From: a virus
IMG/VR virus record: IMGVR_UViG_3300042534_000414
Coordinates: 1 to 63,321 of that record
DNA length: 63,321 nt
Strand: one strand, 5' to 3'
Made by a program: the position numbers and the translations under genes. Below, one piece after another: positions 1 through 63,321 of this stretch. The notes under the pieces are model-generated. The model had not been told where the DNA came from. It was given only the letters and a program-made list of their open reading frames with translations, and did no database searches. Position 1 is the first letter of the stretch; every line of letters starts with the position of its first letter.

Positions 1-127
1 AAAGCAAATTCTCCTTTCATTTAATTACGTAGTTTAGGGTTAGCATTTTTCTAAAGTGTGTATTGTACGTAGCTTTGTGTGTAACCTTACATATTATAGC
101 TTCGGTAGGTGTATTCCCTTTTACGTG
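1..127. repeat. Terminal overlap, copy 1
   Basis: Bases 1-127 are identical to bases 63195-63321. The overlap begins inside one gene and ends inside another, with the reading frames continuous across it, so the molecule closes into a 63,194-bp circle. A length of exactly 127 matches a common assembly k-mer size, so this is probably an assembly artefact of a circular or circularly permuted genome and not a biological terminal repeat. Confidence 0.9.
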
Positions 128-256
128 AGAAACTATCTGTAATAGCTTGTAATCAGTTTCTATGGGTACACTACGTACCTTTTGTGTTTTAATTAAATGG
201 TATTGTTCTTTAGGAACATTAATTGTGTAGATTTCTTGTTTGCTAATTGTTGCCAT
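17..256 (-). CDS. Hypothetical protein, 79 aa
   Basis: This is a small leftward gene whose product I do not recognise. It starts with ATG and its first 14 bases overlap the end of the next gene upstream (243-470). Its TGA stop overlaps the ATG of the HNH-like gene at 62897-63214 once the circle is closed (an ATGA junction), so the two are probably translationally coupled. The protein is basic, has no membrane segment and has no motif I can name. An RCACAATT-family word (on the minus strand, at 221-228) lies in its first codons. Confidence 0.6.
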   Translation of the reverse strand: MATISKQEIYTINVPKEQYHLIKTQKVRSVPIETDYKLLQIVSHVKGNTPTEAIICKVTHKATYNTHFRKMLTLNYVIK

Positions 257-470
257 GGTTGTAGTATATTCTTTTAATGTTTGCTGGATAAATTATTATT
301 GTATGTTTTGTTTCTTCATCTGGATAATTATTTTGCGTAGAATCAATTCTAAATCTACCATGAGATAGTTTAGTTATTTTATTTACTTCTCCTAGACAAG
401 TATCTTTAAACCTTTTATCTGTTTCAGAAAAACATTCACCACTTGTTGTTTCTATGTAATGTAATATCAT
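243..470 (-). CDS. Hypothetical protein, 75 aa
   Basis: Small leftward gene with an ATG start, lying one base after the stop of 472-702 and overlapping 17-256 by 14 bases, so it belongs to the left-arm operon. The product carries no recognisable domain. A run of hydrophobic residues near the C-terminus (TIIIYPANI) looks like a buried strand and not a membrane helix. Confidence 0.6.
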   Translation of the reverse strand: MILHYIETTSGECFSETDKRFKDTCLGEVNKITKLSHGRFRIDSTQNNYPDEETKHTIIIYPANIKRIYYNHGNN

Positions 471-471
471 T

Positions 472-702
472 CTAATAAATATTAAATTCCAAAAATCCTT
501 TTGCTATTGCTACTTTAATTTCTTCTTCTTTTATTTCCGGTCGTAAATCTGTTGTTATCCTTGCTTCTTTCTTGTTGTACTTGATATTTAAATCCTCGAT
601 ACCTCTTTCTAATGTAATCTTAATATCCTTATCATCAAAAGGCGAATCAATTATTTCAGTTACTTGCCATTCAAGCTTTCTTAATCTTCCCTTGTTGTAC
701 AT
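472..702 (-). CDS. Hypothetical protein, 76 aa
   Basis: Small charged protein (many Lys, Glu and Asp) that I do not recognise. Its start overlaps the last 32 bases of the nuclease-like gene at 671-1201, and its stop is followed almost at once by the ATG of 243-470. Tight packing supports translation as part of the left-arm operon. The ATG is the only good start. Confidence 0.55.
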   Translation of the reverse strand: MYNKGRLRKLEWQVTEIIDSPFDDKDIKITLERGIEDLNIKYNKKEARITTDLRPEIKEEEIKVAIAKGFLEFNIY

Positions 703-1201
703 ATTCTTCTAATGTTAATATTGGTGTGTATTTAATTTTTCTTAGTTTCTTTGTTTTTGTCGATAGGAATTGTGCAGGCGTAAAACTCTTTTTGAAGAAA
801 CTAGGTGGCTTAACTAGGTTAACATAAATATTATATTTTTCCCATACCCACTTAATGTTTATCATTACTTCCCTTGTCATATTTTTAAAATCAAATTCTG
901 GTTTAATTTCAATTGCGCTTGTTAGGAATACATCACAATACAAAGGTGTGTTTGATTTAACATTGCTTTCAAAAATAGTAGCGAATATTCCTATTGCTTT
1001 AGGCTCCCACTTAATCATAAAATCATAAGTGTATTCATGAGGGTGTAAAACAAACTGTTCTTTTTTACCGATATTCCTGCACAATTTGGAGGATAAGGGT
1101 ATAGCTTCTGGCTCGTATTCGTATCGTTCGATATACCCATTAGATTTTAATTCATCTAACCAAAGGGAAAAGAAATATTCTTCATTGGATTTATATTCCA
1201 T
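671..1201 (-). CDS. Putative PD-(D/E)XK endonuclease
   Basis: This 176-aa protein has the layout of a small phage endonuclease or Holliday-junction resolvase of the PD-(D/E)XK fold. It has an N-terminal SNEEYFFSLWLDEL helix, a YTYDFMIKW strand that supplies a candidate catalytic Asp near residue 60, and an AIEIKPEFD strand near residue 97 with the E-x-K pair. A KYNIYVNLVKP strand follows. Family knowledge: such enzymes cut branched or displaced DNA during phage recombination. The operon, with exonuclease, annealing protein, SSB and primase-helicase, fits that role. The exact family and substrate are inference; a Vsr-like or transposase-like nuclease is an alternative. It overlaps 1191-1421 by 11 bases. 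Confidence 0.5.
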   Translation of the reverse strand: MEYKSNEEYFFSLWLDELKSNGYIERYEYEPEAIPLSSKLCRNIGKKEQFVLHPHEYTYDFMIKWEPKAIGIFATIFESNVKSNTPLYCDVFLTSAIEIKPEFDFKNMTREVMINIKWVWEKYNIYVNLVKPPSFFKKSFTPAQFLSTKTKKLRKIKYTPILTLEEYVQQGKIKKA

Positions 1202-1421
1202 CTTGCTTAATCATCTCAATTAGTTTCTTTAAGTCCTCAATTGAGTTGTAGTTTTTGATAGGGAATTGTGTTTCCATCTCTTGACTATCTCTAAGGCATA
1301 AGCTTAGTTCACCTTTCTCGAAGTAAATATAATTGTTTCCTGACAAATCTAAATCAAGATAAAGACAATGCGCTATTGGTTGGAAACCTAAATCAAGTAA
1401 TTGTTTACGAGTAAATTGCAT
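1191..1421 (-). CDS. Hypothetical protein, 76 aa
   Basis: Small leftward gene with an ATG start whose end overlaps the nuclease-like gene by 11 bases. The N-terminus (MQFTRKQLLDLGFQPIAH) reads like a short helix followed by beta strands. I cannot name a family. About 40 bases separate it from the stop of the paralogue gene at 1463-2083. Confidence 0.6.
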   Translation of the reverse strand: MQFTRKQLLDLGFQPIAHCLYLDLDLSGNNYIYFEKGELSLCLRDSQEMETQFPIKNYNSIEDLKKLIEMIKQDGI

Positions 1422-1462
1422 AACAGTTTGTTTTAAAGTATTTTATACAAAAGTATAAATAA

Positions 1463-2083
1463 CTATTTGATTTTAGTTATTGATTTTATATCTTTTTTTA
1501 AAACACATTTAACTTTGTCCGATTTATCACTAAAAGTTAAATTTAAATCGTATTCATCTTGTTGCCACAATAAACCGTAAATGTACTCATTATCGTTTCT
1601 TACCACCTCCACAACATCACCAGTTTTAAACTCCGAAAAGTCTATTTTTTTGGTGGGTAGTTGGGCGTGTTCAAATGTTCTATAATCTTTATCATCATTA
1701 GGATTTACAGCCATGAATAACCCTTTGAATTTACCTGTAATTATTTTGTTTAAACAAATACTTGTAACATCCCACACCTCCAACTCCACAGGCTCACTAA
1801 ACTCACAAGTATCTGGAAGTTCATCAAATTTACCCTCTTTGGCTAGTTGGGTGTATTTTTGGTTTAAGCTTACCTCCTCCCCCGAAAAATCAAAGTCATC
1901 AGGTAAATTCCTTTTAGCATCGCTTGTTATAGGCGGATATTTACCTAAATTAACATAATTCCAAAAACGATAAGTTATTGTACTCCAATCAAAAGCTTTT
2001 TCTAAATCATTATTTATATTACCTTTATCCGTAAAATACTCCGCCATTCTGCGGTAAGGCTGTTTTAAATCTTTAATTTTCAT
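1463..2083 (-). CDS. Hypothetical protein, paralogue of 2462-2959
   Basis: This 206-aa protein shares with the 165-aa product of 2462-2959 a central block, YTQLAKEGKFxxLPxTCEFSEP, and a C-terminal half that starts with GDVVEV and ends with D-I-K-S-I-K/T-K-(L/I)-K. The two genes are clearly paralogues separated by one unrelated gene. The C-terminal part reads like a small beta barrel (KOW- or SH3-like), but that is a guess. I chose the ATG at 2083; an ATG at 2110 in the same frame would overlap the upstream gene and adds only nine residues. Confidence 0.6.
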   Translation of the reverse strand: MKIKDLKQPYRRMAEYFTDKGNINNDLEKAFDWSTITYRFWNYVNLGKYPPITSDAKRNLPDDFDFSGEEVSLNQKYTQLAKEGKFDELPDTCEFSEPVELEVWDVTSICLNKIITGKFKGLFMAVNPNDDKDYRTFEHAQLPTKKIDFSEFKTGDVVEVVRNDNEYIYGLLWQQDEYDLNLTFSDKSDKVKCVLKKDIKSITKIK

Positions 2084-2102
2084 AATATAAATTTTAAGGT
2101 TG

Positions 2103-2462
2103 TTACACAATTCCGTTATAAATCATCAAATAATCATACAACTCACCAGAGTTCTTAATGTAGTATTGCTTATCACCATCAGGTGTCTTGTGAGTAATAG
2201 CTAACTCATTAATGTATTCATTCTTTCTTCCAAAGTTTAGTTCGTACACATAGTAGGCAATTGTGCAATGAACATTTCCATCTTCATCAATAAAAGGCGG
2301 ATATATCTGCTGCAATATTTTTAATGTATCATCAATAAACTCTCCACCAATAAAGTCAACAGTACCACCTAAAGCACGAGAAACCTCTCTTGTTTTTTCT
2401 AGGTACTTGAAATAATTTACTTCAAGCCTATCAATAATTTCACAAAATATTTTCTTTTCCAT
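2103..2462 (-). CDS. Hypothetical protein, 119 aa
   Basis: Leftward gene whose ATG overlaps the stop of 2462-2959 by one base, which suggests coupled translation. The protein has an N-terminal helical part and a beta-rich C-terminal half (CTIAYYVYELNFG). No catalytic motif, zinc site or membrane segment is visible. It lies between two paralogous genes. Confidence 0.6.
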   Translation of the reverse strand: MEKKIFCEIIDRLEVNYFKYLEKTREVSRALGGTVDFIGGEFIDDTLKILQQIYPPFIDEDGNVHCTIAYYVYELNFGRKNEYINELAITHKTPDGDKQYYIKNSGELYDYLMIYNGIV

Positions 2463-2959
2463 TACTTTAGTTTTTTAATTGATTTAATATCAGTTATCAT
2501 TCTTAAAGTACCTGATTGTTTACCAAAACTTATGATAACTCCTCTTTGATTTATAGTGTGTATCATACCGAAAAAGGATCCAAAGCTTTCTGTTTCTACT
2601 TCAACCACATCACCTACTTTATGTTCAGCAGGTTCTTGTATTGTATAAGCCAATTGCCAATTTTGGAAGTTAGCTTCAAAAAACCTACCTTTTAATTTAC
2701 CAATAATCAAAGCTTCTTTCTTTTCACTACTATATAAGTTACTTACTAAAAGCTTAACTGGTTCGCTAAATTCACAAGTGCTTGGTAATTTGTTGAATTT
2801 ACCTTCTTTAGCTAATTGTGTATAAACCTCGTTTGGATTAACTCTAGTTACATAATCACCTATTGGGTGTATTATTTTACCTCCATTGTTTAAATAAATT
2901 TGTTCACTTACTTCTTCCTCTTTATCTGAAAAACTACTATATCTATATATTTCTGCCAT
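2462..2959 (-). CDS. Hypothetical protein, paralogue of 1463-2083
   Basis: A 165-aa protein that shares the YTQLAKEGKF block and the C-terminal GDVVEV half with the gene at 1463-2083. The N-terminus is different and shorter, so duplication was followed by N-terminal divergence or exchange. It follows the putative annealing protein by one base. The function is unknown. Confidence 0.6.
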   Translation of the reverse strand: MAEIYRYSSFSDKEEEVSEQIYLNNGGKIIHPIGDYVTRVNPNEVYTQLAKEGKFNKLPSTCEFSEPVKLLVSNLYSSEKKEALIIGKLKGRFFEANFQNWQLAYTIQEPAEHKVGDVVEVETESFGSFFGMIHTINQRGVIISFGKQSGTLRMITDIKSIKKLK

Positions 2960-2960
2960 C

Positions 2961-3671
2961 TTACAAATGTTTAAACACAGTTAATAAATCATTGTAGCTT
3001 CCTTTGTGTAGTAAATCGTTAAATGATTTAAACTTCACAGAAATTTCAGCTTTAATCATTGCGCCAATCAATAAGTTTTCATCAAACTTACCTACCTTAC
3101 GTAACCATGCGATTACTTCTTCCCTATCTTTCTTGTCTCTTATAGTTCCGGTTACTTCTTTGAAGACAGGTATTACTAATTGTGCAACCTCCTTTTTTGG
3201 TTCAGGTGTAACATCTAACTTTAATTGCTTCTTAAATAAAGCTTCTTCCATTAGTTTTTTAGCAACTTCCTTACGTTTCTCTGCGTTAATATCCTTTACT
3301 TGCTCCTTAGCAGATTCTATATCCTCTTTAGTAGCTACATTTGAATCATCCATTGGAACTCCCTGTTCTGGAATACCTGCAAACGACATTGCTCTACCAA
3401 CAGCAGAAGTTTCTGCGTTTTCTAGGAAGTGTACATAGTTTACATCACCAACGCCTTCTATTTCTAGTGCGTGTGCTTCATACACAATTCCGTTAATGGT
3501 CAACTTCGCCTTTACAATAGCGAATAGCTTTGGCTTTCCTGCAACATCTAATCTTGTATCAAGTTTGATTACATCTGTTTCTACTGAAACATTCCATTCG
3601 CCTTTTTCTTTAAGGTTAATAATCCTTTGTTTAACCTTTAAGTAATTGTTGTTAAAGTCTTTCTCTTTCAT
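2961..3671 (-). CDS. Putative ERF/Rad52-like ssDNA-annealing protein
   Basis: A 236-aa protein from the ATG at 3671; an upstream GTG at 3695 would add eight residues. Residues about 50-110 carry a beta-hairpin followed by the signature ENAETSAVGRAMSFAGIPE. This resembles a motif seen in phage ERF-type and related recombination-associated proteins, which pair complementary single strands. A Lys/Glu-rich linker and a small C-terminal domain follow. The neighbours support recombination: a coiled-coil protein, then a YqaJ-type exonuclease, the usual partner of an annealing protein. The ERF assignment rests on one motif plus context and should be tested by profile search. Confidence 0.45.
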   Translation of the reverse strand: MKEKDFNNNYLKVKQRIINLKEKGEWNVSVETDVIKLDTRLDVAGKPKLFAIVKAKLTINGIVYEAHALEIEGVGDVNYVHFLENAETSAVGRAMSFAGIPEQGVPMDDSNVATKEDIESAKEQVKDINAEKRKEVAKKLMEEALFKKQLKLDVTPEPKKEVAQLVIPVFKEVTGTIRDKKDREEVIAWLRKVGKFDENLLIGAMIKAEISVKFKSFNDLLHKGSYNDLLTVFKHL

Positions 3672-3698
3672 AGTTTTAAAAGGGAGGGTTTCCACTCC

Positions 3699-4730
3699 TT
3701 AAATGTTATTAATTTGCGTTAAACTCCATTTTTTAAAAGCTTCAAATTTCGCTTTTATTTCTTGGCTTAATTCATTGTTAACATTTGTTTGTGGTAATTC
3801 AAATGAGTTAACCCATGCGCTTAATTGGTTTTTAATTGGTGCTTTTGCTAATTTTTCGGTTTCTTTTTTTTCAGTTTCCAATCTTGCTAATTCCTCTTGT
3901 TTAGCTTTTTCTTCTGCTAATATTTTTTGCTCTAATTCTTCCGAAAGTTTACGTGCTTTTTCTTGTTCAGCCTTAATAATTACCTGTTGCTTTTCTCTTT
4001 CAATTTTCGCTAATCTTTCAGCTTCTTCACGTTCTTTGCGTGCTTTTTCCTCAATTGCTTTTCGTTCTGCTTCTACCTTAGCTCTTTCTTCTGCAAGTTG
4101 CTTTTCTCTTTCTTCTGCTTCTGCTTTTAATCGTAAATTTTCTAATCTTTGTTGCTCTCTTGCTTCCTCTTCTGCTTTTTCTTTTGCAATTCTTTCTGCT
4201 TCAATCCTTTCTAATTCTTTTTGATTTGCTTCAAATTGCATTTTTGCGCCAGTTAAAACTTTTTCAAAATCTTCTTCGCTTAACGCCCTTAAATTAATTC
4301 CAAACGGTACAAATTCAGCAAATGGCTCTAAAGTTCCTTTTCTATCAGCTTCTAATTCATCCAACCTTTTAGCCTCTTTAATTTCTGCGTGTTTTTCGAT
4401 TTGCTCCAAATCATTCTCCATACGCTCATTAATAGCTATTTCTTTGCGCTTAATAGCATCCACAAACTGCCCACCTTTTAAGAAATAATCTTTAGTTGTT
4501 TTGTGCCAAACGTTAATTCCTTGGGTTCTGTTTTTTTGAATTAACAAGCGTAACTGTTTAGCTTTTTTTGAAGTTTCTAAATCCTCAATGTCTAGTTTTA
4601 CAACTTCATTAAATTGTTGTTCCATAATTTTACGCTCTTCGATAATTTGAGGTAAATTAGATAATAACTCATTCGCCTGTGTAGGCTCAATACCAAACTC
4701 CGTTGGGTTTAAAATTAATTGTGCTTCCAT
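3699..4730 (-). CDS. Coiled-coil recombination-associated protein
   Basis: A 343-aa protein. Residues about 1-160 are helical, and about 165-300 form a long Glu/Lys/Ala-rich coiled coil with heptad-like repeats (for example AEEREKQLAEERAKVEAE). The C-terminus is a short globular end. Proteins of this type (DUF1351-like and similar) are commonly encoded between phage exonuclease and annealing genes. Here it sits exactly there: the exonuclease lies just upstream and the putative annealing protein 28 bases downstream. A structural or bridging role is inferred. No nuclease or ATPase motif is present. Confidence 0.5.
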   Translation of the reverse strand: MEAQLILNPTEFGIEPTQANELLSNLPQIIEERKIMEQQFNEVVKLDIEDLETSKKAKQLRLLIQKNRTQGINVWHKTTKDYFLKGGQFVDAIKRKEIAINERMENDLEQIEKHAEIKEAKRLDELEADRKGTLEPFAEFVPFGINLRALSEEDFEKVLTGAKMQFEANQKELERIEAERIAKEKAEEEAREQQRLENLRLKAEAEEREKQLAEERAKVEAERKAIEEKARKEREEAERLAKIEREKQQVIIKAEQEKARKLSEELEQKILAEEKAKQEELARLETEKKETEKLAKAPIKNQLSAWVNSFELPQTNVNNELSQEIKAKFEAFKKWSLTQINNI

Positions 4731-4746
4731 TTTAATTTAGATTTGA

Positions 4747-5868
4747 TTATTTATAGTTTTTAATATTTACTCCAAAATAAGTTCTACTACCTTCGTGGTT
4801 ACGGTGTACTACTCTACCATTCTCACCAAAGGTTAATTCTTCACAATCTTTCATTGTGTAAAGCAAATTGTTTTTGTACAATTGTTTTTTATCGGATAAT
4901 TCCTTTTCTTGATCCAATATCTTTTTGTATCCAACAGCAATAGCCCAATCCTCTTCATTACCTTGCTTTTCTTTTTTCTCGCTAGTTTCTCTGTACTTCT
5001 CCTTCCAAAAGTCCTCGTAGCCTTTGTTTTGTTCTGGAGAAGGTTCTAAAGCATCTAATTGTGCAACGTACTCTTCCTTTTTCTTTTCATCAAAACAAAA
5101 CTCTAATTCGTAATAGATAGGGCGCGCAGTTTCAACTAAATCCCAGAATTGCTTAGTTTCAGTTAATACCATTTCTTTAATACCCTCATTCATGTAAATA
5201 GGATAAACTTCAAAATCAGTACCTCCTTTAAGTGCGCCTATTTCACAGTAATCAACTTCCCAAATAATCATTTGTTGGTGTGTTTGAAAAATGTATCTAA
5301 CTGGTAATCCCAATTCGTATTTTTCAGCAGCAGCAGTTGAAATGGTTTTAATCTCTAAAGGGTATGAGAAATCAATTATCTCACCTGTAAATGGGTTTAC
5401 CTGCCCTTCGGGTACTAAGAAGTCAAAAGAAGCGGATAAGTAAGGATATTTAATGTTTATTGCATAACAATTAAGTTCCTGAAAATTACGTATCTTTTGC
5501 CCTGCGTATCTATTATCTATATACCCTTCGGGTGTAGCATCGTAATATTGCCAGGCTGTCGCCACATTTCTTTCTAATTCCAATCCCCAAAAGGTAAATT
5601 TAGATTTAATTTCAGGAAACTTCTTACCAATCTTACTCCAAAATAATTTTGCTCGGATTCCATATTCATCATAGCCTCCCTCACAAGCGGTTGCGGTCTC
5701 TGATGCGCCTAATGTGTTTACTCTGAACTCGTACCAGTCTACGTTTTTTGTTCCGTTTTCGTTAAATTGATTAATAAAGAAGCCATATACTCCTTCTTTA
5801 AGTTTTTTACAGTATTTAGCGTACTTCTCTAAGTGTGCAAGTTCCTTTGGAAAATCTTTCATATTCAT
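4747..5868 (-). CDS. YqaJ-like phage recombination exonuclease
   Basis: This 373-aa protein matches the lambda-exonuclease/YqaJ fold, which degrades one strand of duplex DNA to leave 3' tails for an annealing protein. Visible family motifs are the N-terminal LGASE (residues 53-57), WGLELERNVA, an Asp in a strand before SASFDFLVPEG, the catalytic PLEIKT (about 170-175) and the QTHQQM helix near 196, followed by the conserved CEIGALKGGTDFEVY. The length is somewhat above the family norm because of a charged C-terminal extension. Two ATG codons (5868 and 5862) are equally plausible. A TAAATTTG -7-like box lies at 5877-5884 on the minus strand, just upstream. Confidence 0.85.
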   Translation of the reverse strand: MNMKDFPKELAHLEKYAKYCKKLKEGVYGFFINQFNENGTKNVDWYEFRVNTLGASETATACEGGYDEYGIRAKLFWSKIGKKFPEIKSKFTFWGLELERNVATAWQYYDATPEGYIDNRYAGQKIRNFQELNCYAINIKYPYLSASFDFLVPEGQVNPFTGEIIDFSYPLEIKTISTAAAEKYELGLPVRYIFQTHQQMIIWEVDYCEIGALKGGTDFEVYPIYMNEGIKEMVLTETKQFWDLVETARPIYYELEFCFDEKKKEEYVAQLDALEPSPEQNKGYEDFWKEKYRETSEKKEKQGNEEDWAIAVGYKKILDQEKELSDKKQLYKNNLLYTMKDCEELTFGENGRVVHRNHEGSRTYFGVNIKNYK

Positions 5869-5890
5869 ATTTTTATCAAATTTATAAAAC

Positions 5891-5922
5891 TAAAATAGGC
5901 TCCCCTAAGAAAACCTATTTTA
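5891..5922 (-). terminator. Hairpin between exonuclease and MazG genes
   Basis: The 9-bp inverted repeat TAAAATAGG / CCTATTTTA (5891-5899 and 5914-5922) has a 14-base loop and A/T-rich flanks. It lies in the 86-base gap between the MazG-like gene and the exonuclease gene, with a TAAATTTG box just beyond. A partial terminator followed by a new promoter is the likely reading; the U run is weak. Confidence 0.45.
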
Positions 5923-5954
5923 TTTATTTATATTAAAACTTTTATTTATAGATT

Positions 5955-6536
5955 TTATCTATCCTTCACAAAGGTACCTCCCTCCATTCTCCCTGTTCTA
6001 CCTTTAATTACATTGTAGGCACTCTTAATACAGGTTTCAACATCCATCTTGCACAATTTAGCCAATAAAGTTAGTACAACAATACAATCTCCGATAGCAT
6101 CCTCTATCTCTTCTGCGGATTCATTCTCTATGCCTTCTCCTAACTCTGTAACTTCTTCGATAAGTTTGGAAAATTGTGTAGCCACCGTACCATGATCTAA
6201 AATCCCTTTATCCTTACCCCATTGTACTATCTTTTCAAAGTAATCTACTTTAGGGCGCGTAACTTCAATTTCCATTAACTCTAAGTTATTTGTAACTAAG
6301 CTGCTGTTATGGATTAACCTTTTAGCGTTATCCGATAACACTTCGCTGTAAGTTATCTCCCTACCATTAACTTCTACATCGGTGTTGTGGTATTCGTTTA
6401 AAATACCTCTAATTGTGTTTGCTTCTCGCTTTAAACTGTTTCTTAATAAATCTACTTTTTCTTGTAGTTCATCAATCTTTTTGAATTTGATGATAAATTC
6501 TCCGCCAGAGAAATCAACTTGTACTGTCTTTTTCAT
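5955..6536 (-). CDS. MazG-like nucleotide pyrophosphohydrolase
   Basis: A 193-aa protein. The C-terminal half (about 96-193) carries the MazG motif set: W-G-K-D-K-G, then KLIEEVTELGEG (EExxE at 127-131), then EEIEDAIGDCIVVL (ExxD at 143-150), ending with KGRTGRMEGGTFVKD, a typical phage MazG-like ending. These enzymes hydrolyse (d)NTPs or alarmones to monophosphates and are common in phages. The N-terminal 95 residues are an extra helical domain, possibly coiled coil, that I cannot assign. It sits in the replication cluster. Nucleotide specificity cannot be read from sequence. Confidence 0.8.
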   Translation of the reverse strand: MKKTVQVDFSGGEFIIKFKKIDELQEKVDLLRNSLKREANTIRGILNEYHNTDVEVNGREITYSEVLSDNAKRLIHNSSLVTNNLELMEIEVTRPKVDYFEKIVQWGKDKGILDHGTVATQFSKLIEEVTELGEGIENESAEEIEDAIGDCIVVLTLLAKLCKMDVETCIKSAYNVIKGRTGRMEGGTFVKDR

Positions 6537-6541
6537 AATTA

Positions 6542-7018
6542 TTACTTAAATGGATTACCTATTACTTTTTTTAAATCTATTTTCTTTTCTTCTCTGTATT
6601 GATTACGGTATTTCTCATAGATATTCATCCTAGAAATGTATTCGGGCGTACAGTATTTATAATCTGATTCCATGTGGAAACTATCATCCCTTAATGCTTT
6701 AAATACTTTTAAATCATCTTCGGCTGTATATCCTGCTTTTCTAAGTGATTTGAATTGTCTTTGAGCCTTTACATCCGCATACTTGAAATTCCTTTCTAAT
6801 ATCGAATTAAAATCATCAACAAAGATTCTGTAATCTTGTTCTTTATTCGTTGAGTGTATTACTCCCCAAATGAACTCAAAATGGGTTTGTTTAGCATCCT
6901 TGAAGCTACCCATATAAATTTCTAGTGCCTTTTCTTTTGTCATTTTGCTAATTGTGTATGGATTAAAATTGGTTGCCGATGGCTTGTGTACATCTTTTGT
7001 CGGCTTTAATATTATCAC
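6542..7018 (-). CDS. Phage replication-protein C-terminal-like domain
   Basis: The 158-aa product has, from about residue 65, the pattern FNSILERNFKYADVKAQR followed by LRKAGYTAEDDLKVFKAL and YCTPEYISRMNIYEKYRNQY. This closely follows the conserved C-terminal domain found in many phage replication proteins (Phg_2220_C type). In those proteins the N-terminus is usually a winged helix, which is missing here. It may act as a helicase-loader or replisome-binding subunit; the SSB and primase-helicase genes just upstream support this. The start is GTG at 7018; an in-frame ATG at 6943 would give 133 aa without losing the domain. Confidence 0.55.
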   Translation of the reverse strand: MIILKPTKDVHKPSATNFNPYTISKMTKEKALEIYMGSFKDAKQTHFEFIWGVIHSTNKEQDYRIFVDDFNSILERNFKYADVKAQRQFKSLRKAGYTAEDDLKVFKALRDDSFHMESDYKYCTPEYISRMNIYEKYRNQYREEKKIDLKKVIGNPFK

Positions 7019-7052
7019 TAACCCTAGGTGTCCGAAGCAACCAATATTTTAA

Positions 7053-7721
7053 TTAAAATGGTAAATCACCATCCTCTTCCTCGTAAGTAGATTCTTCTGA
7101 TGCTTTGTAAATATCAGGTTTAGTTACTTGCTCAATCGGATCTTTAGTAGTCATTACACTTGCTTTAGGTAAACCAACTACTTTTGAAATGATAGTAGGT
7201 AATACAGTTCCTAATAAGTATTTATCCAATTCAGTATAATCACGAATAATATCTCCTGCGATTTTATGTTCAGTTACATACTTCTCGGTTAAAGCCTTCA
7301 TATCTAAACCCCATTGTAGTTTATCATTACTACCATTTGCTTTAGTTACAAATACTGGAAACCCTTTTTCGCCCATCATTGTCCAAAACGATAAAGATTC
7401 AATCTTATCGGCAGTTGTTAAACATGAAATTAATTGTCTTGATACGTTAGTCATACCTAAGTTTAACAAGTATCTTTCTTGTGCAAAATCATCACGTAAG
7501 ATAATCTCTAGTACAGGTTTTTTCTTACCTTCTACTTCAATTTCTTTGTAACCGATTTTTTCAACACCACCATCAAAGGCGTTATTGTTTTCGATAACAA
7601 CATACTTGTCGCCATCTTTCTTCTTAAATTCAAAGAAACATTCCTTGCTTCCTTTTTTCAAGCCTACTAACTTCACATATAAGTTAGCGTAATTGTCTGT
7701 TTGCTGATTTCCTCTAGCCAT
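7053..7721 (-). CDS. ssb: Single-stranded DNA-binding protein
   Basis: A 222-aa protein with a beta-rich N-terminal region consistent with an OB fold (YANLYVKLVGLKKGSKECFF and the strands that follow). It has a flexible linker and a strongly acidic tail ending in DGDLPF. An acidic tail with a terminal Pro-Phe or Phe is the hallmark of SSB proteins and recruits partner enzymes. It is encoded immediately downstream of the primase-helicase. It would coat single strands during replication and recombination. It resembles phage SSBs of the T7 gp2.5 or crAss-like type more than bacterial Ssb. Confidence 0.75.
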   Translation of the reverse strand: MARGNQQTDNYANLYVKLVGLKKGSKECFFEFKKKDGDKYVVIENNNAFDGGVEKIGYKEIEVEGKKKPVLEIILRDDFAQERYLLNLGMTNVSRQLISCLTTADKIESLSFWTMMGEKGFPVFVTKANGSNDKLQWGLDMKALTEKYVTEHKIAGDIIRDYTELDKYLLGTVLPTIISKVVGLPKASVMTTKDPIEQVTKPDIYKASEESTYEEEDGDLPF

Positions 7722-7763
7722 AACATTTAGATTTAGTTTATATTAAGATTAATTGTGTACGTA

Positions 7764-9830
7764 TTAGAATGGGGCTTTTATGTCGTCTGACCATTTGGAT
7801 AATCTACTTCTTGGTTGTTCATCATTTGGAATTTCTGTTTGCTCTCCAAAGATAAATCTTTTTCTGAATATTCCTTGCAAAGGACAAGAATTTTTTTCAT
7901 CAAAAAAACCAACAAAGCCTCCGTAGTTCGTTAAAGTCATTTTAAAAGCACTACCTTCAATCATTGGTTTACCTCCTGTAAATGTTTCTTTAACCTTTTG
8001 AACATCAAAAAATGTAATATTCCTCATAGTTGCGTGTTTAGTGTATCTATGTAAAACAATAAAGTTATCTGCTTTAGCAACCCATTTACCACCACCTTCT
8101 GCGTGTGAAGAAATAGGAGGTTTACGCATACCTTTAAATTCACCAGTTGTTTCTACCACTCTCATTGCTTCTGTAATAGGGTGCATTGATAACCATATAC
8201 TGCACTTCATGTTTTTTGTCCATTGTTTAAATTGTGTAGCCACGTGGTGATGGTATTCATGCGTGCCCATTCTTCTATCCAATCCTTCCCAATTGTAGGA
8301 TAAGGTATTGTATGGGTCTATCATTAGTACGTGGTATTCTTTTTTTAATAAAAATGATTCTGCTACCTGCATTATTTGATTATACGATAAAAGTTTTTCA
8401 TTATCAATAATAACAAAGTTTTCATCAAACCATTTATAAGCGAGTTCCTTTTCATTTTCTGTAAACAAACTCATTTGCTTACCTACTAAAAATTCCATCA
8501 TTTGTTTTTGTATTACCCATGGATCATTTTCTGTTGAATAAATAATCCCCCTCCAATTGTGCAACACATTCGCCACTACCATCATATTCCATAACACAGT
8601 TGATTTACCAATGTTTTCGTGTCCTAAGAATACATCAAATTTACCTAACTTAAATCTATAATATTCATCTAGTAATTCATAACCAGTAGGTAATCCCATA
8701 CCAAATTCGCCACGTAGGAATTTTTCAATGGTATCTCTATTGGTGTTAACTTTAGCTACGTAGTTATCCGGTTCAAACTTCTCTGATAAAATCTCAAAAT
8801 CATTTGATAGTTTCTTCTTTGGTTTATCTCCAAAACCCATTTCAAGTAACTTTCTTCCTGCAAGTGAAAAATCTCCGTTACATTCTAACATGGTAAATAC
8901 ACCTGATGCACTATATCCTTTTTGTGGTTCAAAAGGTAAATTACTAGAGTGTCCTACAAAAATTTTATCGTGAATACGAATATTACCTGACTGTGATTTA
9001 CCTCCTGGGCGTTTGATGTATATCCTATCTTTTACTCGTAAAGGAATTGTGTAACCATTAGAAACAAATAAACTAGCTATATCCTCCGCAGTCATCTGTT
9101 CGTTATAAGCCTCCCAAGGTTTTTTTCCTTCCTCCCATACCGGCAAAGCAACTTTCTTTTCTTCTACCTTTTCTTCTTCAATCAAATCCATTGCTTTTGC
9201 GCAGCACATAATTATATCTCTCTCTTCGGAAGTTATGGTAGGTATTGTTTCCATTGAGCCTTGGATAATTGTGTAGCCTTCACTTGGGTACGTAGCAACA
9301 TATCCGCCCTGTCCTCTAGTTTCAATTAAGGTAAGTTTCTTTGTTTGTGCTTGGTTTTTAGCTTTTTCCTTATCAATCTTATCTTCTTGGGTAAGTTTAA
9401 TGTAGTGAGCGTTTTTCTCATCTCTTGATAAATACCTTTGCGCTAACTTTTGGTTTCCTTGGATAGTATCACAGTAATACATTAGGTGATAACCTTTAGA
9501 AACAGTCTGTATGATGCACAATTTATCAAAAACCTCCAAATTATCCTGCAACAATACTTTAAACTCTCCCCATAGGTCTTGATTTAACTCGTACTTGCTA
9601 TCAACATCAATAACCTCTAAGTTATTACTCATATCCCCACAGCCTATACCTAAGAAAATAAAATTACTTTCTGTATTCTCTGTTATAGGGAAAGGATTAG
9701 TCTTTACATTAAAGTCCATCCATGAATAACTGTTAATCTCTCCCCCCTTCTTAAAGTTTGGTTCCTTCTTGGTATTTAGTGGGAATACACTAAAACCTAA
9801 AGATTGCATTTTTTTTACGTAATCAATCAT
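7764..9830 (-). CDS. Bifunctional primase-helicase
   Basis: A 688-aa protein. Residues 1 to about 200 are a Prim-Pol-type primase: GFSVFPLN near the start, the metal-binding DxD in LEVIDVDS (74-78), and SKGYHLMYY (S-x-H). Residues about 370-690 are a RecA-fold DnaB-type helicase with Walker A GHENIGKST (about 400), Walker B VLMIDPYN (about 505) and a downstream SMHPITEA segment. It would unwind DNA and lay primers at the phage fork. No DNA polymerase is found in the genome, so a host polymerase must extend. I chose the ATG at 9830; the longer frame starts with TTG and adds four residues. Confidence 0.85.
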   Translation of the reverse strand: MIDYVKKMQSLGFSVFPLNTKKEPNFKKGGEINSYSWMDFNVKTNPFPITENTESNFIFLGIGCGDMSNNLEVIDVDSKYELNQDLWGEFKVLLQDNLEVFDKLCIIQTVSKGYHLMYYCDTIQGNQKLAQRYLSRDEKNAHYIKLTQEDKIDKEKAKNQAQTKKLTLIETRGQGGYVATYPSEGYTIIQGSMETIPTITSEERDIIMCCAKAMDLIEEEKVEEKKVALPVWEEGKKPWEAYNEQMTAEDIASLFVSNGYTIPLRVKDRIYIKRPGGKSQSGNIRIHDKIFVGHSSNLPFEPQKGYSASGVFTMLECNGDFSLAGRKLLEMGFGDKPKKKLSNDFEILSEKFEPDNYVAKVNTNRDTIEKFLRGEFGMGLPTGYELLDEYYRFKLGKFDVFLGHENIGKSTVLWNMMVVANVLHNWRGIIYSTENDPWVIQKQMMEFLVGKQMSLFTENEKELAYKWFDENFVIIDNEKLLSYNQIMQVAESFLLKKEYHVLMIDPYNTLSYNWEGLDRRMGTHEYHHHVATQFKQWTKNMKCSIWLSMHPITEAMRVVETTGEFKGMRKPPISSHAEGGGKWVAKADNFIVLHRYTKHATMRNITFFDVQKVKETFTGGKPMIEGSAFKMTLTNYGGFVGFFDEKNSCPLQGIFRKRFIFGEQTEIPNDEQPRSRLSKWSDDIKAPF

Positions 9831-10050
9831 TATCAATAACAAATTTAACCCCTAAAATATTCTTTACTTCCCTATGGTTTTTCACACCGTTATAACTCAT
9901 CTTATTATCCTTTGCGTATTTACTTATTGTACAAAGGTTCAAATATAAACCACATACTTCAATTATTTGCACTAAACATTCATTTGATAGTTGGTTTTCC
10001 GTACTCAAATTGTGCAACCTACTTATTACTTTTTCTTCTAATTCATTCAT
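9823..10050 (-). CDS. Small putative DNA-binding protein, 75 aa
   Basis: From the ATG at 10050 the product is 75 aa; an upstream in-frame start would extend it into the inverted repeat at 10085-10114. The C-terminal part, TISKYAKDNKMSYNGVKNHR, has the spacing of a helix-turn-helix recognition segment, so DNA binding is possible. Its end overlaps the primase-helicase start by eight bases, implying coupled expression. Confidence 0.5.
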   Translation of the reverse strand: MNELEEKVISRLHNLSTENQLSNECLVQIIEVCGLYLNLCTISKYAKDNKMSYNGVKNHREVKNILGVKFVIDND

Positions 10051-10084
10051 AATTAATGATTTATTATTGGTGCAAAAAATTGAA

Positions 10085-10114
10085 TTGCGGTAATATACTG
10101 TTATGTGCAATTTT
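10085..10114 (+). repeat. Inverted repeat beside serine recombinase, left copy
   Basis: This 30-bp sequence begins TTGCGGTAATATACTG and continues TTATGTGCAATTTT. It is repeated in inverted orientation at 10324-10353 with 26 of 30 matches, and all four differences are transitions. It covers the stop region of the gene at 10113-10388. Its ends TTGC and GCAA are themselves inverted, as in recombination sites of serine invertases. Confidence 0.75.
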
Positions 10115-10388
10115 AAAAATACGACATCTTGCCAAATGGATTTTTACAATTATAAATCTTTTTTGCTGTTAAAGTTTCCCTCCAACCTTTTCCATATTTA
10201 ATATTTGCGTTTTGTCTTGCTTTCCCAATACCTACAATCTTTGCCTCTTTACCAATCTCACGAGAAATTTGACGCAAATATTTATCAATAATTTTCTCAT
10301 TTGTATTTGGCAGGTTCTCAATAAAAACTGCACATAACAGCACATTGCCGCAAGTGGGGGTTTCGTCTTTTAAATCAACATTTGTCAT
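10113..10388 (-). CDS. Hypothetical protein between inverted repeats, 91 aa
   Basis: An ATG start gives a 91-aa basic protein that I do not recognise. Codons about 12-22 (PTCGNVLLCAV) are encoded by the right copy of the 30-bp inverted repeat, and the stop lies in the left copy, so most of the gene sits between the two repeats. It may be the cargo of a recombination event, or an open frame maintained across an invertible segment. G+C is locally higher around 10340-10370 than in neighbouring genes. Confidence 0.5.
   Translation of the reverse strand: MTNVDLKDETPTCGNVLLCAVFIENLPNTNEKIIDKYLRQISREIGKEAKIVGIGKARQNANIKYGKGWRETLTAKKIYNCKNPFGKMSYF
10324..10353 (-). repeat. Inverted repeat beside serine recombinase, right copy
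   Basis: On the minus strand this reads TTGCGGCAATGTGCTG then TTATGTGCAGTTTT. It matches the left copy at 26 of 30 positions. The segment between the copies is 209 bp, and the recombinase gene ends 105 bp away. Confidence 0.75.
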
Positions 10389-10457
10389 ATTATTAAATTT
10401 AGTGTTTCAAATAAAGTTTAGTGGTTTAATGCCCCACCTTCGCCAAGCCCGAAAACG

Positions 10458-11108
10458 TTAGCTCCAATACCTTTGATATTCTTCTCTATTAATTATTTGG
10501 TATATTTTTTTGTAATTAGGTAAATTGTGCAACCTTTTTATTTCGGTTTTCTTCATTCCTGATTTAAGCATACCAATAATCGCTTTTACTTTCTCAATAT
10601 CCTCGTTCTCCTCCATGCCATTTTCACCCCATTTAAAGCCAAATAATGCAGTTCCTGTATATTTCTCTCCTCGCATTTTTTTACTTCTTAAAACTGAACA
10701 AGTACGCTCCGAAATAATGTTGCGTTCAAGTTCTGCAAAGCTACTCATCATGGTAACAAACCAACGCCCCATTGCAGTACCAGTATCAAGTGATTGTCCT
10801 CCCATGTCAACAAAGCAGATTGCACAATTCCTATTGGTAAAATCATCCAACGATCCTAAACAGTCCATTGTATTCCTAAACATCCTATCAAGCTTTAAGG
10901 TAACTATTCTGGCGTTCTTTAATACTTTTAGTTTCTTACCTCCTTCTCTAGAAAATAGCTTAACAGTTGCAGAAACATTTACATCAGTAATTACTTCCTT
11001 TATCTCAAAGTTATTGTACTTGCAATATGCCTCACAGCGTTCTTTTTGCATCTCTACCGAATTGTCCTGCATATCGGTACTTACTCTTATGTATATGTAT
11101 GTTTCCAT
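10458..11108 (-). CDS. Small serine recombinase (resolvase/invertase)
   Basis: A 216-aa protein with the N-terminal catalytic domain of serine recombinases: YIRVSTDMQ places the nucleophile Ser10 next to Arg8, LKLDRMFRN supplies Arg75 and Arg78, and FAELERNIISERT begins the long E helix. A short C-terminal region with KTEIKRLHNLPNYKKIYQII looks like the helix-turn-helix DNA-binding end. The length fits resolvases and invertases and is far too short for a large serine integrase. It could invert the nearby segment flanked by 30-bp repeats, resolve genome multimers, or be a degenerate integrase. It lies in the left-arm operon, transcribed leftward. Confidence 0.85.
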   Translation of the reverse strand: METYIYIRVSTDMQDNSVEMQKERCEAYCKYNNFEIKEVITDVNVSATVKLFSREGGKKLKVLKNARIVTLKLDRMFRNTMDCLGSLDDFTNRNCAICFVDMGGQSLDTGTAMGRWFVTMMSSFAELERNIISERTCSVLRSKKMRGEKYTGTALFGFKWGENGMEENEDIEKVKAIIGMLKSGMKKTEIKRLHNLPNYKKIYQIINREEYQRYWS

Positions 11109-11167
11109 GTCTAATTGTGTATCGTTAATTTTATAAAAGCGGAAAATTCAGTTTTTATAAGTTATTG

Positions 11168-11482
11168 TTAATCATTCCTATGCGTAAAGCACTTTTGTGT
11201 TTCAAATGAAAATGTATTAGGTAAAAATGAAACTTCTTTTTTAAACCTTACACAATTACCATAATTCAACAACCCTCCACCATCAAACTGAAAAGTCATC
11301 TTTAACGCTTTGTTTAATTCTTGGGGAGTAATAGCTATCTTTATTGCGTGAGCCTTTCTTCTTTCAAAATCCTCTAATTGGATTTTTCTTCGCCATTCCT
11401 TCCACTTTTTAAACTTTTCTATATCTCTTACCATAAACTTACAATTGTTGCAGTTACAGTCTAATTTTTGCAGTTCTTCCAT
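11168..11482 (-). CDS. Cys-rich small protein, possible zinc binder
   Basis: A 104-aa protein with an N-terminal DCNCNNCKFM cluster and C-terminal GNCVRF and KCFTHR, so four or more Cys/His could bind one metal ion. The middle is a charged helix. Short proteins of this arrangement are common in Bacteroidota phages, but their role is not known to me. The start is ATG. Confidence 0.55.
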   Translation of the reverse strand: MEELQKLDCNCNNCKFMVRDIEKFKKWKEWRRKIQLEDFERRKAHAIKIAITPQELNKALKMTFQFDGGGLLNYGNCVRFKKEVSFLPNTFSFETQKCFTHRND

Positions 11483-11500
11483 TTTACTAATTGTGTATCG

Positions 11501-11677
11501 TTATTTTTTATCTAATTCATTAAGGTAATCACAGTACATTTGAGCTTGTTTTTCATTGTTATGTGGCATAAGTATCACTAAATGTCCTTTACTATCTAAA
11601 ACAGCTCGTTTTTGCTTTTTACCTAACCTAAAAGGTGGTGTAAACTTTTCTTTATCGTATCTATTCTCTGTATCCAT
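11501..11677 (-). CDS. Hypothetical protein, 58 aa
   Basis: A short frame below the usual length cut-off: ATG at 11677, TAA at 11501. The product begins MDTENRYDKEKFTPPFRLG, continues KKQKRAVLDSKGHLVI and ends LNELDKK. Its start overlaps the last 17 bases of the helix-turn-helix gene at 11661-11849, and it fills an otherwise empty gap in the operon, so it is very likely real. The function is unknown. Confidence 0.6.
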   Translation of the reverse strand: MDTENRYDKEKFTPPFRLGKKQKRAVLDSKGHLVILMPHNNEKQAQMYCDYLNELDKK

Positions 11678-11849
11678 ACTTTAATAGCTGCGGTAACATT
11701 CTCGAATACATTTTAGGCGTAAATTTAAACCTGCCACGTACTACCTGATCCCATGCCTCTCGCTTCATTCCTATCTCCAGGAAAAACCCTCGCTTGTTTA
11801 TTGCAGGTTGCTCCAGGAACTCTTTTACTTTTTCAAATACTTCTTCCAT
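11661..11849 (-). CDS. Small helix-turn-helix-like protein, 62 aa
   Basis: The 62-aa product contains INKRGFFLEIGMKREAWDQV followed by VRGRFKFTPKMYSRM, which has the spacing of a lambda-repressor-type helix-turn-helix ending in a short basic turn. It overlaps the DnaA domain IV-like gene by 17 bases. It could be a DNA-binding accessory to replication or a small regulator; neither is proven. Confidence 0.5.
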   Translation of the reverse strand: MEEVFEKVKEFLEQPAINKRGFFLEIGMKREAWDQVVRGRFKFTPKMYSRMLPQLLKYGYRE

Positions 11850-12111
11850 ATACCACCTTTTCGTAATCGTTTTTTAACTTTAAATAATTATCCATGTTTT
11901 TTGCTAACTTAACTAAATGGATTATGCTTGAATGATCCTTGCATAAAACATCGCCAATTGCATAAAATGTTTTTTTCCTTTCCCTAGCAATGTAGCTAAA
12001 TATAGCTCTTGCTCTAACCAGCTCTTCTTTTCTACTTTTACTCTTTACCTCTTCTACATCTAAACATAATATAGTACAGATGTTATCAAGCATTTTATCT
12101 AATTCCTCCAT
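11833..12111 (-). CDS. Stand-alone DnaA domain IV-like protein
   Basis: The 92-aa product resembles the C-terminal DNA-binding domain of the bacterial initiator DnaA, without the AAA+ part. Visible features are SKSRKEELVRARAIFSYIAR (residues about 23-42), matching the basic helix and loop of domain IV, and KDHSSIIHLVK (about 59-69), matching the DnaA signature KDHTTV helix that reads the DnaA box. A phage protein of this kind could mark a phage origin, compete with DnaA at the host origin, or bind phage promoters. No DnaA box cluster is obvious nearby. It lies in the left-arm operon. Confidence 0.7.
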   Translation of the reverse strand: MEELDKMLDNICTILCLDVEEVKSKSRKEELVRARAIFSYIARERKKTFYAIGDVLCKDHSSIIHLVKLAKNMDNYLKLKNDYEKVVYGRSI

Positions 12112-12182
12112 ATCCTTTATTTTTTGTAAAATTACACTATGTTTTTAAATTTCAAAACATTTTTTGATTGTATTTTTCTATA

Positions 12183-12476
12183 TTAGATTGCTTCTTCATA
12201 GATTTCCTCTAATTGTGCAACCTCCATTTTTTGGATTGCAAACCTCCACGTAGCAAAAGCAGGTTCTTGAAATCTATTTAATAATTTAAAGAATTTAGGG
12301 AAGTTATGTACTTCTTCAAGCAATACGCCTGTTACTATTCCATCGTTATTTAAAATAGCCCTAATTGTGTAAACTCTATCTTTTTTAATCCAGTTATCAA
12401 AATCTTTTTTAATCTCTTCTATTTTATCTGCATCAATTGTATCATTAATACAAATCACTTTACTTCCTATGTTCAT
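12183..12476 (-). CDS. Hypothetical protein, 97 aa
   Basis: Leftward gene with an ATG start; its first four bases overlap the stop of 12473-12811. The sequence has the pattern VICIND...RVYTIRAI...GVLLEEVHN...EPAFATWRF, which I associate with a small family common in Bacteroidota phages and prophages but with no known role. It is compact and beta-rich, with no membrane segment. Confidence 0.6.
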   Translation of the reverse strand: MNIGSKVICINDTIDADKIEEIKKDFDNWIKKDRVYTIRAILNNDGIVTGVLLEEVHNFPKFFKLLNRFQEPAFATWRFAIQKMEVAQLEEIYEEAI

Positions 12477-12811
12477 AGCTGCACAATTTTAATTAGCGTT
12501 TTTTCTGTATCTGTAATGTATTCGTAAACATCGTTAGTAAAATACTGTATGTTTTCATGTAAACATTTAACAGCTTTTTCCCAGTTAGGAGTAACAAGTA
12601 ATAATTGTCCGGTGAGGTTGCACACTTTGAAATATAAATCCTTTTCTCTATGGCAGGTAACTATTCTATATTCACCGAAGAAGCGTTGTTTATCACAAGG
12701 GCGAAAATCTGATCGTTTTAATCCTTTACCAACAAAATCTAAAACTTCCTGCCAATATTCTGCAACTTGCACAATTTGGTTCTTTGTATTAAACACTTTA
12801 TAATATATCAT
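12473..12811 (-). CDS. Hypothetical protein with internal duplication
   Basis: The 112-aa product contains two similar halves. YYKVFNTKNQIVQVAEYWQE near residue 3 corresponds to YFKVCNLTGQLLLVTPNWEK near residue 60, each followed by a helical stretch. The gene therefore arose by tandem duplication of a unit of roughly 55 residues. Its ATG overlaps the stop of the membrane microprotein at 12808-12891 (ATGA). The function is unknown. Confidence 0.6.
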   Translation of the reverse strand: MIYYKVFNTKNQIVQVAEYWQEVLDFVGKGLKRSDFRPCDKQRFFGEYRIVTCHREKDLYFKVCNLTGQLLLVTPNWEKAVKCLHENIQYFTNDVYEYITDTEKTLIKIVQL

Positions 12812-12891
12812 AGTATAATAAAATCCGCTATAATATTAATAAATAAACCTATTACAAATCCGTATAGGAATATAAGTAGTTCTTTTTTCAT
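12808..12891 (-). CDS. Single-pass membrane microprotein, 27 aa
   Basis: ATG at 12891, TGA at 12808. The product starts MKKELLIFLYGFVIGLF and is almost wholly one hydrophobic helix after two lysines, giving a probable N-in topology. It lies two bases after the previous stop and its TGA overlaps the next ATG, which argues strongly for translation despite its length. Its role could be host membrane modulation in early infection; this is inference. Confidence 0.6.
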   Translation of the reverse strand: MKKELLIFLYGFVIGLFINIIADFIIL

Positions 12892-12892
12892 T

Positions 12893-13090
12893 TTATAAAT
12901 ATCTAACTAATAAATAAATAATTATTTGCAACCACGTACCAACAGTCATACCCCATAGAAACATATTCCAGTTACGGTACTTCATTGCTTTTTCGATTAA
13001 TCTTTTTTCAACTGTAAAATTACTAAACGAAAAATAATCTTTGTCAAACTCTTCGATTAATACTTTTTCTATAAATTTTTCTTTTTTCAT
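12893..13090 (-). CDS. Small membrane protein, 65 aa
   Basis: A charged N-terminal part (about 40 residues) is followed by one C-terminal transmembrane helix, FLWGMTVGTWLQIIIYLLV. Its ATG overlaps the TGA of 13087-13239, so it is part of a coupled chain of three membrane microproteins. No homology is recognised. Confidence 0.6.
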   Translation of the reverse strand: MKKEKFIEKVLIEEFDKDYFSFSNFTVEKRLIEKAMKYRNWNMFLWGMTVGTWLQIIIYLLVRYL

Positions 13091-13239
13091 TTTCTTTCTC
13101 GTTTAAATATTAAAAAAGTCAAGCTCCAAAATAAAAAGCCAATTGAAATATAAAGTCTATAATTTTGCCAGTCTAATGTTCTACAAATTGAAAAATTAAA
13201 CTCTATTCCGTTAAAATCTTGAAAAAAACTTATTTTCAT
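13087..13239 (-). CDS. Membrane microprotein, 50 aa
   Basis: ATG at 13239, TGA at 13087. The product starts MKISFFQDFNGIEFNF and contains one hydrophobic stretch, YISIGFLFWSLTFLIF, before a basic tail. It fills the gap between 12893-13090 and 13241-13591, with an ATGA junction downstream. It is too short for routine gene callers but convincing by context. Confidence 0.55.
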   Translation of the reverse strand: MKISFFQDFNGIEFNFSICRTLDWQNYRLYISIGFLFWSLTFLIFKRERK

Positions 13240-13240
13240 T

Positions 13241-13591
13241 TTATTTTAAATTAATAATTTTTTCCAAATCAACACTATCAAGCACCGCATCGAGTTTGTC
13301 TATTAAAGCGTCTGTAACCTCGTCTGTTAAGGTGTTGCGCATTGACTTTTCAATTCTACCCAAAACGATTGTAGTTGTATCCATTGTAAGGGTTAAATTT
13401 TTCATAGCATCCTTAATTTTTTTATCTACTACTTTTTTGTTTGGAATACTTAAAGTATCGTACTTGTATTGCTGCTTCAATACTTGTATATTCGCATCCT
13501 GGATCGTTTTTTTACAACCTTTAATGTAAAGGCTAGTAATTGCACAAAGTGCGCTTAAACGTGTGATATTGTCTTTTTCTTCTTTACTCAT
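13241..13591 (-). CDS. Hypothetical helical protein, 116 aa
   Basis: A mainly helical 116-aa protein rich in Lys, Asp and Leu, with no membrane segment or catalytic motif. Its start overlaps the end of 13584-13892 by eight bases, and its stop is one base from the start of the membrane microprotein downstream. The role is unknown. Confidence 0.6.
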   Translation of the reverse strand: MSKEEKDNITRLSALCAITSLYIKGCKKTIQDANIQVLKQQYKYDTLSIPNKKVVDKKIKDAMKNLTLTMDTTTIVLGRIEKSMRNTLTDEVTDALIDKLDAVLDSVDLEKIINLK

Positions 13592-13892
13592 TTTCCTTAT
13601 CCTTTATTTGCTCAATTAAATTATACTCTATTGCTTCCTTAATATCGTATTTCGGCTTAATACGTCGGTTTTCAGTATCGAAAAATTCCATATCCGTAAT
13701 TTCCACATCAATCCAATTTTCAATCGGTGTAGTATATCCATCGCCTGTTTCATACTTATCAACAGTAAATTCAAAATTAACAGTGCCGTCGAAAACAATG
13801 CTTTCAAAACTGCAATTATCAGCGCCATAAACTAAGACCGTTGCATCGCCTGATTGTGCGCCTATGTTGTAATCGTGTAATTCTACTTTCAT
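13584..13892 (-). CDS. Hypothetical beta-rich protein, 102 aa
   Basis: The product is acidic and beta-rich, with a pattern (ENWIDVEITDMEFFDTENR, then IEYNLIEQI at the end) that recurs in small phage proteins of unknown role. The ATG start overlaps the preceding gene by four bases. No specific function can be given. Confidence 0.6.
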   Translation of the reverse strand: MKVELHDYNIGAQSGDATVLVYGADNCSFESIVFDGTVNFEFTVDKYETGDGYTTPIENWIDVEITDMEFFDTENRRIKPKYDIKEAIEYNLIEQIKDKENE

Positions 13893-14098
13893 TTTAAATA
13901 TTCTTTTAGTTTATTTTCGTAAATAACAGTCTTAAATTCGCGCTCCCAGTAATTTCTTCCATCTGGTATTTCTAGGATTTTGTTCAATTTCTGCCTTATG
14001 TGTTCGTGATATTCCAATTGTGCATGATCCTTTTTTTCTACTCCTGGTTTATTAGTAGATAACTGCAATGGAATAAGTAGTAGTGTGATTAACTTCAT
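13889..14098 (-). CDS. Hypothetical protein, possible signal peptide
   Basis: From the ATG at 14098 the product is 69 aa and begins MKLITLLLIPLQLSTNK, a short positively charged and hydrophobic segment that could be a signal peptide. A longer reading from 14155 overlaps the upstream gene and looks less likely. The remainder is charged. Its end overlaps 13584-13892 by four bases. Confidence 0.5.
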   Translation of the reverse strand: MKLITLLLIPLQLSTNKPGVEKKDHAQLEYHEHIRQKLNKILEIPDGRNYWEREFKTVIYENKLKEYLK

Positions 14099-14117
14099 TT
14101 GATTTAGTTTATTCTTG

Positions 14118-14531
14118 TTATTTAATAAGAGTATAAATTTCATTAGAAAAATCAATAGTTTTATTTTTAATAAAAATTTTGTAGCCTATTATTTTACCAT
14201 CATTTTTTCTAACTCTAATAAACGCTTTGCCTGTCCAATCAAAAACAAATCCAACATTTATCCAGTGAAAATAAGCATCAAAAAGTCCTTCTTTAAATCT
14301 ATCAAGTCTTTTTATTGCACTTATAGTTCTTATTATATTTTCGGCAAATTCTTCTTCATTAAATCCGCTTACGCTTTTTTCTTTTTGGATTACTATTAAT
14401 ATGCTTTCTTTATATTCTTTAGCTATTAATTTGCAAGTATGCAACTGATCATTGTTATCTGTTATAAACGTTTTATAGAAATGCCTAAACCTTTTATCAT
14501 GTAATGGTACTAGCATATTGTTGTTTTCCAT
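14118..14531 (-). CDS. Hypothetical protein, 137 aa
   Basis: First gene of a leftward transcription unit: the promoter at 14561-14590 lies just upstream. The 137-aa product has two apparent parts, a strand-rich N-terminus and a C-terminus with FVFDWTGKAFIRVRKNDGKI. No family is recognised. Confidence 0.6.
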   Translation of the reverse strand: MENNNMLVPLHDKRFRHFYKTFITDNNDQLHTCKLIAKEYKESILIVIQKEKSVSGFNEEEFAENIIRTISAIKRLDRFKEGLFDAYFHWINVGFVFDWTGKAFIRVRKNDGKIIGYKIFIKNKTIDFSNEIYTLIK

Positions 14532-14560
14532 ATTTAATTAAGTTTAATTGTTTGCTTGGA

Positions 14561-14590
14561 CAAAGATAGTTTTTCTTTTCGTTTTTCAAA
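14561..14590 (-). promoter_or_regulatory. Leftward Bacteroidota-type promoter
   Basis: On the minus strand: TTTG at 14587-14590, 18 bases, then TATCTTTG at 14561-14568, a close match to the Bacteroidota primary sigma consensus (TTTG, then TAnnTTTG). It is about 30 bases upstream of the ATG at 14531. The rest of the 238-base gap up to 14769 is A/T rich with poly-T/poly-A tracts and nothing else clear. Confidence 0.65.
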
Positions 14591-14769
14591 ACATTTGTTT
14601 GATATTTATTTTCTATCGGAATTGTGTAATGATATAGATTTTCTCTATTCCTTTTTTTTTGTTTTTCTTGGGTTTATACAAAAAAAAATTTAGGTAAGCT
14701 ATTCGCAAACCTTCTTGTTTTGTTGTCAGAAATTGTAACTACTTTAACGATTCCCTAAAGCTATTTACT

Positions 14770-15792
14770 TTAGTTTTTATTCGCTAGAGATTTATTCATA
14801 TAAATATCGTATAAAGGATTACTCTTGTTAATAATAGTAAATTCTTTAGTACATTTATTTAAATTAAAATCTCTTTGTGAGTAATAACCATATTCGCTTG
14901 TTCTTTGATCCATATTAGCAAATAATTCTAACATATTCTCATTAAATGAAGCGTTATATTTAAAACCCACATTAGCGTTTTTCTTTACCTTTGATACTAA
15001 TACTCCAACATTATTGTTATAGTCGCTTACAGAGGCAAATTCTACTTTATTAGGTAGTTGCATCCATAATTCGCCTCTTCCATTAATAAAAGCAGAACTA
15101 TCAAGGGCGTTTAAGCAGTTTCTATCGCCACTATCAGATATTTTAACCATGCGAACATTATCTTTTACTAACAAAGCCATTTCCTTACATTTTTTAAGTG
15201 CGTTGGTTCCGGATGTAGCAGAAGATTTGTTAATCATTTTAGAAACACCTGCCCTAGAAACAGTAATATCAGAATTTTTCCCAAAAGTTTTTACATTGCG
15301 CTCATTATGTAAAACATCTAAACCAGCAGGTTTATTTGCTTTAATAATTTTCGTTAAATCTTTGCCAATGTAATCAATTTTTTGGATAAATTTATATCCC
15401 TGTTGTTCTAAGTTTTGGTTAGCGATAGTAGAGAACATTGCAACCCATGTATTTTTACCTACATAGTGAATGTTATTACCGTATTGATTTTCTTTCAGTC
15501 CAAATTGTGCAAACAGCTTTTTATTAGAAACGAATCTAAGATCCTTTCCATTTTTATCTTCTGTAACCCAACCAAGAGCGAAAAGTTTTTTTATCATCCT
15601 ATGAGTAGTTGAAGTGCTGCAACCCATTATTGCTGTCATTTTTGCTACTCCTAGTTCTGATTTATAATTAAACATTGATGAATGAACTTTTTTCCAAACT
15701 CCAAAAAAAAGATATTCCTTAACTAAGTTGTTCTCAAACAACTGTTTAGTTAATTCTGGAAAGGCTTTAATTTTTAGATTAGTGTTGTTCAT
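14770..15792 (-). CDS. Winged-helix DNA-binding protein, regulator or initiator
   Basis: The 340-aa product has an N-terminal winged-helix segment: NYKSELGVAKMTAIMGCSTS then THRMIKKLFALGWVTEDKNG (residues about 42-85), a helix, recognition helix and wing typical of MarR/RepA-like folds. A second candidate helix-turn-helix lies near 175-205 (TVSRAGVSKMINKSSATSG). The C-terminal half is unassigned. Possible roles are replication initiator or transcription factor for the left arm. A TATATTTG -7 box lies upstream on the minus strand at 15819-15826. It is flanked on both sides by promoter-bearing gaps, so it is its own unit. Confidence 0.5.
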   Translation of the reverse strand: MNNTNLKIKAFPELTKQLFENNLVKEYLFFGVWKKVHSSMFNYKSELGVAKMTAIMGCSTSTTHRMIKKLFALGWVTEDKNGKDLRFVSNKKLFAQFGLKENQYGNNIHYVGKNTWVAMFSTIANQNLEQQGYKFIQKIDYIGKDLTKIIKANKPAGLDVLHNERNVKTFGKNSDITVSRAGVSKMINKSSATSGTNALKKCKEMALLVKDNVRMVKISDSGDRNCLNALDSSAFINGRGELWMQLPNKVEFASVSDYNNNVGVLVSKVKKNANVGFKYNASFNENMLELFANMDQRTSEYGYYSQRDFNLNKCTKEFTIINKSNPLYDIYMNKSLANKN

Positions 15793-15866
15793 TAATGCAA
15801 GGTATTAATTATAAGTTACAAATATAAAAAATAATTTGCTTTTAATGAAATTTTTATTGTAAATAG

Positions 15867-15897
15867 TTTGCGCATATAGAAAAAATACATAACTTTG
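15867..15897 (+). promoter_or_regulatory. Rightward promoter inside the left arm
   Basis: TTTG at 15867-15870, 19 bases, then TAACTTTG at 15890-15897 on the plus strand. The match and spacing are close to ideal for Bacteroidota, yet all annotated genes here run leftward. Transcription would start near 15904 and run into the hairpin region ending at 16052. Confidence 0.65.
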
Positions 15898-15903
15898 TGT
15901 CAT

Positions 15904-16052
15904 CATGTTCGCAAGGTGTGATTATGTGGGGAGGTTTAACTACTGGTTATCTCTCCCCACTTCTTCAAATCGCTCAAGTTTTCCATATATAATTTTGAGG
16001 TTGTTTTTTTTGTTTGCTAAAAGCCAAAAGGGAGGATAAAACCTCCCTTTTT
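15904..16052 (+). ncRNA. Candidate small RNA against the operon direction
   Basis: Between two leftward genes lies a plus-strand unit with its own promoter (15867-15897), a perfect 8-bp hairpin GTGGGGAG / CTCCCCAC (15926-15933 with 15953-15960) and a terminator (16026-16052). The transcript would be about 150 nt. It also contains a 22-codon frame starting MWGGLTTGYLSPLL at 15925, and a 44-codon frame from 15905 starting MFARCDYVGRF, so a peptide cannot be excluded; no ribosome-binding site is seen. By position it is divergent from the winged-helix gene and could regulate it. Confidence 0.5.
16026..16052 (+). terminator. Intrinsic terminator
   Basis: AAAAGGGAGG, a six-base loop, then CCTCCCTTTTT: a strong stem with a U run on the plus strand. 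The upstream A run means it could also work leftward for the 203-aa gene. Nearly the same stem recurs at 33590-33615 after the capsid gene. Confidence 0.75.
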
Positions 16053-16072
16053 ACGTTTAAATAGTTTAATGA

Positions 16073-16684
16073 TTAATTTATTTTACTAGATATATTCGTT
16101 TGAATCCACTTTTTTAAATAATCAATTTCATTTATTAATGATTTAACTTTTTCTTCTTGCCCTTCATCAAAACCTGAAATAAAAGCGTTAATTAATATTG
16201 TAAATAAATCAAAAATAAGATCCATGACATTCCTTAATTTTACAACATAAATATCATTATTTAGATATAGCTTAATTTTATGTGAAACTTCCATCATTTC
16301 ATCAAAATGATTATTCATAAATCTTTCACACTCTTTTATAGCGTTTGTTTCTTTTTTCTCAATTTTAGATAAAGTTTTGCTTATGTTTTCTTTGTGTTTT
16401 ACATAATTTTTTTCAAGCCAAAAAGATAATTCATCTATTTTTAATTCCTCTTTTTTTATTAAATCTAACAAAGTTTTTTTATTAATCTGGAGTATGAATA
16501 GTTCGTTGGTTAAACTTAGTAAAGTTAATGTAGAGTTTAAAAGTTCTGTTTGTTTTATAAATCTTTCTTTTGGATTAAAATTAAACTTATTTGGATTACG
16601 GTATAGATACCTATTATTTAAAACTAAAGTTGATATAGCTTTAAAATAATAATCCATTTCCTGTTCGTATTGTTCCTTTTCCAT
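16073..16684 (-). CDS. Helical protein paired with RHH regulator, 203 aa
   Basis: A helical 203-aa protein rich in Lys, Glu, Leu and Asn, with a hydrophobic amphipathic stretch near the C-terminus (VMDLIFDLFTILINAFI) that may touch a membrane. Its ATG overlaps by one base the stop of the ribbon-helix-helix gene at 16684-16818, so the two are coupled. An RHH protein directly upstream of a partner under operator-like repeats is the layout of toxin-antitoxin or superinfection-control pairs, but no toxin fold is recognised here. Confidence 0.5.
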   Translation of the reverse strand: MEKEQYEQEMDYYFKAISTLVLNNRYLYRNPNKFNFNPKERFIKQTELLNSTLTLLSLTNELFILQINKKTLLDLIKKEELKIDELSFWLEKNYVKHKENISKTLSKIEKKETNAIKECERFMNNHFDEMMEVSHKIKLYLNNDIYVVKLRNVMDLIFDLFTILINAFISGFDEGQEEKVKSLINEIDYLKKWIQTNISSKIN

Positions 16685-16818
16685 TACAATTTATTAATCA
16701 GGTAAGTAATTAATGCGCTAAGGTTTTCTTTACCTAAAATCTCTTTAGATTTTTGTTTAGCTTTTTTCTTCATTTCCTCATCCAGGTAGATAAGTGTTCT
16801 GTTTTTAGTGTTTGACAT
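16684..16818 (-). CDS. Ribbon-helix-helix DNA-binding protein, 44 aa
   Basis: ATG at 16818, TAA at 16684 (TAATG junction with the next gene). The product reads MSNTKNRTLIYLDEEMKKKA, then KQKSKEILGKENLSALITYL. This is a short strand (RTLIYLD) followed by two helices with the G-x-x-N/S-x-S turn, the form of CopG/Arc/ParG-type repressors, which dimerise and insert the strand into the major groove. Two 11-bp direct repeats just upstream are likely operators. The length (44 aa) is normal for the minimal fold. Confidence 0.6.
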   Translation of the reverse strand: MSNTKNRTLIYLDEEMKKKAKQKSKEILGKENLSALITYLINKL

Positions 16819-16842
16819 AAAATTAAAGTTTTAAATTGTGTG

Positions 16843-16875
16843 TAAATATATACAATAAATTGATTAAATATATAC
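16843..16875. promoter_or_regulatory. Operator-like direct repeats upstream of RHH gene
   Basis: TAAATATATAC occurs at 16843-16853 and again at 16865-16875, 22 bp apart (about two helical turns), immediately upstream of the RHH gene. The spacing fits cooperative binding of RHH dimers and autoregulation. This is inferred from position. Confidence 0.5.
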
Positions 16876-16912
16876 TATGTTGATAAAAATTGTTTAAGGT
16901 TGCTGCACAATT

Positions 16913-17125
16913 TTACTCTTCATACCCATATTTATTTTTAAGTATTTTTTTTATCTGTGCCACCTTAAAAAATGTTCGTTGGTATTCTAGCATGAACAGG
17001 ATATATTCATTTGAATTACGGACATATTTAGAGGCGTTAATATATTGTTCCTTTTCAATCCTTAGCCTACTTAGTATTTTTGTTTGCTTTTCTAGCTCCA
17101 CCACGTAGTCTAATTGTGTAGCCAT
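16913..17125 (-). CDS. Hypothetical helical protein, 70 aa
   Basis: Short helical, charged protein starting MATQLDYVVELEKQTKILS. Its ATG follows the stop of the next gene upstream (17127-17417) by one base. No motif is recognised. Two RCACAATT words sit at its two ends (16905 and 17112). Confidence 0.55.
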   Translation of the reverse strand: MATQLDYVVELEKQTKILSRLRIEKEQYINASKYVRNSNEYILFMLEYQRTFFKVAQIKKILKNKYGYEE

Positions 17126-17126
17126 G

Positions 17127-17417
17127 TTATTTTATTAAAGTTTCTTTGTGCTTTTTATTGGCAGCATCTCTTTTATCTTGGTATTCCTTTTGAATTTCCT
17201 TTTTAAATTTTTTCACGCCAATTTGATTAATGGATCTTAACAAGGACCAGTATTTATTCCATTGCTTTTTAGTTTCTATGTATTCAGGCGTTTTTCTAAT
17301 AACATCTGGCACCAATCCCATTTCATTTTTCGGGAAGGAGTAGAGGCGATTTTCAATTTCTTGCAAAGCTGCATCAATTTCGCCTTTTATCTTTTTATAT
17401 TCCTGATAGTTTTCCAT
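17127..17417 (-). CDS. Hypothetical coiled-coil protein, 96 aa
   Basis: A charged helical protein, probably a short coiled coil: KIKGEIDAALQEIENRL, then KKFKKEIQKEYQDKRDAANK. An ATG start lies just after the microprotein gene at 17421-17534. The function is unknown. Confidence 0.55.
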   Translation of the reverse strand: MENYQEYKKIKGEIDAALQEIENRLYSFPKNEMGLVPDVIRKTPEYIETKKQWNKYWSLLRSINQIGVKKFKKEIQKEYQDKRDAANKKHKETLIK

Positions 17418-17420
17418 AGC

Positions 17421-17534
17421 TTATTTTTTCTTAAAGATTGATACACAATTTATCCAGACAATAACCAATACCCCATACAGGTAAATAGTTTCTATTACTG
17501 AAAGGATATTTTTTTTGATTCGATTAGTTCCCAT
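17421..17534 (-). CDS. Single-pass membrane microprotein, 37 aa
   Basis: ATG at 17534, TAA at 17421. The product starts MGTNRIKKNILSVIETI and has one hydrophobic segment, YLYGVLVIVWINCVSIF, flanked by basic residues. It overlaps the previous gene by 40 bases in another frame and fills an otherwise empty gap. Its size is below normal calling limits, so support is by context only. Confidence 0.45.
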   Translation of the reverse strand: MGTNRIKKNILSVIETIYLYGVLVIVWINCVSIFKKK

Positions 17535-17668
17535 AGTTTATTTGTTTTGATTTTTACTAATTGTGCAAGCTCCTGGACTTCCTTTATGGTTAAATCATCA
17601 TTTAAAGGCGTGTAGGTTCGCTTTAGTTTATCTAAAGGTATGTTTACCATACTAGCATATATAATCAT
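17495..17668 (-). CDS. Hypothetical protein, 57 aa
   Basis: ATG at 17668, TAA at 17495. The product starts MIIYASMVNIPLDKLKRTY and has a helical C-terminal half, KEVQELAQLVKIKTNKLWEL. A second ATG at 17650 is also possible. It lies three bases from the stop of 17672-17854. The role is unknown. Confidence 0.5.
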   Translation of the reverse strand: MIIYASMVNIPLDKLKRTYTPLNDDLTIKEVQELAQLVKIKTNKLWELIESKKISFQ

Positions 17669-17671
17669 GGC

Positions 17672-17854
17672 TTAAAACTTAAATGATGAGTAAAAAGGAT
17701 TTGATATATGTTTACGCTTGAAAAAATCCTTTAATTTTTCTGCATTAATCCTCTGATCGTTTGTTTCACAAGAAACAATACAGTTTACCACTTTAATATA
17801 ATCCTTTTGGATTGATATTAATTTTTTATTGAATAGTTGATTTTCAGTTATCAT
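17672..17854 (-). CDS. Hypothetical protein, 60 aa
   Basis: Small leftward gene in the tightly packed microprotein cluster. The product, beginning MITENQLFNKKLISIQKDY, is basic and helical with two Cys (NCIVSCE) that could pair. No family is recognised. Confidence 0.55.
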   Translation of the reverse strand: MITENQLFNKKLISIQKDYIKVVNCIVSCETNDQRINAEKLKDFFKRKHISNPFYSSFKF

Positions 17855-17856
17855 GT

Positions 17857-18027
17857 TTAGTTTAGATTTACAAAGTTTTTAATTAATTCGTACAAAGTAA
17901 TTTCGTAAATGTAATTACGCTTTGCGCCAATAGTTTTTACGTTTTCCATTTCCTCAATAGTAGCCAGTAGATAATCCTCCGCAGCAAGTACGGAGGCTAT
18001 TTGTAGATTTGTATCAAAATTTGCCAT
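17857..18027 (-). CDS. Hypothetical protein, 56 aa
   Basis: ATG at 18027, TAA at 17857. The product begins MANFDTNLQIASVLAAEDYL and looks like a compact helical hairpin. It sits two bases from the next start. A run of 11 T residues just upstream (18029-18041) separates it from 18059-18277. Confidence 0.5.
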   Translation of the reverse strand: MANFDTNLQIASVLAAEDYLLATIEEMENVKTIGAKRNYIYEITLYELIKNFVNLN

Positions 18028-18058
18028 ATTTTTTTTTTTTTATTAAAGTTAATCAATT

Positions 18059-18277
18059 TTAATCTTTAAACATAAAGTTTTTAAACTCATCATCAAAGAA
18101 AAAAGTGTCCTGCCGCCACTTACCATTTAGGAAAAAACATCCCTCTGCTTTATAAGTTTTTCCTAAATGATATTTTTGCTCATCAGGATTAATTTTGCTT
18201 ACAGTATCTTTAATGTAATGTATTTTATCAAAAACTAATGCGTTATCAAATTTATTACTTTTTTTAGGTTTTTTCAT
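18059..18277 (-). CDS. Hypothetical protein, 72 aa
   Basis: A lysine-rich protein starting MKKPKKSNKFDNALVFDKI with an aromatic, acidic C-terminus (DTFFFDDEFKNFMF). It lies downstream of the clamp-like gene and its hairpin. No known domain. Confidence 0.55.
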   Translation of the reverse strand: MKKPKKSNKFDNALVFDKIHYIKDTVSKINPDEQKYHLGKTYKAEGCFFLNGKWRQDTFFFDDEFKNFMFKD

Positions 18278-18313
18278 TGCTTAAATTTTTAGTTGTTTAT
18301 ACTTGTTTAATTA

Positions 18314-18329
18314 AGCCCCCGGAGGGGCT
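18314..18329 (-). terminator. GC hairpin after the clamp-like gene
   Basis: AGCCCC, loop CGGA, GGGGCT: a compact 6-bp G/C stem with a four-base loop, directly downstream of the clamp-like gene on its strand. No proper U run follows, so it may stabilise the 3' end or attenuate rather than terminate fully. Confidence 0.5.
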
Positions 18330-18335
18330 GTGAAT

Positions 18336-19649
18336 TTATAATGCTTGCACAATTTGATTAAGTGCCTCTTCCTGTTTTACCGATACAATCCAACCAGGCG
18401 TTTTAACATCATTAAGTTTTAGGTAAGGATTAAAGCGCGCGTGTAATTGCATTAGTTGATCCTTTATTTGTTTTGTGTCGCCGTAAACGATTAAACTTTT
18501 ATCGGAATACTTTTGTACGTGGATAACAGGTTTAACCGTTTCAACCGGCTTTTGTTCCTCAATTTTTGCACTTTCTTTAATAGGTTCAATTTCAATTTTC
18601 GGGGTGCTAATTTGTTGATTTTTAAGCTCGGCTACTTGTTGTGTCAAGGCGTTAATTTGTTGCATTAAAGCGGATAAAATATCAGTATCTACGCTTTGTT
18701 TTTGTGTTTCTTGCATAACTTTTTTGGTTTTAGTTGGTTTGTTTGTTGTTTCAGGTAAGTAAATTATTGCCGGTTTATTTGTGTTGTAGTTTATAGATAA
18801 TTCTATTTGATTTGTAGCCTTGCTAATTTTATCAATTAACTTTTGATTAAAGCCTACAAAATTTAAAGTTTTTATATCTACAATAGGCATCAATAACAGT
18901 AATTCGTTTGTTTTGGGTAGTGTATTTTCGTTAATTAATACATTGATTTTTCCGTTTACTTTGCTATCTAAATTTTCCCAGTCAAAACAATTTTTTTCTA
19001 AATTTAACCTTATTGAATTTGTTTCTTGTTGGTTTAATTTTAAAGCCTCTTTATACTCGGTGCTTGCACAATTTATATTAAAACTACCAATATAACTATC
19101 AGGAATAACAGCGTTATAATTAGGGTACTTACCTTGAATATTGCAGTAGGTTATATAAGTACCACAATTAAGTAAAGCTACAAATTTATCAGTATATTGT
19201 TCATATTTGTAAATAGCCTTAACATCGTCTATTAATTTGCAGGTAATAGCGTCTAATATTATATTTTCGCTTGAAATTTCGTATTCAAATTGTTTTTTGT
19301 ATAAAATATTACAATCAGTTGCAACAACACAATTTTTATCAATATAAACGCCATTACAAACAGGGCGTAAATCATCTTTGCCTACAAATTTAAAAGCTTT
19401 TTTAATCCATGGTTTTAGATCCTCCAATTTTTGCCCATCTAAGATGGCTGCACAATTAGGGATAGGCACTTCAAAATCTGTCAATTCAATACTAGGATCA
19501 TTAACAAAGTTACCGTTAACAAATTTACCAGGATTAGATGGCGTTATAAATTGAACATCATTTTTAAAGTATATAGCGTAATTACCGTTAAAATCTAAAT
19601 ATTTGCTTTTATCCGCAAATTTTAAAAGTGTTTTGTTAGTTGTGTTCAT
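18336..19649 (-). CDS. Sliding-clamp-like protein with C-terminal GDTK/GW domain
   Basis: A 437-aa protein. The first roughly 300 residues resemble a DNA polymerase III beta clamp. LRPVCNGVYIDKNCVVATDC is the clamp motif in which a tested residue precedes a conserved A-T-D, and YITYCNIQGKYPNYNAVIP matches the clamp segment G-x-Y/F-P-N/D-Y-x-x-I/V-P. A Gln-rich linker (about 315-385) leads to a C-terminal domain with SLIVYGDTKQIKDQLMQLHA and TPGWIVSVKQEEAL, a pattern (GDT...K..L...FN..L...GWVFS) also seen in other Bacteroidota phage and plasmid proteins. A clamp would tether a polymerase, yet none is encoded here, so it may recruit the host enzyme. Confidence 0.6.
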   Translation of the reverse strand: MNTTNKTLLKFADKSKYLDFNGNYAIYFKNDVQFITPSNPGKFVNGNFVNDPSIELTDFEVPIPNCAAILDGQKLEDLKPWIKKAFKFVGKDDLRPVCNGVYIDKNCVVATDCNILYKKQFEYEISSENIILDAITCKLIDDVKAIYKYEQYTDKFVALLNCGTYITYCNIQGKYPNYNAVIPDSYIGSFNINCASTEYKEALKLNQQETNSIRLNLEKNCFDWENLDSKVNGKINVLINENTLPKTNELLLLMPIVDIKTLNFVGFNQKLIDKISKATNQIELSINYNTNKPAIIYLPETTNKPTKTKKVMQETQKQSVDTDILSALMQQINALTQQVAELKNQQISTPKIEIEPIKESAKIEEQKPVETVKPVIHVQKYSDKSLIVYGDTKQIKDQLMQLHARFNPYLKLNDVKTPGWIVSVKQEEALNQIVQAL

Positions 19650-19660
19650 GGCTATAAATT

Positions 19661-19903
19661 TTAATTGTTAATTAATAAATTTTGGTATTTTTTAGGTAGT
19701 TTATTATACATTGTTACATTGTGTCCACTTTGCCATGGATTTATAAAATATTCTTGTATAATTATGCTTTTTTTTCCTGGTGCACCGTATAAAATTAAAA
19801 ATCCTAATCCTAGAGATCCTTCCTCTATTTGTTCAATGTATCCGCCAAAATTCATGTATTTTTCTATTAAATTTTCGCAAGTTTTTAAAGTGTAATTTTT
19901 CAT
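19661..19903 (-). CDS. Hypothetical protein, 80 aa
   Basis: The product has the pattern GYIEQIEEGSLGLGFLILYG, then a K-S-I-I-I-Q-E-Y strand, then NPWQSGHNVTMYNKLPKKYQ. I associate this with a small conserved family in Bacteroidota mobile elements whose role is unknown. The start is ATG, 11 bases from the clamp-like gene. Confidence 0.6.
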   Translation of the reverse strand: MKNYTLKTCENLIEKYMNFGGYIEQIEEGSLGLGFLILYGAPGKKSIIIQEYFINPWQSGHNVTMYNKLPKKYQNLLINN

Positions 19904-19914
19904 GGCTATAAATT

Positions 19915-19998
19915 TTAAAGTTTAATAAATAAGTAGATTAAAAGTGCCCAAACTATTGGAATTAATGCAATTGATAAGGCGGTTAAATGTTTGTTCAT
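19915..19998 (-). CDS. Single-pass membrane microprotein, 27 aa
   Basis: ATG at 19998, TAA at 19915. MNKHLTALSIALIPIVWALL begins a peptide that is one transmembrane helix with a short basic N-terminus. It sits between two genes that both use the same leader pattern (a CATGGCTAT block on the plus strand), which supports a real start. Confidence 0.5.
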   Translation of the reverse strand: MNKHLTALSIALIPIVWALLIYLFIKL

Positions 19999-20003
19999 GG
20001 CTA

Positions 20004-20300
20004 TTAGTTATTGTTAATTAAATTTTTTACATAATCATTTATTGTTTCCATATTCTCTTCCCACGAATATTCATAATCTAACATAAATTCGCTTAATTCA
20101 TATTCATCCAATTTGTTATTTTTAATTGAATTAACAATTTCATTATCAATTTCATTATAACCAAATATAAATTTTGCAACAATATCGCTCGCGTATGGAT
20201 ATTTTTTACCAAATTTAGAATATAAATCACTGGCAGAATTTATTTCAATTTGTTCAACTTTTGTTTTTAATTTCTCGATTTGATCTTTTAAATTCTTCAT
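20004..20300 (-). CDS. Hypothetical acidic protein, 98 aa
   Basis: A helical N-terminus (MKNLKDQIEKLKTKVEQIEI, probably coiled coil) and an acidic C-terminal half (LSEFMLDYEYSWEENMETI). Highly acidic small phage proteins sometimes mimic DNA, but nothing else supports that here. The start is ATG. Confidence 0.55.
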   Translation of the reverse strand: MKNLKDQIEKLKTKVEQIEINSASDLYSKFGKKYPYASDIVAKFIFGYNEIDNEIVNSIKNNKLDEYELSEFMLDYEYSWEENMETINDYVKNLINNN

Positions 20301-20340
20301 AATATAAATTTTTAAGGTTACACAATTTGTTAGCTACCTT

Positions 20341-20363
20341 ACAAGGGCACTTAATACCCTTGT
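20341..20363. terminator. Hairpin upstream of 20004-20300
   Basis: ACAAGGG and CCCTTGT form a 7-bp stem with a 9-base loop in the 106-base gap between 20300 and 20407. A following stretch, GTTTATACTTGCTTAGTCAA (20386 onward), is nearly repeated at about 18294, so the two gaps share a leader element. It may be a terminator or attenuator. Confidence 0.4.
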
Positions 20364-20406
20364 AAACGCTCTAAGCCTAAAGCCTGTTTATACTTGCTTA
20401 GTCAAG

Positions 20407-20844
20407 TTAAAATTTTGATGGCGTATTTTGTGATAAGGCTGCACAATTCATATTAAAGCCCAAATTATTTAATTGATGTATAATAGTGTAATTAGTATGA
20501 AATACCATATCCATTCCGCAGCCGTTAACTCTAAAGCCCTCTTTAGCCTCATTAAAACCTAAAGATTTAAACAAGCAATAAAAATTATATATATTGCCTT
20601 GTTTATGTTTAGCGTCAAAAGTATGTTCAAAAAAGGCTAAATTTCGACTCATACCGCTCGCGGATACTTTGTAAATGATACAAAAAACGCGTTTTTCCTC
20701 AATTGCTTTGATGTACCTATTTGCATTGTCAATAAACATTTGTATTTTTTCGTTTAAATCATTTCCATAAAATGATCTATTAATGCTTTTTAAAAGGTTT
20801 TTATTTGCATTGATGTTACTGATTACTTTTGCTTGATTTTTCAT
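20407..20844 (-). CDS. Conserved hypothetical protein, GMSR...GCGMDM family
   Basis: The 145-aa product contains two distinctive motifs, YKVSASGMSRNLAFFE (about residues 58-73) and VNGCGMDMVFHTNYTIIHQL (about 105-125). I recognise the combination SGMSR plus GCGMDM as a conserved family in phages and plasmids, but no activity is known to me. The invariant Ser, Arg, Cys and Asp suggest an enzyme or metal site. The start is ATG; the gene is near the head of the left-arm operon. Confidence 0.6.
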   Translation of the reverse strand: MKNQAKVISNINANKNLLKSINRSFYGNDLNEKIQMFIDNANRYIKAIEEKRVFCIIYKVSASGMSRNLAFFEHTFDAKHKQGNIYNFYCLFKSLGFNEAKEGFRVNGCGMDMVFHTNYTIIHQLNNLGFNMNCAALSQNTPSKF

Positions 20845-20878
20845 AATATTAAATTTTAAAGGTTAAATTTTTGTTTGT

Positions 20879-21049
20879 TTACTTTGCTTTTCTTTGGCTT
20901 GAATATACTTGCATTCCTGAAATATGATATTCATTTAAAAGGCGTTTAATTTCGGCTTTGAAATGTTTAAAGCTGTCAAAATCCTTTGAATCCAATTGAT
21001 CAACGGTTTCAGTACCGTAGTTTGTTTTTAAGTTTAAATAGCGTTTCAT
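20879..21049 (-). CDS. Hypothetical protein, 56 aa
   Basis: ATG at 21049, TAA at 20879. The product begins MKRYLNLKTNYGTETVDQLD and ends with a basic tail. It is the first gene after a well-formed leftward promoter (21088-21119), which supports its reality. Function unknown. Confidence 0.55.
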   Translation of the reverse strand: MKRYLNLKTNYGTETVDQLDSKDFDSFKHFKAEIKRLLNEYHISGMQVYSSQRKAK

Positions 21050-21087
21050 AATGTTTAAATTTTAGTTATTTGATTAACTTGATGAAA

Positions 21088-21119
21088 CAAAGATATGTAT
21101 ATACTTTGGATATATCAAA
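21088..21119 (-). promoter_or_regulatory. Leftward promoter of the left-arm operon
   Basis: On the minus strand: TTTG at 21116-21119, 20 bases, then TATCTTTG at 21088-21095. It lies 39 bases upstream of the ATG at 21049 and is the most likely main promoter for the run of small genes to its left. The gap 21050-21303 otherwise holds only A-rich sequence and an RCACAATT word at its right end. Confidence 0.65.
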
Positions 21120-21303
21120 ATAAAAACGAAGAAAAATTTAAAGTTTTTTGTAACTGATTGAATATCAGTGAGAAAATTTTTATATTAATTTGAAAAAAAA
21201 GGATCACAAAGAAAAAAGCGCAAATATTAGGCGCAAAGAAAAAGGATTAAAATTTAAAAAGGGGCGTGATACTGGTAAAAAAAAAGGTGGCTGCACAATT
21301 TGC

Positions 21304-21657
21304 TTAACGCTCGAACCATTCATTGGACTTTGTAAGCTCGCGTAAATGAGGAGGCACAAAATTAATTAAATCAGGATCAAAGGACGATACACAATTCTTA
21401 AAATCTTCCGTTATAACCAAAACCAATTCCGCTAAAGAAAGATTAAGCGCAAAGGATAGATTAATTAATTGTTGTAAAGTAAGTAAATAAGGTTGATTAA
21501 TTAATCTTACTGCCGATTTAGTGTGAGATACTCCAAAGATAATTGCAAGATGAGTTTTTGAAATTCGATTCAAACTCAGAAGCCTATGTAAATGCAAGGC
21601 GTTTGACTTATCGTATTTGATTATAAATTTACCGTTTGAATCCTTATCTAAGCCCAT
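21304..21657 (-). CDS. XRE-like helix-turn-helix repressor
   Basis: A 117-aa protein. Residues about 22-80 read as a lambda Cro/CI-type helix-turn-helix: LHRLLSLNRISKTHLAIIFG, then VSHTKSAVRLINQPYLLTLQ, then a helix ending LAELVLVI. It is a DNA-binding protein at the boundary between the two divergent arms, where a lytic/lysogenic or early repressor is expected. A perfect 16-bp palindrome lies 45 bases upstream and is a candidate operator. No C-terminal dimerisation or protease domain is visible. Confidence 0.65.
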   Translation of the reverse strand: MGLDKDSNGKFIIKYDKSNALHLHRLLSLNRISKTHLAIIFGVSHTKSAVRLINQPYLLTLQQLINLSFALNLSLAELVLVITEDFKNCVSSFDPDLINFVPPHLRELTKSNEWFER

Positions 21658-21701
21658 AAGTGTACAATGTAGATAAAGGATAAAGCAATTAAGCCCATTT
21701 A

Positions 21702-21717
21702 TTTAGCACGTGCTAAA
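21702..21717. promoter_or_regulatory. Perfect 16-bp palindrome, candidate operator
   Basis: TTTAGCACGTGCTAAA reads the same on both strands. It lies in the divergent hub 45 bases upstream of the XRE-like gene, the place where an autoregulating repressor would bind. Confidence 0.6.
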
Positions 21718-21762
21718 CGTTTATATTTTCGCTATATGATTGTATCACTCGATTAATAATCG

Positions 21763-21808
21763 TGCGCGTATGCGCGTATATGCGCGTGGTTATATATTCG
21801 CGCGCGTA
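21763..21808. promoter_or_regulatory. GCGCGT iterons, possible origin or operator
   Basis: TGCGCGTA occurs at 21763 and 21771, TGCGCGTG at 21781 and CGCGCGTA at 21801, in alternating purine-pyrimidine sequence that stands out in an A/T-rich genome. Iterons next to A/T-rich DNA in a divergent hub could be a replication origin or a multi-site operator; alternating GC could also adopt Z-DNA. The rest of 21809-22330 is non-coding with no clear gene. Confidence 0.45.
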
Positions 21809-22334
21809 AAAGGTTGGAATAATTTACCACCACGGTTCGATGCAGGTAAAAAAAAGCCTATAAAAAAAGTAGTTAGCGCAAATCTAAACCGTTAAAAATC
21901 AGTAGTTTAAAACAGTTCCGAAATTAATTTAGCCCCTACCCAGTAAGCGATTTGCGTTTCCCATGCGCGGATCAACCCCCTCCACCCCACCACATAATCC
22001 CCACCCTATATATCCACAGTACATCTTTCCTTGTAAACGCTGGGTTTTTTCGGCTCCCTTATAAAATAAATCCAATTTATAAATAGGGGGTACCCGGTTT
22101 AGGGAGTGGGTGTATTTGCTGTGGTGTAGTGGGATTTATATGAAGGTATAGCGATATAAATCGTTGTTGTGTGTGCAAATAAATAAGTTAAAGAACTTTA
22201 TTGTTTTGGTTAATAAATTAGTTAATTATCGTTTACAAAGGTATGTATGGGGAATAATATTCGCAAATAAAGTTGAAAATAAATTTAGGCGTGATTTTGT
22301 AAATATTTGATAATCAATGGTGAAGTCTACTTTC

Positions 22335-22359
22335 TCCACCGTATGGATACAAGATTTTT
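22335..22359. repeat. 25-bp direct repeat, copy 1
   Basis: Begins TCCACCGTATGGATACAAGA and ends in five T. An exact copy lies at 22473-22497. The first 13 bases are a near palindrome (TCCA...TGGA). No -7 box follows this copy. Confidence 0.75.
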
Positions 22360-22472
22360 AGGGTGTGATAACGTATTTATTGGGATGTAGAGAGAGGGGC
22401 GATAATGGGGTAAAAAAAAGGAGGATGCACAATTTTTTATATGATTGATTTACAGTAAGTTAGTCTCATTGT

Positions 22473-22497
22473 TCCACCGTATGGATACAAGATTTTT
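22473..22497. repeat. 25-bp direct repeat, copy 2, at a promoter
   Basis: Exact copy of 22335-22359, 138 bp downstream. Its final T run meets the TTTG -33 element of the rightward promoter, so a protein bound here would cover the promoter's upstream edge. Likely an operator pair. Confidence 0.7.
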
Positions 22498-22528
22498 TTG
22501 TGATTGAGAGATATAATGATTAGCTTTG
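22497..22528 (+). promoter_or_regulatory. First rightward promoter of the right arm
   Basis: TTTG at 22497-22500, 20 bases, TAGCTTTG at 22521-22528, and the ATG of the GroES-like gene at 22559. Match and spacing are good for Bacteroidota. Confidence 0.7.
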
Positions 22529-22558
22529 TGTTTATGTTAAACTAAATAAAGGGCGAAT

Positions 22559-23239
22559 ATGGATTTAAGTGTATTACAGGGAATAACGGATGTTAGCGGT
22601 ATAGTAGTACCGAGGGATATGGTATTGGTGAGGGCGATAAACGATGAGAGTGATGGATGGGTGATAAAGGATGGTGAGGGGAAAGAGGTTAAGTTGATGA
22701 AGGATATGTTGTATAGTGTTATGACAGCGGATTATATACCTGATGAGATTAGGAATATATGTTTCAAGTGTGAAATTGTGCAAGTACCTCGGAGGGTAAG
22801 TGAGGGCAGGACACCTATTAGTGTTGATATTGTAGCTGGGGATATTTGTTATGTACATCACAGTATGTGTGATCCTGATAACCGAGTTGAGATAGGAGGC
22901 GAATATTATTATATGTTACCTTATAAGGTGGATTATAATTTGTTTAGTGTTACTAATTTCTATCTCAAATTGTGCAACGACCGTTTGGAGGCGATAGACA
23001 GGTGGTTATTGGTTGAGCCTATTGAGGAGGAGTATTTGAAGAGTTCTAGTATAGTGTTATTGGATACGAAGAAGAAGAGCGATAAGTATTACAGGGTAAA
23101 GTTGGTAAAGCCTAATGAGGATGTACAGGTTGGGGAGGTTATAATTACGAAGCCTAATTGTGTAAAGAAGATAAGTATAAATGGTAAGATTGAGTACATG
23201 GTTTATATGGAGCACGTTTATGGTAAGCGAATTGTGTAA
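22559..23239 (+). CDS. Tandem GroES-like co-chaperonin
   Basis: The 226-aa product looks like two Cpn10 (GroES) folds in tandem. The second half is clearest: DRWLLVEPIEEEYLKSSSIV corresponds to the GroES start (DRVLV-K-x-E-x-E...GGIV), followed by VQVGEVIITKPNC (VKVGD-V), INGKIEYMVY and a final VYGKRI. The first half begins VPRDMVLVRAIND and has GDICYVHHS and GGEYYYMLP at matching positions. Phage co-chaperonins such as T4 gp31 replace host GroES to fold the capsid protein. It is the first right-arm gene, so it would be made early. The GroES mobile loop sequence is not obvious. Confidence 0.6.
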   Translation: MDLSVLQGITDVSGIVVPRDMVLVRAINDESDGWVIKDGEGKEVKLMKDMLYSVMTADYIPDEIRNICFKCEIVQVPRRVSEGRTPISVDIVAGDICYVHHSMCDPDNRVEIGGEYYYMLPYKVDYNLFSVTNFYLKLCNDRLEAIDRWLLVEPIEEEYLKSSSIVLLDTKKKSDKYYRVKLVKPNEDVQVGEVIITKPNCVKKISINGKIEYMVYMEHVYGKRIV

Positions 23240-23346
23240 GCAACATTTTAATTATAAAAAGTTTTCTAATTATTATTATATATTAAATAATATATATATA
23301 TATGCAGAATAATCTTTATAATTTAAAAATATTTCTACACTTTCTC

Positions 23347-23377
23347 TTGTTTAAATTAAACAAAGTAATTACCTTTG
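23347..23377 (+). promoter_or_regulatory. Promoter with overlapping palindromic operator
   Basis: TTG at 23347-23349, 20 bases, TACCTTTG at 23370-23377, upstream of the antirepressor gene. The -33 element is part of an inverted repeat, TTGTTTAA-A-TTAAACAA (23347-23363), perfect around one central base. A further TTTGTTTAA half-site overlaps the -7 box. Repression of this promoter by a palindrome-binding protein is likely. Confidence 0.65.
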
Positions 23378-23399
23378 TTTAACTAAAAATGAATAAACT

Positions 23400-24152
23400 A
23401 TGAAAATCGTTAAAAAAGGAAATCAAGATTTAATCTCCGCAAAGGAGTTGTATTTAGGACTTGGAATTAAGAGAGATTATTCTACATGGATTAAGCAAAG
23501 TATTGAACGTGCTGAATTAGAGGAAGGTAAGGACTTTACCTCGCAAAAGGGGGAAAGTACAGGAGGTCGCCCCACCATTGAATATTACTTAGTTAGAGAT
23601 GCTGCGCTATCAGTAATTATGATGTCGGGAGGTAAGTTAGCGAATAGTTTAAGGAAAACTGTTATTGACTTGTACAATCAACACGATACTGGTTTAGCAT
23701 TTAGTTCTACGCAGATTATGGCGTTAATGGAATTAAGTAGAGCTATGACTTTAATTTCAATACAGAGAGATGTTGAAAGAAAGCATTATGCTCTTTTTTC
23801 TCCAACTGAAAACTGGGCAAAGCGTAGAGCTGAAATTTTAGGTTATAGCAAAGAAACTATGATAGAGGCTATGAAGGCTGTAAATAAAAAGTACAAATCA
23901 ATTAGAGCTTCTTTAATGCACTTAGATGCTGCGGAATTAATTAGAATGGGTGTTATAGACTTCATTATGATTATGGGTAAAACGGAGGAGTATGCAACTA
24001 ATGTAGGTAATTTATGTAAGACTATGGCAAAGGAAATGGAGTTGGACACTATTATTTGGGATGACACTAAGCCTAATCCGTTAAGGATAAATGAAGAGGA
24101 TGTAAACGAGAGGAGAAAGAAGTACGGTAACGCACAGAAGTTACTTTCTTAA
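23400..24152 (+). CDS. AntA-type phage antirepressor
   Basis: The 250-aa product has an N-terminal AntA/AntB domain (residues about 8-95): LISAKELYLGLGIKRDYSTW, then EEGKDFTSQKG, then GGRPTIEYYLVRDAALSVIM. These domains occur in phage antirepressors that release repression to start lytic growth. The C-terminal 150 residues are helical, lack the usual KilA-C/ORF6C signature that I could recognise, and may carry the specificity. It sits behind its own promoter and palindromic operator in the right arm, opposite the XRE-like repressor, consistent with a lysis-lysogeny decision. Confidence 0.7.
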   Translation: MKIVKKGNQDLISAKELYLGLGIKRDYSTWIKQSIERAELEEGKDFTSQKGESTGGRPTIEYYLVRDAALSVIMMSGGKLANSLRKTVIDLYNQHDTGLAFSSTQIMALMELSRAMTLISIQRDVERKHYALFSPTENWAKRRAEILGYSKETMIEAMKAVNKKYKSIRASLMHLDAAELIRMGVIDFIMIMGKTEEYATNVGNLCKTMAKEMELDTIIWDDTKPNPLRINEEDVNERRKKYGNAQKLLS

Positions 24153-24154
24153 TT

Positions 24155-24242
24155 ATTACAATTTCGGAAAAAATTTTGCTGAAAGTAATTAATTACAAAA
24201 GTAATAATTACAATTTGTGAAAAAATTTCTGTTAAAGTAATG
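24155..24242. repeat. Direct repeats after the antirepressor gene
   Basis: Two 36-bp copies start at 24155 and 24207. Both run ATTACAATTT, two variable bases, GAAAAAATTT, five variable bases, AAAGTAAT. Each copy is bounded by ATTAC and GTAAT, an inverted pair, so each could be a binding site or a hairpin. They lie just past the stop codon. The following 24243-24372 is A/T rich with nothing further. Confidence 0.6.
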
Positions 24243-24372
24243 AATAAGACTTTTCACCCGAATTGTTATAAAGTTAAAACATATTGATTTTAAACTTTTT
24301 AATATATATTAAATAAAATATATTGATATTTACAAAACGAATATAATTTAAACGCTACACAATTTAAAAAAT

Positions 24373-24463
24373 AAAATAGGGGAATTTGGCTAACGTTGTT
24401 GAGGCGAGGTGTACAACTCAAATCATTAACACCCTTGATTGGTGGAACAACAGCCCCTATTTT
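24373..24463 (+). promoter_or_regulatory. Structured leader upstream of the 74-aa gene
   Basis: A perfect 10-bp stem AAAATAGGGG / CCCCTATTTT (24373-24382 with 24454-24463) encloses 71 bases that can form further helices: GTTGTT/AACAAC, or in competition TTGAG/CTCAA, plus GGTGT/ACACC and ATCA/TGAT. The CCCCTATTTTTA end also looks like a terminator. It precedes the ATG at 24477, so an attenuator or other structured RNA is plausible. No known riboswitch class was recognised. Confidence 0.45.
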
Positions 24464-24476
24464 TAATACACAATTT

Positions 24477-24701
24477 ATGAAAAGAGAAACATGGGAAATA
24501 CTATTAGCATTAGAATCTGGTAAGATAAGTGTAATAGATGCGCATAAGAAGATAATGGCAAATTGTGCATCAATCTTGAATGACTGTATGGACAAAAAGC
24601 AAGAGGTTTTAATGAATCCTATACGCTTTGAGGGTGTTCATGTAGAAAAACTAGCAGAGGTGTTTAGGCGTAATGGGATAGAGCATGAGCCTCTTTTTTG
24701 A
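24477..24701 (+). CDS. Hypothetical protein, 74 aa
   Basis: I start this gene at the ATG at 24477. The longer frame opens with a TTG inside the structured leader and its first 27 residues look non-coding. The product, MKRETWEILLALESGKISVI then a helical stretch, ends in GVHVEKLAEVFRRNGIEHEP and resembles a small helical bundle. No family is assigned. Confidence 0.5.
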   Translation: MKRETWEILLALESGKISVIDAHKKIMANCASILNDCMDKKQEVLMNPIRFEGVHVEKLAEVFRRNGIEHEPLF

Positions 24702-24727
24702 TAGTTGCACAATTAGTTATATATTTG
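24697..24727 (+). promoter_or_regulatory. Promoter upstream of 24744-25016
   Basis: TTTG at 24697-24700, 19 bases, TATATTTG at 24720-24727. An RCACAATT word (24707-24714) sits inside the spacer. The ATG follows 17 bases after the -7 box, so the leader is very short. Confidence 0.65.
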
Positions 24728-24743
24728 TAAAAAAAAGAATAAC

Positions 24744-25016
24744 ATGGATTCGTTAATAGATTTAGATGTAGAGTTTATATATGAGTTAAAGATATATAAG
24801 AGGCAGGCGGAGGCTTTTACGATACGTAAGGGTCAGAGTTTCATTGTAAAGGGTCAGGATGTAGAGGTGAGTGATATTTACAGGGATAAGAACTATTTAC
24901 AGTTATACGGAGTAAGGCGTTATTTGATAGAGGTAAAATTCAAGGAGAGTGGTGAGAAGATTATCTGGAAGTGTTTTGAGGGCGTTGATGTTGAGGTTAC
25001 TTATGATATTGTTTAA
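24744..25016 (+). CDS. Hypothetical protein, 90 aa
   Basis: A 90-aa, beta-rich, charged protein (MDSLIDLDVEFIYELKIYKR at the start) with no recognised family. It is driven by the promoter just upstream and precedes the repeat-containing putative virion protein by 19 bases. Confidence 0.55.
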   Translation: MDSLIDLDVEFIYELKIYKRQAEAFTIRKGQSFIVKGQDVEVSDIYRDKNYLQLYGVRRYLIEVKFKESGEKIIWKCFEGVDVEVTYDIV

Positions 25017-25035
25017 TTTTTAAAATTGTGTATAT

Positions 25036-25890
25036 ATGTCAAAATTATTATTGTTAACGGATTTAGATGGCAACCAAGTTGTTATTAATGAAACCGACAT
25101 TAATTTCGTAAGAGATTTAGGAAGTTCAACTTCTAACATCATTTACAGAGATACAAATTCTAACATTCCTAAAAGTGTAGATATTGATGAAACTGTTGCA
25201 AACATTGTTTCGGCAGGAACTCAATTATTAGCATTAACGGAATTAACATTGGGTACTGATGTTGCTATTAACGAAGCGGATGTAATCTTAGTGGTTGATT
25301 TAGGAAGTTCAACTTCGAGAGTTACTTATAGGGATTCAATCTCTAGTGATCCAAAAACGATTGATGTTGATGATTCAGTATCTACAATTGTTTCTGCATC
25401 AAGTCAATTATTGGCAGCAACTGAATTAAATTCTTCAACTGCAATTGCTATTAACAGGATGAAAGTAAAAAGCGCAGAGAATTATATTCAAACTAATCCA
25501 AGCGGTACAATTACTTTTGCATCGGGTGCAGGTACTGTAACTGATATTGAGATTGATGGTGATTCAATTTTTGATACCGGCACAGCTATTACAGGAGCGA
25601 GTTTAGCTTTATTAGCAACAAACACCGCTGCTGCTATTAACGCATACACTTCAACTAGTGGATTTACTGCTGTTGCTGATGATACTGTTGTAACAGTAAC
25701 TGCAACTACTCCTTCGGAGGCATTAAATGGTGAAGCTATTACTGTAACAGATACAGATACATTAGCTACAACTACAACTGCATTGGCAGGAGCTGTTGAT
25801 GATATTACTGTTGTTTACGATAACGGTGGATCGTTTTTAGAAAAAATCAACATTAATAAATCTTTAGTTGAGTTAACTACGTACGCATAG
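25036..25890 (+). CDS. Repeat-containing putative virion decoration protein
   Basis: The 284-aa product has two tandem repeats of about 65 residues. LLLTDLDGNQVVINETDINF near residue 4 corresponds to LTELTLGTDVAINEADVILV near 69, each followed by DLGSSTS and a YRD. After these comes a domain (about 150-245) with GTVTDIEIDGDSIFDTGTAI and TNTAAAINAYTS, which recurs in the 714-aa structural protein at 36679-38823. A truncated third repeat closes the protein. Low-complexity Thr/Ala/Val beta-rich repeats suggest a capsid or fibre surface protein, although the gene lies upstream of the terminase. A strong terminator follows. Confidence 0.5.
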   Translation: MSKLLLLTDLDGNQVVINETDINFVRDLGSSTSNIIYRDTNSNIPKSVDIDETVANIVSAGTQLLALTELTLGTDVAINEADVILVVDLGSSTSRVTYRDSISSDPKTIDVDDSVSTIVSASSQLLAATELNSSTAIAINRMKVKSAENYIQTNPSGTITFASGAGTVTDIEIDGDSIFDTGTAITGASLALLATNTAAAINAYTSTSGFTAVADDTVVTVTATTPSEALNGEAITVTDTDTLATTTTALAGAVDDITVVYDNGGSFLEKININKSLVELTTYA

Positions 25891-25911
25891 TTACTTGAAT
25901 AAAAAACTTTT

Positions 25912-25945
25912 AAAAAAAGTAGTAGGTAATTCTGCTACTTTTTTT
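25912..25945 (+). terminator. Intrinsic terminator after the repeat protein
   Basis: The 14-base arms (25912-25925 and 25932-25945), AAAAAAAGTAGTAG / CTGCTACTTTTTTT, pair fully with one G-U, around the loop GTAATT. It sits 21 bases past the stop codon. Confidence 0.8.
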
Positions 25946-25974
25946 GTTTAAATAAAAAAGTTGTTTTAGATTTG
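25943..25974 (+). promoter_or_regulatory. Promoter between two terminators
   Basis: TTTG at 25943-25946 (in the terminator's T run), 20 bases, TAGATTTG at 25967-25974. The next terminator is at 26028-26060, so transcription from here would make a short RNA. Confidence 0.55.
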
Positions 25975-25979
25975 TATCT

Positions 25980-26060
25980 GCCAACTTTACTTTTTTTTGT
26001 TCAATCTTTTCTGGATTTTTGCAATGGAAAACCTGCTGTTTAATTATAGCAGGTTTTTTT
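25980..26060 (+). ncRNA. Candidate 80-nt small RNA
   Basis: Expected transcript from the promoter at 25943-25974 to the terminator at 26028-26060. It has a pyrimidine-rich 5' half (ACTTTACTTTTTTTTG, CAATCTTTTC) and a terminal hairpin, like many trans-acting small RNAs. No frame of useful length starts in it. Confidence 0.45.
26028..26060 (+). terminator. Intrinsic terminator before the packaging genes
   Basis: AAAACCTGCT (26028-26037) pairs with AGCAGGTTTT (26048-26057) around a 10-base loop, followed by T residues. A TATATTTG -7-like box at 26065-26072 follows at once and probably starts the packaging transcript, though its -33 element is poor. Confidence 0.8.
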
Positions 26061-26094
26061 GTTTTATATTTGTAGTAACTAAATTTAATTAAAT

Positions 26095-26439
26095 ATGAAA
26101 AGACCTATAATAAAAGATGCGGAGGTACGTAGATACGTGGAGCATTTAGAGAGTAAGATAAAGGCGATTAGTACACAAAGCCTAAAGGCGGAAACATATT
26201 TAAGTTTGCGCCATTTCATTACGAATAATAATTCGATATTAAAAAACACAAATCTTACGGTTGATGATGCTAGCAACAAGGATGATAAGATAATGGAGCG
26301 AGCGTTTAAGTATGCTGATAGTATATGGAAGTATTTAGAAACTGCTGATAAGATATACGATAATTTAGGTGAAACGTATGTAGAGGAGGTGGATAGAGAG
26401 GAAGCGAGTGTATATGAAAAAGCATTAAATGGAAAATAA
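26095..26439 (+). CDS. Possible terminase small subunit
   Basis: A 114-aa helical, charged protein (MKRPIIKDAEVRRYVEHLES at the start) encoded directly before the terminase large subunit, which it overlaps by 11 bases. Small terminase subunits occupy this position and are small helical proteins that bind DNA and form rings. No clear helix-turn-helix is visible, so the assignment is by position only. Confidence 0.35.
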   Translation: MKRPIIKDAEVRRYVEHLESKIKAISTQSLKAETYLSLRHFITNNNSILKNTNLTVDDASNKDDKIMERAFKYADSIWKYLETADKIYDNLGETYVEEVDREEASVYEKALNGK

Positions 26440-28501
26440 GGTTGTTGCACAATTACCTAAAGACTTCCAAAGAGAAGTAAAGGTAGGAGAATACACATTT
26501 GAGTTACCTGAATGTCCAAAGGATAAGAAGGATATAATGGGATGGGATTTAAAGGTACCTGAACAGAAATGGCATAGACCAAATGATGTATTGGGAGAAA
26601 AGGCATTTGATGCTTTGGATGATGAGAAGAAGGTAGCTTATTTATCAAGGGAGTTTAAACGTAGGCGAGAAGGCTTTTGGTTTTACAACTGTGGAGAGAT
26701 AACATACTTGACAGGTCATCATTATTTCTTTTTAACCTATTGGAGGTTGCCAGAGGGTTTTGCTGATTACAAAGAATCTGATAGAGATTTATTTTGGTTG
26801 TTTGATTATACAGAAAGGTTGCCAACTTGTTTAGGATTGTTGCAACTAACAAACAGGCGTGATGGTAAGACCGCACGATCATCAGCAATCATTTACAATA
26901 TAGCTACCTTAAACAAGGAAAGTTATTGTGGTATTCAAAGTAAAACAGGGGGTGATGCTAAGATTATCTTTAAGAAGATAATTGGTTCATGGAAAAAAAT
27001 GGAGCATTACATGAAGCCTGTTGATAGTGGCGATACTAATCCACAAAAGGATTTAAGGTTTGAGGAGCCAGGAACAAGGAGTACGAAGAGCGGTATAAAA
27101 GTTTATAAGGATGTAATTAATTCAGCTATTGATTATAAACCAAGTTCAGAAGAAGCGTATGATGGTACCAAGATGAGGTTTTACTACCATGATGAGATTG
27201 GTAAGACTGTGGAAGTAGATGTGTATAACCGTTGGTTAATTGCAAAGGAGTGTTTAAAGATAGGTAGGAAAGTAATTGGGAAATCGTTGCACACTTCGAC
27301 TGTGGAGGAAATGGAAAAGAAGGGTGGTGAGAATTGTTATAGATTATGGCAGGATAGTGATTTACATGAGGCGTTAAGTCAAGGAAGGGATAGTACCTTT
27401 TCTGGATTGTTAAGATACTTTAAACCTGCAACACATGGATTAGTAGGTTTTATAGATGAATATGGAAGAAGTGTAATAGACGACCCAAAGGAGCCTATAA
27501 TGGGAATGGATGGAGATATGATAACAGAGGGAGCGTTAAGTTACATAAAAAAAGCACGTATAGGTTTAAGTCCACAAGCAATGGCATCACACAAGCGTAA
27601 ATACCCATTGGATATAGATGAAGCCTTTTATATGGATGGTAAGGATAGTGTATATGATGTAATACGCTTAAATGAGCAGATTGAGTACAACAATACCTTA
27701 CATGAAAACTTTATTACTAAGGGTAACTTTGTATGGAAGAATGAATCAAGGACAATGGTTGATTTTATACAGAGTGAGAATGGTAGGTTTAGTGTTGTAT
27801 GGTTGCCGAAGGTTGAGGATAGAAATTGTGTAACCTCCGTACATGGAGTACAGAAGCCGGGTAACTTTTTAACTTTAAGTGCAGGTGTCGATCCATACGA
27901 CCATAAATACACAACTGATTACAGGAAATCAAATGGTGCTTTTTATATCTTCAAAAAGTTTGATGTAATGGACCAGGATTACAGTAAGATGTTTGTTTGC
28001 GAATATGTGAATAGACCGAGTAATCCGGAGGATTTTTACGATGATATTTTAAAGGCTTGTGTATTTTACGGATGTGAGGTATTGGCTGAAACGAATAAGA
28101 TAGGTTTAACGAATTACTTTAGGACAAAGGGATATTACTATTACTTGATGGATAGACCATATATAACGCACACGAGTAATTCGCATAAGCAAAAGGAAAA
28201 GGGTATTCCAATGAATAGTGCTGATGTAAGGCAGTCGTTGGTGGAAGCAATGGAGATGTACATATTGGAGAATGTAGGATATAATCAGACTGATGAGGTT
28301 TATGGGAAGTTGTATTTCAATAAATTGTGCAAGTGCCTTATTCAGTTCAAGGTTGATAAATGGACAGACTACGATGAGTTTGTAGGGGCGGTGTTGGCGT
28401 TAATAGGTTCAACAAGATACGATAGGATGGCTAAGGTTAATACACAATTACCTAAAATATCCCAATTAGTAAAAACCTATAAGATAAGACAATATAGATA
28501 A
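26429..28501 (+). CDS. terL: Terminase large subunit
   Basis: A 690-aa protein with the two domains of a packaging motor. ATPase: a variant Walker A in LTNRRDGKTARSS (about 138-150) and a Walker B with catalytic Glu in FYYHDEIGK (about 250-258). Nuclease of RNase H fold: acidic residues in LSAGVDPYDH (about 484), LAETNK (about 551) and WTDYDEFVGA (about 645). The long N-terminal region before Walker A and the overall size resemble TerL of crAss-like and related Bacteroidota podoviruses. It cuts and pumps phage DNA into the prohead through the portal encoded next. Confidence 0.85.
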   Translation: MENKVVAQLPKDFQREVKVGEYTFELPECPKDKKDIMGWDLKVPEQKWHRPNDVLGEKAFDALDDEKKVAYLSREFKRRREGFWFYNCGEITYLTGHHYFFLTYWRLPEGFADYKESDRDLFWLFDYTERLPTCLGLLQLTNRRDGKTARSSAIIYNIATLNKESYCGIQSKTGGDAKIIFKKIIGSWKKMEHYMKPVDSGDTNPQKDLRFEEPGTRSTKSGIKVYKDVINSAIDYKPSSEEAYDGTKMRFYYHDEIGKTVEVDVYNRWLIAKECLKIGRKVIGKSLHTSTVEEMEKKGGENCYRLWQDSDLHEALSQGRDSTFSGLLRYFKPATHGLVGFIDEYGRSVIDDPKEPIMGMDGDMITEGALSYIKKARIGLSPQAMASHKRKYPLDIDEAFYMDGKDSVYDVIRLNEQIEYNNTLHENFITKGNFVWKNESRTMVDFIQSENGRFSVVWLPKVEDRNCVTSVHGVQKPGNFLTLSAGVDPYDHKYTTDYRKSNGAFYIFKKFDVMDQDYSKMFVCEYVNRPSNPEDFYDDILKACVFYGCEVLAETNKIGLTNYFRTKGYYYYLMDRPYITHTSNSHKQKEKGIPMNSADVRQSLVEAMEMYILENVGYNQTDEVYGKLYFNKLCKCLIQFKVDKWTDYDEFVGAVLALIGSTRYDRMAKVNTQLPKISQLVKTYKIRQYR

Positions 28502-28544
28502 TATTTATTACATTTGTAGATAAAATAAATTTTACGTATAGGTA

Positions 28545-30875
28545 ATGAATGATATAACTTGTAAATTTCCTTCAAGATACGCAAGTAAGGAAGAGAAAGC
28601 TGAAAAGTCTTATGGACTAGCTTACGGTAAGGCGATATATGATGTTTACACAAAGGATACCTTTTCGTTATTTACGAAAAAGGATAAGTTTGTAAGGAAC
28701 AGAAAATATGCCGAAGGAACTCACAGCATCGAGAAGTTTAAAGATTTATTGGGATTAAATGGCGACCAATCATATTTGAATTTGGATTTTTCGCCTGTAC
28801 CTATCATACCTAAGTTTGTAGATTTATTAGTGGGGGAAATGATGAATCAGGAGTTTAGGATAAATGCCGAAGCTATTGATGACCGTAGCCTTACACAATT
28901 TGATGAAATGAAATCCAAGTTATACGCTAACTTTATATTGAGAGATGTAAACAAGGATTTAGAAGCGATGACTGGTATGCCTGTTGTGGATAAGTCGGTA
29001 CCAACAATGGAGAATGAGGAGCAGATTAAATCATACTTAAAAAACACGTATAAACAAGCAAGTGAAAAAGCAATAGAATTGGCTTTAACATTTGTATTAC
29101 AGAATAATGAAGTTAAGGAATTAAAGAAAAGAGTAATTAGGGATTTAGTTACTTTAAAATGGGGAGCTACGAAAACTTATTTTGATAGCAACTATGATAT
29201 TAAAATGGCTTATGTAGATCCTCGTAACTTAGTTATTCCATATACAACAAGACCTGATTGTTCAGATTTAGAATATGCAGGAGAGGTTGTAAAAATGTCT
29301 TTCCATGATTTACGATTAAGAAATCAAACGTTAACCGAGGAAGAGTTATTGGATATTGTAAAAACTTACGGTAGAAATAGCCATGGATATTCAGTTGATG
29401 CTTTATCAGAGAAAGGCGCATATTACTATCATGATTCAAGAAGTTTAGAAAACTTTGATGATTTTTATATTGATGTGTTAGATTTTGAGTTCCAGAGCAG
29501 CAACTTTGATTTAACTTATGAGAAGAAATATTATCAAGAAGATGGTTTTTTCTTAAATAAGAAAAATAAAGATTATACGCCTAACAAGGAATCAAAGAAA
29601 AAAATAGAAGTAATAAAAAAAGAGTTAGAGGTTTATTACGATGGTTTATGGATAGTAGGAAGTAATTACGTAATGAATTACGGATTACGTAAGAATATGC
29701 CAAGACCAAAAATGAACGAGGCTTATTCATCAACAACTTGCAGTCGATTCACAATTTACGCACAAGATATTTACGACATGGATAACAAGTCGTTAGTAGA
29801 GCGTATGATACCTCATGCAGACCAGATACAATTAATTCACTTAAAGATACAGCAATTTATTGCTAAGGCTAAACCAAGTGGTTTGATGATTGATGTATCG
29901 GGATTAGAGGATGTTGTGATGGGTAAGGGTACTGCGATGACGCCATTGGAGTTAACGGAGATATACGATCAAACAGGTAACTATTATTTCAGGGGTACGG
30001 ATTCAGAGGGGCAGACAATGCAACGAAATCCAATTATGCCTGCACCAAATGGTTTAAATATAAGTGAGATACAAGGATTCATAAACTTGTATAATTATCA
30101 CTTAGATATGATACGAACTGTAAGTGGGGTAAATGAGTTTAGAGATGGAAGTACACCTGATAACAGAACGTTGGTAGGCGTACAGAAAATGGCTATTGGT
30201 ACTTCAAGAAACACAACTAGACCATTGAACGAGGCGTTTTTATCTATAATGGAAAGAATGGTAACACAAGCTTCATTAATGTTGCAGTTAAAAGCTAAGT
30301 GGTACACAGGAGGATTAAAAGGATTTATTCCTGCGTTGGGTAAAGAAACTGTTGACATTTTAGAAATTAACAAAGAAATATCAAATGCTACATTAGGTAT
30401 TAAGATTAGTTTAATGCCAGATGTTGAGGAGATACAGCAAATGTACATGGAGGTTGAGAGAGCAATAGCAAATGGAAATATTGATTTAGAGGATGCTTTT
30501 GAGATTAGAGATGTATTAAAAACAAATACTAAAGTTGCTATTGATTTGTTAAAGGAGAAGCGTAGAAAGAAAATGGAAGCTGATGAGCAGAAATCTTTAA
30601 TGCTACAACAAGCAAACGCACAAGCACAAGGGCAAGCTGCAATGGTTGCTGCGCAAGCTGAATTACAATTGATACAAGCTAAGAATCAAGCTAAGATGGC
30701 TGAAATACAATTAGAGTATCAGTTTAAATTACAGTTAGCAGGAGTGCAAGTAGAGGGCGATATATTGAAAGAAGAAACGAGGGGTGATGAAAAAATCAAG
30801 CAGATTAAGTTTGAAAAAGCTTTAGAGTTTGAGCCAGAGAAGAGGGAAGAAAAAGAATTAGAAACATTTGATTAA
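28545..30875 (+). CDS. Portal protein
   Basis: A 776-aa protein immediately after TerL, the usual place of the portal. The central region contains AKPSGLMIDVSGLEDVVMGK and RTVSGVNEFRDGSTPDNRTL, which resemble the stem/wing segments of large podoviral portals. The C-terminus is a Gln/Ala-rich helix (about 680-740), probably coiled coil in the barrel or disordered. It forms the dodecameric channel for DNA and the base for the connector proteins. A TACATTTG box lies at 28509-28516 upstream. Confidence 0.75.
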   Translation: MNDITCKFPSRYASKEEKAEKSYGLAYGKAIYDVYTKDTFSLFTKKDKFVRNRKYAEGTHSIEKFKDLLGLNGDQSYLNLDFSPVPIIPKFVDLLVGEMMNQEFRINAEAIDDRSLTQFDEMKSKLYANFILRDVNKDLEAMTGMPVVDKSVPTMENEEQIKSYLKNTYKQASEKAIELALTFVLQNNEVKELKKRVIRDLVTLKWGATKTYFDSNYDIKMAYVDPRNLVIPYTTRPDCSDLEYAGEVVKMSFHDLRLRNQTLTEEELLDIVKTYGRNSHGYSVDALSEKGAYYYHDSRSLENFDDFYIDVLDFEFQSSNFDLTYEKKYYQEDGFFLNKKNKDYTPNKESKKKIEVIKKELEVYYDGLWIVGSNYVMNYGLRKNMPRPKMNEAYSSTTCSRFTIYAQDIYDMDNKSLVERMIPHADQIQLIHLKIQQFIAKAKPSGLMIDVSGLEDVVMGKGTAMTPLELTEIYDQTGNYYFRGTDSEGQTMQRNPIMPAPNGLNISEIQGFINLYNYHLDMIRTVSGVNEFRDGSTPDNRTLVGVQKMAIGTSRNTTRPLNEAFLSIMERMVTQASLMLQLKAKWYTGGLKGFIPALGKETVDILEINKEISNATLGIKISLMPDVEEIQQMYMEVERAIANGNIDLEDAFEIRDVLKTNTKVAIDLLKEKRRKKMEADEQKSLMLQQANAQAQGQAAMVAAQAELQLIQAKNQAKMAEIQLEYQFKLQLAGVQVEGDILKEETRGDEKIKQIKFEKALEFEPEKREEKELETFD

Positions 30876-30905
30876 TTTGGATATTGATAAAATTTATTAT
30901 ATTTG
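30876..30905 (+). promoter_or_regulatory. Promoter upstream of scaffold and capsid genes
   Basis: TTTG at 30876-30879, 18 bases, TATATTTG at 30898-30905, placed just after the portal stop. It would boost the scaffold and major capsid genes, which must be made in large amounts. Confidence 0.65.
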
Positions 30906-30941
30906 CAATATCATAAACTAAATTTATTTAAATTAAATACT

Positions 30942-32126
30942 ATGTTACAGGATATAATGAAAGCCGAATTGGAAAAACAAGAAGGCATTACAGTAGATGT
31001 TAAAGAGGAAGGTTCAAATGATGGAGAATCAAGACCTGCGTTTTTAGACATGATTGAAGAAGAAAAGAAAGAGGAAGTAAAAGAAGAAATAAAAGAAGAA
31101 GTAATAACCAATAAAAAAGAAGAGGATGTTGTTAATCAAGATAGCAATGATAATGGGGTTGATACTTTTGATTTTAGTGATAAAGGATTAGAGGTAAAGG
31201 GAGAAGAAAAAAAAGAGGAAGTTAGTTTTGACATAAATGAGAAGTTTAAGGAATTGTATCCTGATTTAGGAGTGGAGGATGTTGCACAATTAATATCGGA
31301 ATACAAGGAATTAAAAGAAAGAAAACCATTACTAGCAGATAGTGATTTAGAGAAGGTAGCAGGGTTGTTAGTAGATGGAGAGATAGACTGGAATAAGATA
31401 AAACAGATAGCAGACATTAAAACAATGGATGTTAGTAAGTTGGATGATAGAACGGTTTTTGTAAATGGATTAAAAGGTGAGGGATATAGTGATGATGATA
31501 TTACAGAAGAGTTAGAGATATTTGATGCAACGTTTGACTTTGATGAAGAGTTAGCGGACAGCAGAGAAATCTTAGATAATAAAAGATTAAAGAGTTCTTT
31601 GAAAAAGAAATTAAAAGAATACAGAGATAATATATCGAAGTTAAAGGATGATGCACAATTTGATTTACCAAAAATCAACTTAAAGCCTGATACCAAATCG
31701 AACGAGGAGGAATTAGAAAAGCAAAAGGAGATGGTTGCTAAATGGAATAACGTAGTAAAGTCCAACGTAAGTGATTTTAAAGAAGTAGTTTTTAGCTTAG
31801 ACAAAGATAAGAAGTACAACTTTAAGGTAGCGGAAGAAGATGTAGAGTTTCTGGAAAAATCAATTACTGATTCAGCGGAGTTATATAAGCGTTATCAGGA
31901 TAAAGAAAACAACACCTTTGATTTTAAATCAATGCGACAAGACTTGTTCATGATGAAGAATTGGAAAACGGTTGTTAAAACTTTAATACAGCAGAACGCA
32001 AATAACAAAGCAGAAGAGGTTATAAAAGACATTTCTAACATTAACTTTGATGGAAGTCAAAGAGGTGGAGGAGAGAAAGTAAAATCGCCTATTGATTTAG
32101 GCATTAACAAATTATTGGGTTTATAA
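30942..32126 (+). CDS. Putative head scaffolding protein
   Basis: From the ATG at 30942 the product is 394 aa. It is strongly acidic, with Glu/Lys-rich coiled-coil stretches in the first 100 residues (EEKKEEVKEEIKEEV) and helical segments throughout. It lies between portal and major capsid genes, the usual position of a scaffold, which guides prohead assembly and then leaves. Sequence character and place support the call; no specific family motif is visible. An upstream in-frame start (30903) would fall at the promoter and is rejected. Confidence 0.6.
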   Translation: MLQDIMKAELEKQEGITVDVKEEGSNDGESRPAFLDMIEEEKKEEVKEEIKEEVITNKKEEDVVNQDSNDNGVDTFDFSDKGLEVKGEEKKEEVSFDINEKFKELYPDLGVEDVAQLISEYKELKERKPLLADSDLEKVAGLLVDGEIDWNKIKQIADIKTMDVSKLDDRTVFVNGLKGEGYSDDDITEELEIFDATFDFDEELADSREILDNKRLKSSLKKKLKEYRDNISKLKDDAQFDLPKINLKPDTKSNEEELEKQKEMVAKWNNVVKSNVSDFKEVVFSLDKDKKYNFKVAEEDVEFLEKSITDSAELYKRYQDKENNTFDFKSMRQDLFMMKNWKTVVKTLIQQNANNKAEEVIKDISNINFDGSQRGGGEKVKSPIDLGINKLLGL

Positions 32127-32148
32127 ATTTTTAAATTATTTTTACATT

Positions 32149-33567
32149 ATGGCATTACCTTTTGAAGCAGGTGGTTTTGGAACGCAAGCAGATTATGGCT
32201 TCGTATCAGCAATGGATTTGCACAAACCACAATTTGACAATGAATTAGGAAGAAGATACGGAAATCAGTATTTATCCGAGTTCTTAATGAACATTAATTA
32301 TGCGAAACCAGTTATGGGTTACGAATATTTCCACTTTGAGGAAGGTCGTATTTATCCTAAATTGAACGCTACAACCGCAGGTGCAGGTGCAGGTGCTTCG
32401 GCAACTTTTACTTTAGCTGCAAACGCAACTGATACTTATTCTTTAGGTCAATCTCCTTTCGTAGGTAGTGTTGATAAAGACATCGTAGTAGCAAGAGTTG
32501 GTGATATTATTTCTGTTAAACCTGCATCAGGTGTAGTTAACAGTTCTAGTATGATTTTAGCTCGTGTACAATCAGTTAACAAAGGTGCAGGAACATTTAC
32601 TGCTATTCCTTTAGAAACTGGCGTATCTATCCCGGCTATCGCAACTGCAAGTGAAATTGCAATTGTAGGTAATGCTTTCGGTGAGGGTGATGTACAACCA
32701 GAATCAAGAGCTTCTAAAGTTTCTAAATATTCTAACAACGTACAGTTTTTCAAAGAAACTTTTGAATTACCAGGTACTGCGAAAGGATTACAAACTTGGG
32801 TTGAGTTTACAGGAACTAACGGACAAAAAGGACAATACTTTGTTTTAAAAGGCGAAGAGGATGCTTATGTACGTTTCTTGAACACAAGAGAGTTAGGTTT
32901 GTTAACTAATAAGAAAACAACTAACGTTACTTTAGCAAATGCACAAGCAACTGCTGGTACACCAACAATGACAACAGAAGGTTTAATTCCTTTCATTCAA
33001 TCACAAGGTAATAACTTAGGTTATTCAGCTTTAACTGGTTTCAGCAAAGCGGATATGGATGAGATTGTAGTTACTTTAGATTCTCAAAAAGGAGCTAAAG
33101 AAAACTTGTTCATGTGTGGTATTCAGTTATCATTAGCAATTGATGATGTATTAGCTGATTCAAGACAAAATGGTGCAGTTACTTTTGGTGCATATAGCTT
33201 CGGTGCTGATGCTTCAATCAACTACCAATTTGATTCTTACAAAATCGGTAACTACGTATTCAAGAAAAAGACAATGGATTCATTCAATGACTTACAGTCT
33301 TTAGGAGCGCAAGGTTACGGTTATCCGTTTGAGGGTATGATTATCCCAATGGATGCTAAGATGGATTCTAAAACAGGTGAGAAAATGTCATCTTTAAGAG
33401 TTCGTTACTTAGTTGACGAAAACGGAGCAAGACAAAACAAAAGAGCATACGTTGAAGGTTTCAGTCAATTCCAAGATGGAAAAGACATCGTTTCAATGAG
33501 ATACTCTGATGCGGTAGGTTTCCAAGGAATTGGTGGTAACAGATTCTTCTACATTGAGAGAGTGTAG
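32149..33567 (+). CDS. Major capsid protein
   Basis: A 472-aa protein following the scaffold gene. It has a long N-terminal arm (MALPFEAGGFGTQADYGFVS), a Gly/Ala-rich insertion near residues 75-100, and beta-rich and helical segments consistent with a HK97-fold capsid subunit of crAss-like size. Codon use is clean and a strong terminator follows, as expected for a highly expressed gene. No RCACAATT word occurs in this gene. Confidence 0.7.
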   Translation: MALPFEAGGFGTQADYGFVSAMDLHKPQFDNELGRRYGNQYLSEFLMNINYAKPVMGYEYFHFEEGRIYPKLNATTAGAGAGASATFTLAANATDTYSLGQSPFVGSVDKDIVVARVGDIISVKPASGVVNSSSMILARVQSVNKGAGTFTAIPLETGVSIPAIATASEIAIVGNAFGEGDVQPESRASKVSKYSNNVQFFKETFELPGTAKGLQTWVEFTGTNGQKGQYFVLKGEEDAYVRFLNTRELGLLTNKKTTNVTLANAQATAGTPTMTTEGLIPFIQSQGNNLGYSALTGFSKADMDEIVVTLDSQKGAKENLFMCGIQLSLAIDDVLADSRQNGAVTFGAYSFGADASINYQFDSYKIGNYVFKKKTMDSFNDLQSLGAQGYGYPFEGMIIPMDAKMDSKTGEKMSSLRVRYLVDENGARQNKRAYVEGFSQFQDGKDIVSMRYSDAVGFQGIGGNRFFYIERV

Positions 33568-33589
33568 TTACACAAAACCATAAAAATTA

Positions 33590-33615
33590 AAGGGGAGGGT
33601 AACACCTCCCTTTTT
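33590..33615 (+). terminator. Terminator after the major capsid gene
   Basis: GGGAGG, loop GTAACA, CCTCCC then TTTTT, starting 23 bases past the stop codon. The stem is the same as in the terminator at 16026-16052. Confidence 0.8.
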
Positions 33616-33654
33616 ATTGATACACAATTATTATAAATCTAAATTAAACTAAAC

Positions 33655-34776
33655 ATGGCAGATTACGCACTATTAAAGCCACAAGGTAAAGGAGTGGCAA
33701 CACAAGATGATTTTAAATCACACTTGTATGTATTATCAAGAAAAAACAGCAATCCTACATTAGATGGATGTCATTATCCAAAGAGCTTTGTAATAAAAGC
33801 AGAGGATGAAGTTTACATGAGTTGGACAGATAAAGATGGACAACATCACACAGGAAACAGAATTATTCGTTTAGTTCAAGGACAAACGAGTGTATTCGCT
33901 GATGAACAATCAGAAACTAATCCTAATCCAAAAAAAATCAAGAGAGTAAGATTTATTGATGGTTTTTTAATTGTTGATGGTAAGGACAAATTACAAAGAC
34001 AATTTTTAGATTTATGCAATTGGAATAGAAACAATGCAGAATTTAGAATGGATGGTAAGACTGAATTGTTTTACAAAGAAAACAGAGAGGGTAAAGCAAT
34101 TGAAACTATTGATTTAAAGAAAAAAATCTTTGAATTACAAGGTAAAGTATTTGAGAGTACGGAATCTGAATTAGATGCTTACTGTTTAACTTTTGAGGTA
34201 AGAGGTTATACCAGTATGAATGTAAATGAGAAGCGAACTGTATTGTTGGATATGGTTGCGTTTGACCCATTAAAGTTTGAAAAAGAAATGAACTCCGATG
34301 AGCGTAAGCGTAAGTATTGGGTGATGAAAGCATTTGAGGAAAAGATATTCCAAGTGAGTGCGAATAAATCTGAAATTCAATACACAATTGGGGGAATTAA
34401 AACAATATGCGATATTCCAAGTATCAATACAAACCACATTGAGTATTTAACTGAATTATCATTTAAGAGTGTAGAGGTAAATGAATTGGTAGAGAAAACT
34501 ATTAAGATTTTGAAACAACCAATCATTAGAGCTAATTCAACAGCTTTAGCTTCTTCAAACAATGACAATGAGTATCAGGCGTTATACAAAGGTGCATTGG
34601 AAAACAAGGTTATTTTCAAAGCTGGACCATGGACAAGGTTTACTGATAAAACATTATCGGATATAAACTTAGGTAAGTCAATGACAGAGTTTGAAGAAAT
34701 ATTGAGAGAAAACCATGAGTTATTTGGTAAGATAACAATGTTGGTTGCAGAGGCGAAAGATGTTCGTGATAAGTAG
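33655..34776 (+). CDS. Virion-associated protein, unknown
   Basis: A 373-aa protein between two terminators, downstream of the capsid gene. It starts MADYALLKPQGKGVATQDDF and is of mixed alpha/beta character, with no recognised motif. Its place in the head-gene cluster and separate transcription suggest an abundant structural or head-completion protein. The function is not established. Confidence 0.5.
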   Translation: MADYALLKPQGKGVATQDDFKSHLYVLSRKNSNPTLDGCHYPKSFVIKAEDEVYMSWTDKDGQHHTGNRIIRLVQGQTSVFADEQSETNPNPKKIKRVRFIDGFLIVDGKDKLQRQFLDLCNWNRNNAEFRMDGKTELFYKENREGKAIETIDLKKKIFELQGKVFESTESELDAYCLTFEVRGYTSMNVNEKRTVLLDMVAFDPLKFEKEMNSDERKRKYWVMKAFEEKIFQVSANKSEIQYTIGGIKTICDIPSINTNHIEYLTELSFKSVEVNELVEKTIKILKQPIIRANSTALASSNNDNEYQALYKGALENKVIFKAGPWTRFTDKTLSDINLGKSMTEFEEILRENHELFGKITMLVAEAKDVRDK

Positions 34777-34803
34777 ATAAAACCTTAGTAATTAAATTAT
34801 AAG

Positions 34804-34836
34804 AAACCGATAGCTAAATGTTATCGGTTTTTTTTT
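34804..34836 (+). terminator. Intrinsic terminator
   Basis: AAACCGATA (34804-34812) pairs with TATCGGTTT (34822-34830) around a nine-base loop and is followed by T residues. A TATATTTG box at 34838-34845 comes immediately after and probably starts the next transcript 20 bases before the ATG at 34865. Confidence 0.8.
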
Positions 34837-34864
34837 ATATATTTGTCGTATAAAATTTTATACA

Positions 34865-36679
34865 ATGGCAATAAGCAATGTTGATTTTTCGGTAACATTT
34901 GTGGTAGATAAAACGCAAAGTTATTTCGTTATAACAGATACTACTGATTACGCAAGTCAAGGCGTAACAACAAACGATGTTGAAGGTTTGATTAAGGTAG
35001 TTTCTCCAAGTGGAATTGTGTATGATAACACAGATTTTAGTGATCCAGATTTAGAGTTGGTAACAAGCCGAGTTAACAGAGCTATTATAATTCCTACATA
35101 CGTTGGTACTAATAATCCATTAAAAGGAACTTACACAATTAGCTTAACAAGTTCTGATGATTCTGGTGCAAATAGTTTTACGACAACAAAGGTATTTAAT
35201 TACAGTTTAAATACGCCTGTTCCTGCAATAGATGTAACAGTAGATTGTATCTCTCCGCAGTTAAAGAGCGAGGATAAAACGGTTTACAATTTGAATAGTG
35301 TAAATCCTGCAACAAGTTTTCCAATTGTGTATGCAAGTACAGGAAGTTCATCTATTGGTATATCAGGAAACAAAGTAGGAGCGTTTATTGTAGGTTCAAA
35401 AGTAAATGTACAGGGTTCAACTGCAAATGATGGTGAATACACAATTAGTAGTGTAATCTACAACAAAACATCTGATAGAACAGAGATTGTATTTAGCACA
35501 AGTGTAGATAGCAACTTAGGTGATGGATTAGTGTACACAAGAGTAAATAATATTTACTATCCTGGCGTATTAGGATTAAGCCCATTAGTAGGATTTACCA
35601 ATACAATAACTACTTCGGTATTTTACACAGGAAACCAAGAATTTAAAAGTGAGGGTTATTTTAATTATACATACGCAACTGATTTTAGTGTAACGTTTTA
35701 TTTAATTAAAACAGAAAGTAAAAACATTACTTGTGATATAAGATTATGTGATATTTATTGCTGCATTAGTAAAACATTAAACAACTATTTACAATATAAA
35801 GGCGTAAATGATGTGTTGGCAAACAACTACAAAAACGCTTATATCTTAGCTTGTAGTTATTTAACAAGTTTACAAACACAGATGCAATGTGGTAACACAA
35901 GTAATTTGGATGCGGTAGTTGCTGAAATAAGAAACGTAACTGGATGTACTACTGATTGTAATTGTGAGGATAGCGATAATGTTTTGATACAAGGTTTAGG
36001 CACAAGTAACAATGTAGAGGTTGTTTCTAGTAGCAATGAATTAAGAGTAGCTAAAACAGTAGTTGGAAGCACCTCAACGTTTACATTAACTTTAGATCCT
36101 TCTATTGCAACAGCATTAGCGAATATTGTTTCAGTAACATTAGAGGATTCATCGACCATAGATGTAAATGAGGTTATTGATGGTAACGGAAATAAAACTT
36201 ATACTCCAAGTATAGCAACAGGTATTATTCCTGATGTAATAGAGAAAATGAGTTTTAGCTTGTTGATTGAGTATAGGTTTACACCTAGTTTAAATCCAAG
36301 ACCTTCGTTAAATTTTACTGTAAGTAACTTTGAGGTTGATGCACAATTAGATTTTGTACAACCAACAGTAGAAGATAGGTCGTCAATAAGCTTACCTCCT
36401 GATTCAATGAACTTAATTGCATTAAGGGCTTTCCAATCTTCTTCGGATAATGTAAAGGTATTTGCAGAGGTTGTTAAAACAGTAGGATACAATTCACAAG
36501 ATAACACAATAAGTGATAGTTCAATTTTTGATGTAACAAATAACTTAGAAGTTAAAATTGTAAAAGCAAGTGCTAATGATATAGCGTTTACTTTGAGTGA
36601 TGGTATTCCAATGTCAACACAAAGCTACATAACAAGTAATTATCAATCAGTTTTAGTTAACTTTATAATCACAAAATAA
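34865..36679 (+). CDS. Large virion protein with Cys cluster
   Basis: A 604-aa beta-rich protein. The first roughly 280 residues look like Ig-like or fibre-type strands rich in Thr, Ser and Val. Residues about 290-370 contain a distinctive cluster (TCDIRLCDIYCCISKTL, then TGCTTDCNCEDS) with at least eight Cys that could bind metal or form disulphides. The C-terminal 200 residues are again beta-rich. It is encoded with structural genes and is likely a surface or baseplate-associated protein. Its TAA overlaps the next ATG. Confidence 0.5.
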   Translation: MAISNVDFSVTFVVDKTQSYFVITDTTDYASQGVTTNDVEGLIKVVSPSGIVYDNTDFSDPDLELVTSRVNRAIIIPTYVGTNNPLKGTYTISLTSSDDSGANSFTTTKVFNYSLNTPVPAIDVTVDCISPQLKSEDKTVYNLNSVNPATSFPIVYASTGSSSIGISGNKVGAFIVGSKVNVQGSTANDGEYTISSVIYNKTSDRTEIVFSTSVDSNLGDGLVYTRVNNIYYPGVLGLSPLVGFTNTITTSVFYTGNQEFKSEGYFNYTYATDFSVTFYLIKTESKNITCDIRLCDIYCCISKTLNNYLQYKGVNDVLANNYKNAYILACSYLTSLQTQMQCGNTSNLDAVVAEIRNVTGCTTDCNCEDSDNVLIQGLGTSNNVEVVSSSNELRVAKTVVGSTSTFTLTLDPSIATALANIVSVTLEDSSTIDVNEVIDGNGNKTYTPSIATGIIPDVIEKMSFSLLIEYRFTPSLNPRPSLNFTVSNFEVDAQLDFVQPTVEDRSSISLPPDSMNLIALRAFQSSSDNVKVFAEVVKTVGYNSQDNTISDSSIFDVTNNLEVKIVKASANDIAFTLSDGIPMSTQSYITSNYQSVLVNFIITK

Positions 36680-38823
36680 TGAGTTTCACAAAGGCTACAA
36701 AATACGGAACAGGATTAGGTAAGATATACTTAACTACGTTCACTAATAATATTATCGCTACATACGATAATAACAAGAAAGGTAAGGAGATGGCTAATCA
36801 AGTGATATTAGCCTCTAGTCCTGTAATCGGGGAAACTTTAGCTGTGGCTACAATTACTTATACAGTAGGGGCAGGTACGGTAACAGATTTAACTATTGGA
36901 GGTACTTCAATATTTGATACAGGAACTCCTATTTCTGGTGCAAGTTTAAGTGCATTAGCAACTAATACTGCAACGGCAATTAACAGTTATACTTCAAGTC
37001 CTAACTATACAGCACAAGTGTTGGGTAATACTGTTTATATTTTTATTACAGCAGGGTTTGGTTCAAGCTTAAATGGTTCAACCGTAGCTGCAACAGTAAC
37101 AGGAACATTAGAATTTACAAAAACTGACTTAGATGGCGGTACCTCATCACAAGATGTTGTGGATGCACAAACAGGTATTAAGGTTTGGATAAATGATGAT
37201 GTTGCTGCACAATTTGGTACGATAGTAGGAGCAACAGATATTTCAGCATTTGTAGTAAGGAAACCATTTAACTCACCTACTGATATACGTTCATACACAA
37301 TTAGTGGAGGAAGTATAAACATAGAGAGAAAAGGATCAACAACCGAAGTACAAATTGATACAGAGGGAGCTTTATCTACGGATACATTAACAGATATTAT
37401 TGCAGTAGGATTTTCCAATGGTGATACATTAATTTTAAGAGGGGTAAATGGAGCTAGAGCAACAACAATAACAACAGCAGGTAACATTAATTTAGCAAAC
37501 TCGGCAAACTTTGTAACAGGAGGAAATGAGAGCGTAATTGTGTTACAGTTTATTGGTGGAGATTTTTGGGAGATTTCACGCTCACCGGGTTTACCATTAA
37601 CAGTTGCTGCATTTAGAAGTGCTAACTTTCCCCAAGAAGTTTTGGGTAGTAAAGATATTGAGTTAACAGCAGGAGGAGGAACAATTAACTTAGAGCCTGG
37701 TGTTGATGAAAAGTATATTAGAATTACAGGTTCAGCAGTAACGTTAACTTCTTCATGGACAATACAAGGTACAGGAACTCCAAAAGAGGGAGATACGTTT
37801 ATCGTTTATGTTGACCAACAAATCACTTTAGATGGAAATAACGTAACAATCTTTGGTATTCCATTAACTTCATTACAAGCTTCTTCAACACAAGCAAGTG
37901 GTAATAAGTGTATAGTAATAGGCGAATATGTAGTAACATGGAGAGGTACTTTAATTGCAAATAGCAGAGGTAGAGATTTGGTGGATACTACACAATTAGC
38001 TACTAAGGAAAACAACTTAGGTAATCCATTAGTAAACGGACAAATATTATCAAGTGATACATTAGGTGTAAGAACATGGATACCATACGATCAGGATAGT
38101 TATGATAGTGGTTGGAAAGTAATGAACGCTCACAATGGTACATTTGGACTTGCTGCGGTAGAAGGTTGGACTAATCCTAGTATTAGAGTAATTAACAGAG
38201 TAGTGTTTATTACAGGTCAATTCTTAATTCCATTATCTACAAGTGCATCAATGGGTAATACTTTAAGAACACCTTGGAGTAGTTATCAGAATCCATTTAA
38301 TGTAGATACTGAAACTTTTGCTGCAACAGCAGGTGGATTTAGTGTAAATCCTAATGGAGCTGCAACATCACAAACTCCAATTTTACCAACAGCATTAATG
38401 CCTACACAAACTGTTTTAGCAGGTAGAAATGTATTTGCGCAAAGAAACATATTGGATACAGGAAACACTCATGTGATTGTATTAAATACTATATTTAATC
38501 AAGTTCAATTACAAACTGATGGTAGGTTGTTAATTGTAAGTCAATTTGATGTAAATGATTCAATAGGAACAGCAATAGTTAACTTCCCTGCACAACAGTT
38601 TATAACAGTTGCGGATAGTGGTGCAAATGTACCATCTTATTCAACGTATAAACAACAGATTGGTGGATTTGCTGTAACTGATTCAACTAAAACATATCCT
38701 GCTGCAATTAACGGAATGGATGCAAGTAAATGGGGAGGTTATATTTTTAACTTAAACATATCTTATCCAATCAGTTCATCAGTAAGTAGAGATGATATTA
38801 TTGCAGCATTTGATTCAATATAA
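36679..38823 (+). CDS. Virion surface protein sharing a domain with 25036-25890
   Basis: A 714-aa protein. Residues about 45-140 (GAGTVTDLTIGGTSIFDTGT, then TNTATAINSYTS) are homologous to the third domain of the 284-aa protein at 25036-25890. The rest is beta-rich, with Gly/Thr-rich strands such as NINLANSANFVTGGNES, typical of fibre or head-decoration proteins. Its start overlaps the previous stop by one base. Which part of the virion it occupies is unknown. Confidence 0.5.
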   Translation: MSFTKATKYGTGLGKIYLTTFTNNIIATYDNNKKGKEMANQVILASSPVIGETLAVATITYTVGAGTVTDLTIGGTSIFDTGTPISGASLSALATNTATAINSYTSSPNYTAQVLGNTVYIFITAGFGSSLNGSTVAATVTGTLEFTKTDLDGGTSSQDVVDAQTGIKVWINDDVAAQFGTIVGATDISAFVVRKPFNSPTDIRSYTISGGSINIERKGSTTEVQIDTEGALSTDTLTDIIAVGFSNGDTLILRGVNGARATTITTAGNINLANSANFVTGGNESVIVLQFIGGDFWEISRSPGLPLTVAAFRSANFPQEVLGSKDIELTAGGGTINLEPGVDEKYIRITGSAVTLTSSWTIQGTGTPKEGDTFIVYVDQQITLDGNNVTIFGIPLTSLQASSTQASGNKCIVIGEYVVTWRGTLIANSRGRDLVDTTQLATKENNLGNPLVNGQILSSDTLGVRTWIPYDQDSYDSGWKVMNAHNGTFGLAAVEGWTNPSIRVINRVVFITGQFLIPLSTSASMGNTLRTPWSSYQNPFNVDTETFAATAGGFSVNPNGAATSQTPILPTALMPTQTVLAGRNVFAQRNILDTGNTHVIVLNTIFNQVQLQTDGRLLIVSQFDVNDSIGTAIVNFPAQQFITVADSGANVPSYSTYKQQIGGFAVTDSTKTYPAAINGMDASKWGGYIFNLNISYPISSSVSRDDIIAAFDSI

Positions 38824-38831
38824 TTTGAAGT

Positions 38832-39542
38832 ATGATAAATGTAAATAAGGTATATGAGTTTTTGCAGTTTATAGCAAATAAGAGCCAGAGTGGTTTTTTA
38901 ACTCCAAAGGATTTTAACAAGAGTATATCAAGGGCTTTATATGAGGTAATCAATAAGAGGTACCATAATGTAAAGATGCAAAAGCCTGATGGATCGTCTG
39001 TAATTGGATTTGAACAAAATCAAAAGATTACGGATGATTTAAGGTATTTGATAGTAAGGCGAGAAGCTTATCCTGTTAAGGGAGGTTTGGTTAATTTACC
39101 TAGTGATTATTTACATTTATCGACATTATCTTATGTAAGAAATGATTTGGATAAGGAAGGTGAATTACAGAGTGATTTAGTTAACTTTAGGATATTGAGA
39201 GATTCTGAATTGGCTACACAATTATCTTCTGTAATCTTCAATAAAAAAATCAAATCAGGTAAGATGGGAGTAGCTAGATTTGTGGGTGATGCCATAGAGA
39301 TATTTCCTAAAGAGATATTTACAGTAAAGCTAGTTTATTTAAGAAAGCCAATAACACCATTTTGGGGTTTTGATGTAGTAAATGGAAAGCCAGTATATGC
39401 TGCTGATAAGTCGGTGGATATAGAGATGCCAGATGATTGTATGAATGAGATAGTATTTAATTGTGCATCGTACTTAGGGATGAATTTACGCGAAGCGGAA
39501 TTGATACAATATTCAGAAACACTTAAACAACAAGGAGCGTAA
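38832..39542 (+). CDS. Connector/ring protein, first of three
   Basis: A 236-aa protein (MINVNKVYEFLQFIANKSQS at the start) in a run of three 200-250-aa genes between surface proteins and the giant stabilisation protein. In crAss-like podoviruses the same position is held by head-tail ring proteins that stack under the portal. The NLPSDYLHLSTLSYV segment resembles the corresponding NLPNDFISLVTLGIY of the third protein (40171-40926), supporting common ancestry. The function is inferred from order. Confidence 0.5.
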   Translation: MINVNKVYEFLQFIANKSQSGFLTPKDFNKSISRALYEVINKRYHNVKMQKPDGSSVIGFEQNQKITDDLRYLIVRREAYPVKGGLVNLPSDYLHLSTLSYVRNDLDKEGELQSDLVNFRILRDSELATQLSSVIFNKKIKSGKMGVARFVGDAIEIFPKEIFTVKLVYLRKPITPFWGFDVVNGKPVYAADKSVDIEMPDDCMNEIVFNCASYLGMNLREAELIQYSETLKQQGA

Positions 39543-40168
39543 TGAGAGATACAAGAACTTTAATTGCGGAACAAGCGCAAAGGGTAATCCAAGGTGGTGA
39601 TGTAAACTCTGATGTTCAAGTAACAAAGGAGGAGTTAGAAGTTTTTGTTGACCAAGCTTTTGGTAAATTTATTTATAATAACTTTTACGAGAATAAAAAC
39701 ACAGAGGGTGAGAGTAGTGTAAATGGTACATTTATTTATTCATTTGTGGAGCCAGTAAAATGTGATACGGAAAGGAATAGGTATTATGCGCCAATAAATA
39801 GCACGTATGTAAACTTACCTAATGGTATGGGTATTTATAGTGTTTCTCCGATACAAGATGAGTTTAATACATTTGTGCCATTACGCACAGATTTCTTAAC
39901 TTTGACAAGAGGTACGATGGTTGCACAATTAGAGGGAAACAAAGGCTATACAATTGAGAATACAAGGATATACTTGCACAATTTGGATAAGGCTACATTA
40001 CCGGAAAAACTATTAATTAAATTAGTAGGAGGTATTCAAAATGCAAAGCAAGAGGATAGTGTAGATATATCATTAAACTTCCAAGATGATATAGTGAAGT
40101 TAGTTGTACAGATGTATATGGTAATGCGCCAAACACCACAAGATAATATTAACGATAACGTGAAATAA
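39542..40168 (+). CDS. Connector/ring protein, second of three
   Basis: A 208-aa protein whose ATG overlaps the preceding stop (TAATG). It begins MRDTRTLIAEQAQRVIQGGD and includes PLRTDFLTLTRGTMVAQLEG. By position and size it is a ring or gatekeeper protein of the head-tail connector. No stronger evidence is visible. Confidence 0.45.
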   Translation: MRDTRTLIAEQAQRVIQGGDVNSDVQVTKEELEVFVDQAFGKFIYNNFYENKNTEGESSVNGTFIYSFVEPVKCDTERNRYYAPINSTYVNLPNGMGIYSVSPIQDEFNTFVPLRTDFLTLTRGTMVAQLEGNKGYTIENTRIYLHNLDKATLPEKLLIKLVGGIQNAKQEDSVDISLNFQDDIVKLVVQMYMVMRQTPQDNINDNVK

Positions 40169-40170
40169 CT

Positions 40171-40926
40171 ATGAATCAAACAAGTTTAGATAGTGTAGTA
40201 AGGGAATGGTTGTTCGAGAGTGGAAACACAGAACATAAATACGCAAGAGCGTTATCATTAGCGTTAGGCTGTATGCGTACATTAAACTTAGATGTGAGTG
40301 GTTCGCCAGTAGCAAAGTTGTTACAAGTAAACACTAACGATACAGTTAATTTACCGAACGATTTTATTTCATTGGTAACTTTAGGTATTTATGATGCTAA
40401 AGGTAATATACGCCCATTATATCCTGCATTTACAAAAGGCAAGGATGTTTCGATAGACGAGTGTGGTAATATTTTATCGCCAAAGGGAAGTGATAATATG
40501 AATCAAGTAATTTATTACGATAGAAACGATCATGCTTTTGTAAACTTTGGTGAAGTAACAGGGGGTATATTTGGATTAGGTGGAGGACAGAACACAAACG
40601 GTTATTACACAATTAACTTACAGAGAGGCTATATAGCGTTGGATGGCTACCAAGGTGGCAGCACAATTTATATAGAATACCTAGCAGATTTACAGAGAAC
40701 AGATGGGGGTTTTTCAGTACACCCATATATCATAGATACTATAAAGAATTACATCAGTTGGAAGATGGTTGAGAACAACTTTAATGTAGCTTTAAACCAA
40801 AAGGAAGTTTTAAGAAGAAACTACGTTTTGGAAAAGAAAAAAAGTGTTGCAAGATTTAAATCCTTTACTAAGGATGAGATGTTGCAAACGTTTAGAAAGG
40901 GTAATAAATTATCTCCTAAATTTTAA
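40171..40926 (+). CDS. Connector/ring protein, third of three
   Basis: A 251-aa protein beginning MNQTSLDSVVREWLFESGNT, with TVNLPNDFISLVTLGIYDAK, a pattern seen in crAss-like phage tail-ring proteins, and a basic C-terminus (KKKSVARFKSFTKDEMLQTF). It lies directly before the stabilisation protein gene, as in related podoviruses. Confidence 0.55.
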   Translation: MNQTSLDSVVREWLFESGNTEHKYARALSLALGCMRTLNLDVSGSPVAKLLQVNTNDTVNLPNDFISLVTLGIYDAKGNIRPLYPAFTKGKDVSIDECGNILSPKGSDNMNQVIYYDRNDHAFVNFGEVTGGIFGLGGGQNTNGYYTINLQRGYIALDGYQGGSTIYIEYLADLQRTDGGFSVHPYIIDTIKNYISWKMVENNFNVALNQKEVLRRNYVLEKKKSVARFKSFTKDEMLQTFRKGNKLSPKF

Positions 40927-40929
40927 TCT

Positions 40930-43900
40930 ATGATAGAAAATAGAAGAGTTATATACGGTATGGATACAGATACCGATGAACGTGATGTAGTAAACGGTTA
41001 CTGCCGAAAAGCTGTAAATGTAAGGATTGGTTCAAGTGATGGTGAGAATAGAAATTCAGTTGAATTAGTTAAGGGTAATGAGATAAGAAAAATTGATTTG
41101 CCAGAGGGTGATAATACTACTATTGGTGCTTATGAATATAAGAGAGATAGTATTGTGTATTACTTTAACCATAACAGTTTAGGAAACCATAATATTGTTC
41201 AGTATAACTTTTTACAAGAGCGTAGTGTTATTGTAATGATAAGCGAGTTGTTAAACTTTAGCAAGGATTATTTAATTACGCACGTTGATATAGTTGATTT
41301 AGATAACGAGAATCAATTAATTTATTTTGTTGATAGATTGAATCCACCAAGGAAGTTTAATATCGGTAAAGCGATTAGAACATTCAATACAGGATTAACA
41401 GGGGATAAGTATGATATACCTATTACATTAGATGTTATAGACGCCATTAAATACCCACCATTATTTCCTCCAATAAGTAGATATTTTACGGATGCACAAT
41501 TTGATGTAAACTACTTCAAAAACGAACTATGGCAATTTAAAGCAAGGTATGTATATGATGATAACGAGAAGAGTGCATATAGTCCAATATCCAAACAGAC
41601 TATAAGTAATACTGCATACATTCAAACTACTAATCAATTCAATAACGCCATTAAAGTAGAAGTACCTAAAGGAGGAGAATTAGTAAAGCGATTAGAGATA
41701 TTAGCTAGACCAAATGAGGTATCTGATTTTATAGTTGTATCAGATAAGTTTATAGAAGATTATCAAGTAGATATAAATGGTAATTACGTATTTGATTTTT
41801 ACAATGATGGTAATTACTCAATTGCTGATTTAAGAGATTCAATTAAGCCATTTGATAGATTACCTATCTTAGCTGGAACACAATCATTGATTGAGGGTAA
41901 TCGAATTGTGTATGGAGATATTGTAGAGGATTATAACAACGTAGAAGTAGATGCTGATTTATCTGTTGGATATGAGGAGTTTGAGGATGCGGAGGTAGAA
42001 GAAACGTTAAACACTATAAAGGGTAGTATTATTATTAGAAATGTAAATAAAATGCCTAGTGGTGCTATTGGTGTTTACGGAATAGATGCCTTGTTTAAGG
42101 AAAAATGGGATAGCGAAGATTTCCAAAGATGTCAACCTATAAGATATTTAAATGGAGATACAAGTGGTACTCCTTATTTTGGCAGCGTAAGTATAGCTCA
42201 CGCAGGTATTGCAAAATCTAATTGGGATGGAATGACAGAAAAAGATTATTTAAATGCAGGTCTTTACTACAATCCAATACCATTAGGAGGTTTTGTTGTT
42301 TATTTAGTAGGTACTAATTTTAAAACAGTTTCAAAACAAAGAAGAATTTTAAATGATGCACAAGGGTCAAATAATATATTCTTTATGAATAGAATTAATG
42401 CCGATGCTATTGTTGGTAAAATGAAAAAAGAAGAGATATTAAGTGATTTTGAAATAAAAGGTGTACCTGATGGAGAATACATTGTAAGGATAGCAAGTCA
42501 TTTAACAACTAGAGAGGAGTTGGATGATATTACAAGACCTTATGAAAGAACATCAACATTTACATTAAGAGTAGGTGGCGTTAATGGAGGCGAGTGTAAA
42601 GTTAAAGTTGAAGGTGGTGAAGTAAAGAAAATTGGTTTAACAGAAATAGCTGATATAACTTATCCGAAAATAAGAAAAGATGGTACATTTAATAAAAACG
42701 AAATGTTTATTAACAATACTATTTCTTTTGGTTATTTGCATGATAATGAAGCGGAAGAGTATTTAGTAACGAATGATATAAGAGCGCAACAACGGGTAAC
42801 TTATAGTAGGATTTTTTATAAATGTACTAATGAGATACCACAAGGGCTTTACGGAGGCGCAAGACCTTATGTTATAGGACAAAGTGGAACTTTATCAAAT
42901 CCTTTCTTCTTTACTGACCACAATGGATTCTTTTTTATTAAAACGGATGTTACACAATTTACTAGGATGCAACAAGGTACAGTAAGTACATCTATTAAAT
43001 TTTATAAAGCAGAATTAACAAACTTAGAGGAGGTTGTTAGTTATTCTAGTACAGATAATGATGGATTAAGATTGTTAGGTCAAGTAGGTATAAGGAGTGC
43101 TTTAGCAAACGCTAAAACAATATTAAGCGGTAGTATATTAGATAATAATGGAAATCCTGTTCCTGGTATGTTAGTTGTCGGAGAAAGAGCAGATGTTCAG
43201 TTTACGGATTTAAGTGGTGATTTTCAAATAATTGTGTATGCAGATTCATTTTACGCTTACGAACAATCGTTGAATGTTAGTCAATATTATGGTTTAATAT
43301 TATCTTACATGGGATCTTCTCAAATTAGATATAGCTTTAGAGATAATATATTAACACTTGCTTATGTGATTTTAGGTGAAAATGATAATCCATTAATAAA
43401 TATATTTAATGTAAATATAACTAGAGATTATTCTGACTTTGAAGCATTAACAACCTTTGGCTTAGGTAAAAGTTTCTTAAAGCGAGGAACAAGCTATGAA
43501 TTTGGTATAGTTTATTTTGATAGGGCGAATAGAAGTGGAGCGGTAAACACGATTGATAAATTAAAGTTAGATATACCATTTTTCACAGATAAGGTAAAGC
43601 TAGGTTTACAATCGTTAAACACGCCATTAGTTGATTCGTTTAGTTCGGTACCAGTAGTAAGTGGTTACATTTACCATAAGGCACCAAGTTGGGCTACACA
43701 TTACGCATGGGTACGAACAAAGAAGTTAACGTTTAGAAACTATATTCAATTTATCTCAAAATCAACTACATACAAAACTATTTCGGATGATGTAACATCT
43801 AGTAACGATGGCTACACAATTGAGATAAATATCGATAACATAGTAAACGGATACAATGAGATAAACAAAGGAAGTGAATTAGTTTATACATTTACCAAGG

Positions 43901-45690
43901 GAGATAGATTAAGATTTATCAAAGCCGCAAATGGATTTCCTTTTACACAGAGATTTGATTTAGAGATATTGAATTACGATATAGGTACAGGAATAATAAC
44001 TTTACGTAATGAGTTTAATCTACCTACATTAACAAGTGGAGGAGGTGATTTATTTGAGATATACACACCGGTTAAAGATTTAGAAAATAATTTCTTCTTT
44101 GAGATTGGAGAGTTTTACGATATAAAGAATGGTTTACATTTAGGTAATGAACAAAACCAAACTGATACGGAACCTGCAATAGTGAAGTTTAATTCTGGAG
44201 ATACATATTTGTTTAAACGTAATATGCCTATAACGGATACTTTATTTAAGAATGAATATGTAGAGAGTAATTACGTAAATGATTTTGTGGATAGGAATTT
44301 TATCACAGCAGACACAGGGCGACCTAATATTGTTAATATGGATATTAAACAATTAAGGCGACCAACTACAATTTACTATTCGCAAAGGTTTATTCCAGAA
44401 TCAGGTATTAATGGTTTAAACAGTTTCTTTGATGAGAACTTTGAGCAGTATGATAGAAAGTACGGAAGTATTCAAAGGTTAGCTTCATTTGATAAGCGAT
44501 TAGAGTGTTATCAGGAATTAAAGGTAGGGCAAATCTTAGTAGAGGAAAATGTAATATTTGACCAATTTGCGCAAGGACAAGTTGCTGCAAGTGAGAAGGT
44601 ATTAAGTAAAATGATTTATTATTCAGGCGAATATGGAATTGGATTACACCCTGAAAGTTTTTGTTACTACGGAAACAGAAGATACTTTGTTGATTACAGA
44701 AGAGGTGCTGTTTGTAGATTAAGTATTGATGGAATTACGCTTATTTCCGATATTAAAATGGAGGAGTTTTTTGAGGATAAGTTTAAGGAGTATTTATCAC
44801 AAGAAAGGGTACCAACTATATTTACAACTTACGATGTAGGATATGATGAATTAGTGGTTGCTTTTGGTGGGTTAAACAGAACATTGTTTATACCTCCTGT
44901 TGTTGGGAATATAAACTTTGGCTCAATTGTGTATGAAACTCAATTAATAGATGGTAGTTCAACGATTGTGTTTGATGCACAATTAGAGGACAACAAAACA
45001 GGCTACGAAGCAGATATAATTGTACAGAGAGATATATTTAATGGTAGATACATAATAGAAGCTACACCAATATTACCTGCTTACGAAAGAAAGGTAGATG
45101 TGGATATTAAACCAATTACTTTAGCGTTTAGTGAAACAACAAAGCATTGGACAACATTCTATTCGTTTACACCAGAGTATATGTGTTCGGTTGGATTGAA
45201 TATTGTTTCATTTAAAAATGGACAATTATTCTTACATGACCAAAACGCAAATCATTCTGTATTCTATGGGGTGGCATACCAAAGTGAATTATGGATACCA
45301 TTTAATACACAGCCTGAATCAAGTAAGATATTAAAATCTATTGTACTTTACACTACAAGTCCATTTGATGTAATTATTGAAACTTTGAACGGACAAGAAA
45401 CTACTAATGATGTATTTGATTTTGTGGAAGAGGATTTAGAGAGTTTAGTATTTACAGGAAAGGAAAATGCTTTTTACTCACAAGTTTGGAGGGATATAAA
45501 TAGCGTTAATGAGGAGTTTCCTAAAATTAATGGTGATGCAATGAGAGATAGAAGTTTCTTAGTTAAGTTACAGACTAACTCAAAGCGCAAGGAAATTGTG
45601 TATCAAGTAGGGTTAAATTATGCTGTTTCTGCTAGAAATTTAAAAGAATCAAGTGATATAGCATCTAAGTTAGGTAAACTATTAAAGTAA
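40930..45690 (+). CDS. Giant tail stabilisation protein, 1586 aa
   Basis: A 1586-aa protein starting MIENRRVIYGMDTDTDERDV, then NGYCRKAVNVRIGSSDGENR. This N-terminus (a G-M/I-D-x-D-x-D-E-R pattern, then a short strand and SSDG) matches what I know of the stabilisation or tail-tube protein of crAss-like podoviruses. Residues about 735-785 (ILSGSILDNNGNPVPGMLVV, then FTDLSGDFQI) look like a carboxypeptidase-regulatory-like beta sandwich inserted in the chain. The remainder is beta-rich. It is likely the major component of the short tail hub. Four bases separate it from the ring gene upstream, and its TAATG overlaps the next gene. Confidence 0.65.
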   Translation: MIENRRVIYGMDTDTDERDVVNGYCRKAVNVRIGSSDGENRNSVELVKGNEIRKIDLPEGDNTTIGAYEYKRDSIVYYFNHNSLGNHNIVQYNFLQERSVIVMISELLNFSKDYLITHVDIVDLDNENQLIYFVDRLNPPRKFNIGKAIRTFNTGLTGDKYDIPITLDVIDAIKYPPLFPPISRYFTDAQFDVNYFKNELWQFKARYVYDDNEKSAYSPISKQTISNTAYIQTTNQFNNAIKVEVPKGGELVKRLEILARPNEVSDFIVVSDKFIEDYQVDINGNYVFDFYNDGNYSIADLRDSIKPFDRLPILAGTQSLIEGNRIVYGDIVEDYNNVEVDADLSVGYEEFEDAEVEETLNTIKGSIIIRNVNKMPSGAIGVYGIDALFKEKWDSEDFQRCQPIRYLNGDTSGTPYFGSVSIAHAGIAKSNWDGMTEKDYLNAGLYYNPIPLGGFVVYLVGTNFKTVSKQRRILNDAQGSNNIFFMNRINADAIVGKMKKEEILSDFEIKGVPDGEYIVRIASHLTTREELDDITRPYERTSTFTLRVGGVNGGECKVKVEGGEVKKIGLTEIADITYPKIRKDGTFNKNEMFINNTISFGYLHDNEAEEYLVTNDIRAQQRVTYSRIFYKCTNEIPQGLYGGARPYVIGQSGTLSNPFFFTDHNGFFFIKTDVTQFTRMQQGTVSTSIKFYKAELTNLEEVVSYSSTDNDGLRLLGQVGIRSALANAKTILSGSILDNNGNPVPGMLVVGERADVQFTDLSGDFQIIVYADSFYAYEQSLNVSQYYGLILSYMGSSQIRYSFRDNILTLAYVILGENDNPLINIFNVNITRDYSDFEALTTFGLGKSFLKRGTSYEFGIVYFDRANRSGAVNTIDKLKLDIPFFTDKVKLGLQSLNTPLVDSFSSVPVVSGYIYHKAPSWATHYAWVRTKKLTFRNYIQFISKSTTYKTISDDVTSSNDGYTIEINIDNIVNGYNEINKGSELVYTFTKGDRLRFIKAANGFPFTQRFDLEILNYDIGTGIITLRNEFNLPTLTSGGGDLFEIYTPVKDLENNFFFEIGEFYDIKNGLHLGNEQNQTDTEPAIVKFNSGDTYLFKRNMPITDTLFKNEYVESNYVNDFVDRNFITADTGRPNIVNMDIKQLRRPTTIYYSQRFIPESGINGLNSFFDENFEQYDRKYGSIQRLASFDKRLECYQELKVGQILVEENVIFDQFAQGQVAASEKVLSKMIYYSGEYGIGLHPESFCYYGNRRYFVDYRRGAVCRLSIDGITLISDIKMEEFFEDKFKEYLSQERVPTIFTTYDVGYDELVVAFGGLNRTLFIPPVVGNINFGSIVYETQLIDGSSTIVFDAQLEDNKTGYEADIIVQRDIFNGRYIIEATPILPAYERKVDVDIKPITLAFSETTKHWTTFYSFTPEYMCSVGLNIVSFKNGQLFLHDQNANHSVFYGVAYQSELWIPFNTQPESSKILKSIVLYTTSPFDVIIETLNGQETTNDVFDFVEEDLESLVFTGKENAFYSQVWRDINSVNEEFPKINGDAMRDRSFLVKLQTNSKRKEIVYQVGLNYAVSARNLKESSDIASKLGKLLK

Positions 45691-45944
45691 TGGAAAAGCT
45701 ATTTTTAATCTTATTATCAGGTTATGGATTAACAATGATAATAACTAAGGGAAATATATTTAAACAGATAAGAGAGCGAATAACAACATACTCAATGAAA
45801 CTAGGAATTTTTATAAGTTGTCCTCAATGTGTTGGTTTATATTGTGGAGTTTTGCTATCTTTGTTTTGTGGAGTAGGAATTAAATACTGTTTAATTTACG
45901 GATTTGCGGTGAGTGGAGTAGGTTACACAATTAATAAAATATAA
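45690..45944 (+). CDS. Small membrane protein, DUF1360-like
   Basis: The 84-aa product has a hydrophobic N-terminus (KLFLILLSGYGLTMII), then SCPQCVGLYCGVLLSLFCGV, a Cys-x-x-Cys followed by a membrane helix, and a final hydrophobic segment. This layout, two or three membrane segments with a CPxCxG motif, is that of small DUF1360-like proteins found in phage late regions. The role is unknown; it is unusual between tail and internal proteins. Confidence 0.55.
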   Translation: MEKLFLILLSGYGLTMIITKGNIFKQIRERITTYSMKLGIFISCPQCVGLYCGVLLSLFCGVGIKYCLIYGFAVSGVGYTINKI

Positions 45945-45945
45945 A

Positions 45946-46614
45946 ATGGATCCATTAACAATGAGCTTATTAGTAGGAATACCGGCAGCAGTAAAAACTG
46001 GTACTGGTATTGCACAATTCTTACAGGGAAGAAAAGCGTTAAGGAATACAAAACGCCCAATGAGGGAGATACCACAAGAGGTGATTGCTAACTTAACGCA
46101 AGCACAAGTACAAGCATTAGAGGGTATGCCAGAGGAACAAAGAAATTTGTTTTTACAAGATATGCAAAGAAGTCAGCAACAAGCTGTAAGAGGTTTATCT
46201 GATAGAAGAGCAGGTATCGCAGGTATTCCACAATTGTACCAAGGTGAGTTAGATTCATTGAATAGATTGGCTATGCAGGATTCTCAAATGAGATTACAGA
46301 ATCAAGATAGATTAACAGCACAAAGAGCTGAAATGGGAAGGCAGAGGGATACACAATTCCAATTAAACGAATACGAGCCATTCTTAAACAAGATGCGTAT
46401 GGCAGAAGGATTAATTGGTGCAGGTATGCAAAATGCTATGGGAGGAATTACTGATGCTTCTAAGATGTTGATGGATTATAACATGATGGATGAATACAAT
46501 GGAGGTGATGGGTTAAATGTAAGGGATTTATTTAAGTTTAATAATTCTGCAACAGATAATTTAAGATACACTTCAGGAGCAGATAGAAGAGCACAGCAAA
46601 CACCATCTTTTTAA
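45946..46614 (+). CDS. Internal virion (ejection) protein
   Basis: The 222-aa product begins MDPLTMSLLVGIPAAVKTGT, a hydrophobic helix, followed by a long Gln/Arg/Met-rich helical region (QRSQQQAVRGLSDRRAGIAG). This resembles T7 gp14-type small internal proteins that are ejected first and form the outer-membrane part of the DNA conduit. It is followed by two much larger proteins in the same position as gp15 and gp16. The assignment is by character and order. Confidence 0.5.
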   Translation: MDPLTMSLLVGIPAAVKTGTGIAQFLQGRKALRNTKRPMREIPQEVIANLTQAQVQALEGMPEEQRNLFLQDMQRSQQQAVRGLSDRRAGIAGIPQLYQGELDSLNRLAMQDSQMRLQNQDRLTAQRAEMGRQRDTQFQLNEYEPFLNKMRMAEGLIGAGMQNAMGGITDASKMLMDYNMMDEYNGGDGLNVRDLFKFNNSATDNLRYTSGADRRAQQTPSF

Positions 46615-46623
46615 ATTTAAACT

Positions 46624-48438
46624 ATGTTTGAAGAAGCGGATTCATTAGGAGTATCACAAGGGCAAGGCAGAGGTTTTGCCCAAGTATTTGATAGCACATA
46701 TAACCCTGTTTTTAAAGAGGAAACGGCTAGGTTAATTGAAAAGGATAAAGCAGGTAAAAAGGAGATTGATAAAGATATATCTGGTTTAGATGCAACAGTA
46801 TGGAAAAAAGCACAACCTGCTTTACAAGAAAAGATGAAAGAATTGTATTCATATACAATGCAAAACCATCGCAATATAACTAAAGGTAATACTCCTGAAA
46901 AATTAGAATATCAAAAATTAATAAGCGATATACAATTGTTTACTAAAGAACAAAAGTTACAAGAAGATCTTTGGATTAAACAATTTAACAATGTTGCTTT
47001 AGATAAAAAAGGTACTTACGAGCCAGAAGCTTTAGATATATTACAAAAATATTTTGAAGACCCAAACCTAAACGATCCAACTTTAATAGCTAATTTACCT
47101 TTAAGTTTCAACGCGTTAGAACATACTAGCAAACTTAAGAATATTGTAAAAGAAATAAGTACTAAAACAAGTTTAAATCCTGGGTTTAAAGATTTAAATG
47201 ATAATGTCGTTTACCAAAAATTTGTTAATACCGTAGATAGTAAAGTTGAAGAGGAGGCTAAACGTTTATGGAATAATTTACCTAATTCAGGTAAACAATA
47301 TTATGAAGATGATGTTAACAATTACATACAATCAGCTAAAAACTTTGCTAGAGAATCTGCATCTCAAACTGTTAAGACACCATTTAAACCATCGCAAGCA
47401 GATGTTATAAACCAAGTTCCTTATGAAATAAAACCAAATCAACAATTTGATTTTTCGCAAAAAGTTGGTAGTGGAGAGAATGTTTATGGCTTTACTGATG
47501 ACAAAACAACAAGTTTGTATGGTACAACATTTAATGTAACAGAAGATGCAGAGTTTCAACCTAACTTTTTAAAACAGAAAGGCGGTGTTTTAATAAGTTT
47601 ACGTGGAGCTTTCCAAGCTAAAAAAGATGACAAAGGAGATTATAGTTTAAGCGATGAGGGATTTAATTTAGGTGATAAAGATAATATTTTTGACAGATTA
47701 TTTAAAGACCAAGGTTCTTCAAAATTCAAAGCTAATTCTATTCAAAACTTACCTGTATTTAAAGAAGGTACAACTGTTACATTTACGGATAAAAAGGGTA
47801 AGAAAAGAACTGTTGATTTATCTAATACAGTTGTTAGTGATGATATGTTGAAGAAGGGTGAATTTAGAGGTTTAAAATTATCTGATGATAATGTTTCTTT
47901 TGAGCCAATAGTTGTAGGTGATTATCAAAAAGAAGTTAAGAAAGGTAAACAAAGTAATGTTTCGCTGGGACTTCCATACAAAGAGTTTAGAGGTTATATG
48001 CAAAGTAAAAACACTCCTATTAAAGAGATGTTAAGATTAGAAGGTCAAGCAGAATCACAAGACTTATTAGCTAGTTATTCTTATACGGAAGGCTTAAAAA
48101 GAAAAGGTGGTGAGGCTGAACAACCTACCCAAACTAAAAAAGCACCTGATAATACACAGAAGCAAACTAAAAAAGCATCTGATGAAGTAGTTAGTAAAAC
48201 GAAAGAGGGTGAGAGGTTTTTAAAAAGAGATGAATATATTATTCAAAACTATGAAGATATTGAGTTAAATGCTTACGATAAATATTTAAAATATTCTAAG
48301 GAAGCTAATACAGTTGCTTCTTTAAAACAGATGAAAGATTACAGTTTGGATCAAATAGAAGAATATGAACAATATTTAGATAACCCAAAAAGAAAAGGAG
48401 CACCAATTAGTATAAAACAATATTTTGAAGGAAAATAA
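46624..48438 (+). CDS. Putative internal virion protein, 604 aa
   Basis: A Lys-rich 604-aa protein with helical and beta parts, starting MFEEADSLGVSQGQGRGFAQ. It lies between the small ejection protein and the 2728-aa protein, so it is likely packed in the capsid or the inner tail and ejected. No enzyme motif is seen. The whole gene lacks the dispersed RCACAATT word, unlike most of its neighbours, which may point to later acquisition. Confidence 0.45.
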   Translation: MFEEADSLGVSQGQGRGFAQVFDSTYNPVFKEETARLIEKDKAGKKEIDKDISGLDATVWKKAQPALQEKMKELYSYTMQNHRNITKGNTPEKLEYQKLISDIQLFTKEQKLQEDLWIKQFNNVALDKKGTYEPEALDILQKYFEDPNLNDPTLIANLPLSFNALEHTSKLKNIVKEISTKTSLNPGFKDLNDNVVYQKFVNTVDSKVEEEAKRLWNNLPNSGKQYYEDDVNNYIQSAKNFARESASQTVKTPFKPSQADVINQVPYEIKPNQQFDFSQKVGSGENVYGFTDDKTTSLYGTTFNVTEDAEFQPNFLKQKGGVLISLRGAFQAKKDDKGDYSLSDEGFNLGDKDNIFDRLFKDQGSSKFKANSIQNLPVFKEGTTVTFTDKKGKKRTVDLSNTVVSDDMLKKGEFRGLKLSDDNVSFEPIVVGDYQKEVKKGKQSNVSLGLPYKEFRGYMQSKNTPIKEMLRLEGQAESQDLLASYSYTEGLKRKGGEAEQPTQTKKAPDNTQKQTKKASDEVVSKTKEGERFLKRDEYIIQNYEDIELNAYDKYLKYSKEANTVASLKQMKDYSLDQIEEYEQYLDNPKRKGAPISIKQYFEGK

Positions 48439-48441
48439 ATT

Positions 48442-51400
48442 ATGGCAGAATTAACAAAAGAAGAAAGATTAGCTAGAGCTTTATCTTTATCACAAGCAGA
48501 AGAAACGGTACAAGAAGAGCCTTCTAAACCATTAACAAAAGAAGAGCGTTTAGCAAGAGCTTTAGAGTTATCCCAAGCGGAGGATAAAAAAAAAAGTCAA
48601 TCTCAATCGGGTTCGAGTACGGAAGAATCTTCTTCGGGTACAAGCGCAACGAAGAAGGAACAATCTTCGGGTACTACAAAACCACTTAGTTTAGAGGAGA
48701 AGAAAGAGTTAGTTAGGAAACAAAAGTTAGGTCAGTTAGATGAAAGGAAACAAGAGTCAGCAACTGCTTTAGATAAAAAGCAGGGTGCTACTTCTTTGGA
48801 TAAAAGTAAGCAAGATTCAAAACTTGCATTAGAAAGAAAGCAAAAATCAACTAACATTAATTGGGATATTGACAAGGAAACTGAACAAGCTTTTAAAGGT
48901 ATTTCATCAGAAAGAAAAGACAAAGCAATTCAAGAAGCTATGTCTGTTGGAGAAACCTATGTACCTAATATTGAAGAAAAAGCCAAAGCAAAAGAAATAC
49001 AAGATGCAAAGCCGGAGCAAGATTTAAAACGTAGATTAAACCTTATTCCCAAAGAGGATTTAAAATCTATATTTGAAGGCGACAATGAGTTAACTATGTT
49101 TGATGGAGGGCAAAGGTTAGCTGAAAAATATAAATTAACAGAAGAGGAAGTAGAGAAGGCTAAGGCTAAATATTTAGAGGAAACGGTAAATGAGTTTAAG
49201 CGTAAGGATTTAGAATCTTCATTAGATTTAATTGGTAAATACGCTCCTGCACCAAAGGATTTCAAAGATGTTACTGCATATACACAGAATATAGAGTTAT
49301 TGAACAAAGCTAAAGAAATGAATTTTGAGAAGAATAAAAATCTTTCTTTTAGTTTAATGGGTTTAGAGGATAATGATAGAAAGGTTGTTGATGAGTATTC
49401 AAGTGTAATGGATAGATTAAATGCGTATAAGGAAAAATCCTTTATGCAACAGCAACAAGGAGCTGATAAAGAAGGTAAAGGTTCGTTGGTAATTAATCCC
49501 AAGGAGATTGCACAATTTGAAAAAGACCTAAAAGAATCCCAAAGACTATCTAAAGAAGTAGATAAGATAAGAGGAAACAATAATAAGTTATTCGATCAGT
49601 ACGCTAATGTAATAAACAAAGAAACTGGAAAGACAGTAACGCAAGAAAGTTTTACTTCAAAGTATGAGAATGATTACATGAAGTTAAAAGGAGCGTTAAC
49701 TGATGCTACGTATAAATTAAACTATTTAGAGAAGGAAGCTAGAGGTATAAGAGATGCAGAGCGTGAAGGCGGTAGAATTTTAACGGATGCACAATTAACT
49801 AGACAAAACGCTAAGTTAGGCAACTTAGATAAAGAACGTAACTTAGCTAAAGCAGAAGTATTAGCGTTAAGCAATGCTTTGTTTTTGAATGAGGATATAA
49901 CTAAGAAAGTGGCTAGGTATGAAAAAGATGATTCATACTATCAAATGCCAGGTAAAAAAGCGGAAAGATTATTCGAGGTACTTAGTGATTTAAAACAAGG
50001 TTTTTTTGAAACTGTATTAGGAGAATTTAATATGACTTCAACTTCTGAAAAGAATCAAGCAAGAATGTTAAATGAAAAACTTAAATCAGTAGGAATTAAT
50101 TTAAAAGATATTGATAAAGAAATAGCTCCTACTTACCCAGAAAAATTTGGTAATGTATTAGGTACTTCTGCTGTATTGGGTGCAAATATAGCTGCAACAA
50201 CTTTTTTAACAGGTGGTGTAGGTACAATAGCAAAAGGAGTAGGGATTTTACCTAAAGTATTTGAATTGTACGATAAGAGTAAAAAGTTTAAAGCTATTGC
50301 TGATATAATAATTTCGGGTGTTAATTTTGAATTAGCGAGTGACCAAACAAGCTTTGCAATGGGTAGTGCAGAGGAGGCAGCCCAATTAGCGTTTAATAAA
50401 GTATTTGGTAAATTAAAAGCTTTAAATCCAGTTGTTAATTTCTTCACAAAATCATTAGTCGGTGCTAGTGCAGTTACCGTAGAGGAATACGCAGGGGATT
50501 TATTTCATGAATTTACTAAAACAGGTATAAGTCAAGAAACTTTAGATGCTACATTTGGAAAAACAAAAGAAGAAGGATTAGAGAAATGGTCGTTAACGTT
50601 TACTATGGGTATGATGTCTATGGGTAAACACGCAAAAGTTTTAATGGTAGGTTCTTATGAAACCGCTAAAGCTATAAATCCTAATGCAGAAACCGTAAAA
50701 CAAATGGAGGCTGTAATGTCAGAAATGGGTGTTGATCCTGATGATGTTATTAAAGCATTAAAAGCCGAAGCACAAACAAAATCTGATAGGTTATATCCTG
50801 ATGGAAAAGGAGGACAATTAAGCGCAAGTAATATGACAGTAGAGCAAGAGATTGTTTTACGTGATAAATTAAATTACAAGCCATTAACAGAGGATGAGTT
50901 GGCTATAAAACGAAGTGTGCAAGAAACAGAAGAGTTGGCACCTGCAGATTCACCATACGTAACCAAAAAGGAAATGGATGATGATTTAAAGGTGTTGAAA
51001 GGCGAGGATGAGGGTACTTTACCTGAAACATACGTAGGAGAGAGTGTACGTACAGAAGAAGGAATAGTAACTACTGTAACAGAGAAAGTTGAGGAGGGTA
51101 CACAATTAAGAGTACCTACGGAGCAATTAGTAACAGAGGAAGCTAAACCTGTTTCGGAAACATTTGATAGGGAAAAGGCAGGAGTAATAGATGTATGGCA
51201 AGACCCGGAAACAAATGAGTTATTTGTAATCAATGGCACCAAGCGAGTTGCTACTGCAATGGAAGATGGTGTTGCAAGTGTTGATGTAAACTTTGTAAAG
51301 GCGAATAGCTTACAAGAAGCGTATAAGATAGGAGAATTAAAAAACAAATTAGAGGATACGGACAAAACACTTGATGCTGTTGAATTGGTTAAGGCTAATC

Positions 51401-54400
51401 CTGTATTAAAGGATAACTTAGATTTAAGTAAGCCAAAAGAGTTAGAGTTATTTGGATTGGCTAGTTTAAATGAAAGTTTAACAGAGGAGCTAAAAACAGA
51501 CCCTAAACAAGCGGAGGTATTATCTATTATAGGTAATAGTGTACCTACTGAAAGCCAATCGGAAGTTTACCAATTCGCTAAAGAAAATAACTTTGGTAAA
51601 GATGAGGTTGCACAATTGGTAAAAGATCCTAAATTATTAGAGAAAGCAACTAAAAAAAAATTGGTAAAAACTAATAAAGCTTTATCATCAGTTGATGAAA
51701 CAACAAAAGCTTTAGATTTTGAAAATACAACTAATGAACAATTACAAACTGTATATGATAATTTATCTAGCTCAAACAATAAAGAGGCGAAAAGATTATC
51801 TAATCTAGTAGAAAATGTACAAGAAAAAAATGAACGTAATTCTATATTAAATACTGCATTAAGTAACGTAAAAAATGTAGTTGATAAAATAATAAAAAGC
51901 GGTGAATATTTTTTAGAAAAAAGAGAGGCAAGAGAGGCGATAGATGTTGCTGAAAAATATAGTGGAACAGTAGAGAAACAAGAAGCAAAAAAAGATTTTA
52001 AAGATGCTTTTTTTGGTAATCCAAATAATTGGGTTGCAGATGCTTTAAAAATGAGAGAAGCTACAAGGACTTTTATGGAACAAGGAGGAACATTTAAAGA
52101 GTTGTTGCAATCTGTTCAAAAAGAATTTGAATTTGATGGTTACTCTGAACAAGAAGCTGCATCATTTATTAAAAGTAAATTAGAATCTATAACTAAAAAA
52201 GATTTTAGACAAAAATCTATTGCAGAGGAATACCATAAAGCAAAAAAAGATGGTAGTAATCCTGAATTAGTAGAAGCAATTGAAAGTATTTTTATTGAAG
52301 AACAAAAAGCCGATGTAGAATTAAAAGCCAAAGTAGAAATAAAAACAGAATTAAGTAAAACAGGACAATCAAATATTGATGCGTTAAGTAAGGATGCTAC
52401 ACAATTAGGAGTAGAGCCTGAAACCTTATACGATAGAGTATTATCTAATTCACCTACTGTAAAGGCATTAACTGAAAAGTATGCTAAGGGTGTAGCAAGT
52501 GGATTGTATTCAACAACGGAAGCAACTAATAGACTAAACGCAGAGATAAAAGAAAACTTAGGTAAGATAACAGAGGAAGCAGGATTAGGTGAGGCAAAAA
52601 AGGATGTTGCACAATTAGAGGAAGCTTTAACCTCTGATAAAAAAACATTTACCGAAGCAATGAGAGATATTGCAAGTAAGGTAGATAAGTTAGCGGATAG
52701 TATAAAAATCAATCCTAATTCAACATTAAAAACATCTATTACTTTTGGTTTAGAGCCAATAATTTTTAAGGCTTTCTTAAAAGGATTAAGCGTAACATTA
52801 AAAACAAGTGCTACGTTTATTGAAGCGTTTAACAAGGCAATTAAAAAGCTACAAGCCAATGCAGAGTTTAAGAAAAAAACCGCACAGGAACAAGCTGACA
52901 TCATTGCACAATTAACTAACTCAATAACAGACATAAAACAAAAAGCAGATTTAAAAAATCCTATAACTAAGTTACAACAAAGTAAGGTTAAACAATCTGT
53001 AAGAGATAGAATAAAACATTTGTATCAAACACAAATGACTTCATTACCTACTTTGAAATCTATTGAAAAGATAGCTGCTAATTATGGTATTATAGATGCT
53101 AAAACATTTGCTGAAAAACTTTACAGAGATTTAAACAAGCTAGAGAAAACTAGAGAGAGAAGAATGGAAACCTTTGAAGGTGCTATTAGTGATTTTATTA
53201 CTAAAGGTGGCGGAAACATTAAATCGTTATTTAATAAGCTATCTGATTTAATTTTGAAGGATAAGCAACAAGCTGTAACTTTAAAGAATGTAATATTAAG
53301 TGCTTTAGAAAAAGCAAACACAAAAGGATTAAAGTTTAGCCAACAACAATTAGCGCAAATTACTACTGCGTTTGAAAAAGCTAATTTAACCAACCTTAGT
53401 GGTATTTATGATTTAACAAGTAAGATAGATCAGATAGTAAATAAAGCTGTTGATTTAAAGGTTAACCAGGATATAAGTAATTTACAAAAAGCTATTAAAA
53501 GATTTAAGAATATACCAAAGAAACAATTAATGGTATTTCAAAATTTAGTAAACATAGAAGCTAACAAATTAACGAATCCTGCAACTAAAACAGATTTGTT
53601 AAACGCTTTAGAAGATATTAAAAATTACTTATCAGGTAACTCTAATTTGTCATACAATGAATCTGATTTAAACTCTATTATACAAAGAGCAGAAACAGAA
53701 ATAGAGAATTACAATCAAGATAAACAAACAGCGTTAATAGAAAAAAGATATAAGGAATATTTAAAAAATAATCCAAACACTACATTATCTAAACAAGATT
53801 ATATTGATATGATAATGTTAACAGAAGACCAAAGAAAAAAGGAAAGAGAGTTAGCGAATAGAGCAATTAAAAGAGATCAGAAGAGAGATGATTTGGAAAA
53901 ACTAACAGAAGAGAATATTGAAGAATTGTTTGATTACAAAGTAGATAATAGTAAAACTGTTTTAGAGAAAGAAGCTTTTGAGAAAATATTAATTCCTGCT
54001 TTAAGAAAATTAATAGATACTGGTGAATTGAAAAATTTAAGTAATATTCAATTAAAAGAAATTAATCAGTTACACGCTGAATTAATGAATTTTGATAGTT
54101 TATCAAAAGTTGGTTTTGTTGCTAATCAAATGTCTGGTGTCTTAAAGGCTAATGAAAATAAACAGTTGATTAAAGATTCGTTTAGGGAATTTAGTAATGT
54201 TATCAAATCATTATTACAGCCTAGTAAGGGTAAGTATCAAGGGTTAACGTTAGGGCAAGCTTTTAAAAGAATATTTGTTGGTTCAACAGGGCAGAAAATA
54301 AGTTCAGAAATTATTAGTAGAGTTAACGTAGGTATTAATCTTGCTAAAACTGAATATAAAAAATTTAATAAAAATTTTGAAGAGGCTTTAAAATTTGAAG

Positions 54401-56628
54401 TTAGCGCAAGTGAAAATTATGATTTAGGGGCTAAGGCTTATTTTTTAACTTCACCAAAAGGATTAAGCGATATTGATGCACAATTATTATTCGAGAATAA
54501 AAAAGAAAAGCTACAAAGAGATATTGATGAATTAAAAAGAATATCAAAATCAAAAGATTCTAGTAGTAACAAAAAAAAGTCCGCAGAAATAAGAGCAAAC
54601 CAATATCAGGAATCATTAGATTTTATAAATAAATATGATACCTATGAGGATTATGTAAAGGCTTACAATAACGGTGAAGTGTTTAGTGAAAAACAACAAA
54701 AGGTTTTTGATTTAGCAAAGAATGAATATGAGAAACAAAAACCAATGTTAATAGCTTCTAATTTATTGTTTAATGGAAATGCTTTTATCGAAGAAGATTA
54801 CTATACATCAACATCTTATTTAAAAAACGAAGTTGGAGATAAAGCAGATAAATCAGTTGCTGATGAGGTTTACAATAATTTAAATGTAATAAGAGATCCA
54901 CAATCTGGTACAGTATTTAAAAAAGTAAATCCTGCATCAGTAGGTACGGATAAGATTTTAGATTTTGATTTTACAGGTGTAACACAGTCAAGAGTTTTAG
55001 AAAACTACTATGATATGTTCACAAGAGGTTCCGTAATAGAATTAGATGCGTTATTACAATCGGAATCATTTTACGAAAACTTCAAGGATAAGAATATGAC
55101 TGAAACGTATTCTTATTTATATCAGAGAATTGCTAATTGGATTAATAACGAAACATCTGTACAACAGTCTAAGTTAGATAATTCAAGAAGTGCCTCAAAA
55201 AAAGTAACAGATGTCTTGTCAAATATAAAAAAGGCAATATTAAATACTACTGGACAAGTTGTAAAACAACCGACAGTTTTATTTCATACTTTATCAAGAT
55301 TTGGTTTTAAAGATTTTTCACAAGGCTTATCTTTTTACGCTAATAATTTAGCAACAGAAGCAGGGCGTAATAAAATAAGAATGTTGTTAGATGGTTCTGA
55401 TGTTAGAAATAGAGCTCCATTAGGAGATGAACAAATTGCACAATCATTAAACAGACAGAAAAATTTTGCTTTAACAGATAGTAATGCTTATAGATTTTTA
55501 CAGAAGTTATATTCAGAGCCTTTAAAAATGATACCTGGTTTAAAAGATAGTAAAGTAGCTTCTTCTGTATCTTTACAAAAGGCATTAAACATAGGTGATG
55601 CAGCTATGGTTTATTCTGATATTATGGCTGCACAATTAACATATATAACCGCCATGATAAACCAACAAAAAAAGGAGGGGTATGATGTTAATAGTATAGA
55701 TGATTTAATACTTAATAAAACCGAAAAAAATACGCATATATCAGATATGTTATCGGCTGAAATTAATAATGAATCTGCTACAAGTAAACAAGGTAATTTA
55801 TTTTCTGGAAAGGATAATAAAATATTAGCTAACTTATTTTTTATGTTTCAATCCCATGCGTCTAATGCTTCTCATGCAGCATCTAATGCTTTGTTAGATA
55901 TGTTTGAAACAAATAAAAATGTTACTACCGAGGATAGATTTAATAGCGTAAAGGCAATAGTAGGTTTTACTTCTGCTATTGTAACGTTTAGAGCTATGTC
56001 TGAAATAGTTAAATTATTATACGCTCAAATATATGAAACTGCTGCGGATGAAATAGGTTATGAGGATCCAAGAGATGAGGAGGAAAAAGATAGATTAAAG
56101 CTATTAAAAGACCAAAAGTTTTTAGAAGAGGCTTCTTATAGAATAGGAATAAACGCTTTTACGGATATATTCTTTGGTGGTAAATTTCCTAGCCCGGTAA
56201 AGGACTTGACTGTTTTTGGAACAAATACTCTTTTTGAAAATTTACATTTAAAATACGTAGATGAAGAGTACGAAGGAAGGTTGCCTTATTCAAATAATCC
56301 AATGGAGTATTCGGGTGTTATTGGAGCAGGATTAGATTTTGTTACTGATGCAAATAAAATAATATCACCTCCTTTAGATAACGTAGAAAGAGATGATATA
56401 CTTAGAGATATGGCTATGGAAACTTTATTAAGACAACAATGGGAATCATATAAAAACGATAAACAGGGAGCTTTTATTGATGGTTTATACACTATGTTTA
56501 AATTAACAGGTAAAGGTGAGCCTGCTAAAATGATGCAAATGCTACAAAAACAAAGGGAGAGAGGCTTTAAAGAAGAAGATGAAAAAAGAACAGGTGTGTT
56601 TGATCTATTTTTTGAAAAGCGTAAATAA
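48442..56628 (+). CDS. Giant polyvalent ejected protein with ParB-like segment
   Basis: A 2728-aa protein. Residues 4-20 and 31-47 are a tandem repeat (LTKEERLARALSLSQAE / LTKEERLARALELSQAE), followed by a Ser/Gln/Lys-rich low-complexity tract. Residues about 565-690 are hydrophobic and Gly/Ala-rich and may insert in membrane. Residues about 905-975 have the ParB/DdrB-like pattern: ELFVINGTKRVATAMEDGVA, then VDVNFVKANSLQEAYKIGEL. Long helical regions follow to about 2250. A conserved-looking C-terminal part (for example LSRFGFKDFSQGLSFYANNL) ends with more hydrophobic helices. Such polyvalent proteins are packaged and injected with phage DNA (as DarB of P1 is). No RNA polymerase DxDGD motif was found. 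Confidence 0.65.
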   Translation: MAELTKEERLARALSLSQAEETVQEEPSKPLTKEERLARALELSQAEDKKKSQSQSGSSTEESSSGTSATKKEQSSGTTKPLSLEEKKELVRKQKLGQLDERKQESATALDKKQGATSLDKSKQDSKLALERKQKSTNINWDIDKETEQAFKGISSERKDKAIQEAMSVGETYVPNIEEKAKAKEIQDAKPEQDLKRRLNLIPKEDLKSIFEGDNELTMFDGGQRLAEKYKLTEEEVEKAKAKYLEETVNEFKRKDLESSLDLIGKYAPAPKDFKDVTAYTQNIELLNKAKEMNFEKNKNLSFSLMGLEDNDRKVVDEYSSVMDRLNAYKEKSFMQQQQGADKEGKGSLVINPKEIAQFEKDLKESQRLSKEVDKIRGNNNKLFDQYANVINKETGKTVTQESFTSKYENDYMKLKGALTDATYKLNYLEKEARGIRDAEREGGRILTDAQLTRQNAKLGNLDKERNLAKAEVLALSNALFLNEDITKKVARYEKDDSYYQMPGKKAERLFEVLSDLKQGFFETVLGEFNMTSTSEKNQARMLNEKLKSVGINLKDIDKEIAPTYPEKFGNVLGTSAVLGANIAATTFLTGGVGTIAKGVGILPKVFELYDKSKKFKAIADIIISGVNFELASDQTSFAMGSAEEAAQLAFNKVFGKLKALNPVVNFFTKSLVGASAVTVEEYAGDLFHEFTKTGISQETLDATFGKTKEEGLEKWSLTFTMGMMSMGKHAKVLMVGSYETAKAINPNAETVKQMEAVMSEMGVDPDDVIKALKAEAQTKSDRLYPDGKGGQLSASNMTVEQEIVLRDKLNYKPLTEDELAIKRSVQETEELAPADSPYVTKKEMDDDLKVLKGEDEGTLPETYVGESVRTEEGIVTTVTEKVEEGTQLRVPTEQLVTEEAKPVSETFDREKAGVIDVWQDPETNELFVINGTKRVATAMEDGVASVDVNFVKANSLQEAYKIGELKNKLEDTDKTLDAVELVKANPVLKDNLDLSKPKELELFGLASLNESLTEELKTDPKQAEVLSIIGNSVPTESQSEVYQFAKENNFGKDEVAQLVKDPKLLEKATKKKLVKTNKALSSVDETTKALDFENTTNEQLQTVYDNLSSSNNKEAKRLSNLVENVQEKNERNSILNTALSNVKNVVDKIIKSGEYFLEKREAREAIDVAEKYSGTVEKQEAKKDFKDAFFGNPNNWVADALKMREATRTFMEQGGTFKELLQSVQKEFEFDGYSEQEAASFIKSKLESITKKDFRQKSIAEEYHKAKKDGSNPELVEAIESIFIEEQKADVELKAKVEIKTELSKTGQSNIDALSKDATQLGVEPETLYDRVLSNSPTVKALTEKYAKGVASGLYSTTEATNRLNAEIKENLGKITEEAGLGEAKKDVAQLEEALTSDKKTFTEAMRDIASKVDKLADSIKINPNSTLKTSITFGLEPIIFKAFLKGLSVTLKTSATFIEAFNKAIKKLQANAEFKKKTAQEQADIIAQLTNSITDIKQKADLKNPITKLQQSKVKQSVRDRIKHLYQTQMTSLPTLKSIEKIAANYGIIDAKTFAEKLYRDLNKLEKTRERRMETFEGAISDFITKGGGNIKSLFNKLSDLILKDKQQAVTLKNVILSALEKANTKGLKFSQQQLAQITTAFEKANLTNLSGIYDLTSKIDQIVNKAVDLKVNQDISNLQKAIKRFKNIPKKQLMVFQNLVNIEANKLTNPATKTDLLNALEDIKNYLSGNSNLSYNESDLNSIIQRAETEIENYNQDKQTALIEKRYKEYLKNNPNTTLSKQDYIDMIMLTEDQRKKERELANRAIKRDQKRDDLEKLTEENIEELFDYKVDNSKTVLEKEAFEKILIPALRKLIDTGELKNLSNIQLKEINQLHAELMNFDSLSKVGFVANQMSGVLKANENKQLIKDSFREFSNVIKSLLQPSKGKYQGLTLGQAFKRIFVGSTGQKISSEIISRVNVGINLAKTEYKKFNKNFEEALKFEVSASENYDLGAKAYFLTSPKGLSDIDAQLLFENKKEKLQRDIDELKRISKSKDSSSNKKKSAEIRANQYQESLDFINKYDTYEDYVKAYNNGEVFSEKQQKVFDLAKNEYEKQKPMLIASNLLFNGNAFIEEDYYTSTSYLKNEVGDKADKSVADEVYNNLNVIRDPQSGTVFKKVNPASVGTDKILDFDFTGVTQSRVLENYYDMFTRGSVIELDALLQSESFYENFKDKNMTETYSYLYQRIANWINNETSVQQSKLDNSRSASKKVTDVLSNIKKAILNTTGQVVKQPTVLFHTLSRFGFKDFSQGLSFYANNLATEAGRNKIRMLLDGSDVRNRAPLGDEQIAQSLNRQKNFALTDSNAYRFLQKLYSEPLKMIPGLKDSKVASSVSLQKALNIGDAAMVYSDIMAAQLTYITAMINQQKKEGYDVNSIDDLILNKTEKNTHISDMLSAEINNESATSKQGNLFSGKDNKILANLFFMFQSHASNASHAASNALLDMFETNKNVTTEDRFNSVKAIVGFTSAIVTFRAMSEIVKLLYAQIYETAADEIGYEDPRDEEEKDRLKLLKDQKFLEEASYRIGINAFTDIFFGGKFPSPVKDLTVFGTNTLFENLHLKYVDEEYEGRLPYSNNPMEYSGVIGAGLDFVTDANKIISPPLDNVERDDILRDMAMETLLRQQWESYKNDKQGAFIDGLYTMFKLTGKGEPAKMMQMLQKQRERGFKEEDEKRTGVFDLFFEKRK

Positions 56629-56675
56629 CAAAAAAAATTAGTAACTTTATAACCGAAATTTATAAAAAATAAATT

Positions 56676-57317
56676 ATGATAAATTCAGAGCAATTTTGGA
56701 GAATAGGACAGGACTTAAATGGAACTGTTGTAGATAGTGGAATTAGATTAGGGGTAAGCAAATGGGATATTTTGTTTAGTTCGGAATTAGTTTCTGGAGA
56801 TACATTAGCATTTACTTTAAATGGTGTATCCATCTCACAAGCATTTACAACTGATTTCGCAACTACTATTACTGCATTAGAGGCACAGATTACTGCTGTT
56901 GATGAGGTATCAAGTACGGCAAAAGGTGTTGTTAACTTAGATAAGAATGGAGTAAAATTCACTTATAAGGTAACAATTATCGGTAAGGAAAATGTGCAAC
57001 TAAAAGCAACTGCATTTACTGTAATCAATACTGCTGTACAAAAGTTCAATGCACAATTATTTGAAATACAATCCTTACAAATCTTACCTGCTGTATTAAC
57101 AGTAGATGCAAATAACGTAGAGAAGTTAAGAGTAGATGTACCGGTAGCAGGAACAACGTATGAGGGTTATGCTTTGCCAGGAACATTAAACGGAACTCCT
57201 GCATGGAAGATTAAAAAAATAGTTGTAGCAGGAGCGTTAACTACCACTACTTATGCAAGTGGTAACAGCAACTTCGATAAAGTTTGGGATGATAGAGCAA
57301 CATATACTTATTCATAA
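56676..57317 (+). CDS. Structural protein, tail appendage region
   Basis: A 213-aa beta-rich protein starting MINSEQFWRIGQDLNGTVVD, with Val/Thr-rich strands. It follows the giant protein after 47 bases and its TAATG overlaps the tail fibre gene. It is probably an adaptor or small appendage protein attaching the fibre. No specific family is recognised. Confidence 0.45.
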   Translation: MINSEQFWRIGQDLNGTVVDSGIRLGVSKWDILFSSELVSGDTLAFTLNGVSISQAFTTDFATTITALEAQITAVDEVSSTAKGVVNLDKNGVKFTYKVTIIGKENVQLKATAFTVINTAVQKFNAQLFEIQSLQILPAVLTVDANNVEKLRVDVPVAGTTYEGYALPGTLNGTPAWKIKKIVVAGALTTTTYASGNSNFDKVWDDRATYTYS

Positions 57318-59173
57318 TGGCAATAAATGTACCTGCAATAGCGTTAGCTAGGGGCGAGGTTGCTCCTGATAACAGAGAAGTTTTATGGGAGGATACTTCC
57401 AACATGAATTTACCTTTTTACGAAAGGGTAAAGGCGTATGATAGTAATAGTACCCAATGGCGTATGGTTACACAATTCCCATTAGAATTACTAAACGAAT
57501 TACGTAAAGTAGATGGAGATGGTAGTGGATTAGACGCTAACTTCTTACAAGGAAGAACAGTTAACGATATTATACAATTAGCGAAAGATGGTTCATTTAC
57601 TTTACCTAGTGGATTTATTTTTATTGGTGATAGCTTGGGTAATGCTACTGCGAGAGCGTTAAGTGGTGATGCTACATTACAAAACACAGGTGCATTAATA
57701 TTAGCTGCAAGTGGGGTAACAGCAGGAACGTATGATTTAGCAACTGTAACTGTTGATGCTAAAGGTAGAGTAACAAGTGCTAGTAGTTACACAATTACTG
57801 TTGATGATATTCCTGAATTACCACAAAGCAAGATAACTGGATTGGTTACTGATTTAGGGAATAGAGAGTTGTTAGCTAACAAGGAGAATAGTGTAATTGA
57901 TACTTCAACTACTAAGTACCCTACGGTTAACTTATTGAAAATAGGATTAGATACTAAAGAGCCAACTATTACAGCTGGCACAACAGGGCAATATTACCGA
58001 GGCGACAAAACCTTTCAAACACTAGATAAAACAGCCGTTGGATTAGGTAACGTAGATAATACAAGTGATGCAAATAAGCCTGTAAGTTCAGCTCAACAAA
58101 CCGCTTTAGATGGTAAACAGGACACTTTAGTAAGCGGTACAAACATCAAAACAATAAACAGCGAAAGTTTATTAGGCGCAGGGAATATTACAATAAATAG
58201 CCAAAACTTAGGTACAAATGATTTAACACAAGTTGATGCTACACGTACTTATGAAATGGGTACTGGTAACAGAATACTTAGGTTTTTAAGTAATGCAGTT
58301 GAAAAAATAATATTCAATACAGCATCAGGAAGTCCAACTTTACAAGCAAATAAAAGTGGAAATGGTCCAGCTATTAAGGCTAATAAAACAAGTGGCAGTG
58401 GCTCGGCTTTTGAAGTTGTGGGGGGTACAAGTGATTTTGGTAGTAATAAACTAATCAACGTTGCAGACCCTACCAATCCACAAGATGCGAGTACTAAGGC
58501 TTACACAGATACTAAGAATATCAACGCATACGATGATGCCGATATTAGCCCACTAACAAGGCGTACAAAATACAGAGCTTTAGAATACATTGAGTTTGTT
58601 GATGATGCAATTAATGAAGAAACATTGGTGCAATTAAGAGCCGACAGCATTAAGGATGCGGAGGTAACAAGATTTGGCGAAAATGGGAGTGGGAATGTTG
58701 ATTTAAAAATACAAGAAAATAAACTACCAACAGGGGATGTTAACGGTTTTGCGATTGAATATACTGCAAGTGCTGAATGTATAATTGGTTTAGATGCTGA
58801 TAGCGAGATTAAAGAGTTTGAAGTAGTAGAAATTTACAACATTCTTAAAGAGGAGGATGTAACAGCCGATAAAACACTTGCTTTATTGGATATTAACGGA
58901 AATTCTGCAAACGTAAAAGCAAAGTTTGAAATTAGTGCAATAGCAGTACAAAATACAACCGCCAACGCTGTTACTCTTAACATTGGTAGTACTGCTTTAG
59001 GTACGGATGTTGTAAATGCTTTTGTTTTACCTGCAAGTTCGCCACCGATTAAACTACCTTTAGGCACAACTTTTTTTAGTATAACAAGCGGACAAAATTT
59101 ATTTATTTCTTCTGCTTTGTGGAATAGTGCAAGTATTAATATTCATGTAACAATTTCAAAGATATGGCAATAG
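57317..59173 (+). CDS. Tail fibre / receptor-binding protein
   Basis: The 618-aa product has the typical phage fibre repeat YYRGDKTFQTLDKTAVGLGN, then VDNTSDANKPVSSAQQTALD (about residues 217-260), with GKQDTLVSG and TINSESLLGAGNITI following. The N-terminal part (about 1-100) should bind the virion and the C-terminal 250 residues form the adhesin head. It would recognise the host surface. Its end overlaps the lectin-like gene by 10 bases. The region past 57.80 kb has no RCACAATT word for 3.3 kb, in keeping with exchange of receptor-binding modules. Confidence 0.75.
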   Translation: MAINVPAIALARGEVAPDNREVLWEDTSNMNLPFYERVKAYDSNSTQWRMVTQFPLELLNELRKVDGDGSGLDANFLQGRTVNDIIQLAKDGSFTLPSGFIFIGDSLGNATARALSGDATLQNTGALILAASGVTAGTYDLATVTVDAKGRVTSASSYTITVDDIPELPQSKITGLVTDLGNRELLANKENSVIDTSTTKYPTVNLLKIGLDTKEPTITAGTTGQYYRGDKTFQTLDKTAVGLGNVDNTSDANKPVSSAQQTALDGKQDTLVSGTNIKTINSESLLGAGNITINSQNLGTNDLTQVDATRTYEMGTGNRILRFLSNAVEKIIFNTASGSPTLQANKSGNGPAIKANKTSGSGSAFEVVGGTSDFGSNKLINVADPTNPQDASTKAYTDTKNINAYDDADISPLTRRTKYRALEYIEFVDDAINEETLVQLRADSIKDAEVTRFGENGSGNVDLKIQENKLPTGDVNGFAIEYTASAECIIGLDADSEIKEFEVVEIYNILKEEDVTADKTLALLDINGNSANVKAKFEISAIAVQNTTANAVTLNIGSTALGTDVVNAFVLPASSPPIKLPLGTTFFSITSGQNLFISSALWNSASINIHVTISKIWQ

Positions 59174-59928
59174 AACAAAAAATATTAACGTTTGGTACTA
59201 ACAAGGTTGGAACTATTGGTGGTAAGTTAATGGGGTTTGTTAATCCTATTTTAAAAGCTGTGCCATACGTTTGGTATAATAATGATTTAGATACAATTTC
59301 AAAAACAGGAGCGGATAGAGTAAGTGAATGGAGGGATAGCAGTGGTAATGGTAGGCACTTAACACAAGCAACGGGAGGAAGTCAGCCGTTGTGGGTTGAC
59401 AGTCTATTGAACGGACAAGGGGGAATTAATTTCGATGGTGCAAGTACAGCCAAATTTCTATCTACTACGTTTGCTAGTGATTTAACTGGAGTTGTTGATG
59501 TTTTTTTTATTGGTAGAATGTTGACCGCTCCGAGTACATTCCCTTATTATTTTGGTGGGGTATCTGCTACTAAGCGAATTATAATGTATTGGTTGTCTAA
59601 TAATTATTATTTAGTAACAACAGACCCGAGTGGCGAGTTATTTCCAGCCATTAAAGCGCAAACAATTCCCACAGGATTTCAGTATATGAACCCAACTTTT
59701 GATTCCACAAACTCAGAGTATAGAGAAAACAGGAATTTAATTTCTTCTTTTGTTTTGCGTTCGGTTGTTGCTAGTGGTTTAAGGTTTGGTGCTAACCAAG
59801 ATAATCCACCAAATGCGCAATCAAGATTAAACGGAACAATCATGGAGTTTGTTGCTTACAACAGAAAAGTAACAGCCGATGAACGAATTGCTATTAATGA
59901 TTATTTTATGTCGAAATATGGTTTATAA
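59164..59928 (+). CDS. LamG/concanavalin-like adhesin
   Basis: A 254-aa protein. After a short N-terminus (about 40 residues), VSEWRDSSGNGRHLTQATGG, then GINFDGASTAKFLSTTF, then FFIGRM mark the beta-sandwich of LamG or concanavalin-type lectins, which bind glycans. ADERIAINDYFMSKYGL is the usual closing helix of this family. It is probably a second receptor-binding component working with the fibre encoded upstream. Confidence 0.65.
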   Translation: MAIEQKILTFGTNKVGTIGGKLMGFVNPILKAVPYVWYNNDLDTISKTGADRVSEWRDSSGNGRHLTQATGGSQPLWVDSLLNGQGGINFDGASTAKFLSTTFASDLTGVVDVFFIGRMLTAPSTFPYYFGGVSATKRIIMYWLSNNYYLVTTDPSGELFPAIKAQTIPTGFQYMNPTFDSTNSEYRENRNLISSFVLRSVVASGLRFGANQDNPPNAQSRLNGTIMEFVAYNRKVTADERIAINDYFMSKYGL

Positions 59929-60373
59929 AATAGATTTAAGCGTTTACACAACGCAAATCCAAACATTAAATAATGAATGGATAACACAACATAGGGAGAA
60001 CAATCCACAAGATACCATTACACAACGTTATGTTGATGAATGGATATGGCGTGGGTTTGGTTATGTTGTTAAAGATGCAATTACAGAGCAGTATATTACT
60101 GATTTTGCGGAAATAGTGGAGGAATTACCAACAAGGTGGCACGAAGATAAAGCCGTTCAAATCATACAAAATAAAAGCGGTGTAGTTTGGGGGGCAATGA
60201 ATGAACCTGAGATTGCTATGGCTTTAGCAATGCACCGAAAAACAACGAATATGCAAACCTATGAAGAGGGCGATAAACTTTATTTCTATGCTGAAACAAT
60301 TCTACCTGAACACCAAGCGATTTTTGATGCCTATCCACAACTTGAAATAACTATAAACCATGCAGAAAACTAA
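59918..60373 (+). CDS. Hypothetical protein, 151 aa
   Basis: I start at the ATG at 59918, which overlaps the lectin stop by 11 bases; the longer frame would begin inside the lectin gene. The product, MVYKIDLSVYTTQIQTLNNE at the start, is acidic and helical. It may be a fibre chaperone or small appendage protein by position, but no family is recognised. Confidence 0.5.
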   Translation: MVYKIDLSVYTTQIQTLNNEWITQHRENNPQDTITQRYVDEWIWRGFGYVVKDAITEQYITDFAEIVEELPTRWHEDKAVQIIQNKSGVVWGAMNEPEIAMALAMHRKTTNMQTYEEGDKLYFYAETILPEHQAIFDAYPQLEITINHAEN

Positions 60374-60500
60374 CATTGAAAGAGTTGCATTTATTGTATT
60401 ATTTGGAATATTTTTTTACTTGTTTGCGGTTAAATGCACATCAGATAAAAAGATAGATAAAGTAAAACATCCTCACTATCCTTATGTAATTGAAAAATGA
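60360..60500 (+). CDS. Small membrane or lipoprotein-like protein, 46 aa
   Basis: ATG at 60360, TGA at 60498-60500. The product starts MQKTNIERVAFIVLFGIFFY, and the hydrophobic segment ends LFAVKC, so the Cys could be a lipoprotein site or the protein is a single-pass membrane peptide. Its TGA overlaps the holin-like ATG (ATGA), so it belongs to the lysis unit. It could be an o-spanin-like or antiholin-like peptide. Confidence 0.5.
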   Translation: MQKTNIERVAFIVLFGIFFYLFAVKCTSDKKIDKVKHPHYPYVIEK

Positions 60501-60712
60501 AAATTAATTTTAACAATATGAGAAACAAATTAGCTATATTTTACAGCTTTGTTTCGGTGGTTTACCTTTTTTGCGTAACTTTTATGACTATACCTAAAGA
60601 TAACCATAGGGTAGTTGATACAGTACTAGGTTTTTTAATAGGTACTTTAGTTGCGACAATTATTAATTATTACTTTGGAGATAGTCAAACAAATTCTAAA
60701 CCAACTGAATAA
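60497..60712 (+). CDS. Holin-like protein
   Basis: A 71-aa protein with two membrane segments (LAIFYSFVSVVYLFCVTFM and VVDTVLGFLIGTLVATIINY) and a short charged C-terminus. Size, topology and position just upstream of an amidase suggest a class II-type holin that opens the inner membrane at lysis time. Its TAATG overlaps the next gene. Confidence 0.6.
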   Translation: MKINFNNMRNKLAIFYSFVSVVYLFCVTFMTIPKDNHRVVDTVLGFLIGTLVATIINYYFGDSQTNSKPTE

Positions 60713-61218
60713 TGGAAAACTTTGAGCCATATACTGCACCTTATAAAGACCAATTGTTTGGTAAGCCTTACAGATTCTTTACAGAGAAAGCTGTTTATGT
60801 TAGCTTTTTAAAACAAGTAAATACATTTAAGTTAGGGATTAATTATTACAATTGTCTAAACCTAATTTTTAAAAGTAGGTTTTGGGAAACACATGGCTTC
60901 GATGCTAAAACATTTGTAAAGGATAACTACCAAGGTAACATTTCAAGTTTTTTTCATGACTACCCTTCACGTTGTGGTTTCGGTGGTAAAAAAAATGATA
61001 TTATTTTCTTATATTTGGAGCTTAAATCTGGAGCAGGTATAAAATGGGCATTTACTCAATACTTTGCTGTTAGGGTTGCTGCACAATTATTCATATTGAG
61101 AGATCACATAAAAGGAGAAAGAGTACAGGAACCAGAATGGCTTAAAGATTTGTATAAAGAAACAATTGTTAAACTAAAAAGAGAATATAAAATCAAATCA
61201 TGGAAATTACTAATCTAA
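60712..61218 (+). CDS. DUF1353-like protein in the lysis module
   Basis: A 168-aa protein. The region SSFFHDYPSRCGFGGKKNDI followed by a long helix ending FAVRVAAQL follows the DUF1353 pattern (an H-D pair, then N/D-D-I-F, then a helix), a family found in phage and prophage late regions with a possible hydrolase or lysis-linked role. It overlaps the amidase gene by 19 bases. An RCACAATT word lies near its end at 61081. Confidence 0.5.
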   Translation: MENFEPYTAPYKDQLFGKPYRFFTEKAVYVSFLKQVNTFKLGINYYNCLNLIFKSRFWETHGFDAKTFVKDNYQGNISSFFHDYPSRCGFGGKKNDIIFLYLELKSGAGIKWAFTQYFAVRVAAQLFILRDHIKGERVQEPEWLKDLYKETIVKLKREYKIKSWKLLI

Positions 61219-61655
61219 TCCTACCAAAAGCAACAAGACCTTTGAATAGCATTATTATTCATTGTGCAATGACAAGACCAACAATGAATACAAGTGTGTA
61301 TGATATAGAACAATGGCATAAGGCTCGAGGTTTTAACGAGATTGGTTATCACTATTACATTAAGTTTAATGGCTCACTACACTTAGGAAGAGATTTAAAT
61401 AAAGTAGGAGCGCATTGTAAAGGTAAAAATACAGGTAGTATTGGTATCTGTTTAGAAGGTGGTTGGGATGGTAAATATGACTATACGCCTGAACAAGAAA
61501 AAACCTTAGCTTCATTGTTAATTCACTTAACAGAAGAATACACAATTTCCTTACAGAACATACATGGACATAACGAGTTTGATAAGGGTAAGACTTGTCC
61601 GAACTTTTTTGTTCCTGATTGGGTAAAAAGATTAGATAAATATTTATTTGTATAA
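61200..61655 (+). CDS. N-acetylmuramoyl-L-alanine amidase (endolysin)
   Basis: A 151-aa protein that matches T7 lysozyme-type amidases in length and motifs: SIIIHCAMTRP gives zinc ligand His21, EIGYHYYIK gives the catalytic Tyr near 50, HCKGKNTGSIGICLEGG is the middle strand, and IHGHNEFDKGKTCPNF supplies His124 (or 122), Lys131 and Cys133. It cleaves the amide bond between muramic acid and L-alanine in peptidoglycan at lysis. It has no signal peptide, so it depends on the holin. Confidence 0.9.
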   Translation: MEITNLILPKATRPLNSIIIHCAMTRPTMNTSVYDIEQWHKARGFNEIGYHYYIKFNGSLHLGRDLNKVGAHCKGKNTGSIGICLEGGWDGKYDYTPEQEKTLASLLIHLTEEYTISLQNIHGHNEFDKGKTCPNFFVPDWVKRLDKYLFV

Positions 61656-61675
61656 AAATAAACGTATTTAAGAAC

Positions 61676-62002
61676 ATGAATGAGATAAACGATTTTACGA
61701 AATTAATTCTTAATGAACTAGAGCGAAATAGAACTAGCGTAGAGAATTTAAAATTAAATTTAGATAAAAAATTTGATGATTTGCAACGTGAAATTGTTAA
61801 AATACAAACAGCGGAAAAAGATTTGCACGATTTAAAACTGTGGCATAAAGAAGTGACTGATACATGGAGCGCAAGGCAGATGAAAGAAGCTAAAGATGAG
61901 ATTTATGATCAGAAAAATAAATGGTCTAAGGCAATCGGTTTATTAATTGCAATTGAAATAATAGTAGGCTTTATAATTTCGTGGATATTAAAGAAATTTT
62001 AA
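61676..62002 (+). CDS. Coiled-coil membrane protein of lysis region
   Basis: A 108-aa protein with an N-terminal coiled coil (about 1-80, KLNLDKKFDDLQREIVKIQT) and one C-terminal membrane helix (KAIGLLIAIEIIVGFIISWI). This matches small phage proteins near endolysins that may be holin partners or i-spanin-like, although spanins usually have the membrane helix first. The role is inferred. Confidence 0.5.
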   Translation: MNEINDFTKLILNELERNRTSVENLKLNLDKKFDDLQREIVKIQTAEKDLHDLKLWHKEVTDTWSARQMKEAKDEIYDQKNKWSKAIGLLIAIEIIVGFIISWILKKF

Positions 62003-62003
62003 A

Positions 62004-62420
62004 ATGGAAACATTTAAAAAATTTGAAGATATTAAAATCCTAAGTGAAAAAATATCGAATATTTTTAAGCAAAACGAATTGCTGAAAATGGCAATTAATA
62101 CAAGTCATGAAGGAATTGCAATTTTGAACGAAAAAGGAGAATACATTTATCTTAATAAAGCACACGCGGAAATGTTTGGTTATAGCGTAGATGAATTAAT
62201 TGGTAAAACGTGGCAAATTTTATATAAAGAAAAAGATGTTGAATACTTTGTAAATGAAGTATTCCCAATTATAGAGCAGAATGGTAAATGGTCGGGTAAA
62301 TATATTGGTTACGCTAAAAATGGAAATCCAGTAAATGAAGAAGTATATTTAACATCTTTACCAAACGGTGGTTTAGTATGCACTTGTAGAGTTGATATTT
62401 GTAAACCATGTAATAAATAA
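62004..62420 (+). CDS. Stand-alone PAS-domain protein
   Basis: A 138-aa protein. Residues about 28-130 form a PAS sensor fold: INTSHEGIAILNEKGEYIYL, NKAHAEMFGYSVDELIGKTW, then a helix, WSGKYIGYAKNGNPVNEEVY, and a final strand. No kinase, cyclase or DNA-binding domain is attached. The last residues contain several Cys (VCTCRVDICKPCNK). PAS domains sense ligands, redox or light and mediate pairing; PAS-only genes are rare in phages. It lies between lysis genes and is probably expressed late. It might tune lysis timing or interfere with a host sensor kinase. Confidence 0.75.
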   Translation: METFKKFEDIKILSEKISNIFKQNELLKMAINTSHEGIAILNEKGEYIYLNKAHAEMFGYSVDELIGKTWQILYKEKDVEYFVNEVFPIIEQNGKWSGKYIGYAKNGNPVNEEVYLTSLPNGGLVCTCRVDICKPCNK

Positions 62421-62437
62421 TTATTAATTTTAAAAAT

Positions 62438-62953
62438 ATGGAAAATATAAAAAACATAATCATTATCTTACTTAGTATAATACTTTTAAAATGTTGTTTA
62501 AAAGGTGAAGATAGAATTATAGAAACAGAGATTCAGTATTTACCTGGTAAATCTGATACTGTTTATATAACACATACAGTAGTTAAAAAAGATATTCTCC
62601 CTTCTTCTGTTACAGTTATTCGTGATACTATACGTGATACATTAGTTTACGAATTTAATCGTTTTACGACTGATTATAATGATAGTTTGTTAAGCTTACA
62701 AATTGTGCAAGATATAGATGGTGTATTACTTAAATCTGATATTCAATATACTTTTAAGCAACCATCAGTAACTAGAGTAGATACATTAAAAATAACCGAG
62801 CGTATAGAGAAAAATGGATTGTACATCGGTACACAATTTGGGTACAAGAACATCACTCCATACGCATCTTACTTATTCAAATCCTATAAGATAGATTTAG
62901 GAATTAATCTTTTTAATCGTACCCCTATGGTTGGTATTGGCGTAAAGCTTTAA
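62438..62953 (+). CDS. Membrane-anchored spanin-like protein
   Basis: A 171-aa protein with an N-terminal hydrophobic helix (IIIILLSIILLKCCL) ending in Cys residues that could be lipidated, and a periplasmic part with DTVYITHTVVKKDI and RDTIRDTLVYEF. The C-terminal 50 residues are beta-rich (YIGTQFGYKNITPYASYLF). The layout suits a spanin or spanin-like component that joins inner and outer membrane at the end of lysis in Bacteroidota phages. Its last 57 bases overlap the convergent HNH-like gene. Confidence 0.45.
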   Translation: MENIKNIIIILLSIILLKCCLKGEDRIIETEIQYLPGKSDTVYITHTVVKKDILPSSVTVIRDTIRDTLVYEFNRFTTDYNDSLLSLQIVQDIDGVLLKSDIQYTFKQPSVTRVDTLKITERIEKNGLYIGTQFGYKNITPYASYLFKSYKIDLGINLFNRTPMVGIGVKL

Positions 62954-63214
62954 TTCTTCCTGTAAATCAAAAACCTTTTTCCATTTAGGATTATCCATTA
63001 GTTTTTCCCTATTACCAGTTTCCCACTCCATGTGTTCCTTAATTGTTTTAAGGATAATATTACGTTTATCCATTCTCATTTCTGGATATGCGCCTTTGCT
63101 TAGTATATGTGAAAAATAAGCAACATTAAAGCTCCCTAATGGCTCTCCTGATATTTCTGAATAGTGAGGGCGTTCTTTCCATATCTCTACAAATAAAGCA
63201 AATTCTCCTTTCAT
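62897..63214 (-). CDS. HNH-like endonuclease family protein, last left-arm gene
   Basis: The 105-aa product begins MKGEFALFVEIWKERPHYSE, then SGEPLGSFNVAYFSHILSKG and AYPEMRMDKRNIILKTIKEH. The pattern H-I-L-x-K-G-x-Y-P, then N-I-I-L, then E-H is that of an HNH-like fold seen in small phage proteins; nuclease activity is not proven. In the circle its ATG overlaps the stop of 17-256. It runs leftward and converges with the spanin-like gene, overlapping by 57 bases, with no terminator between them. Confidence 0.5.
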   Translation of the reverse strand: MKGEFALFVEIWKERPHYSEISGEPLGSFNVAYFSHILSKGAYPEMRMDKRNIILKTIKEHMEWETGNREKLMDNPKWKKVFDLQEELKLYANTNHRGTIKKINS

Positions 63215-63321
63215 TTAATTACGTAGTTTAGGGTTAGCATTTTTCTAAAGTGTGTATTGTACGTAGCTTTGTGTGTAACCTTACATATTATAGCTTCGGT
63301 AGGTGTATTCCCTTTTACGTG
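63195..63321. repeat. Terminal overlap, copy 2
   Basis: Exact repeat of bases 1-127. Position 63211 corresponds to position 17 of the window. Confidence 0.9.

Follow-up and report, generated by a model that had tools for sequence, protein, structure and literature searches.

The 63,321-nt viral DNA analysed here in its entirety (the window) carries 101 exact copies of the asymmetric word TRCACAATT (1595 per Mb), a more than 30-fold enrichment, and these copies are maintained by evolution, with turnover, in a clade of related viruses to which the enrichment is restricted in the collections searched. The words are unevenly oriented relative to the genes. Selection on DNA, not on protein, is supported as the force that keeps them, and the data suggest that their reader is probably a protein of the virus itself, which may control which genes are transcribable.

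The earlier note, from a manual count of 106 sites, described RCACAATT as a dense, non-palindromic word present in all frames and between the genes of a genome with about two-thirds A+T. By program, RCACAATT was found at 108 sites (63 on the plus and 45 on the minus strand), and since T precedes it at 101 of these, the unit is TRCACAATT; a longer form, GGYTRCACAATT, is present at 21 of the 108 sites. The other elements of this description were confirmed: the A+T content is 68%, the word is not a palindrome, and with respect to 60 hand-chosen ORFs 56 copies are sense and 29 antisense, with all three frames represented, whereas the other 16 lie outside these ORFs. The first copy starts at position 221 and the last ends at 62838, and the spacing is near random (mean 626 bp, CV 0.94, gaps of 51 to 3292). 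A weaker context extends the word to about 19 bp in total (AAGRWKGNTRCACAATTWG), in which G(-6) and the CACA centre are separated by approximately one helical turn, and one-mismatch variants occur at background level, without a halo of near-matches.

That composition, codon use or protein repeats generate the word is hardly conceivable. The frame T GCA CAA TT (Ala-Gln), which accounts for 38 of the 56 sense sites, would fit such an origin. However, Markov models of orders 3, 4, 5, and 6 trained with the words masked predict 2.0, 2.9, 1.8, and 1.8 copies on both strands, respectively (3.8 for order 3 and the unmasked window), so that composition does not explain about 100 copies. A maximal-order model with unmasked training reproduces the counts because its sub-words derive from TRCACAATT itself. 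Within genes, 85 copies are observed, compared to a mean of 17.4, itself inflated by the word's own codons, and a maximum of 30 in 500 within-gene synonymous-codon shuffles. On the basis of the masked models and the shuffles, this origin was rejected; it is also contradicted by the conservation of antisense and non-ORF sites.

Six related viral contigs carry TRCACAATT at 1.1 to 1.6 per kb. Four of them (G003 to G006) are mutually 99–100% identical, and the six thus represent three distinct lineages. With either A or G at position 2 scored as kept, 89 of 100 aligned window sites are retained in G001 (90% identity) versus 54% of other 9-mers, 68 of 81 in G002 (84% identity) versus 28%, and 26 of 48 in G003 (74% identity) versus 11%, and 3, 9, and 12 sites, respectively, are present only in the relative. 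In G002, all classes of sites are conserved (sense 43/47, antisense 17/22, non-ORF 9/13). Likewise in favour of a word kept as DNA, TACACAATT is the spelling of Tyr-Thr-Ile in 13 of 16 cases. The view of the earlier note that selection acts on DNA and not on protein is supported by this site conservation, including the antisense and non-ORF sites, and by the codon shuffles. Here nature provides a clear example of a viral genome in which DNA-level selection preserves a dense, exact, and asymmetric word throughout the coding sequence. On so small a genome, the old question of how short iterated words such as HIP1, Chi, and uptake signals originate and remain both exact and dense becomes testable.

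Outside the clade, TRCACAATT is not enriched in the loci of 79 more distant relatives with 36–45% identical TerL (6 copies versus 9.4 expected; of 581 candidates the best 80 entered the analysis, one of which, L001, belongs to the clade), and the idea that it marks related phages in general was therefore rejected. When viral sequences were scanned with AGGWTGNTRCACAATTNG, high density was seen in contigs of this clade only, and a literature search of open-licence papers retrieved no case of a phage-wide over-represented word. These results bear on the idea that TRCACAATT is a Chi site, an uptake signal, or another word of an unsampled host, which would agree with the non-palindromic nature, the density, and the presence in all frames of Chi- and uptake-type words. 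However, when 84,980 species genomes were scanned with AAGGWTGNTRCACAATTNG, 67 stretches with one match apiece and no saturated genome were found, and the 395 genomes examined from a single bacterial class showed no enrichment, the maximum being about 65 TRCACAATT per Mb (rounded genome sizes) versus 1595 in the window. That enrichment was found in this clade only makes a Chi site of the host or a signal for uptake unlikely, and we consider a host word quite improbable; the clade restriction points instead to a phage-encoded reader.

The orientation of the words (Table 1) mostly follows the genes outside a block of about 6 kb at 17.3–23.3 kb, where 65 of 87 words are sense and 22 antisense (non-ORF words: 9/11 sense by hand count), and is reversed inside it, where 13 of 14 are antisense and one is sense (Fisher p 1.9e-6 for a block picked after inspection of the data). 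Gene direction alone explains 66 of the 101 orientations, and a model with three switches explains 78. Block sites without a match in the DNA alignment are also antisense in most cases (G001 3/3, G002 6/6, G003 block-left 8/9). That all of these sites are new was rejected, as at least one of them, at 25911 of G003, is shared at the protein level and others are common to G002 and G003; owing to this sharing, the argument for the block rests on five in-gene positions in G002 or G003 that clearly differ in codon from those of the window, of which four are antisense and one is sense. The four block-right words occupy the same codon positions in the window, G001, and G002. An Rfam scan of 21500–22700 gave no useful match.

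Table 1 TRCACAATT sites and proteins discussed in the text, with positions in the window
Feature	Coordinates	Strand	Details
Left-arm words, genes on -	221..17120		23 on - (sense), 10 on +, each 9 bp
Left-arm words, sense, starts		-	221, 768, 2259, 2814, 3178, 5057, 6172, 6950, 7751, 8230, 8555, 9045
Left-arm words, sense, further starts		-	9267, 10008, 10523, 11113, 11489, 12211, 12363, 14016, 14620, 15503, 17112
Left-arm words on +, starts		+	1078, 2104, 3481, 6050, 9515, 10821, 11249, 12480, 12768, 16904
Block-left words, genes on -, mostly reversed (antisense)	17442..22434		+ 17442, 18346, 19065, 19449, 20319, 20440, 21292, 21388, 22426; - 17559
Block-right words, 4/4 antisense to + gene 22559-23239	22774..23238	-	22774, 22968, 23156, 23230
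Right-arm words, genes on +	24356..62838		42 on + (sense), 12 on -
Right-arm words on -, starts		-	24561, 25024, 27824, 28323, 35014, 35323, 39459, 41904, 43230, 44925, 45594, 62701
YqaJ/RecE-like exonuclease	4747..5868	-	PF09588 5e-07; phrog_434 5.1e-32
Leading candidate reader, stand-alone DnaA domain-IV protein of 92 aa	11833..12111	-	Pfam PF08299 Bac_DnaA_C, E 1.5e-12
Second candidate reader, 117 aa, weak Cro/C1-type HTH match, inside reversed block	21304..21657	-	Pfam HTH_26, E 0.017, below cut-off

Because an origin placed at 17.3 kb accounts for 74 of the 101 words, compared to 66 for gene direction, replication polarity is a rival explanation, although the position of this origin is assumed. 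TRCACAATT would then be a polar site of the phage's replication or recombination machinery, Chi-like in effect; for the most part the words would lie on the leading strand of replication forks that start near 17 kb and would steer a helicase-nuclease, an exonuclease, or a fork protein. On the coding strand, GC skew at third codon positions is +0.13 for the left arm, +0.03 at 13–17 kb, -0.11 in block-left, and +0.27 in the right arm, as expected if a fork traverses block-left in the direction opposite to its genes. In addition, the word has the all-or-none exactness that a word-reading machine would need, the phage encodes a RecE-like exonuclease, and Chi-rich phages exist, as described in parts of PMC3784561. 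However, the orientation of all four block-right words is opposite to that predicted from this origin, no saturated genome was found in the collections searched, and the enrichment of Chi in lambdoid phages is far weaker (median O/E 2.3; passages of PMC3784561). Moreover, in three out of the four comparisons identity change-points lay no closer to words than did the rotated controls (in one, the median was low, p 0.03), and the numbers within 50 bp of words, 8, 5, 4, and 3 versus 8.0, 6.4, 3.1, and 3.7 for the controls, reveal no excess, so that recombination junctions at the words were rejected. A cruder test of alignment ends near words gave mild excesses (e.g., 11 versus 5.0, p 0.004, for the window and G003), which are confounded because conserved words themselves end alignments. 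We regard this explanation as rather unlikely.

Of the four roles put forward without preference in the earlier note, a genome-wide protein-binding mark fits best, whereas a Chi-like role is weakened by the lack of a saturated genome in the collections searched, by change-points that do not lie at words, and by the phage's own RecE/YqaJ-type exonuclease, and an uptake-type signal is disfavoured by the lack of both a saturated genome and a halo of near-matches. New relative to that note are the confinement of the word to one clade, its context of 19 bp, the block of reversed words, and the DnaA domain-IV protein.

That the reader is a phage-encoded site-specific DNA-binding protein is probable. 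The leading candidate is the DnaA domain-IV protein, since TNCAC is common to DnaA boxes and TRCACA forms part of the word. It lacks the ATPase part of DnaA, and family, predicted fold (AlphaFold mean pLDDT 93.1; best Foldseek matches 3pvp and 1j1v, TM 0.81), and base-contact residues all identify it as DnaA domain IV. The protein is present in G001 and G002, and G003 possesses a diverged copy at the matching place (37% identical), which has H for D433, yet the word is unchanged there, a point against this candidate. Residues R27, H60, S61, I64, and H65 are invariant in the four lineages and align to R399, H434, T435, L438, and H439 of E. coli DnaA, whose base-contact residues are listed in a section of PMC5043019. 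Also against it, in 77 other viral loci with DnaA-IV relatives (the best 80 of 113 without three clade members), neither TRCACAATT (26 versus 29.6 expected) nor TNCACA (1872 versus 1934 expected) is enriched, and phi19:3 and Gundel have DnaA-like proteins but no TRCACAATT; on the basis of the 77 loci, the idea that the word generally accompanies DnaA-IV proteins was rejected. The assignment of this protein as the reader is tentative. The second candidate has orthologues in G001 (75%), G002 (69%), and G003 (42%), and its role as reader is putative. A serine recombinase is encoded at 10458–11108.

In the model that we tentatively prefer, TRCACAATT in its context of about 19 bp would be the polar, stoperator-like site of a clade-encoded protein, possibly the DnaA domain-IV protein, bound to about 100 sites across the phage genome. 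The spacing of G(-6) and CACA is as for a protein touching successive major grooves. The bound protein would act in a direction-dependent manner and stop transcription running in the direction of the word, so that the block with reversed words would stay transcribable. Given a phage-encoded binding protein, the chance of such a polar effect on transcription is slightly short of even. Against this model, 22 of the 87 words outside the block are antisense, most words lie within genes, and the families scanned yielded no integrase. A bolder and rather doubtful version is that, in a phage lineage, the DNA-binding half of DnaA became a coat that reads direction across the whole genome, in which about 100 exact words, most of them within genes, would set by their orientation the transcribable or replicable stretches, with one block deliberately reversed; if true, an orientation code would be overlaid on the coding sequence of a virus. 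Alternatively, a phage protein might coat the genome at organising or self-marking sites for condensation, packaging, partition, or shielding from the phage's own nucleases, with direction as a by-product. Words scattered evenly and almost at random along the genome, on either strand, and a density of 1.1–1.6 per kb maintained across lineages despite turnover would fit, but the reversed block is left unexplained unless the orientation there is due to chance or inherited, and we judge such a function distinctly unlikely.

Several known systems resemble TRCACAATT in part. The uptake sequences of Pasteurellaceae and Neisseriaceae are dense, non-palindromic words of 9–12 bp with weaker flanks, which belong to the competent bacteria themselves and have many near-matches, whereas near-matches of TRCACAATT are at background and no saturated genome of a competent bacterium was found in the collections searched. 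HIP1 of cyanobacteria, as characterised in parts of PMC4390886, is likewise an exact genome-wide word with weaker flanking extensions and unsettled function, but is a bacterial palindrome tied to methyltransferases, whereas TRCACAATT is asymmetric and viral. Chi is likewise a non-palindromic word of the 8-mer class enriched in lambdoid phage genomes, but it is host-owned, being read by RecBCD/AddAB of the host, and its median O/E of 2.3 contrasts with more than 30-fold here and no saturated genome in the collections searched; selection against Chi is reported for phages that possess recombinases of their own and, in addition, inhibit the machinery of the host (passages of PMC3784561). The TNCAC core, common to the DnaA boxes of the species covered in a section of PMC5043019, also lies within TRCACAATT, yet the DnaA box TTWTNCACA is unmatched, as only TNCACA is common, positions -1 to -3 are not TTA, and AATT is added. 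Whereas the boxes of an origin are clustered, copies of TRCACAATT stand singly, at a density of about 1.6 per kb. Schaefer and Messer are said to have observed in 1989 that the transcription roadblock formed by DnaA at a DnaA box works in one orientation. Inside transcribed regions, full-length DnaA on its box is described as a roadblock for RNA polymerase in parts of PMC11317965 and PMC10950094. The closest likeness is to the stoperators of Cluster A mycobacteriophages (L5, TipsytheTRex), which are also asymmetric phage-specific sites repeated over the genome and at which the bound immunity repressor stops elongation. According to sections of PMC9283540 and PMC6550527, stoperators, more than 20 to about 30 per genome, occupy promoters and the short gaps between genes and mostly share one orientation with respect to transcription, their reversal abolishes repression, and their reader is a monomer touching successive major grooves. 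TRCACAATT differs in having 101 copies, 85 of them inside ORFs, and one reversed block; as to orientation, 66/101 words are sense overall, 65/87 outside the block, and 13/14 are antisense inside. If a phage protein reads the word, stoperator-like control would grow from a few dozen intergenic to about 100 in-gene sites, and DnaA-type DNA recognition could be linked to it.

The repeated element TRCACAATT (the word) is a selected, clade-specific and asymmetric phage DNA word, and the original observation is confirmed. Its core, RCACAATT, which had been described in the earlier note as non-palindromic and counted by hand at 106 sites, occurs in 108 copies in the window, 101 of them as TRCACAATT (51 with A, 50 with G). 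Masked Markov models of order 3–6 predict 1.8–2.9 copies, not about 100. The fifty one-mismatch neighbours total 54 occurrences against 50.2 expected, so that recognition of the word looks all-or-none. Weaker information is present in the flanks (G at −6, −2 and +10 and G/T at −3, numbered from the first T, sites of the window and the related contig G003 pooled), word and flanks spanning about 19 bp; since sites outside ORFs show the same flank shape, this signal is more than codon context. The word fits no family among those tested for membership.

Because of its identical ends and a circularly permuted alignment with the related contig G001, the 63,321-base record probably represents a complete genome, either circular or circularly permuted (see the table). 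The terminase, 32% identical to those of Manatee Spring isolate MW202828 and Flavobacterium elemo phages and less so to those of Cellulophaga, Tenacibaculum and gut crAss-like phages, resembles terminases of phages of Flavobacteriia.

Features of the window
Feature	Position	Strand	Remark
Terminal repeats	1–127 and 63195–63321		identical, 127 bases
Candidate reader	11833–12111	−	92-aa stand-alone DnaA domain-IV protein
Block	17.3–23.3 kb		block-left genes on −
Block protein	18336–19649		weak match to polymerase processivity factor
Putative HTH protein	within block		
Direct repeat	22294–22359 and 22432–22497		66 bases, 74% alike, common CCACCGTATGGATACAAGATTTTT; in 900-base gap before block-right gene
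Block-right gene	22559–23239	+	no family match
AntA-type antirepressor gene	23400–24152		without match in G001, G002, G003

The proposed search in related phages found the word dense (1.1–1.6 per kb) in six contigs (G001–G006, the clade), which represent three lineages besides the window, G003–G006 being mutually 99–100% identical. Identity to the window over aligned parts is 90.4% (G001), 84.1% (G002) and 74.0% (G003). Selection on DNA, as the note had proposed, is borne out: aligned window sites are intact in 89/100, 68/81 and 26/48 cases, respectively, versus 53.9%, 28.4% and 10.7% for the remaining 9-mers in the alignments, with a small bias favouring conservation, as a position-2 A/G exchange was scored intact for sites and not for controls. 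Sites without alignment numbered 1, 20 and 53, and sites private to the relative within aligned DNA 3, 9 and 12; a second, slightly different G002 alignment gave 69/82 intact. In the G003 species group the main word is accompanied by CTGCAACA, enriched in G006 and G005 (7 versus 0.55–0.61 expected, 1-kb bins).

Six named relatives (50 kb each) contain 0, 0, 0, 0, 0 and 2 copies, and 79 loci with TerL 36–45% identical, drawn from the best 80 of 581 candidates (one, L001, a clade member), contain 6 versus 9.4 expected in 860 kb. Scans with longer forms, which recover a fraction of sites and could miss the core with other flanks, gave 53 viral stretches (18-base form), those of clearly raised density being clade members, and 67 stretches in species genomes (19-base form) with one match each. 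Independently of flanks, the suggested enrichment in host chromosomes did not appear in 395 genomes from one bacterial class, that to which a Flavobacteriales genome belongs (at most about 65 per Mb, calculated from rounded genome sizes, versus 1595 in the window). Other relatives carry other words: MW202828, the nearest named one, has an exact 16-bp palindrome, GTGTCGTTAACGACAC, repeated 11 times along a 6-kb stretch of small genes (43749–49886), with 7 of the copies between annotated genes, and phi38:1 and Calle_1 each contain TGATAGTG 14 times in 50 kb (about 1.1 expected).

Outside the block, whose limits were picked after viewing the data, 65 of 87 words are sense relative to genes; inside, 13 of 14 are antisense and aimed at about 22.5 kb from both sides. 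Of the 101 orientations, 66 are accounted for by the coding strand, 74 by one origin placed at 17.3 kb and 78 by three switches. Block-right words occupy identical codon positions in G001 and G002, and of five in-gene block positions in G002 and G003 unlike those of the window, four are antisense. Together with the block pattern, this suggests with moderate confidence that polarity is under selection. In block-left the third-position GC skew switches sign, as would be expected of a replication fork coming in from the left; the data thus fit readings based on transcription as well as on replication. In the block-right gene, third-position GC skew of the coding strand is extreme (+0.65), and four antisense words lie within its 681 bases.

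Restriction of the word to the clade argues for a phage-encoded reader. The word resembles a known recognition core for one of 30 window proteins searched with Pfam, the DnaA domain-IV protein (E 1.5e-12; predicted structure with pLDDT 93, nearest to the DnaA domain-IV/DNA complexes 3pvp and 1j1v). The base contacts given for E. coli DnaA in PMC5043019 (positions 399, 432–435, 438–439) align with R27, K58–S61, I64 and H65. Of these residues, R27, H60, S61, I64 and H65 do not vary among the four lineages, and G003 has H in place of D59. This candidacy is weakened by 77 viral loci with similar proteins (the best 80 of 113 minus three clade members) that have no such word.

In the DnaA boxes listed in PMC5043019, TNCAC is kept and the first three and last positions vary. 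According to PMC9283540, the stoperators of Cluster A mycobacteriophages lack symmetry, depend on orientation and are contacted by a monomer via two domains in successive major grooves, and DnaA on DNA inside a transcribed region is termed a roadblock in PMC11317965; in a model combining these features, the words would stop transcription in one direction.
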